DNA from: Sistotremastrum niveocremeum HHB9708
Taxonomy: Eukaryota; Basidiomycota; Agaricomycetes; Sistotremastrales; Sistotremastraceae
Reading direction: 5' to 3'
Assembly: GCA_001630475.1 (NCBI GenBank)
Contig: KV419431.1
Location: forward strand, 4,869 to 44,412
DNA: 39,544 nucleotides
In this document: positions 1 to 39,544 of the stretch, in pieces
How the letters are laid out: the number at the start of each line of letters is the position of its first letter
Numbering within the stretch: position 1 is the first letter of the stretch
The notes under the pieces: model-generated
Told to the model about the DNA's origin: nothing
The model's input: only the letters and a program-made list of their open reading frames with translations
Databases searched by the model: none
Made by a program: the position numbers and the translations under genes

Positions 1-296
1 AACTCTTAGATAGTCGATAGGAGTGTATTAGAGGTAGTATAGAATCGAATATATGTCTCAATACTCGATCTACGAGTGCGAATGAATATAAAGTTAGATT
101 TAGATAGAGTTCCAAGGTCCAGTCCACGTGACTGGTCGTATTGGGCAACCGGACCGAAGTCGCGACTGGACTGCAGTTGCCAGTTGCCTCGGTTTCTGAA
201 AATCAGGCAACCGGCAACTGCAGTCACGACCAGTCGTGACCACGGTCGCGACCGATACTCAGGGAAGACCCTTAAGGGTCCCCAAACAGGGTGCTC

Positions 297-2715
297 TAGT
301 GTTTTAAAGTCCGGTTATGACCGGACCCTGGCCCGCCGCAGGTGCCGACCGGAAACCGGTATCGGTTGCCGGTCGCACCAAACTTGGTCAACCGGCAACC
401 GTGACCGCGGTCTACGGTCGTAACCGGCGGTCACCGGTTCGGTTGCGGTCCATGGACCGGTCATTGAGCTGACCGGTCACCAGACCGGTTGCTATGTGTT
501 TTACTGGGATCAAATAACGAAGATAACTAATACATGTCTTTGTACGACAACAGCTACATAGACTACTGTTCACGAGTAATCACCTATGCTACCAAGATAT
601 AAGCTATATATGACTCCTTAGTGCATTAGACCAACATTGAATGCAATTCTCGTACCTCCGAGTCGATGACGAGAGTCTTCAAGAGTCAGAATGGCCGAGA
701 TTAAGTCGAATGTGAGGGTTGATTGAATGTCGAAGAGTCGTTCAGGGGATGTTGACGAGCATGCAGTGCTAGGTTGACAAATGAGACGAGGAAAAATGAA
801 CGACGTTGAAGTGGGGGAGTCAAGGTCGATGAGCCGCGCTGTTGGGAGGAGACAAACATGATCGATAGGGGAGTTGGATGATGGAGTTCCGAAGATCATG
901 TCAAGGTAGGTATATATCAGCACAAAGCTTGAAAGTCAGAATCAAAGCCTACGCACCTTCTGCTAACAACGTTCCCACTACCACTTCTGTACTGCACCAC
1001 TCTCGATCTCTCCCACCACCTAAATACGTGAAGTCTTCGGCGTTTCTATGCGAGTCTGATGGAGGTCAACTGTGTCGATGCAAGAGCGAGGAACGAGAGC
1101 GTCGATGGGCGATGATCGACGATCCTTGATCCTTGAGAGGAACGAAGCTGCGGGCGAGAAGACAAAGGTCGGTGGGATTGCTGATAAGCTTGAATTTATC
1201 GGGGAGATGGAGTGATCAACTGGAGTTTTGAAATGCGATATTGCTGAAGGAAGGCGCGGTTGGTGGGTAGAGGGCAGACAAAACCGTTTGTGTGAGAGCG
1301 AAATCAAGTCAAGAGATACAAAACGCTGCGCTCACCGTATACACGACTTTGGCCTAAACGAGCGGTCATTGGTATCCTCAGCTCAAGCCATCAATCTTCT
1401 CTTTCTTCACTGATATCTTCTCTCGAAAACCTAGCAAGTCTGGTCCGTCTGGACGAGATCTTGGGTAGGGCCGAGGGAGTCGCTGAGTGATTGAAGATAA
1501 TGTCGCCGGGAACTTACCTGGAGGTCGGAATTGGAGGAGGATGGATGATGCTGACGAGAATGAACTGACTTGAGTGAGACGATGTATTGACAAAAGACGC
1601 AGCGACCCGCACGATCAAGATAGCACGAGCAGCAAGACCTGGGCGCTAAACAGGCCGGGCTTGATCCCGTTGGCTCCGTTGCTGGCGTGGTGCTCTCTCG
1701 ATACCTTGCTCGATGCCTGTGGTCTATCCGGGCTGGTTCTTCTCTCTCTTCCAAGCATTCACCAAGAGTTTTGAGGCCCTCAGTGACATATCAAGACCGA
1801 TCTAGTTGCCAGGTCCCGCCTCGCCCCGCTAACTTGGTGTTAGCGCAAAGGATGACTTGGCGTCATCCTGCGGGCACGGTCACGTCCTCTGAAGATATCT
1901 CTACACGTCCCACAGCTCATACTCGCCCCTTTCTCCTCCCTTTTCATCGACCATTCGATATATTTCTCCTACCTCTGGCGCTGCTCGATCGCGTCTTTCT
2001 CTCTGAAGTCTTCGCACCCGACATCCCTCGCGACATCCCACTCATGTGAAGCGTACGACGTCGCCATCCATGCCTAAGTTCTCAACGGATTGACAACATC
2101 TCCTTCGAGCAGCTTCATCCTCACGTGCTCTAGCTCGCCCGATTGGACTCCAGCAAATCTTTTCTTGAGACCCTGGTATATCTGATGGACGCAAAGATCA
2201 GACGTGACCGAATCGTGGCATATGTTCCTGATAGTGAAAATGAAAGATGAGACTGTTCATGGCTTGGGCTTAGAATGTTTTGATTATTGAGAGGTTCGTC
2301 ATGATCATCTGCCTTCGTCGCGTTCGAAAACTGATTCGTGTTGCCCCTATTCACAGCTCGTGTCCCTTCCATTCCACCTAGTACTGCCATGGCGTTATTT
2401 ATACCACATCGACAATTCACTGCAGCTTCATTGCCTGTATCATGCCTTGATTCCTCCAAATAACCGCTCTTTCAAGAACTAATTGGTCAAATATGTTGGA
2501 CACTGTAATTGCGTGATGTCCTAGACTTTTGATCGGTCGTGACCGGTCATGACCGGTTACGACCGGTTGTCGCTATTTTCGAGAGCTTGATGGACTGCAG
2601 ACCGCAACCGTCAGAAATCTGGTGTGACCGCAACCGCGGGTCCGGTCGCGACCGCATCGGTCCGGTCACGGTTGCCCGTCATTTTCGGTCGCCGTGACTG
2701 GACTTCGAAACACTA
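297..2715. mobile_element. Nested 2419-bp hAT-like element
   Basis: It begins TAGTGTTTTAAAGTCC and ends with the complement of TAGTGTTTCGAAGTCC, and is flanked by the 8-bp duplication GGGTGCTC (289-296 and 2716-2723). The empty site is visible in copy B of the outer element, around 39164-39182 on the opposite strand, where the same sequence runs uninterrupted. Both arms (about 297-500 and 2530-2715) are dense in GACCGGTC-type palindromes. The core (about 500-2530) lacks that composition and looks like ordinary host DNA. It has only short ORFs, the longest about 120 codons, and I recognise no transposase or hAT dimerisation domain. It is probably non-autonomous, possibly with captured host sequence. 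Confidence 0.85.
1825..1874. other. Paired hairpins inside the nested element
   Basis: Two perfect stem-loops lie side by side: GCTAAC-TTGGT-GTTAGC (1828-1844) and GGATGAC-TTGGC-GTCATCC (1850-1868). An outer CCCGC (1825-1829) can pair with GCGGG (1870-1874), although it shares bases with the first stem. Both loops are TTGGY. The function is unknown. Confidence 0.4.
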
Positions 2716-3045
2716 GGGTGCTCAGAGGGTAATGTACTGATATTTTCCTCATGTATGGTCATGTATTCATGGTATATGATATATATACAGTATATATATA
2801 ATCAATAGACACCAATAGACTATATATAAGAGGGTAAAACAATATATTAATCATTAAAATATTACATTTATAGGGCAGGCAACTGGTCGTGACTGGTCAT
2901 TTGATGACTGGTTGCCGGACCGCAACTGCAGTTGCAGTTGCCAGTCACAGCAAATTTGGAATTCGGCAACCAGTCGCAGTCGCCAGTCACAAGGAATTTT
3001 GGAAAAAGTCCAGTCGTGACTGGACTTTGGAACTCTAGATTTAGA

Positions 3046-3596
3046 GTTTTGATGACCTTTCTCGAATAGAGTGCTTGAGGGGCTTTGGTATGGCGAGACA
3101 GTCCTCAGATAATGCCTACAAGCTGCGTCTTACAGTTCTTGAGGTCAAACTGGGATTTTCTAGCTCAATCTAAGTCTCAGTTGTCTACTAGAGAGGAGAT
3201 AATGTACATGAGAGCGTATTCCTAGGTCTTTATATACGGTTCGGTATCCATAACGAGGCTATACGATTGCTAATAAATAAAGAACGATTGCTCAGCAAAG
3301 GAAATCGAAGGCAGTCGGGAGTGACGAATATCGGACGAAGGAGGAAACATGTTGACGAAGACGAATGAATAATAAGAAAAGGGGCCGCGTCGGATCTCCA
3401 ATAAGTTACTGAATGACTGATATTTCGATTTATAATGGATTTGAGGCGATGGCGACGGAGGGCGAGCGAATGAATAAGGGGTTCGGTCTTGAAGGACATA
3501 GCGTACAATTGGCGGAGTTTGAATTTGGTAGCTGAATTAGGAAAGTCAGACGAATAAGGAAAGGAAATTATTTCGGCACGTACCGAGAGAGTCTAC
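3046..3596 (-). mobile_element. LTR-like segment that cuts copy 0 (continues at 1-104)
   Basis: Removing the hAT element at 105-3037 and one copy of its target duplication joins bases 1-104 to 3046-3596. The right edge reads CTCTACA, then GTAG, then copy 0 sequence that aligns with exon 5 of copy 2. Read on the - strand the segment starts TGTAGACTCTC, has a TATA-like TATATAAAG about 360 nt in, and then CTCTCATGTACATT. The solo LTR at 36372-37064 has the same layout: TGTAGAG start, TATAAATAGAGG about 365 nt in, then TTCTCATGTATTTT, and the same GTAG target. The other end must lie left of base 1. No coding capacity was recognised. The LTR call is inferred from layout only, because I see little continuous sequence identity to the solo LTR. 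Confidence 0.45.
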
Positions 3597-4003
3597 AGTA
3601 GAGAAGCTCAGACTCTCTTAGACAGTACGTCGCACTCTTCTTATCATTCCTCCTCACTCACGTTGCAGCAGCCCTGAACGGCCATACCCCTCGTCCTCCC
3701 ACTCAAGATGATGATCGCCCTTCGGACTCTAAGACCCCTTCTTCCCTTCCTCCCTCACCCTCGCATTCCAGCTCTCCGCTTACCGAGACGCACTCATCTC
3801 AATCCGTTGCTGTGTCCGCTCCTGTCGAAATGAACGCAACGCTCGACGAACAGGATGAAGATGCAGGCATGATAGCCGGACCTTCTGCAATCCCATTAAC
3901 CTATCTTCCTCCTTCGCACTCTGCCCCCGTCGCATCCACCTCAGACCCCGTCTTTGACATCGCGCCGACCTTAGAGAAAGGCAACACCCATACCGACGCT
4001 TGA
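3597..4003 (+). pseudogene. DUF6535 family copy 0, 3' remnant
   Basis: Bases 3597-3624 match the end of exon 5 of copy 2. They are followed by a donor GTACGT at 3625, an intron ending CAG at 3668, and a final exon 3669-4003 that reads through 111 codons to TGA in the conserved phase. The tail is Pro/Ser/Asp-rich and ends in PVFDIAPTLEKG, matching the terminal motif of the other copies. It is closest to copy 2. The rest of exon 5 and everything upstream is cut off at 3596 by the LTR-like segment. The 5' part may lie left of the window, so this could be an insertion-split gene rather than a truncated duplicate. Confidence 0.75.
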
Positions 4004-4679
4004 TTTGTCGAAGTTGCGATATACCTCTCGGTTGGAGGTCGAAGAAAACTCTTTATTTTGTCTTCTACGCATATCTAATTACATAACTCTTTTGATGTTA
4101 TCCATTATATTATTAGGTATCTCATATTCAAGATTGGCCGAGAACGCCGGAACGCGGGCGAGGCACTATATTTCAAGACATTCAACACGATAAACTTCAT
4201 ATATCAGTCCATCTACTCAAACATACATACTGCAGCCGAGACATCAGACCAGAAAAGGCGAAATAACGGCGAATGAAATTAGTATTCACTATATTCTTAA
4301 GACTGGCCTCATTCCATCATGTGTTACTTCAAATCAAGAGGAACAATCAATCCTTCTCGAGCATTTCGGGGTTCATTCAGTCAAGCCTGTAAGATCCGCC
4401 TTGCCCCGTCCGGGTCTTCATTCCCCAAATGATACACAATTTGTTCGAAATGACTCGAGCTGAAATCACGACCGGGGATTCATAACCTTCAGAGTGCCGA
4501 AGACGGAGTCAAAATAATGAAATTTGCGTTGAAAGCATGTTGAAAGCACTGCGACTTGCTCCCTTACAATAGACGTCAGCGTCGATGTTCCTCGAGAATA
4601 CTTGCTTGATTGACAGTACTTGGACTCGGACAGAGGTTGACAAGAAGATTGTCGTATAGTTGATTTTGTAGGTTGTGAA
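4004..4679. other. Intergenic region between copy 0 and its convergent partner
   Basis: Moderately AT-rich sequence of the two facing 3' ends. One 62-codon open stretch (4005-4193, +) has no recognisable features and I do not call it a gene. No repeat or terminator was recognised. Confidence 0.4.
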
Positions 4680-6250
4680 TCAAACCGAGCACCGGGCCAG
4701 ATACGGCCAGAAAAGTGTACGAGCCAGAGAACGTATCTCAGACCACGCCTCTGTCTGGTTCATTAACTTTGAGCGATACATTAATATGAGATCATCGACG
4801 CACCAGAGTTCTTCTTTCGCAAAATTCGGGTCGAGGTGAACGAGCAAGGCCTTCTCGAAAGCTTGGAGGGTTGGCGGTATCAACCTGGACAGATGGTCCT
4901 TTTTCGTCTTCGCCCAGAACTCGAGATGAGAACATATCCTTGATTCCAGCTCGGCACCAGCATCGATGATTTGAGGTTGATGATCCATGACTTGACTGAA
5001 CGAAGATAGCTTGTTGAAACACTTTGACGCGGGGAAGAGAGTAGTGCGAAGTGATCGTGGGAATGGTGTCACTGTAAGCACCGATTCACGGTTTGGGATC
5101 TCTGATTTGCTGTAGGTCGTCAGGCTTGCGGCATATCCAATTAGACGTATACGTTGAGCTGGGATGATAAATTAGCACGATGTAGGGATCGCCGAGATGA
5201 GAGTAAGACGCACCTTCGTTTGGGATCGAGAATAAATTTGCTGACGAGTGCGATTTCATGGAGACAGCGACGGAAGGGTCCTCAGATTAATGTTGCTTTG
5301 GGCTCGAGATGCTGACATATCGTTGAAGTCTCTTGAGATGGCACGATAGAACTCGAATATGCTGAAAGACATTTCATGTCATCATCGGGGCATTCGAGGA
5401 GAAATGGGCTACGCACGTTTATCCCTCGTGATATTGTCGATAGTCATCCCAGGGATTACTTCATTCCTCGTCTCTCTGCATCTCTTCCACCATTGCATAT
5501 ACCTCAATGAGTGGCTCCGGTCTACAGCTGATGCTCCTTGGTTGACCGAGTGAACGACTGAGATACGAAACGGATGGGTCGCAAAGCGGACGCGACGGAT
5601 AACAATATAGTTGAGGGCTCGTTTGACATGGAGAGACCATGGGCGATCGTCACGTGCTATTGGGAGGAGCAGAAAACTGGAGTGTCTGTCAGTGAGTCGT
5701 CTAATGGAAGTGCCACCCGTGAAGCCACGTACATAGATGCCACGCACTCTCGAACTTCTTGATTGACTTGAGACAGTATAGAGAGCTTCAGGTCATGGGA
5801 CCATTACACGCAGAGCATATTCGAGCCTTCATATCAGTAGTTTCAGTCGATCTGTTGATACCTTCAGTTCTCTTGAGATGGCACGATGAATAGCCACGCA
5901 CCTTGAAGCCAGTCATCTTCGGCTTCTCATTTCATCGAGATCCCAAAAGGTTTGTTCTCAACAGTATCTTCGCATTGAATCTTCATGAATCTGGTCCACT
6001 TGAAATCGAAAGCTGATCGAAGGGCCATATGTTATATGCCTCGACGCGAGAACGACCGAAAAACTCGAGGGAGAGGACAAATCGGATAGATCTTGGAGGT
6101 AGAACGCGGTATCAATTTTTACGAGAGAACGAGCTTATTCCGACGACTTAGAAGCAAGGGCAGAGGCAGTCTAGCGATGTCCAGGTTCATCTCAGATAAA
6201 ATGAGCGCCGGTAGGTGGTGTCCTTTGATATAGTTAACGCGCAAGAGCAG
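4680..6250 (-). CDS. Hypothetical intron-containing gene (partner of copy 0)
   Basis: I do not recognise the product. The 3' exon is credible: it runs from a splice acceptor at 5159 (CATCCCAG) to a TGA at 4680 and encodes about 159 residues of mixed, globular-looking sequence, for example HLEFWAKTKKDHLSR and WCVDDLILMYRSKL. The upstream intron is 5159-5213 (GTGCGT donor, 55 nt). The preceding exon ends ..LFSIPNE and joins in phase. Further 5' exons between about 5300 and 6250 are likely, because open stretches on the - strand are separated by GTRNGT/AG pairs, but I could not fix them. No signal peptide or membrane segment is evident in the last exon. It converges on copy 0 and diverges from copy 1. 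The 5' limit is a guess. Confidence 0.45.
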
Positions 6251-6743
6251 AGTGATTCTGTGAGATGATATCCTCTATGCCTCCTGCTTAGTTTTCCGTT
6301 TGAGCTTGATGATGGATCGCCAGAGAGCTTCGACAGCTAGAGCGACGATCCAGGACGAACGACAGGAAAGACGTGGAAAGACGGGAAATGCCGAACTCAG
6401 GCACGCGCTCGACTCAAGCACAACAATGAATATGATGATCTATCATGAAAAAAGATGGAGCGAAGATCACATCGGGAGTTTATCAGAATTTTCCGACTTG
6501 AACAAAAATTGACTACATATTGTACCAGCGATACGTATCTAGGAGCTCCCACGGATGCGGTGCACGTCGTAGGAGACGCTGAGAAGTTTGAGAGGCTACT
6601 GTTCGAGAAAGGAAAGACGCGAGGTGGTGGTACCATAGTCGTTGCACTAGGGTCTTCATCTTCGCAGCGCTGAATGGACGCATCAAACTGCTTTCCTTCC
6701 CCCTTGTACCCTCTGCCCATCACCGACCATCACTGTGGCCCCC
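6251..6743. promoter_or_regulatory. Divergent upstream region, copy 0 partner / copy 1
   Basis: About 490 bp with no gene I can support. The last 50 bp before the copy 1 ATG are C/T-rich, as in the leaders of copies 2-4, which is typical of fungal 5' UTRs. By position it should hold the promoter of copy 1 and perhaps that of the - strand partner. Confidence 0.35.
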
Positions 6744-9430
6744 ATGTCGACCTCCCTGAAGACAGCGATATCCAGCAGCGAAGTATTGGAATCTTCAAAT
6801 GCACCTCGCAAACCACACAGATCCTTATCCGACACGGTGCCGACCGCAGATCCTTTTGATTCCCCGATCTTCAAACGGTTACTCGGTCTGATTGAAGAAC
6901 AAAATGAAAAATCGGACAGACAGAACAGATCCACTGAGGAGCAAAAGGAGGCGATACTCGACATCAGAAGGGCAGTGGAGAATCTTGGGAGGCAGATGAA
7001 TGGGAAAGGGAAAGGTGTCGTGAAAGGTGGTTGTCCGCAACATGCATGATTGGTCAACCCTGATGGAGTATTCACAGGCTTCCAAGAAGCGGATGATGTT
7101 GAGATGATGGGTGGACGTCCATCGTCGGTTCAAATGGATGGAGACTTGGAAATGGAATCACCGAGAAGTCCGGTCAATGAAACGCTCCAGCGACTGAGTA
7201 CCGTGATCGAGACCGTCAAGGATACGCTAGGAAACATGAAGGACACCCTCCTCGATCACGGGAAGAAGTTCGATGTCCTCATTAGAGATGCCATCAAGGG
7301 TAGGTTGCCTTTTGACAGTACTGATGAGAGATTGACGGTGGGCGCTAGATGATCAGCCATATGACCAGAAGGAATTGGACGACGAGTCAACGTGCACTGC
7401 GCTGTTTGAGATGGCGATGACGAAGACAAAGGAAGAAGTGGACGAGTGGATAAAGCGGATGGATGTATCGCTGGTGTTTGTGAGTACCGCGATGAAAGAT
7501 TTGGGATGTTTAGTGATCAAAACACAGATAGCACTATTCTCAGCGGTGCTCACCGCCTTTGTTGTTCCCGCGACCCAAAACCTCTTTCCGTCGTCTAACA
7601 ACACACCCGGAAATCCTACAGATCCCCCTCCACCAGTCCCCAAGATATCGGCCCAGAACGTTTGCGTCTCGTATTATTTGGCATTGGTTCTGGCGGTAGG
7701 TGTGCTAAATCGAACGATTAGGATGTCTGACCAAGATCTGTGATAGATATTGGATGCGGTTCTCTCTGTTCTGGGCCGTCAGTGGATGAGCAAGCTGACA
7801 AACCGGCCAGAGGGAAGAACGTACAAAGAGCGTCTTTTGCGACATCTCGAACGCGAAAGATTGGCCAAACCGTGGCTGCGTCTTCTGGTCGAAGGCCTCC
7901 ACGTACTGCTACTTTGGTCCATCGGCCTATTCGTAACGGGCCTGCTCTATCAGCTGTGGAATCTGGGAGGCTCTTTCGAGCAACACTTACCGAGGCTGCT
8001 GGTGACATGGGGTTTAGGGATCGTGCTATCTGTGGGCATACTCGGCGTACTGTTGGGTGCGTCGATCCATGCACTCGTCTATGAAGCCTCGCCCTTTGGA
8101 GGGCCGTTTAATAAGACGCTTCTCAATGTGGCCCAGAAGCTGGCAAGGTCGTTCAAGCCGTGGATTGACCGAGTGGACAGGGCTGCGGGCTGGCTGGAAA
8201 ACAATCGTATCAGGAACAGGTGGCTACTTTGGCAAATTCTTCAATTCTTTGTCCGAGCCACTCTCGGTCCTTTGTGGCTTTCGTCTCAGCTGGTCGATGT
8301 GTGGAGATCAGAGCTAGAAATGGATGACACAGAGAAGCTTCTCACGACGTACATGGATCTAATAGCGGAGGCCAGCGATCCCAAGCTGTTGGAAAGAGCC
8401 GTAGCATCGTTTTCGTACGTGGAGTGGTTCCAGAATCGAGATCAAAGTCAGGAGGAGCTCGCGCGAATGAAGAAGACCTGGGATCGACTAACAGCGACGG
8501 ATACATCGCTGCGGGTACGAGAGACGCTCACAGCTCGAGCCAGGCAATTTGTGCCTTCTGACAGTTGGGAGATCAGGGTACTGGGAGAGAGACTCACAAC
8601 AGAGCTGGTGCAGTTCTTCCTCGGCACCCATTCATACCCCCGGTCCTTTCGCGACTCGCTGGTGGAGGATGCCTTCAAACCAGACAACGCCGATCTCCGA
8701 CCCCTCGCTGCTCTTCCATTTGAGGAATGCATTGCTCGAGTGTTGTGCGCGTATAACTACAACGGGAAGTTGGGAGATCGGAGGGACATCTTTTTCTTCG
8801 CGGAGAGACGGTGCCACTTCCTTCTTTGTGAGGGAAAGAGCGACGATGTCACGCGGATCCTCTCCCACGTCAATCGACTCGACATCGTCAAATCTTACAT
8901 TCAGCATCCATATGGCATCTACTCTGATGTTGTCGAATTCATTGTCAAAGATCACAAGCACCAAATTCTGTATTTACTCAATGAGTTCGTCAAAACAGTC
9001 GATCAGTCCAGACTTGGCCCTCGATCCCTCTCCCAAGTCTTTTCTGTTCTCGCTTCTCCTCCTCCAACTGACATCGATCTCCAAGTCGATCTCTCCCCTC
9101 TCGTCGACTATCTCTGTCGACATCCAGACTATAGCACTTGGAGGGAGATTAGCAACGCCATCATCGCCTATCTCACTCCTTTCGACCTCTCACAAATCTC
9201 AGACTCTTCTGCTGTCCGTCGATTTCTCGAGCGATGCATTGACTTTTACCTCCGCGAAGAGACAGGCAGGCGGTATCTCACCAACAACGACACAGGCGCC
9301 CGCGCCCACAATCTTTTGACAGGTGAGTCGGCATCGTCTCTTCTGCATTCTATTGACCGTGCCTGCAGAACTCAATTCCATCTCTCCTCCCACGGGCGCA
9401 ATCGCCTACGTATACACAGCCAACCATTAA
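6744..9430 (+). CDS. DUF6535 family membrane protein, copy 1 (tail disturbed)
   Basis: Function unknown. The DUF6535 domain is a fungal membrane domain seen mainly in basidiomycetes. Exons: 6744-7026, 7078-7299, 7349-7479, 7528-7695, 7747-9322 and 9369-9430, giving about 813 aa; introns are 46-51 nt, all GT-AG, and exons 2-4 have the same lengths as in copy 4. The N-terminus has the shared ADPFDSPIFKRLLGLIEEQN segment (about residues 38-57) and a charged coiled coil. The DUF6535 block begins at DDESTCTALFEMA. Membrane segments begin at about residue 213 (IALFSAVLTAFVV), then NVCVSYYLALVLA plus ILDAVLSVLG, then about 314-340 and 350-379. A long helical region follows, with EASDPKLLERAVASFSYVEW and LRPLAALPFEECIARVL. 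Oddity: splicing intron 5 gives TAA at 9428, while the family's tail motif (AVFDQSSALENAQ, stop at 9729) lies in the intron-retained frame. The ATG is the first in frame and aligns with copy 4. Confidence 0.85.
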
Positions 9431-9729
9431 GCATCACGTCCCTCTCCGTTCCACGCCCCCCCCCCCTCTTTCCAACAATCCCCCACAGCCAAACCCTGGC
9501 CTCTCACTTTCCGCCGACTACCCTTTCCCAGCTCCAGAAAATATCAATTTCAATTTTCAACGCTCTCCCTTTCGCGGATTTAAGCTCTGATATTCTGATG
9601 TCCACCCTCAATCTTGCTCCATCCGTTCTCTCTTCGTCTGAGCCTGTACCTGATCCATCCCTCGACTCAGATTCGCGGGCGGTTTTTGACCAGTCATCGG
9701 CTTTAGAGAATGCCCAAACACAAGACTGA
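9431..9729 (+). other. Out-of-frame remainder of the copy 1 tail
   Basis: This stretch is homologous to the last exon of copy 5. It encodes the family's C-terminal motif only in the frame reached if intron 5 (9323-9368, 46 nt) is retained, or if a second intron at 9410-9531 (122 nt, GTATAC donor, TTTCCCAG acceptor) is also removed; 46+122 is a multiple of 3. A run of 11 C at 9456-9466 lies here. It may be a real alternative isoform, a decayed tail, or a sequencing-sensitive homopolymer near a frameshift. Confidence 0.5.
9456..9466 (+). repeat. C11 homopolymer in the copy 1 tail
   Basis: Eleven consecutive C inside the last-exon region of copy 1. It is prone to slippage and to sequencing error. 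Confidence 0.9.
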
Positions 9730-10401
9730 TTGGTGTCCAGATCGGTTTATCAATTGGCTGAGATATTCTGACATCTTTCCGAGCATATTGTGAATGCGGA
9801 AATGAATCTATTATCGTGTAGTTGGCGCAGATCTATGAGATACAGTGGTAATTTCGAGACGAATACACCGTCTTTGAGTATTGAGAGCAATGGACAGTAC
9901 AAGAGAATAAATGCAACGAGCGGAAGACAGAGAATATAACAAAAGTGCAACCGATTTGGTAATGAAATCGTAGTGGAAGACCTTGTGCCTGAGGTCGGGA
10001 AGACGAACAATGAGTTGATCAGCGTACTTGGAAGTCCTAATGAGTAGCTGAGAACGCATTGGTGAGAGTATGATGCAAGTCGATGAGCGGAGAGCAGGAA
10101 AGGCTTTGAGTGTCTTCTCAGAAGAAATTCGCCGAAAAAGAATTTCGTGTCATAGAAAGTGATTCGGGATCAGAATAGCCAACGCACTGTGGGTTCTCCG
10201 TCAGCCAGCCGGGCACCGGATAGTTGATTCGGTCTATAAGAGCTGAGTACCGAATGATCGATGCAAGTCAGTCAGCGATCGAGAACAGCTTCGAAATGAA
10301 TCAGGACGCACTGCTTCCAGGCTTCCAACCCACAAAAACACTCCTCTAAGATCGACCTCTATGCTGCTCATCTCGCATCCCTGCCATCACACGCTCGAGA
10401 T
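9730..10401 (-). pseudogene. Partner-locus block after copy 1, inverted duplicate of 35160-35850
   Basis: On the - strand this reads as coding-like fragments (LAILIPNHFL, RRISSEKTLKAF, SQLLIRTSKYADQLIVRLPD, LRHKVFHYDF). The same reading frames recur on the + strand at 35414-35730 (ILIPNHFLSL, RRISSEKTLEAF, SQLLIGTSNNDDQ, VRHDVLHYNL), so the paralogy holds at protein level. Here an in-frame TGA follows IPNHFL, so this is a relic, a UTR or an unrecognised exon structure. A third, more diverged version lies at 28780-29170. The product is not recognised. Confidence 0.4.
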
Positions 10402-11492
10402 TTACACTCGAGCTGGCTGCAACTTTTTGTTCGATTCAACGGCTGGGTGATGCACTGAATTTTGCCGTGAGTCCTCCAATTGATCGAGGAATGGAGTGCG
10501 ATATTTCAGAAACTGGATCCATTCTGGGAGATCCTTCATGACCCCGAGAGCTGTGCGAGTCCTGAACCTGAATAGCCGGGACGGATACGACAAAAGCTAC
10601 CCGGCGAGGTCCAGTGTAAGGGGAGAGAAGATATTTGATTGCCAGTGTGCGAGATCCAGATAACATTTTTTCCACGATAGTTGAACACTGTTTGATCACA
10701 AAGGGCTGTACCTGGAAGCTGAAGTTCAGCACTGTCAAAACGAGGCTCGAGCTGACGTCGTTCGGCCGCTCTCGGCGCTTATTTTCTTCGTCTCCGTTCT
10801 TCGTTCTTCGCTGAGGTCATTGGCAGGTCGGTCAAACGAGATGATATGAGAGATCTCAAAGAAGGATTTGTGAGCTTGATTGAGAGTGAGGCAATGAATA
10901 TGCTTGAGGCCGTCGTCGAGGGTGTCGTTGGCGACTTGGCAGCAAATTGTTTGGCTTTGTTGATGTGCTCTGACCGACGAAGACAGAATATTGCCTCGCA
11001 AGCGATTTGGAAGATGTCATGATCGGTGTATGGTTATACGGAGAGGAGGACATGACGTTCAACAAGGAAGATTCAAGCTCAGTTCACAGAATATTACTAT
11101 TGAAAGCCGTCTCCGTGAACCACACAAGTTAAACTCAATTTGAAGTCGTATGTTGAGTCTTGATCTTGGTCGTTTACTGCAAGGTTTGGATATGAGAGTA
11201 AGGCAGTCTCCACGTCTCCCGGGTTGTACCAGTATGTTGCCAGAACTAGCGACTTTTGTTCTTCCTTCCCTGGATCAGACATTGAGTATAGGGCCAGCTG
11301 TGAGTCGATCACGGAACTCGAGGATATCGGATTTAGTAAAGACGTCAACCACAGTTCAGGGCGAGGTTCTGTGCATGGGATGTGACGAGATGATGCCGAA
11401 GATAACTGTGCAAGTTGACCGAATAATCGACGGGACGATTTCTTGGCCGGGCTGGATAGCTTCAGAGGGCAGAAGGGTTGGAGAGCCGCCAA
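10402..11492 (-). CDS. Hypothetical gene, partner of copy 1 (3' part)
   Basis: I do not recognise the product. Three - strand segments look coding: 11097-11492 (for example VLATYWYNPGDVETALLSYP), 10735-11000 (LTLNQAHKSFFEISHIISFD) and 10402-10593, ending WIQFLKYRTPFLDQLEDSRQ..LQPARV and a stop at 10402. The second and third have clear counterparts on the + strand at about 34620-35160 (LTLNQVHRFFYEFS; LLKYQDTTLDRLED), where stops interrupt them. Exon joins were not resolved. It converges on copy 1. The + strand open stretch over 11150-11605 is probably its shadow. Confidence 0.4.
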
Positions 11493-11967
11493 GAGATGAG
11501 ATAGCTTTGACTATCGTAAATGTTCGAGCAAATCTTCAGCCACTGCTTTCGTCAGATGTCGAGGTACGTATAGGTCTCGGTACTTGCGATGCAGATTTCC
11601 GATGAAGGGGCCGGACGAATGGATATTTTCATGTTATTGAGAGCCTATCTATCGCAAGATACCAGAACAACGCTTTTTGGCACTTAACGAGCGAATGATC
11701 CAGCGATGGCTTGAATTCGGGGTGACAAGATGAGGACATCGTAAGACATCTTGATTTCCTGTCGTTTAAAGCTTTCTGAGAACGCATGTAAGCGAAGTCA
11801 TGTGGGAAGAGAGAAGAAACGTAGAATTAATATCGCAATTTTGCTGGCGGAAACTTGAGGTGAACCATGGGAGACTGGTAGGTCCTTATCAGAGACTGGT
11901 GGAACGAGGGGCACACGCAGCGGAGAGGGTGGCAGCTCAGAGGTCGATGTCCTGATCAAAAGCTTGA

Positions 11968-12271
11968 TTAAACAGGTTGGAACATGGATAGAATCCCTGA
12001 CGAGAACTTGCACATCCTGCCGTCGGCGTTGACTGCAAGGCATTCACGAGCCGTCTTGCGTCCTGAGGATGTGTGATCATGAAAATTGCAAACGGATCCA
12101 ACAGATGTCCTCGCACAGGCTGTTGATTGACGATCAACAATTCAGAGAAGAGAAAAGAAAAGCAGAACAAGACGCACCAGCCAGTATACCGAACTCCATC
12201 CCTGGGCTATCACTGCATCCATAACCGACATTCATTCCGATATCATTCTCGACTATCCATTCTCCAGTCAT
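11968..12271 (-). CDS. Hypothetical two-exon Cys-containing reading frame
   Basis: Exon 12178-12271 joins exon 11968-12119 across a 58-nt intron (12120-12177, GTGCGT donor, CAACAG acceptor), giving 81 codons in phase, ending TAA. The frame contains MNVGYGCSDSPGMEFGILA across the join and five cysteines. It is open further 5' to about 12310, so the true start may be upstream and this may be the 3' part of a larger gene. There is no signal peptide at the listed ATG. The segment GMEFGILA before the donor weakly resembles SREFGANGIK before a donor at about 22434. No function is assigned. Confidence 0.4.
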
Positions 12272-12310
12272 AAATGCCGTCTCACATCTAGAACTCCAGG
12301 CGATATCTTC

Positions 12311-13061
12311 TCCATTAGATGATGCGGCTGGTGCAGCGGGATAGGACGCGAATCAGTAGCAAGACCAGATTTTTGTTCGTGAGTCGTGACGGGCGATCTC
12401 CAGACCAAGAGTCCTTTGGTAAGTACTTTGGTAAAACAAAGAGACAAAAAAGGACTGAAGTCTTCCCAAAAATCTGCCTCAGCGACTCACGAGCAGCTAG
12501 CAGACGATTGGTGCTCACTAGCAGCGTCATCCGAGAGTTGTAGAAGCCGAGTCAGTCAATCCTTTCGACGCACAATAAGCGAAGAACCCTCTTTGATGCA
12601 AATCCAGACAAAGATCACTTGAAGGAACCGTGGAATGGCAGAGCATCCACCTATGGACCTCGCTGATAGTGGAGAACGCAAGGGAGAACAACGAGCAGGA
12701 GCGTGGGAACGTCACCTCAGGCACACGCTTCAAGCTCGAACGGAAGCAAATTCTATTCAAGCGGCACGTCCTGCAAATCATTCGAAAGACAAGGTGAGGA
12801 TCAATCAAAAGCGATAATCTTTATATGATTAATCTATTTCAATATTCCAGATATTTATCGCACATCAAGGTACCATTCACACGAAGGCTGTGGCAAGAAG
12901 ACGACGAAGCCGATGCTATTGGTCAAGAGAAAGTGCTACCACAGTGGCATTACCTAGTTTATTCATGATAATGGACGCACGTAGCATATAACGGCGTGAG
13001 CCCCTCTTGACCCCCCTCTCCCATCACCCCTACTCATCGACGTCCGTCGTCCGAGTTCAAC
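12311..13061. promoter_or_regulatory. Region upstream of copy 2
   Basis: It contains a - strand open stretch 12527-12808 (for example FFAYCASKGLTDSAST) that may be a 5' exon of the neighbouring - strand partner; I cannot place its splice sites. The last 60 bp before 13062 are C-rich, like the leaders of the other copies, and should be the 5' UTR and promoter side of copy 2. Confidence 0.3.
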
Positions 13062-16000
13062 ATGTCCGCCCCTCCAGACCCTCCTGATCCACACCCACAT
13101 GCTTCAATCGATTTCATACCTATAATCAATGCTCCACAGTCACTTTTGGCAGCAGCGGCTGATCCCTTTGATACACCGATGTTCAATCGGTTGATCAGAC
13201 TAATGGAAGAGCAAAATGCGACCTCACAGGCGCAACGAGAGGCCTTAGAGAAGCAGAATATGATGCTGCAAGCCCAAAGTCAAGTCCTTGAAGAACAACG
13301 AGAGGTGATGAAAGACACTCGGCACATCCAATTAAAGGAGACGGTCGATGCCACGATGGATATCAGATCAAATGGTTCGTTCAATTTCAGACCATTATTA
13401 GTCAGCTCAAAAAACGTGTTACATGTTGTCAATCAGAACATGCAGTCCAAACAATTTCTGCGCAGCCAAATCAAGAGCCAAGTCGTCCCGTACTCGTAGC
13501 GAGGAACTTGTCTCAGGATCCTCATCAACAACTTCCATCGCCTAACCCTCTGACATTCTCAATCACGGACGCAGTCCCCATTCCCATAACAGAATCAAAG
13601 GACTCAAATAACGAGAAGGTCGATGATCAAGTCGCTGAAGAACCGTCAGAATCCACTGCTACCGAGGTCGTGATCAATAAGAGAGTTGAAGACGCGACTG
13701 ACTCCGCACCATCTCACTCTCAGTCTTCAAAAGGCCATGTTCACGATGCGATTATGATACTGAATGAGACCATGAAGGGCGTGAAGGAAACTCTGTTAGA
13801 TCACGGGACGAAGTTGAATGTCTTAATTAAAGATGCTCTTAAAGGTTTGGCAGGGAAATTATATTGTTTGAAAGCCGAGTCCCACTGACCAGTATTGATA
13901 GATGACCAACCTTACGACTTGAAACCCATGGAGGACGAGTCGACTTGCACAGCCTTATATGAGATGGCGATGGCAAGCACGAAAGAGCAGGTCGACGAAT
14001 GGATTAAGAGAATGGACGTTTCGCTTGTCTTCGTCAGTAACTCTAGCATCGAGAACGAGAAGCAAATTTACGATGTCGCACCATCAGATCGCATTATTTT
14101 CAGCGGTCCTCACGGCATTCCTTATCCCGGCTATACAGAGTCTATTCCCGTCGTCGAGCAGCTCAGAATCGGACTCTCCTCCCCCGCTTCCCGACATTTC
14201 ACTGCAGAATGTCTGCATACTGAATTACCTAGCTTTAATCCTTGCGGTTTGTGGGTTCATTGAGCAAAGTCATATGACTGACTTCAAATCTAGATTTTGG
14301 ATGCTGTGCTCTGTGTGATCGGCCGTCAGTGGATGAGCAAACTGACAACTCGACCCGAAGGAGCCACTTACCGGGAACGATTACTGCGCCATCTCGGACG
14401 TGAGCGACTGGCCAAGCGATGGCTCCAGTATCTCGTGGAGGGCCTCCATGTCATTCTCCTGGGCTCTATAGGACTATTCATGACAGGCCTGCTCTATCAG
14501 CTTCGAAATCTGGCCGGATCATTCGATGAGAACGCACCGAGATTGCTCAATACGTGGAAAGTATGTATGTCCCTCTCTTCAATCATCCTGGCGGTGGTGG
14601 CGGCGGCGACTATAAATGGTCTTTTCTATGAAGTGTCGCCGTTTGGTGGGACATTCAGTAACCTTCTTGTCAAGATAGCTGAGACCTTCTGGAGTCTCTT
14701 CGTGCTGGTGATAGAGTGGTTCCAGAATGGCAAATGGACCAAGTGGTTAGAGGCACATGTCACCATCAGTTGGATGTCCTGGGCCGACATCTTGTATGTG
14801 CTTTTGCTTTTGACCACTCTGCCCATTTCGGTACCATGCTTTGCGATTTTATGGTTGAGAGTGGAATTTGACAGAGAGGATAAGAATAAACTGATGGCGG
14901 CGTTCATGGACTTGATCGCCGAAGCGAGCGATCCGAAGCTCTTGGAACGTGCGGTAGGATCATTTTCATATGTAGAGTGGATCAAAAGTGGAGAACAAAG
15001 CCGAGAATCAGTGGATCAGTTGAAGAAGACATGGAATCGACTTACTGCTACGGACACCTCAGTCCGGGTCCACGAAACGCTCAAAGCGCGAATATCCGCC
15101 TTTGTTGAATTTTGTGCAAAGAAGCACTGGGAGATCAACGACGACATCATGTCTTCCATCGTCCAGTCCTCTCCCTATTCTACCCGATTCCGAGCCGAAG
15201 TCTTATCTACTTCATTTGGCGATAACAACAGCGATCTTCGCCCCCTCGCTGCTCTCCCATTCGAGGAATGCATTGCCCGAGTCTTATGCTCACGTAACCA
15301 CGACGGCATCTGGGGAAATCGGACGAGCATCTTTGTCGATGCACAGCGATATTGCGTGGAACTTCTATTTGATGAGGCAACGAAAGATGACCTCACGCGG
15401 ATTCTCTCCCACGTTGATCGGCTCGACTTCGTCAAATCACACATCCTGACCCACGGAACCCTCCCCGATCCTCTTGTTGAGTTCGTTGTCAAGGATCACA
15501 AACACGAAGTTCTGCGAGGACTCGATGAATTCATCAGAAGTGTTGAGGTTTGCAGATTTGGGCCTTCCCCCTTCTCCCAGATCTTTATCATCCTGGTCTC
15601 TCCTCCTCCGACTGACATAGATTTATCCCCGCTCATCGGCACTCTTTCCGAACATACATGGCGTGGGACTTGGCGCGAGACTAGCAACACAGTGATCGCC
15701 TATCTGACTTCGTTCAACTTCGCACAGATCTCCGACTATAATGCTGTGCGTCGATTCCTTCGTCTCTGTCTCGATTCAGAAGCTCGTGATGCGTACGGCT
15801 CTGCTCTTTGGGAGTGGATCGACGAGGAAGACAAGATGCAAATACGTAGAGAAGCACAGACTCTTTTAGACAGTACGTTGCCCTAGGCCTCCGCTTTTCA
15901 TACCTCCTCACTCACCCTGCAGCAGCTCTCGACGGCCGTACTAATACTACCCTTCTTCCCACCGAAGATCACGGTCCAGCATCAGATTCCAACACTCGTT

Positions 16001-16272
16001 ACTTTCGAGATCTCTCAGTCTCCAATCGCCGCGCTCCCCCTCCCGAACCCCACTCAGCTCGACCCTCTGTTGTATCGATTCCGTTGGCTTTGTCCAGCGA
16101 TCACGACGAAGAGGCATCTACACAGCCTGAGCCTTTGACTAAATCTGATCCTGAGTTAGCATCAATGACCTATCCTCCATTTTCTTTACAGGCCGCTCCT
16201 GACTCGTCTATCGCATCCACCTCGAACGCAGTCTTCCACGCTTCTCCAGCGCTGAAGAACGCTCACGAGTGA
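13062..16272 (+). CDS. DUF6535 family membrane protein, copy 2 (976 aa)
   Basis: Exons: 13062-13374, 13446-13844, 13902-14032, 14088-14246, 14294-15872 and 15923-16272. All phases agree and the total is 977 codons with stop. Intron 1 has a weak donor (GTTCGT) and is chosen because acceptor GCAG at 13445 is the one I found that keeps phase; this join is the least certain. The N-terminus has ADPFDTPMFNRLIRLMEEQN, then a Gln/Glu-rich coiled coil and an acidic linker longer than in the other copies. DUF6535 follows from about residue 245, with four membrane segments starting at IALFSAVLTAFLIP (about residue 282). The conserved helical region carries EASDPKLLERAVGSFSYVEW and ends near residue 860. 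The last exon is Pro/Ser-rich and ends NAVFHASPALKNAHE. Intron 3 uses GTCAGT. The gene appears intact. Its tail is closest to copy 0. Confidence 0.85.
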
Positions 16273-17083
16273 TCTATTTGTCTTGCTAAGTATTGCTTGA
16301 TGAAAAATCGAGGGGAGAAGGATCCCTGCGACACTCTGCGATGGCTTTCTGCACCACAAATCCGATGTAGTTCGATCATTTCATCAGACAATTCACACTT
16401 TTCAGACGCGGACCATCTTCATATTCTCCTGCACGTCTATCAAACCAAGGACATACCGTGATGTTCATTGCAAAATGAACCTACACCCGGCAATAGCAAG
16501 AGGCGAGAAGAATAAAAAGGAATGTCCTGAAAACTGACCAGCTTTTGGAATGAACCTGCCTCGCTTAGCCTACGTGCCACCTCGGATGAAGAGCTACAAG
16601 ACCCCTGCTCTGAATAGCACGACTGTTTGTTGAGATCTACTGTCTCTTTGATATATCGGGCCTCTCTTGTACTGCGTCGAGATTCAACGTGTTTCATATA
16701 TTGTGCATCGTGAATGCGATCAGTCCAAGGGACGATTAGGATGTTGAATGTCGTCATCTGGAAATGCGAAGTTTGGTCAGCTTCCAGAGTTGAGAAACAC
16801 GATATTCTGTACACGTATCTGAAAATCCCACATTTTAATCCACTCCAGCCACGACCTCCTGGGACAACTTTCGTGACCTCAGGACCCTTTTGTGAGTGGG
16901 AGATGCGACTACGTCCATTGACGAGTCGAGATCCGTTTCGAAGAACGAGCCGTGGATTAAGTAAGCAATGACGGCCGAGGATATACACGTCCTGCAACGT
17001 ACTCTCGCGAAGGCAAGGAGACATCTATCAGGAAAGTTAGCATGTTGAGATGAGAAGGAAATTCACGTTGACGTACCTGATTC

Positions 17084-17357
17084 TGTGCGAAATATAGCTC
17101 AGTGATTGTGTACAACACTGAATATATTGAGTAATGCTACCTGTGCGAAATATAGCTATACAGGTCATCAGCGAAAGAATGACACTATACAAGACGAATA
17201 CTGACCTCAGTGATTGTGTACAACACTGAGGTTCAGTCTAAACTCCGCTGAACTATCTATACAGTCGATTGCCATGGTTGAGACTCCGCTCAACCTAGTG
17301 GCATAGCGTCCGGCTCAACTCCCCCTGCACTCTGCTACGGGCTCGATAATCTCAACA
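17084..17357 (-). repeat. 3' LTR of the copia element
   Basis: 274 bp, matching 21233-21506 exactly by eye. It contains two copies of TGTGCGAAATATAGCT (17084-17099 and 17142-17157). It also contains two copies of a near-palindrome based on CAGTG-ATTGTGTACAA-CACTG (about 17098-17121 and 17206-17230). The first six bases on the coding strand (TGTTGA) supply the last codon and stop of pol. Confidence 0.95.
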
Positions 17358-20300
17358 CTCCCCCTCGAGCTCGTGGATACGCAGGGTGTCCAAGTGAGTT
17401 TCGAAAAGCGGCCGTGCGAGGGCTTTCGTAAAGAGGTCCGCCACATTTTCTTTTGATGGAATGTAGTTGATAGTAATGTGCTTGGCTTCGAGTTGCTCTC
17501 GGACAAAATGATGACGAATATCGATATGTTTTGTACGACCGTAGCTGGTAGTTCCTTTTGCGAATGCGATGGTCCCCTGGTTATCAAGGTATAGCGGTGT
17601 AGGGCCCGAGGAATGCAGACCGAGGCCTGGAAGATCAAGTTCTTTGAGAAACTCTTGCATCCAGAGGGCCTGTTGTACGGCGTGCGAGGCGGCCATGTAT
17701 TCGGCTTCGAGTGTGGATAAGGCAACGGTAGGCTGTAATTTGGAGCTCCAGCTCACCAAACTACCAAAGCAGTAGGCAGCATAGCCCGAAGTGGATTTCC
17801 TAGTGTCACGGTCTTCACCCCAGTCGGCATCAGAATAAATGGCGAGTGGCACATCCGAGCCTGTTCCACCCAATCGAATGCCAAAGTCTCTCGTTCCCTT
17901 CAGGTATTTTAAGATTCGCTTGACCGCGGTCCAATGAGCTGGACCAGGATTTGAAGAATACCTGGCCAGTTTCTGAGCAGCATGAGCGATATCGGGTCGA
18001 GTGGCGTGTACGGCATAGTTAATAGCACCTAGAGCTTCGCGGTAGGGAACCCGTCGCATCTCAGCTATGGTTTTGACATCATCTGGCGCAGGAGACATCG
18101 AGGCATCGATTACGACTGATGGGTCCAGAGGTGTGGCAACGGGCTTAACTTCAAAACCGTCGAGGTTGAATCTTCGAAGGAGAGTATCAATGTAGGCCCG
18201 TTGTGTCAGGATACATGAGCCGTCTGGCTGATTCACCACTTCGATACCCAGAATCCAATGTAGCTCACCACCAAAAATCATTTTAACCTTGTCCCCAAGT
18301 TCCTTTTCCAGTCGGTCCGCTTCAGAATTGGAACTAGAGGTCATGACAAGATCGTCGACAGCCATATTAACGATGCTAGCACCAGTTTCGGTTTTCCGAG
18401 CATACACAGCATGATCAACATGAATCCGTACAAAGCCCAATTCTTTGTAGATTTCGTTGATGTGTAGGTACCATGCTCGTCCTGCTTGTTTGAGGCCGTA
18501 TAATGGTGCTCGTAGAATGCACACATCCCCTTGGTTGCCTTCTGCAAACCCTTCAGGTTGTCTCAGATCGATTAGTTCTTCCAAAAGACCGTTCAGGTAC
18601 GCAGATTTGACGTCTCCCTGCCTTATGACCCATCCTAGCTTCTTTCCTAGGCTTATCACTATCCGGAGGGATTCAAATCTCCCGACTGGTGCGAAAACAT
18701 CGAAATACGATTCACCAAATCGTTGGGAAAACCCCTGTGCCACCAGTCGGGCCTTATATTTGAGAATTTTCCCTTTTTCGTCATGTTTGATATGGTAAAC
18801 CCATTTAGATCCGACTAGTTGTACCCCTGGTCTGCGTGGTCCGACGATCCAGGTTCCGTATTGATGAAGAGTATCGATTTCCGTTTGCATGGCAGCGATC
18901 CAATGCTCTTTGTCCTCGCTGTTTATTGCTTCCTCGTACGATTTCGGCTCCATGCCGGATGGCAATACTTTGATTTCAGTGACTCTAAGTGCATGTTCAT
19001 CGTCTTCAGACTCTTCACGATGGCCATTCATATATCCGGCGCCTGGAGGTACGTCCGAGAGTTCTGATTCATTGTCAGAATCTTGTTCTGACGCCTGGAT
19101 TGGCTGAGAAACTGGTGCCCCTTCCAACGGCACAAAGTGTTCGGCTTCAAGCCCTTCATTTCTCCTAGATTTTCGACTAGGTGGTCCATAATCCTTTCGC
19201 CGTCTCGGTGCTCTAGACACATGCTCAGGTGTATTTGCCTGATTTTCTTCGTCTGCAACAGCTCCTGGTCCGTTGCCAGTATCTTGGTTCTCGGAAGATC
19301 CATCCACCGGTTGTTCTCTTTCGTCCAAATTTTCGAACCTCGGAGGATCGATGATCACAGGACTTTGATAATTTGAAACATGTTCGTCAACGCCGTAATC
19401 GTCATCGGCATCAGGTACGCTTTCATCCAATGCTTCATTGAGATCTGATTCCAGGAGTTTAACTCCCCCTGCAGACGAAGGAAGTGGCACTTCAATGACC
19501 TTATGCAAGGTTTCATCAAATATGACATGAGGCGACTTGTAGTATCGCTGGGACTTGGGATCAAAACACCGGTATGCTTTGGAGTGCTCGTAGTAGCCAA
19601 GGAATATGCATTCGACTGACTTGGGTTCCAGTTTCTTTCGCAGTTCGTCGGGGACGTGGACCCAGCATCGTACACCGAATTCTCGTAGGTGTCTGACATC
19701 GGGTTTTGTACCGGTCCAGAGTTCATACGGTGTCTTCCCATTCAAGGCCCGTGATGGGATACGGTTTCGAAGGTATGTAGCTGTATTGACAGCCTCCGCC
19801 CAGAAAGATAGATTGACGTTTCGTGCATAGAGCATGGCACGAACGCGTTCCATAATGGTACGGTTCCCACGCTCTGCCACTCCATTTTGCTCAGGCGTAT
19901 ACGGGGCAGTCGTTTCATGAATAATCCCTTGTGAAGTGAGCCAATCTTCGAGCTCTTGGTTCATGAATTCACCGCCATTGTCGCTGCGAAACCGTTTCCA
20001 TTTTCCATTGACTTCGTTTTCAGCTATGGCCTTGAAATCTTTCAAGATCTGAGCAATGCCGGTCTTGTCTCGGAGGAGAAACACCCAGAACATTCGGGTG
20101 TAGTCATCGGTGAGTCCTAGGAAATATCTATTTCCGCCACGAGAGGGAATGCTGAATGGACCACATAGATCGGCATGAACTCGTTCGAGTGGAGCCTTGG
20201 CACGATTTTTGGAAGGAGGAAAGGGGATTCGTTCGTGTTTTCCTTTGATGCACGGGCCGCAGATCCCAAAAGGTGAGTCTGTATCGGCATCCATGCCTTC

Positions 20301-21098
20301 GACGATTTGATTCTTGATCATCGCGAGTATCAGACTGATTCCAGGATGTCCGCACCGGCGATGCCAGAGATCAATATCAGCTTTTGCAGACCCGGCTGCC
20401 GATACAATCTTGGCCTGAGCGTACGGCCTTTCGATGGTGGCATTGATAGGCCACATGCCATTTCGACAATGAGAGGTCCCCAAGAATCGATTCTTCTCAT
20501 TAAACCACTTTTCGACACCTGACTTAGATCTTGACGACCATCCTAGAGCATCCAATTGAGTCTTCGAGATGAGTCTAACACGCCCCTTTGGCGCATACAA
20601 GACATCTGTAAGTTCTGTAATTTGTCCGGTGTCCGCCCATTTGATTCGAACAGTTCCAATTCCAATGCCACGTTCGCCATGGTCTCCTAGTCCTTTGATC
20701 GTGATGTCGGTTGGCGCAATAGATATGAAATCATTGATATTATCAGTGATATGACAGGTGGCACCGGAATCAATGAGGAAACCGTTGATCTGGTGCGCAC
20801 TGAATTCGGCAATGTAGGCACGAGGTATGTCGTTCGAGGGGGCTGTGGGACTGGCGCTAGTGGTTGGAATGATGGGATGGATAGGACGAGGTAGATGGTA
20901 CGATGAATCGATTGAGTTGTTCTCGAGCGATGAGAGGTTCAGGTTCTGCAGGGTTTCGATATTTCTGTTGCCACACTCTTGTTGGTCAACACTGTCGTTG
21001 ATAACCTCCGTCTTCATCTCTAACGTGCTCCAACTCATATTGTCTTCTCGTTCCTTTCGTGCTCTATGCAAACCGTTTTTGTTTCTTCTTTTCGTCAT
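17352..21098 (-). CDS. pol: Copia pol polyprotein (protease, integrase, RT, RNase H), 1248 aa
   Basis: Domains in order: an N-terminal stretch of about 100 residues with no gag similarity; aspartic protease with LIDSGATCHITD (Asp110); the pre-integrase zinc site H246, H251, C280, C283; integrase core D310 (HADLCGPF), D373 (SDNGGEF) and E409 (NGVAERGNRT), spaced D-62-D-35-E; an acidic linker of about 170 residues; reverse transcriptase with D829 (QGDVKSAYL), PLYGLKQAGRAWY and D915-D916 in MAVDDLV; RNase H with YSDADWG, STSGYAAY and STLEAEYMA. The RT box is AVDDL where copia elements usually have YVDDL. All catalytic residues checked are present and no frameshift is seen. The ATG at 21098 is the first good one after the 5' LTR. 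Copia elements normally carry gag with a zinc knuckle before protease; both are missing here. Confidence 0.95.
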   Translation of the reverse strand: MTKRRNKNGLHRARKEREDNMSWSTLEMKTEVINDSVDQQECGNRNIETLQNLNLSSLENNSIDSSYHLPRPIHPIIPTTSASPTAPSNDIPRAYIAEFSAHQINGFLIDSGATCHITDNINDFISIAPTDITIKGLGDHGERGIGIGTVRIKWADTGQITELTDVLYAPKGRVRLISKTQLDALGWSSRSKSGVEKWFNEKNRFLGTSHCRNGMWPINATIERPYAQAKIVSAAGSAKADIDLWHRRCGHPGISLILAMIKNQIVEGMDADTDSPFGICGPCIKGKHERIPFPPSKNRAKAPLERVHADLCGPFSIPSRGGNRYFLGLTDDYTRMFWVFLLRDKTGIAQILKDFKAIAENEVNGKWKRFRSDNGGEFMNQELEDWLTSQGIIHETTAPYTPEQNGVAERGNRTIMERVRAMLYARNVNLSFWAEAVNTATYLRNRIPSRALNGKTPYELWTGTKPDVRHLREFGVRCWVHVPDELRKKLEPKSVECIFLGYYEHSKAYRCFDPKSQRYYKSPHVIFDETLHKVIEVPLPSSAGGVKLLESDLNEALDESVPDADDDYGVDEHVSNYQSPVIIDPPRFENLDEREQPVDGSSENQDTGNGPGAVADEENQANTPEHVSRAPRRRKDYGPPSRKSRRNEGLEAEHFVPLEGAPVSQPIQASEQDSDNESELSDVPPGAGYMNGHREESEDDEHALRVTEIKVLPSGMEPKSYEEAINSEDKEHWIAAMQTEIDTLHQYGTWIVGPRRPGVQLVGSKWVYHIKHDEKGKILKYKARLVAQGFSQRFGESYFDVFAPVGRFESLRIVISLGKKLGWVIRQGDVKSAYLNGLLEELIDLRQPEGFAEGNQGDVCILRAPLYGLKQAGRAWYLHINEIYKELGFVRIHVDHAVYARKTETGASIVNMAVDDLVMTSSSNSEADRLEKELGDKVKMIFGGELHWILGIEVVNQPDGSCILTQRAYIDTLLRRFNLDGFEVKPVATPLDPSVVIDASMSPAPDDVKTIAEMRRVPYREALGAINYAVHATRPDIAHAAQKLARYSSNPGPAHWTAVKRILKYLKGTRDFGIRLGGTGSDVPLAIYSDADWGEDRDTRKSTSGYAAYCFGSLVSWSSKLQPTVALSTLEAEYMAASHAVQQALWMQEFLKELDLPGLGLHSSGPTPLYLDNQGTIAFAKGTTSYGRTKHIDIRHHFVREQLEAKHITINYIPSKENVADLFTKALARPLFETHLDTLRIHELEGEC
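17358..17366 (-). other. Polypurine tract
   Basis: On the coding strand GAGGGGGAG directly abuts the TGTTGAG start of the 3' LTR, the expected site for plus-strand priming. Confidence 0.8.
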
Positions 21099-21220
21099 AT
21101 TTGGTGCGAAGGAAATTGACAGGGTAGTGCGGTAGTCATTTGTTGATCAATGTGAGGTCGAAAGAAAGAGGAATGATAGATTATATAGGACTTTGAGTAA
21201 TGGTTCAATTTTCGAGCGCA

Positions 21221-21232
21221 GGGCTCATAACC
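21221..21232 (-). other. Primer-binding site, half tRNA-iMet type
   Basis: Directly inside the 5' LTR the coding strand reads GGTTATGAGCCC. It is complementary to GGGCTCATAACC, the anticodon arm of initiator tRNA-Met with its CAT anticodon, rather than to a tRNA 3' end. This is the arrangement known from Drosophila copia, where a 5' half-tRNA primes. The tRNA assignment rests on recalled tRNA sequence. Confidence 0.7.
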
Positions 21233-21506
21233 TGTGCGAAATATAGCTCAGTGATTGTGTACAACACTGAATATATTGAGTAATGCTACCTGTGCGAAAT
21301 ATAGCTATACAGGTCATCAGCGAAAGAATGACACTATACAAGACGAATACTGACCTCAGTGATTGTGTACAACACTGAGGTTCAGTCTAAACTCCGCTGA
21401 ACTATCTATACAGTCGATTGCCATGGTTGAGACTCCGCTCAACCTAGTGGCATAGCGTCCGGCTCAACTCCCCCTGCACTCTGCTACGGGCTCGATAATC
21501 TCAACA
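21233..21506 (-). repeat. 5' LTR of the copia element
   Basis: 274 bp, matching the LTR at 17084-17357. It is followed by the target duplication GATTC at 21507-21511. It should contain the promoter of the element. Confidence 0.95.
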
Positions 21507-22850
21507 GATTCCTTCTGTCAAACATCGTCCCTGGAAACAAATGAGCCGTCGGTCCTCCCTCAGACACCTTAAGCCTTGCAGTACCCAGAAGAAGTTGCTT
21601 GTCCTCATCTCGACTTCTGTCGTCCTTGTCGAACAATGATGTGCTGCGGCGGAATCGGATGCACATTCGGCGTTCATCGTGCAGATTGAGACTTCATGTT
21701 CGATTAAAGACGTTGAGGGTCGAGCTTGGATTAGATCAATGACGAGGTGAGCCTCGTGATTATGTGACGAAGTGACCAGCGAGGTTTTTGAGGTTGAGGG
21801 GTCTGGCCATCTTACGTATTCGGCTATTGAGAGCATAATATTCGAGTACTTACAAGACGAGATCATCAACGCACCTACATTGATATTTAGCTCTGAAGGA
21901 TTCGCGCATTGTCTAGTGACGCGAAGGCGGCGATGAGAAGATCCTGATCGTCGAAGAGGACCAGAAAGTTGCTCAAGCTAGGCTCAGCTCAGCATTAGTT
22001 CACGACCGCGATGAGAGGTTCAAAGCACGCACCATTCATGCTAATGCGTTGAAAGGCACTCGTGACTCAGATAGATGCAACAGATAGAAGGAAGGGTTGC
22101 TGACAGATATCGCTGGCAATCAACAATCGATAGGGATGGGTTCAAAATAACTCCTTTGCTCTCAGCAAACACTCTGAAGTTTGAACCGCGCTCGACTGTC
22201 TGACAGCGTCCAAGAAGTTGATATCGGATCCTTTGTCTTGATTATAGACTTCAGTCTCGCCGACACGGTGGCAACACCCATGATGGAAGGATTTATGCCG
22301 AGACATGCAGCTGAATCGTAACGACGAGAGATGAGACAGGAGGAGTATACTAGACATTGATAGTTTCAAAGAACCTATTCATGCGGTCAGTACTCTAGCT
22401 CAACACCCCCGATGTTGCTCGAGTATCACGCACCTTAATGCCGTTCGCCCCAAACTCTCTAGACTGATAGACTGACATCCCACCAGACCAATTCCCACAC
22501 CGAGTCTTGTCTTGCGCGTATACATCGAAGAAGCTGGTCCACTCGGAAGTGAGTCGCGAGGAGTTTCGGATTTGGGTCCATTTTTGCTTTGACAAAGGAA
22601 AATTGCTAGCATCGAGGGACTGGCCAGATCATCGTTTCAGGAACGGAGCATGCGGTATTGGAGACTGCGAGACAGGATTGACTGATGACAGTGATGGATG
22701 TTGGAACACAAGGGGCCATTGAGCAGGAATATCGACAGAACGTCCAAACCATCCGTAAGCGCCGATAGTCGTGTAACGATTTAAATTGTGAATTCCAGAG
22801 CAGCGCCTCCACGAAGTCATTGAAAGAAGTGGGGTTCAAGTCAATGGGAT

Positions 22851-23358
22851 TATGAGCAGCCTGAAACGACTAAATGACAAGATTTTGAGCTTGACCCTAA
22901 AGCCTAAAGGAGCCAGCTGAAGAAAGAAGCGGCATCATGATGGAAGCAGGGGAAGTGCCGGAAACAAGCCAAGCTCGCCTTCGACCTAGGTTCGACCAGA
23001 GCTCAAAGACTTGATTTTACTATGATCAGCTTGATAGACAGGTTTCGAAAGAAAGCATAGATATATCTGATATAGGGACAATTCTCACGCCGGAAATCAT
23101 AGATCAAATTTGAGACGACAGCATCAGTAGATGTCCCGCGAATGCGGTGCAGGGGAGATGTAACGACGGGCCTTCCTACATGCTACGAACGATATCAAAC
23201 TTGTCGTCAGGAGCGGACGCTGATAAGGCAACCTCGAAATCGTAGTACCTCTAGTAACATCGCTCGATGGATGCGCCGCTACCCCTCATAACCTCGCCCC
23301 CCATCCAAAATCACATCGCTCTTCTTGCCTCTGACCAACTCGCATCCCCCTCTTCCAT
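22851..23358. promoter_or_regulatory. Region upstream of copy 3
   Basis: About 500 bp with no gene I can support. The stretch just before 23359 is C/T-rich, like the leaders of the other copies. An earlier ATG (23267) opens a different, 67-codon frame that does not match the family. Confidence 0.35.
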
Positions 23359-26300
23359 ATGGCACCTCTCCATTACTCAGAGATGGAAGGAACAAGGGCG
23401 CTTAAGATTGACCGGAAGCCTTTCGAGCCCAGCTTGGCTTCAGATATTCACGTCGGGTTCGACGAGTTAGTCATTTTGATGAAGGAACAAATCGCAGTTG
23501 CCAGAGAACAGACAGAAGAGATAAAGGAGCTGAGGAAGGTCGTCGAAGACCGTGGAATCCATCTCAAAGACGAAGAATTGGCTGAGGTTGATGGTGAGTC
23601 GGCTATATTGAATGACTGCGCCGAGCCTGACATCGAGACGACCAGAAGGCCAAGATTCAAAAAGTTCACGGAGTCGAACTGGAGAGACAAGAAGCCGATC
23701 TTCCAGTGTCCAGCAACCATCTGAGTAAGCGTCCATCCATCAAAGATGGAGTCGTTGTGTGACCGGCCCTTGAAACAACGTCCAGCGCAGATGTTGAGTC
23801 CGAGGATGAGCCTCAAACAGCAGTGGCACCATCTTCATCTCCCGGGGCCATAGAGAAAGCCATTTTGCTGTTGAACGAAACCATGACCAGGGTCAAAGAG
23901 ACCCTCCTCGACCATAGCACCAAGTTGAACGTACTGATCAAAGATGCGATGAAAGGTGAGTGAAATGAAACCAAGGTAATCGAGTTAAGCTCACGAGAGG
24001 GATCCAGATGATCAACCGTACGACGAAAAAGACTTGGACGACGAATCAACTTGTACGGCTTTGTTCGAGATGGCGATGACGAGGACAAAGGAAGAAGTCG
24101 ATGAGTGGATCAAACGCTTGGACGCGTCATTGGTCTTTGTGAGTGATACTGTTCCTGAAGGATGGTAAATGAGTAACAAAACTCACAACGGGATGATAGA
24201 TTGCATTGTACTCGGCGGTGCTCACCGCATTTGTCGTGCCTGCCACCCAGAATCTCTTTCCATCATCGAACAACACCCCGGGCTACTCCACCGCATCTCC
24301 TCCCCCTGTTCCAAGAATCCCAGCGCAGAACCTATGTGTGTCGTATTATCTTGCATTGATCATTGCGGTGAGTCGTATTGGTCGGCGAGAACGATGAACG
24401 GCTCATCAACAAGCCACAACAGATGCTGGATGCAGTTTTGTCTGTCCTGGGCCGCCAATGGATGAGCAAGTTGATCACTCGTCCGGAAGGAAGTACATAC
24501 AAGGAGAGACTGCTACGACACATCGAACGTGAGAGGCTAGCCAAACCGTGGCTCCGTCTCCTGGTTGAAGGACTACACGTCTTGCTCCTCTGGTCAATCG
24601 GCCTGTTTGTGACCGGACTGTTGTATCAGTTGTGGAATCTTGGAGGACCTTTTGAAGAACCCTTACCAAGGCTGCTAGTGACGTGGGGACTGGGTGTTGT
24701 CCTCTTGGTGGGAATCCTGGCAGTGGTTCTCGCTGCATCCGTGCATGCGCTGATTTACGAAGCTTCTCCTTTCGGCGGACCATTCAGCCGACTATTTCTC
24801 GGAGCAGCTCTGAACATGGCAAGAAATTTTCAGCCATGGATGAAACGACTTGAACAAGCCGGTCTGTGGTTGGATATCCGACACCAGAACCGATGGCTAC
24901 AGTTTCGGCGAATATTTTCAGGAGTCGGACGAGCTCTTGCTATGCCATTGTGGCTGTCGTTCCATCTAGTCGAAACATGGAGGGTCAGACTGAAGCTGGA
25001 TGACGACAGACAGCTTGGTGCTACCTACATGGAGCTTATTGCTGAAGCCAGTGATCCGGCACTGTTGGAACGCGCAGTGGCCTCGTTCTCTTATGTGAAG
25101 TGGTACGACGAAGGGAAAGGATCTGTGGTTCAGGTCTTGAAGACAGGCAATCGACTGATGGCGACGGACACCTCGATTCGAGTACGGGAGACATTGAGAG
25201 CACGTGCCAGGTGGTTGATCCCCTCCGATAGCCAAGAGTTGCGATTGCTAGGTGGCATCTTCACCAAGGAGCTAGTCCAATTCTTCCTTGCAGTCCACTC
25301 GTACCCCGAACGTTTCCGGAACTCGCTGTTGGAGGCGGCATTCAAAGCAGGAAACGAGGATCTACGTCCTCTAGCTGCTCTTCCATTTGATGAATGCGTC
25401 GCTCGAGTAATGGCCTCGTATAACCACGAGGGGAGGTTGGGAGAACGAAAGTGGCTTTTTTATTTGGCGGAGAATCATTGCGCCAAACTGTTGAAGGAGG
25501 GAAAGACAGAGGACGTCTCGCGAATTCTCTCCCACGTCGACCGCCTTGACCTCATCAAGTCAATCATCCAAAGCCCATCCTTCGTTAACCTCATTCTTGC
25601 AAGATTAATCGCTGAGGTCGACAAACACGAGACTCTCATCCAAATCAATCAATTCGTCAAGACTATCAAGAAAACCAGACTCGGTCCTCGATCCCTCTCC
25701 AATGTCTTCATTGCGCTCGCCGATCCTCCTCCGACTGACATCGATCTCTCGCATATCATTGATTATATCTCCCGACATCCACACAAATTTTCTTGGAAGG
25801 ACACTTGCGAAACAATCATCAGTTATCTCAACTCTTTCGCCATCGCCCAAATCTCAAATCGAGGTGCTGTCCGTCGATTTCTGCGCCTGTGTGTGGACCC
25901 AGAACCTCGCGATATCGACGGCAAGGATCTTTGGGGATGGACCATGTTCGCAGACAAGACACGGATCTGTGACAATGCCCAGACACTATTAGACGGTATG
26001 TGGCGTTCACCTTCGGCTTGTTGTTCATGACCAGTTACATCGACTTACACGTATGTTGCGCAGCACTTAATCATCTTCCCCCTCTTCCTGCCAACGCTCT
26101 TAATCCAGAGTCTCGCCCCCCATTGTCCCCGCATCGCGGCCTTACACCTCACCGATCAGTCATGGCCCAGCCCCCCGTCATACCCTTTGATGCCCAAATC
26201 CCGTTACCACTCACTGACCCCACTGACAACGACGAGGACGAAAACGAACATGTCCTTCAAAGTAAGATCAAGCGCTCCATTGCTTTGATGTTGTATTCCA

Positions 26301-26386
26301 TCAACCGTCGACATCAACCCACGACTACAGAACCACATGCAGTTTTCAACAAGGTGCCGCAGCTCGAGGCCCGCGGAGGCGCATGA
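23359..26386 (+). CDS. DUF6535 family membrane protein, copy 3 (864 aa)
   Basis: Exons: 23359-23593, 23791-23955, 24008-24138, 24200-24367, 24423-25995 and 26064-26386, in phase throughout, 865 codons with stop. Intron 1 is unusually long for this family (197 nt) and may hide a lost or alternative exon. The N-terminus lacks the DPFD[ST]P segment of copies 1, 2 and 4 but keeps a coiled coil (ELVILMKEQIAVAREQTEEI). Exon 2 is short (55 codons against 74). DUF6535 starts near residue 140. Membrane segments begin with IALYSAVLTAFVVPATQNLF (about 178), then LCVSYYLALIIA plus MLDAVLSVLG, and two more within residues 275-345. The helical region contains EASDPALLERAVASFSYVKW and LRPLAALPFDECVARVM. The final exon ends HAVFNKVPQLEARGGA. 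The gene appears intact. Confidence 0.85.
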
Positions 26387-26483
26387 TCATGATCATCTGA
26401 TCATTTCTCTGTCTTTCTCTTCTGTCTGCCTGTGCAGCACCGTTCATTTGATACTAGATTTAGATAGCATATTGTTGCGAATA

Positions 26484-27574
26484 TCAAGAGTTTGATATAT
26501 TGCTGAATAATCGAGGACATCCAAAGAAGTGATGCATCGCCCGCGAGACGTTGCATTTATTCAGAGCCACAGAGGGATTACTGATCGAAAGAAGAATGCG
26601 TCTGATCCAACATTCGCTTGGTATTGGAGGCTGGGACGATCCCCGATGGCTGTCGACCATCCGCCATAAGTCAAAGAACGTCGCCGAAGCAGAAGATACA
26701 CGTCGAATTTGGGAAGGCAACCGTGTTGTTTCGTAACGATCAGATGGTCAAAACGGGAGAGTGAGAGACAGAAATTCGGCTCTTGCTGAGAACGTATGCT
26801 GAGCGGTGAAGAAAAACTTGGGAATGGAGCTGGGATACGTTGAGTGATCATCAATGAGAGCAGACGAACTTGGGTTTTCAAACGTACCTGAGTGTCGCGC
26901 AAAGTCTCGCACCCAAGCATGAACTGTCTCTCAGTCATATATCCCATCTGTTGCCCGTTCTTGTCCATCTCCTCCTTCGCAGGCTCGTCTCACAGCGACA
27001 TACATGTTTGACATCGTCTTCATATCTTCTGGGAACGATCGGATGGAACGAAGTCGAATTCGAATCTGAGAGGGTCAGAGAATACGAGGAGTAGAGACCT
27101 CACAACAGTGCCACACCCTTGCATAAGAGAGGTTCGTGATTCGGATACGTCGTCGTAGACTCTGAGCTGATAGAAGATCCCGGAAGTGTCATAAATGAGA
27201 CATTGGAACGAAGGAATCGGAACAGCCAGATATGTCGGATTTCAGAAGGCTGATGGTAATCTGGAGCCAGACTTAGTCCCAGAGAGGTACAGAACGAGCC
27301 TGGAAACGTATTTTGATCACAGAGGATACAAGATGTGAGTCGTACTCTTTCGGCGTGAGTGAGGCATGATTTCGGCCTGGCGCTTCCAGCGAACACGATC
27401 TCTGAATTTGTCTCGCAGTCTTCGGGAGCCTCTTCAATGGATTGCTATTGGACGCTTATGAGATTGAGTTTGCTAGAATCACACGTTCTTACTCACTTCG
27501 TAAGGCCTGCCGTCGCACACGTCGAACGGCTTGTGGGAGACGGACTGTACAGACTCGAACGAAGTGAGCGATAG
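26484..27574 (-). CDS. Hypothetical intron-containing gene (partner of copy 3)
   Basis: Not recognised. Two - strand segments look coding: 27100-27396, with clustered cysteines (LTSCILCDQNTF, GSFCTSLGLSLAPDYHQ), and 26561-26968, which contains FCLSLSRFDHLIVTKQHG and YGGWSTAIGDRPSLQYQ. By position and orientation it corresponds to the other partner loci (convergent to a DUF6535 copy). The splice pattern is unresolved and boundaries are approximate. Confidence 0.3.
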
Positions 27575-27731
27575 GAGGATGGGAATATTGATGGCTGAAT
27601 CAGTGACATCTTTAGATTCTATTCAAACTCAGTGAATGCAAGTCATGTGAGAACGACGTACTCGTAAGCCACCCGATGCCCGCCACCACTGACACGTCAT
27701 CAAAAACCATCACTCGTTCTCTTGCTGAGTC

Positions 27732-27974
27732 TTGCATCCTATCGCCATCTATATCGATCTAGACGTACTGCGGGTGGTATTCCCAAGGCATCGAGATAGA
27801 ATCTCGAAAAGGTCTCCGCGGATGAACGAATGCTACGCCAACAGTTTTGAATGTGGTGGTCGGCATGCGCGACGAGTGAGAGCGAGACGCGTTGCAGAGG
27901 CTGATTCGGGGACACCAAAGCAGCTTTTTGACAGTTTACGTGAGGAAGATCTCGTCAGATTGTCATCCATCTGA
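27732..27974 (+). CDS. Hypothetical small reading frame, partner side of copy 4
   Basis: An open frame of 80 codons ending TGA with coding-like composition (LFDSLREEDLVRLSSI at the end), possibly the end of an exon of the + strand partner locus of copy 4. The listed start is not secure because the frame may continue from an upstream exon. No domain, signal peptide or membrane segment is seen. Confidence 0.25.
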   Translation: MHPIAIYIDLDVLRVVFPRHRDRISKRSPRMNECYANSFECGGRHARRVRARRVAEADSGTPKQLFDSLREEDLVRLSSI

Positions 27975-28684
27975 GTTCGAGGGAACGAGTGAAACTCTTC
28001 TGTGCGAAGCGTGGTACCAATCTAGATTCCTTGCCGTCGCCTAGGTCAAAATCATTTCTTGATCCTCATTGGCGAGGAAGACAGTTGTCAATGCTCTTTC
28101 TGTATATCGCTTAGCACAGAGAGACAATTCCATCGAACAAGACTCACGAGTTAGGGATACTTAGAACGTGCTACTAGTGTTAGGCTGCAGCAGCCTAGGC
28201 ATCAACAAGATCAAATAAAGCACCCGCCAACGCCTTCAGCTATCATAGAGAGCTTTCTCGGATCGAATGATGCCTAGAACTGGCCAAAATTTCTCTGGGA
28301 GATCTCATTCTGGCGTTCAGGAAAAAGAAGCTCCGCTTACATCCGAACTCGCCAGTTGGCTTGTCCAGCATTCATGACGGACATCGACACTTCTGATCAC
28401 TGCCATCCAACGCTCGCTCCAATCTCTCTTGAAGTCCAGATCTGAGACCCACATTAGCCTACTCAAAAGGCCTGCACCAACATCTCTCGTACTCGTACGG
28501 CCTTCTCGAAGCATCATCAAATCGGTGGAAACAGAGATCTCGGATGTGGATCTTGGGTAGAGGACGGGAGTGACTTGGCACATAGATCGCGAAAGAGGTC
28601 GATGCATGATTTGTCGTTGCCTAGGCTACGTTCGTAACTCGTAAGTCCTCATTTCTCCCCGATTTCCTTGCAAGACGACTAATC
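27975..28684. other. Unassigned stretch between partner fragments
   Basis: No convincing gene. Short open stretches occur on both strands (28317-28607 on -, fragments on +), none with a recognisable motif. It may contain introns or unresolved exons of the + strand partner locus of copy 4. Confidence 0.3.
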
Positions 28685-29170
28685 TTGAGGCCCTCTTTAT
28701 ACGCACAGACCTGGTCCAAGTCTCTGATTCCGTGTTCAAGAGTTGACAACCCCAATTCCTCTAATTTCCCTGCCACGGAGGTTGTTCTTCGGCGAATTCC
28801 TTCTTTGAGAAATGACCAAAGTTGTCTGCACTTGTGCAATCGTCTGCCTGCATCATTATCCCGTGAAAGCATACTCGAATTCTCGTTGGGACTCGAACAT
28901 CCAGAATCAACTCATTCTTTGCTTCCTCGTTTCAGGCACGACCTCTTCTTCAACTTCAAAATTTCTGGAAGACACTCTCGCTGGCTTTCGGGTCCGCTGG
29001 TCTCTGGTCATGTTTTTTGATCTTCCCTTTCGGGGATTTAATGTCTTGTACTGTCCGTCGCTCTCAATGTTCAAAGACGGCGCGTTCGTTTTAAACCTGA
29101 TACTGTGTTTCACACTTAAGGTCGGATACTGTGCACAATATTGGATCCATTCCGGCATTGAAACATGCTG
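28685..29170 (+). pseudogene. Partner-locus block after copy 4, diverged paralogue
   Basis: A + strand frame (28685-29020) contains VVLRRIPSLRNDQ and LLPRFRHDLFFNFKISG. These line up with FLRRISSEKTLEAF and LPDLRHKVFHYDF of the blocks at 35414-35730 and 9811-10059. The following DNA (CTTGTACTGTCCGTCGCTCTC) is also shared with 9880-9905 on the opposite strand. It converges on copy 4, as expected for the unit. Product unknown; the frame closes early, so it is either one exon or a relic. Confidence 0.4.
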
Positions 29171-29229
29171 AGAAAGTCGGGATAATTTTCGAGATCTCGA
29201 ACCGATGAACTGTGCTAGACGCCCATTAG

Positions 29230-32178
29230 TCATCCTAAGCCTGGTGCCGGAGCAAAGACCACCTGCGAATTCGCAGGGAATGGTGGATCAGACTCAGAAA
29301 CAGACGACGAGAGACAGAGTTGAAGATGATCAGGCGGGAGGGTGGTCATGGGAATAGCAAAGTGTGATTGTGCCGAAGCGACAACGTCGATATCAATATC
29401 TGCGGAAGGTGGGGAAAAGGAGTTTGCGGAAGGGGGCAGAAGAGGATCTCGCAGCCAGGGTGAAATGTGGTTGGAGGGCGGGATGTAAGACAGAGGGTGA
29501 GGTGGTGATGCTGGCTGACTGGGGGGACAGGCGATTGCATCGGTTGTGAGAGACAGAGAAGCGAGTCCTGATGAAACAGTCAGCATGAGGGGTAGGAAGA
29601 GAGGCAAGGGCTACTCGCCTGCTAAGAGGATGCGAGCTTGAGCACGAGCTTGAGCACTGGTGAGATACCGATAGCCGTGCTCATCGCAGAATTCTGCATC
29701 AACATGTCGATTGAGGAATTGGCGGATAGCAGTGCGATCGGAGAGTTTTGAGAGTGGATAAGAGGTCAGATAGCTCATGATCAGGGTGCTGGTATGCTCC
29801 CAAGTCCAGCGGTACGGATGTCGAGAGAGATAGTCGATGAGCGGCGACAGATCAATGGTAGTTGGAGGAGGATCAGCGAGAGCGAGAAAGACCCAGGAGA
29901 TAGAGTCTGGACCAAGTCGTGACTGATCAACTGTTGTGATGAACTCATTGATTTGGCGCAGAATTTCGAGTTTGTGGTCTTTGACAATGAGTCTGACAAG
30001 ACGGTAGCTGATGACACCTGGGAATTGAATAAATGATTTAATGAGGTTGAGTGGATTGACGTGGGAGAAGATCCTCGTGACGTCAACTCCTTTTCCCTCT
30101 AGATCATGACAATGTTCCTGTGCCAAGTCAAAGATCCTCTCCCGATCTCCCAATTTCCCCGGGTGACTGTACGAGCACAGAATGTGAGCGATACATTTCT
30201 CGAATGGCAGAGCAGCGAAGGGACGGAGATCGGCGTTGTCAGCGTCAAAAGAAGCGGACAAGACTTCAGCTGAGAAATGAGTAGAGAAAGGATATGACTT
30301 GATGATGGAGTGCATGACATCCTCGCTGATATTCACATTGTTCTCTGCACAGTGTTTGACAAAGGGAAAGATTCGCGATCTGAGGGTCTCGCGGACTCGG
30401 ATTGAGGTGTCTGTCGCTGTGAGTCGGTTCCATGTCTTCTTCAGCCGATCCACAGATCCTTGACTTTGTCCTTGACTCCAGACCCATTCTACATACGAGA
30501 AGGATCCCACCGCGCGTTCCAAGAGTTTCGGATCGCTTGCTTCGGCAATCAAATCCATATACGCAGTCCAAAGCTTCTGGTCAGCATTCAGTCGAAGCTC
30601 TACTCTCCACACATTGACCAGCTGGAACGCCAACCACAATGGAGCAGCAATCATTTGTCCCAGAATGCGAAGGACCTTTCGAAAGGGACGTCGCCTGTAT
30701 TTGAACCGATCGTCCAACCATCCTGCGACCCCTTCGACTTGTTTCATCCAAGACTCGAAAGATCCTGCCATCTTTCGTGTAGCCATGAAAAGTGTCCGGC
30801 TGAACGGACCCCCAAAAGGCGAAGCTTCGTAGATCAGTGCATGCATCGACGCACCCAGCACAACCGAGAGGATACTCAGTGATAAGAATATCCCTAAGCC
30901 CCACGTTATCAGCAGCCTAGGCACGTCTTCCTCAAAGGATACTCCGAGATTCCACAGCTGATATAGCAGCCCAGAAACGAACAGGCCGATGGAGCAGAGT
31001 AGCAGTGCGTGTAGTCCTTCGACCAGAAGACGGAGCCACGGCTTGGCAAGTCTTTCTCGTTCCAGATGACGCATGAGTCGTTCCTTGTAAGTATTTCCCT
31101 CGGGTCGATTTGTGAGCTTGCTCATCCACTGGCGCCCTAGGACAGAAAGTACTGCATCCAGTACCTATTACAGCCGCTCAGTCACATTTTCCTTCTCTGA
31201 CCAGACCGATAGGGCATACCGCAAGGATTAGGGCGAGATAATAAGAGACGCAGACGTTCTGGGCTGATATATCCGGAACCGGTGGAGGAGAGTAAGTGGG
31301 ATTTGATGAAGCGTTATTCGACGAGGGAAAGAGGTTTTGGGTGGCAGGAACCACGAAGGCGGTGAGCACAGCTGAGAACAATGCTATCTGTGGCTTGGTC
31401 ACTTACAATTTCAAATCTTTCATCAAAGTACTCACGAATACCAACGACACGTCCATTCGCTTGATCCACTCGTCCACCTCCTCTTTTGTCTTCGCCATTG
31501 CCATCTCGAACAGCGCTGTACACGTCGACTCATCGTCAAGTTCCTTCTCCTCGTATGGTTGATCATCTATCGCCAGCCGTCAATTGACATCTAACTCATA
31601 GTCCGGGCTACAGACCTTTAATTGCATCTCTGATCAAAATATCAAATTTTCTGCCATGGTCGAGCAGCGTATCCTTTATATTCCATAGAGTATCCTTGAC
31701 GCTCTCAATTACGGCGGTCAGGTGCTGGAACGTTTCGTTGACTGGACTTGTCGGCGACTCTATGTTCAAGCTTCCAGCTACTTTGACTGAAGATCGAGGT
31801 TGATAAGTCGTTTGACGTTCATCGTCTTCTTGGAAATCTTCGAATACTCAGTCAGTGCTGACGAATACGGTATGATGCAGGCAACTCACTTCTAAGGACC
31901 CCCTTTCCTTTTCCTTCCATCTGCTTTCCGAGACTCTCTACTGATCTCCTGAGATCCATTATCGCCTCCTTCTGCTCCTCAAACGACTTGTGATGGATTT
32001 CCGATTTAGCATTCTGCTCTTTGACGAGGCTGACTAACTGTCTGAAGATTGGGGTATCGAAAGGATCTACGACGGAGACCGTGTGTGATGGTGAGTAGGG
32101 TGCTTCAAATGACACCTTGGGAATCTCGTTCGTCTTAGTTTTGGGAGATGGTGACTGTGAACTTGAAGACGTCGACAT
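29230..32178 (-). CDS. DUF6535 family membrane protein, copy 4 (897 aa)
   Basis: Exons on the - strand: 32178-31890, 31837-31616, 31566-31436, 31387-31220, 31164-29619 and 29567-29230, 898 codons with stop, all phases consistent. Intron 5 (29618-29568) starts GCGAGT, a GC-AG intron at the place where copies 1 and 5 have GTGAGT; unspliced, the frame would stop two codons later. Residues about 35-55 hold VDPFDTPIFRQLVSLVKEQN, followed by a coiled coil. DUF6535 starts near 178 (DDESTCTALFEMA). Membrane segments are at about 215-234, 258-283, 316-342 and 352-381. The helical region has EASDPKLLERAVGSFSYVEW. The last exon is Pro/Ser-rich and ends QVVFAPAPGLG. No damage is visible. The ATG at 32178 is the first in frame after a C/T-rich leader. 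Confidence 0.87.
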
Positions 32179-32597
32179 GAGAGATAGCGGATGGTGGGAG
32201 TATGACGGAGGGAGATGTGAAGGCAGACTAGGCAAACTAGACAAAGAGGATGCGGATTTAATGCATTCTGTGAGCGTCGATCAGCGCTCAGCTGAAGGCC
32301 CTTAGACTGCTGATGCGATGATGGTAACGCGACCTCGCGACTTTCCCCGCAAGGGAGAGACTCTCCTGCTGAATTCAGTATTTGATTTCCTCGAACGGGA
32401 TACTAGGGCTCGTAAAGCAGCCAATTTCGATTGAAGGCGACACCATCTACATATACTTGCTCGGTATACTCGAGTAATGCGTGCAGCAGCACTTAGCCGG
32501 CCATTGAGCGCCTATCTGACATAAGCCATCGACCTGGAATGATGCGCCGTTCATCTTAAATAAATTTTCGAAAAAAAAAAAGATCGAACGTCTTCAT
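32179..32597. promoter_or_regulatory. Upstream region of copy 4
   Basis: C/T-rich leader (coding strand) just upstream of the copy 4 ATG, then about 350 bp without a supportable gene. An A11 run lies at 32571-32581. Confidence 0.35.
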
Positions 32598-32957
32598 TCA
32601 TATCCTGAATATTGCCTCTACCGTATTCTTTGTCGACCTTGTGGATGCTCGAATTTGAATTTGCTCCCGGTGTTTGTGGTTCTCAGCGCCAAACAGGGCC
32701 AAACAGGCCTCTTCGTTCCTCTGGGGATCGCTTTTCTCTGATAGTTTCAAAGGTTGACGCGTTTCTGGCTGGACATCCTCATCTCTTCGGCTGGCTTGGC
32801 AGACATCTTGCTTCGTGGGATAGCAAAAAACACAGACATATGGCACCAGACTCGAGTTAGATGCGACCTCGAGCCACGTCACTTTTTCGACTTCGGGGAT
32901 CGATAAGATTACTCTGTCTACGACGTCTGTACTTGTGGAGATATTAGACTGGTGCAT
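32598..32957 (-). CDS. Hypothetical reading frame upstream of copy 4
   Basis: An open frame of 119 codons with even amino-acid composition (RVILSIPEVEKVTWLEVASN near the N-terminus), ending at 32598. No domain is recognised. The + strand over the same bases (32612-32860) is also open and protein-like. By the symmetry of the array, a + strand partner of copy 5 would be expected to start here, so strand choice is uncertain. Confidence 0.3.
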   Translation of the reverse strand: MHQSNISTSTDVVDRVILSIPEVEKVTWLEVASNSSLVPYVCVFCYPTKQDVCQASRRDEDVQPETRQPLKLSEKSDPQRNEEACLALFGAENHKHREQIQIRASTRSTKNTVEAIFRI

Positions 32958-34600
32958 ATCGAATGGTACGTCCTATGAATCCTTCTGTGTGTAGATTATT
33001 CTCGACCAACTTTCTTTGCAGCTTGGTGGCTCGTCAGTCTTCGATATCGCCATCTTTCATTATTTGTCCGTCGTCATCTATCTATCTCACTCTCAAATAT
33101 CGTCTTCCGTCTGTCTGCGCGAATTCTGGAATACCACACAGCATATCTCGCATTATCTATATTGTCCCAGGCCCGGTAGTCATTTCACGACTTGCCGGCG
33201 CTTATGGGATGGACCACCATTGACGGTCTACCTTTTGCCTCAGCGGCCTACTGTCGTGAATTATCCATCAGTCAAATCTCATAAACCCGCACAATCTCTA
33301 GTTTCGGACGCTCAAGAGTCGATGACCTGAGATGTCCTTCAAGTTTCGTGGCTTTTCTCGTGTAGCCGCAGCAAGGTCAAATCTGAACGTCTCAGTAATC
33401 AATGGTCGAAGATTGAAACAGACTGTGCGATATTCGCCGAGAACATCGAGCAAAAATATGGGTTCCAAGATGTGCGTAGAGAGCTATGGATGCTAAAGGT
33501 CGGAGGCTTCGATCGAGGTGCGTGAGTCGTCGCCGTACCGCGTGTCCATGGAGCTGAAGACGTGGATAGATCTACTGAATGTTGGGCCTCAGCATCCCTC
33601 CTTCTTTTCGCGTCTCTCTTCCCCAATATTCAGCTGCCTACTCTTGAATACTATCCAGTCGGCAGAGCTGGAGACCGAATAGAGCATTGAGATTTCAACT
33701 TGGTTCTTCCTATTCGTACTCAGGCTAGGCTCCATACACGGAAGTACAGTTGAGATCTGCCGGAGAAATTCAGGGTACGGGATTGAGCTCGCTCTTTCCG
33801 ATGGCTCATCCACGTTTGTTAGGAGAAGAAAACTCTGCCTTGTCAACTGCACCTATTTCACTCGCAGTTGCTTTCGACCGTCTCAAATAGTGCGTGTTTC
33901 CAAGTTTTCGTCTTCTTCGCCCCTTCATGTCAAGACCAGATCTATTAATGCCCCCTCTTCCGTTATCTTCGACGATCTTCTCATCCTCATCTTCGTCCCT
34001 CATTATCCACGACTTCCTTTCGGATTCACACAGGTTTCATGCCGCGTCAATCTTCTCTTCTTTTGCGCATGCATATCATGCTCGTCAAACGTCTCAGCCA
34101 CCAAGCCGACATGCTCCCTCGCAATCACTCCTCGTAAGCGCACAAATCCATCTGTCATGTCACCAACTGGGCTTCTTCGTCCTTTTCTCGCTCCATCTCA
34201 AACCCTAAAAGCTCCGCCTCCAATATCTTCGATCGAGCATGAGTCTTCGAACTGCACAATGAACACACATTCAATGTCGTGGCTATCCAGCGCTCTGCTT
34301 CGGCCCACTCGACTTCTGTATCTTCAAAAAAAGACCAAGCAAGAGCCACCGCAGATCAAGATACTACTGTGATACGACTCTGGCGACATTCTGCTTACCT
34401 ACGTCTCGTACTGAGAACCGGACCGCAAACAACAACGATTGAGAGCAAGATTAGAAGTCGAGAGGATGTAGGGAGCGAATCTGATTTGCGTGATCTACGG
34501 AGGCAGATTTCGTCCTGATTTTTGTCAAGTTTGAGTCCTCATGCATCATGCACCATGATTTGTGATATAGTTCTATCTGTATGATCCCATAGTAATCACG
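32958..34600 (+). other. Probable 5' part of the partner locus of copy 5
   Basis: Several + strand open stretches (33016-33330, 33890-34372) are interspersed with possible short introns, but I could not assemble a gene. The segment ending near 34370 carries IEHESSNCTMN, matching IEHEVSICTMN in the broken partner of copy 2 (about 21690, - strand), which supports a shared family of partner genes. A - strand open stretch at 33589-33852 cannot be excluded. Confidence 0.3.
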
Positions 34601-35850
34601 AAACCTCACAAGTCACTTGCCATGCAATTTCCTCGCTCGATTTTCCAGCGAGTACAAACAAAGACAATCAAGCTCCATCATCAACGACATCCTCGCGACG
34701 ACCATACCAAGATTTTGTTCCTCACCCTCAATCAAGTCCACAGATTCTTCTATGAATTCTCTTAGGTAACCTCATCGGGCCAAGGGTGAATTACTTATGA
34801 ATCGAAGAACAAGCATTCGAAACCGAAGAAAATAAGCGCTCAAGCGTCGAACGATATCTACCTCGAGATCTCGTCGTGACAATGCTGGACTTCGATTTCA
34901 AGACAAAAGATGGGCCCTCTGTTGATCAAAGAGTGTCTCACCATCGTCAAAAAATCTCTGGCGACGGAATCTCTCACATCTGGTCTCCCCGCTAGCGCTT
35001 CCCTATTCATGCTGGACATTAAGGATCAGGACTCGCACAGACCTCGGTAGCATTCAAGTATCTCCCACAATAGCTCCAGCTTCTGAAATACCAAGACACA
35101 ACACTCGATCGATTGGAGGACCGCAAAATTCAGTGCATCAAAAAGCCGTTGAATCGATCGAGAATTACAGCCAGCTCGAGTGTGGATCTTGGGGGTGTGT
35201 GCGTGTGATGGCAGGGATGCGTGATGAGCAGCAAAGAGGTCGATTGTAGAGTTGTGTTTTTGTGGGCTGGAAGCCTGGAAGGAGTGCGTCCTGATTTATT
35301 TCGAAGCTGTTCTCAATCGCTGACTGACTTGCATCGATCATTCTGTACTCGGATTTTATAGACCTGAAACAACGCTCTGGTGCTTCCGTAATCAACGGCG
35401 AACTGGCAGCCCGATGGCTATCCTGATCCCAAATCACTTTCTATCACTTCAAATTTTTCTTCGGCGAATTTCTTCTGAGAAGACACTCGAAGCCTTCTCT
35501 GTTGTGTGCTCATCGAATTGCATCATACTCTCCCCAACGCGTCTCAGCTGCTCATCGGGACTTCAAACAACGATGATCAGAAGATTCTCTTCCTTCGTGA
35601 TGTCAGACACGACGTCTTGCACTACAATCTCGTGAAGACTCCTCCAGATCAGCCGAACTCCTGTCATGCCTTTTGTCTTCAACTTGCTCAACATATTTTC
35701 TCGTCGTGTCCACCGTTCTCAAGAATTTAAGACGGCTCCTTTGTCTCAAATTTCTACTACTGTAATTCACAACTCTACGCCGTAGATTCATTCCGGTAGT
35801 CAAAATATGCTAAGAAATTTGTGAGAATATTCGAGCGGGTGAACCGCGGT
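34601..35850 (+). pseudogene. Partner-locus block after copy 5, degenerate inverted duplicate of 9760-11000
   Basis: The + strand matches the - strand of 11000-9760 in order: LTLNQVHRFFYEFS (about 34720-34765), then LLKYQDTTLDRLED (about 35070), a shared 3' segment to 35400, then ILIPNHFLSL, RRISSEKTLEAF and LRDVRHDVLHYNL (35414-35640). In-frame stops follow YEFS and SIKYLPQ-like sequence where the copy 1 partner stays open, so this version looks dead. Runs of near-identical DNA (for example GCTGACTGACTTGCATCGATC at 35320-35340) indicate a fairly recent segmental duplication. Confidence 0.5.
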
Positions 35851-36371
35851 ACCAATCAGTCTTCTCTATGGGCATTCTCTAAATCAGGCGACCGATCAAA
35901 GGCTGCCTGCGAATCCGGAGCGAGAAGTGCATCGGACACAGGCTCGGTCGACGCGATAACGGGTGGAGGATGATTGAGGGTGAGCATGGGAGTATTCATA
36001 TCAGAGTTTGGATCTGCGAAAGGGACAGTGTCATCGGCGATATTCTCTGGAGCGGCGGAAATGGAGTCGATGGAAGGGGAGAGGAGAGAGTCTGGTTGCG
36101 AGGAAGTGTTGGGAGTCGGATCGTGAGGCGCCCAGTGGGACGGTGATGCTGATCGGATGGATGTAGAGGCGATCGCGCCGGTGGAAGAAGAGATGGTATT
36201 CAGTTCTGCGGGGACGGTCAACAGAATGCAGAGGGAGAGACGAGGATGACTCACCTGTTAACAGATCGCGGGCGCGAGAGCGAGTGTCATCACCAATGAT
36301 AAACCAATAGCCGGCCACATCGCAGATTGCGTTACGAACGCATAGCTGGAGGAATCGACGGACAGCAGTAG

Positions 36372-37064
36372 TGAAGGAATCTGCGTCACCACTGTGGCGC
36401 AGGCGAGAAAGGAGGTTCGGGGCGATGCGGGAACACGTAGGGCTCGTAGATAGAACCTTTGTAGTGTAAGCCACAGAAATAGAGAGTGCAGAAATGGATG
36501 GAAATGCGAATGTGTATGATTTTAGAGAGTTTGGAGAGACTGAGACTTGGAGGGAGAACTTGAGAAGTTACAGGCAGTCCTCTTGACTCCTGCAATCGAC
36601 TCTTGAACTCTTAGACTGGGTGAGATCGCACAATGAGAGATGAACTCGCTCTGATTGGGAACTAAGGAAAATACATGAGAAGTAAGGCCTCTATTTATAC
36701 TAGTACGTCTCAGGAGCTCGGATATACTACTAATAGTCCATATGCGATGTATCGAGGAGTTCATGAAGAGAAAAGGAGAAAGTCGAGGGGAATATCGAGG
36801 GGGAAGTGGAGCCGAAGTGTTTTTATGAGGTTTTTCTAGGGGTTTTGTGTCGGCTTGTGGAGTCGTATATTGAGTCTGAGAGGGGTTTCGATGACATTAG
36901 GAGTGTGGGCGATTCGATAGGAGTGAGGGGTGAATTGATATAGCGATGATTTCGAGGGGTTTCGACGAGGCGAGGGGAGAGGTCGGAGTCTCGGAAGCTC
37001 GGACTTATCGGACTTAAGGGGACTTGGGACTTCGAGAGGCAAGAATACTCTATTATTCTCTACA
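36372..37064 (-). mobile_element. Solo LTR, 693 bp, inside copy 5
   Basis: It lies between the family-conserved SDST and AVRRFL. The boundaries read TG..CA, with 4-bp GTAG on both sides (36368-36371 and 37065-37068). On the - strand it starts TGTAGAGAATAATAG and has a TATA box in TAGTATAAATAGAGG about 365 nt in, as expected for a U3-R-U5 LTR. It ends GATTCCTTCA. It contains no coding domain, so it is a solo LTR left by LTR-LTR recombination. Superfamily (Ty3-like or copia-like) cannot be decided without internal sequence. Confidence 0.7.
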
Positions 37065-37390
37065 GTAGAGTCGGAGAATTGTGAGAGGGGGAAGGAAGTC
37101 AGATAGGCGATGATCGTATCGCTAGTCTCCCTCCAAGTGTAAGAGTGTGGATGTCGAGAGAAGTAGTCGATGAGAGGGGACAGATCGATGTCAGTCGGAG
37201 GAGAAGCGAGAACAGCAAAGACTTGGGAGAGGGATCGACGACCAATTCGGGTATGATCGACTGTTTTGACGAATTCATTGATTCCGCGCAGAAGTTCGTC
37301 ATTGCGATCTTCAACAATGAAGTCGACAACAGAAGAGAAGTGGTAGTCACGTGGATCCTGAATGTAGGATTTGATGAGGTCGAGTCGATG

Positions 37391-37997
37391 TAGCCTGAGG
37401 ATAAGCACCGTTCTGCGTCGGACACGCCGGAGATAAACTCCGATGTATTTTCTTATTTGGCTTTCGCGCCAAATATGGAAAACCTTCGCAGAAGGGCTTG
37501 AGGCAAGTTCATTAGAAGGGGGGGCATACATCGTCGAGCGGTTTCAAACTCTCTGATGACCTCGGGATCCCAGGATTTTTTGTTTTTCTATACTTCTGCT
37601 CTATATACACCTTCTCTGGAAAAAATAATAATTTAATATTGGGTCCAAGTACTGTATCTGATATATACCCGACAACCACATTGTTGACGGAAATCACCCA
37701 AACCACCCAGCAATTTGTCTGAGAACTCTCCGAAATTTACAGCCAACGTCGAAAACATCTCAACATGCCTTAACACAACCATTAATAATACTTGCAACTA
37801 CCAGGTGAAAATTGAAGGGATGGGCCGTAATAAAGTGTTTGAGGCAGCACAGCAAGTATGCCCCCCCTTCTAATGAACTTGCCTCAAGCCCTTCTGCGAA
37901 GGTTTTCCATATTTGGCGCGAAAGCCAAACATGAAAATACATCTGAGTTTATCTCCGAGAGTGCCATTCGCTGAACGAGCTTGAGGTTCTCAGGCTA
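37391..37997. mobile_element. Mutator-like miniature element, 607 bp
   Basis: Terminal inverted repeats of about 140 bp (37391-37529 and 37856-37997) begin TAGCCTGAG and are most similar in their inner parts (GGCTTTCGCGCCAAATATGG). They are flanked by the 9-bp duplication GAGTCGATG (37382-37390 and 37998-38006). Long inverted repeats with a 9-bp duplication fit the Mutator superfamily. The 326-bp centre has no ORF of note, so it is non-autonomous. Confidence 0.8.
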
Positions 37998-38849
37998 GAG
38001 TCGATGGACGTGGGAGAAGATCCGCGTGACGTCATCTCCCTTTCCCTCTTCAAGAAGGTCGTAGCAATGTTTCTCCGCCAAGTAAAAGATTGTCTGGCGA
38101 TCTCCCAACTTCCCCTCGTGGTTATACGAGCACAACACACGGGCGACGCATTCCTCCAATGGGAGAAGAGCGAGAGGACGGAGATCGGTGTTGTCTGCTC
38201 TGAATGACGCGTAGTAGACCTCAGCGATGAATCGGTCGGCTAAAGGACAGACGCTGGCAAGGACTTGGATCTGCTTCGGAGTGATGATCTCCATTGATTT
38301 TTCGTTCTGATCCTTGACAAACTGAGTCATCCGCGCTCTGAGCGTCTCCCGGACCCTGATTGAAGTGTCCGTCGCCGTCAATCGATTCCACGTCTTCGCC
38401 AACTGATCAGCTGTTCCCTCCCCATCTTCGAACCATTCAACATATGAGAATGACCCTACCGCTCTTTCCAACAACTTTGGGTCGCTCGCTTCCGCAATCA
38501 AATCCATGAACGCCCCTACGAGTTTCTTCTGATCATCCTGGTCCAAGTCGATCCTCCAATGATCGACCAGCAGTGAACACAGCCACAACGGCCATGCAAT
38601 TGTCTTCCCAGCAATAGGGAGTATACGTAGTACTCGATAAAATGGGATACTCATAATCCGGTAATCCAACCAACGCGATATCTTGTCCACCTTGTGCATC
38701 AGCTTGTCGAATGCGGCACTCAAGGCTCTTGCTGCCTGATAAAGTAGGTGACTGAATGGACCCCCAAACGGTGAAACTTCGTAAACCAGCGCATGTGTTG
38801 TTGCGGCCAGCACTACTACCAAGATACCAGACGAGAGAACGACGCCGAG

Positions 38850-39355
38850 TAGAGTTCCAAAGTCCAGTCACGACTGGACTTTTTCCAAAATTCCTCATGA
38901 CTGGCAACTGCGACCGGTTGCCAAATTCCAAATTTGCTGTGACTGGCAACTGCAACTGCAGTTGCAGTCCGGCAACCAGTCATCAAATGACCAGTCACGA
39001 CCAGTTGCCTGCCCTATAAATGTAATATTTTAATGATTAATATATTGTTTTACCCTCTTATATGTAGTCTATTGGTGTCTATTGATCATATATATACTGT
39101 ATATACATCATATACCATGAATACATGCTCATACATGGGGAAAATACCACTACATGACCCTCTGAACACCCTAGTTGGGGACCCTTAAGGGTCTTCCCTG
39201 AGCATCGGTCGCGACCGTGGTCACGACTGGTCATGACTGCGGTTGCTGGTTGCCTGATTTTCAGAAACCAAGGCAACCGGCAACTGCAGTCCAGTCGCGA
39301 CTTCGGTCCGGTTGCCCAATACGACCAGTCACATGGACTGGACCTTGGAACTCTA
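38850..39355. mobile_element. hAT-like 506-bp miniature element, copy B
   Basis: Inverted ends TAGAGTTCCAAAGTCCAGTC and TAGAGTTCCAAGGTCCAGTC, 8-bp duplication ACGCCGAG (38842-38849 and 39356-39363). It has the same length as copy A (105-3037 minus its nested element) and lies in the opposite orientation. It interrupts the copy 5 coding sequence between the third and fourth membrane segments; the flanks join in frame. Confidence 0.92.
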
Positions 39356-39449
39356 ACGCCGAGTACCCAAGCTGCAAAGATTCTTGGCGTGCTCCGCTCA
39401 AACGATCCACTGAGGTTCAGAATCTGATAGAGCAGGCCGGTCATGAAGA

Positions 39450-39544
39450 TAGTGTTCTGAGGTCCAGTCACGACTGGACTTTTGACCTCCGGAGGGTGTG
39501 ACTGGCAACTGCCGGTCCAGTTGCCGTCCAAAATTTGGTGTGAC
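39450..39544. mobile_element. Third hAT-like element, cut by the window edge
   Basis: It starts TAGTGTTCTGAGGTCCAGTC, resembling the nested element's TAGTGTTTCGAAGTCC, followed by CAGTCACGACTGG repeats. It sits in copy 5 immediately upstream of IFMTGLLYQ. The 8 bases before it are CATGAAGA (39442-39449), the predicted target duplication. Its length is unknown. Confidence 0.7.

Follow-up and report, generated by a model that had tools for sequence, protein, structure and literature searches.

The window analysed here (39,544 nt; positions 4869-44412 of contig C38 in the 34.7-Mb, 111-contig assembly of Sistotremastrum niveocremeum) lies at one end of a tandem gene array of the DUF6535 family (PF20153, InterPro IPR045338). 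A sequence-only reading of this stretch had described a mirrored array of six DUF6535 copies, four pointing right and two pointing left. The orientations were as described (A, B, C and D right, E and F left), but copy A is only the 3′ end of a gene and copy F is broken by transposons, leaving B, C, D and E as the copies with exons 3-5. The family assignment itself was confirmed by profile search: exon 5 matches the Pfam DUF6535 profile at 44.8 (B), 39.3 (C), 45.1 (D) and 45.4 (E) bits and exons 3-4 of B match it at 48.3 bits, against a curated cut-off of 23.9 bits. The two exon stretches of B cover profile positions 3-106 and 106-177 and so span the whole 177-position domain, and a six-frame match of B covers positions 4-177. 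Exon lengths also agreed with the earlier description, exon 3 being 131 nt in all four of these copies and exon 4 being 168 nt in B, D and E and 159 nt in C (exon ends were computed for B, C and D and read by eye for E). A search of the window against Rfam at the gathering threshold gave no match.

Copy B (6744..9430, + strand) is complete. Its spliced frame runs through six exons (6744-7026, 7078-7299, 7349-7479, 7528-7695, 7747-9322 and 9369-9430), separated by five GT-AG introns of 46-51 nt, and encodes 813 aa with four hydrophobic helices. The intact copies have in common a variable N-terminus and a conserved core, encoded from exon 3 into the early part of exon 5, that carries the four hydrophobic helices, followed by a hypervariable segment just past the fourth helix and then by a C-terminal helical domain. 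Copies C (13062..16272, + strand; exons 3-5 at 13902-14032, 14088-14246 and 14294 to about 15872) and D (23360..26386, + strand; exons 3-5 at 24008-24138, 24200-24367 and 24423 to about 25995) were placed by their Pfam matches and exon ends, as was copy E (29230..32178, − strand; exons 3-5 at 31566-31436, 31387-31220 and 31164 to about 29619), in which the donor after exon 5 is GC, not GT. Two types of 3′ ending occur, type I in B, E and F and type II in A, C and D. Copy A (3597..4003, + strand) was recognized by similarity: together with its flank it shares 80% identity with the 3′ end of unit L and the flank behind it (C38:86530-88769), and a 96-nt stretch is 79% identical to copy C in the last exon; no match was found upstream of about 3597. 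Copy F (35856..39450, − strand) was recovered as tblastn pieces and contains at least two transposon insertions with target-site duplications (38850-39355 and 37391-37999), and probably a third near 36370-37060 that was seen by eye only. The remnant A and the broken F bear out the description of the locus as clustered, partly dead copies. The promoter regions of the units are of several types, e.g., that of B goes with that of K and that of C with that of J.

The array continues beyond the window. A tblastn search with copy B of C38:1-200000, which contains three stretches of N, identified units B to P, all 15 with an exon 5, as well as fragments, giving 16 units with A, most of them spaced 5 to 7 kb apart. 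All ten units outside the window (G to P) point left. Of the proposed mirrored six-copy array, the mirror stands as a single orientation switch between D and E, but the limit of six copies does not. One transposon is present twice, as the repeats I4 and I7. No run of four TTAGGG units was found in the assembly, and we make no claim of a subtelomeric position. Genome-wide, the PF20153 search returned at least 151 matches, and 150 positions merged to at least 129 loci on 35 contigs, which are lower bounds from the 150 of 312 candidates that were scored. Among the 129 merged loci 46 are single by a 15-kb clustering rule, a rule that breaks the C38 array itself into pieces. PF20153 had no match in any of 14 control genomes.

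Codon analyses used 12 of the 16 units, with A (a fragment), F (broken), J (frameshift) and P (divergent) set aside, and they revealed a step in divergence within exon 5. The nine type I units had a median pS of 0.65-0.76 in the five windows before position 8647 and of 0.32-0.45 in the four windows after it, computed over 36 pairs except in the last window, which had 28. The fall was less sharp among type II pairs (n = 3; 0.71-0.84 to 0.51-0.57) and between type I and type II (n = 27; 0.61-0.75 to 0.42-0.59). A change-point test on third positions (473 codons) located the break at exon-5 residue 313, window position 8683, with a drop from 0.50 to 0.26 that was matched in 0 of 500 permutations. 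Similarity extends past the last exon for about 1.2 kb into the noncoding flank, where mean divergence (eight units) was 0.19-0.32 to about 10950, 0.45-0.55 beyond it and again 0.32-0.40 just before the next gene. In an identity profile of nine units, which included the less alike J and O, median identity fell from 0.75-0.80 in the 3′ part of exon 5 to 0.65-0.72 in the flank and then to 0.41-0.52 past the flank. In a count aimed at whether small RNAs could act across copies, shared 21-mers were found in 33 of 36 pairs for the 3′ part of exon 5, 10 of 36 for the 5′ part and 23 of 36 for the flank. We place the exchanged 3′ block of copy B at 8683..10950 (+ strand), comprising the C-terminal helical domain from exon-5 residue 313 on, the last exon and the noncoding flank, on the basis of the change point, the pS step, the flank divergence, the trees and the private nature of the flank, which was matched on contigs C38, C41, C108 and C111 only (23 matches from 20 candidates).

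The two parts of the gene also differ in their trees. For the 12 units, the 3′ tree was rejected by the 5′ data (AU 3.0e-4) and the 5′ tree by the 3′ data (AU 1.7e-5). The units with the type II ending, C, D and L, form a group in the 3′ tree (support 84), while in the 5′ tree L joins G (100), C joins H (78) and D joins E (61), i.e., type I and type II endings sit on membrane halves from different branches. With seven units, the 5′, 3′ and flank trees rejected one another in 6 of 6 comparisons (AU 0.039 or less). The neighbors G and H, outside the window, share a 708-nt identical tract inside the 3′ block; other unit pairs have only short identical runs. As this is the one long tract found, and it lies outside the window, we infer most of the exchange from divergence and trees. 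On this evidence the units are mosaics, in which the C-terminal module and the 3′ flank appear to have been exchanged between membrane halves.

The start of the exchanged block can be compared with a structural prediction. An AlphaFold2 model of exon 5, built from five window sequences and used as a guide, not proof, had a mean pLDDT of 61 and is usable from about residue 301: block means were 34-64 up to residue 300 and 64-87 for residues 301 to 524, which are almost all helix. Confidence climbs at residues 301-330, where the exchanged block begins, and since the confident part starts at about residue 301, the change point at residue 313 falls close to where the sole confidently predicted part of the model begins. 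The C-terminal helical tail had no Pfam match, and exon 5 had no match by sequence in the PDB at E up to 1.

A similar step occurs in a second DUF6535 array, on contig C39, whose three copies (d1 to d3) are 41-48% identical to B or K in their first match. There pS falls from 0.74-0.85 to 0.33-0.42 in the pair d2/d3 and from 0.80-0.86 to 0.47-0.64 in d1/d2, with change points at d2 residue 348 and d1 residue 361 (0 of 300 permutations each); the former lies 14 residues inside the module start at 334. The pair d1/d3 had no significant change (58 of 300 permutations). Copy d2 carries the module start two times within a single frame (z 27.6 against 200 shuffles). An array on contig C8 (four copies compared, 16 kb) had no clear step, with pS at 0.51-0.77 throughout and homology confined near the gene bodies. 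Exchange recurs among DUF6535 arrays but is not general, being found in two of the three C39 pairs and not seen on C8.

The sequence-only reading had also given every copy a convergent partner locus. This holds insofar as most units are followed by homologous DNA: the flanks of B, F, G, H, I, J, K, M, N and O resemble one another over long stretches, and the flanks of A and L are homologous to each other. It fails for C, D, E and P, whose flanks match other units in short pieces only, and a coding function of the partner is not supported. D and E have one common convergent interval, about 2.8 kb between stops, and a copia element lies inside the flank of C. We considered the partner as a protein-coding gene forming a two-gene unit with DUF6535. 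The best candidate is the longest partner open frame (163 codons; 4680..5171, − strand), downstream of A, whose version beside unit L has 79% protein identity over 140 residues and a dN/dS of 0.70 (102 codons), below 1 as a coding frame would have it. However, that ratio reflects 19.5 nonsynonymous and 7.5 synonymous changes, the L version has a one-base deletion upstream of the ATG, and the frame has no further relative in the genome, so that it is probably not a gene. Nor do the flanks elsewhere behave as coding DNA: tblastx between those of B, K, H, I and N scored about alike in all six frames, and period 3, clear in exons 1 to 5 up to about 8690, was absent from 22 flank windows between 9769 and 13068 (eight units; smallest p 0.124). 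The partner frames had no Pfam match. We rejected the protein-coding partner, which we regard as very improbable; what follows the genes is most likely noncoding DNA carried along with the exchanged block.

It is possible that this noncoding DNA gives rise to a spliced antisense transcript. A candidate antisense intron (10243..10311, − strand), with a GTRNGT donor, a CTGAC branch-like motif and CAG, was recognized from a conserved donor pattern in the alignment. All 10 aligned units retain its donor-like GTRNGT at 10311, much as 9 of 10 retain the sense donor of intron 5 at 9323. In some units the 3′ AG is missing from the exact place, and among control patterns (six, on two strands) one gave an equally kept site. 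The hexamer GTRCGT is found 41 times antisense and 5 times sense in 34.2 kb of flank (12 related intervals), and 37 against 28 times in 60 kb elsewhere on C38. Flank divergence reaches a minimum of 0.19 at 10219-10369, which hints at constraint besides exchange. Constraint on an antisense spliced noncoding RNA or on regulatory DNA, either of them overlapping the gene ends, might by itself slow divergence and keep the 3′ block alike, with no exchange, and the donor-like site, the hexamer asymmetry and the local minimum are what such an explanation would expect. However, relatedness among the flanks makes their hexamer counts dependent on one another, and an asymmetry as large is seen in pyrimidine-rich hexamers. 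Constraint of this kind also sits poorly with a flank private to four contigs, with coding and noncoding parts of the block that are similarly diverged, with the conflict between the trees of the two halves and with a G/H tract that is identical at all 708 sites. We therefore consider constraint alone unlikely as the source of the similarity and retain exchange.

Purifying selection is not uniform along exon 5, as judged by omega estimated in pairs with pS below 0.5. In residues 1-120, the membrane core, omega was 0.06 (one pair), and saturated pairs concur on core constraint (pN 0.12, pS 0.73). Past the fourth membrane helix lies the hypervariable segment of 65 residues (exon-5 residues 121-185; 8107..8301, + strand), which had an omega of 0.94-1.15 in three related pairs among H, M and O, and a median pN of 0.51 (36 pairs) in the window from 8107. 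Median omega was 0.14 in residues 186-260 (five pairs), 0.60 and up to 1.11 in residues 261-300 (six pairs) and 0.53 (range 0.32-0.84; 56 pairs) in the tail, residues 311-510. No region had an omega clearly above 1 in these pairwise estimates, in which rates for the membrane half are weakened by synonymous sites near saturation. The earlier picture of a conserved core with variable ends is upheld for the constrained core and the variable segments, but has to be amended for the C-terminal part of exon 5, which has been homogenised among copies.

The tail value could represent relaxed constraint, and with it the array could be a case of ordinary birth and death, i.e., duplication, decay and incidental gene conversion around one membrane function with disposable tails, and no selected repertoire. 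The strongly constrained core beside a looser tail, the lack of any region clearly above 1, the remnants and broken copies and the C8 array without a step are all consistent with such a history. It accounts less well for two arrays, no more than 41-48% alike, in which exchange begins close to the same domain boundary, or for a segment with omega about 1 (three related pairs) between constrained segments. We give ordinary birth and death a real, if minority, chance.

Exchange of modules between copies is, in our judgment, very probably the mechanism behind the mosaics. The 3′ block descends from a younger common ancestor than the membrane half does, which is what gene conversion or unequal exchange between copies produces. 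Such events would join tail modules to new membrane cores. Both the tail and the hypervariable segment may be exposed to the cytosol and bind partners that change, and the arrangement may serve to diversify the cytosolic interaction surface of an otherwise conserved membrane device. The array would in that case be a repertoire of membrane sensors, with nonself or stress recognition as the likeliest use. The fast-evolving recognition role that the sequence-only reading had proposed is likewise something we infer. We hold a sensor or recognition role of the array at somewhat short of an even chance, and the same applies to that role and the exchange mechanism taken together. A bolder proposal is that DUF6535 arrays are a nonself-recognition repertoire of mushroom-type fungi, made up of membrane sensors that shuffle their cytosolic tails between copies at a fixed domain boundary, and that the shared 3′ block yields a convergent spliced noncoding RNA which helps to choose the expressed copies; we think this very unlikely to be correct in full.

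The DUF6535 family looks almost undescribed in the literature searched, where it appears, in the excerpts at hand, as a table row. Its Pfam/InterPro entry makes no mention of arrays, tail exchange or function, and the literature search found no basidiomycete tandem array of transmembrane genes with gene conversion. Somatic incompatibility in basidiomycetes is called poorly understood in the excerpt of one account (PMC8229728). With at least 129 loci in a 34.7-Mb genome, and with two arrays in which modules are exchanged at a domain boundary, DUF6535 arrays offer concrete candidates to test for such incompatibility.

Two known systems invite comparison. The surface-antigen families of trypanosomes (VSG) and Giardia (VSP), whose copies are displayed at the surface and expressed in a mutually exclusive way, have shared 3′ ends, a diverged 5′ part being set on a homogenised 3′ end. 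The DUF6535 array resembles them in this layout and in its possible antisense transcript, but its diverged half is a constrained membrane core, and it is known here from sequence alone. The closer parallel is the NWD/STAND family of Podospora (het-d, het-e), in which, according to the excerpt of the study available (PMC1805685), a C-terminal recognition repeat domain is under concerted evolution. In both, members of a fungal family exchange a C-terminal domain, of recognition type in Podospora, and some copies are dead; concerted evolution of the C-terminal domain is present on C38 and C39 and was not seen on C8. The Podospora family, as the same excerpt has it, has WD repeats, positive selection and known allorecognition, whereas the DUF6535 array has a membrane core and a helical tail, with omega about 1 in three pairs of one segment and a median of 0.53 in the tail. 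NACHT, NB-ARC, WD, TPR and ankyrin domains had no match at the Pfam cut-off in exon 5 of B, C, D or E or in the other frames scanned, each taken singly and unspliced. As judged from these frames, in which there is no common domain, the DUF6535 array is not a member of the Podospora NWD family but appears to work in a similar way. Keeping the membrane half as each copy's own and copying the tail between copies is the pattern of gene families that need quick diversification.

Exon 1 of the DUF6535 genes is variable apart from a short motif resembling DPFDTPxFxxLxxLxxEQN, which lies at 6849-6896 in copy B, recurs at the equivalent place in other units of the array (gene copies with their flanks) and is also found in the distant relative L001. 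At the other end of the protein, copies of the second DUF6535 array, on contig C39 (210001-224000, L031-L032), carry the start of the C-terminal module twice in succession and in one frame, as tested in copy d2. This doubling suggests that the DUF6535 tail may be a repeat array whose length varies from cluster to cluster. The last-intron donor of copy E, at the end of exon 5 (~29619), was read by eye as GC rather than GT, and hence its last intron may be of the GC-AG type and in use, or E may be mis-spliced.

Two related elements of 2.9 kb (105-3037) and 0.5 kb (38850-39355), in mutually opposite orientation, account for those mirrored repeats that are strongest in the window; they have common ends (TAGAGTTCC...) and each has an 8-nt target duplication. 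We take both to be hAT-like. Between copies C and D lies a Copia-type LTR retrotransposon (17084-21506) that looks like a recent insertion, with identical terminal repeats of 275 nt each, a 5-nt duplication (GATTC) and a single open frame of 1264 codons with matches to RVT_2 and rve. A third element, within copy F (37391-37999), is presumably Mutator-like; its inverted arms measure 102 nt and are 97% complementary, and its target duplication is 9 nt long.
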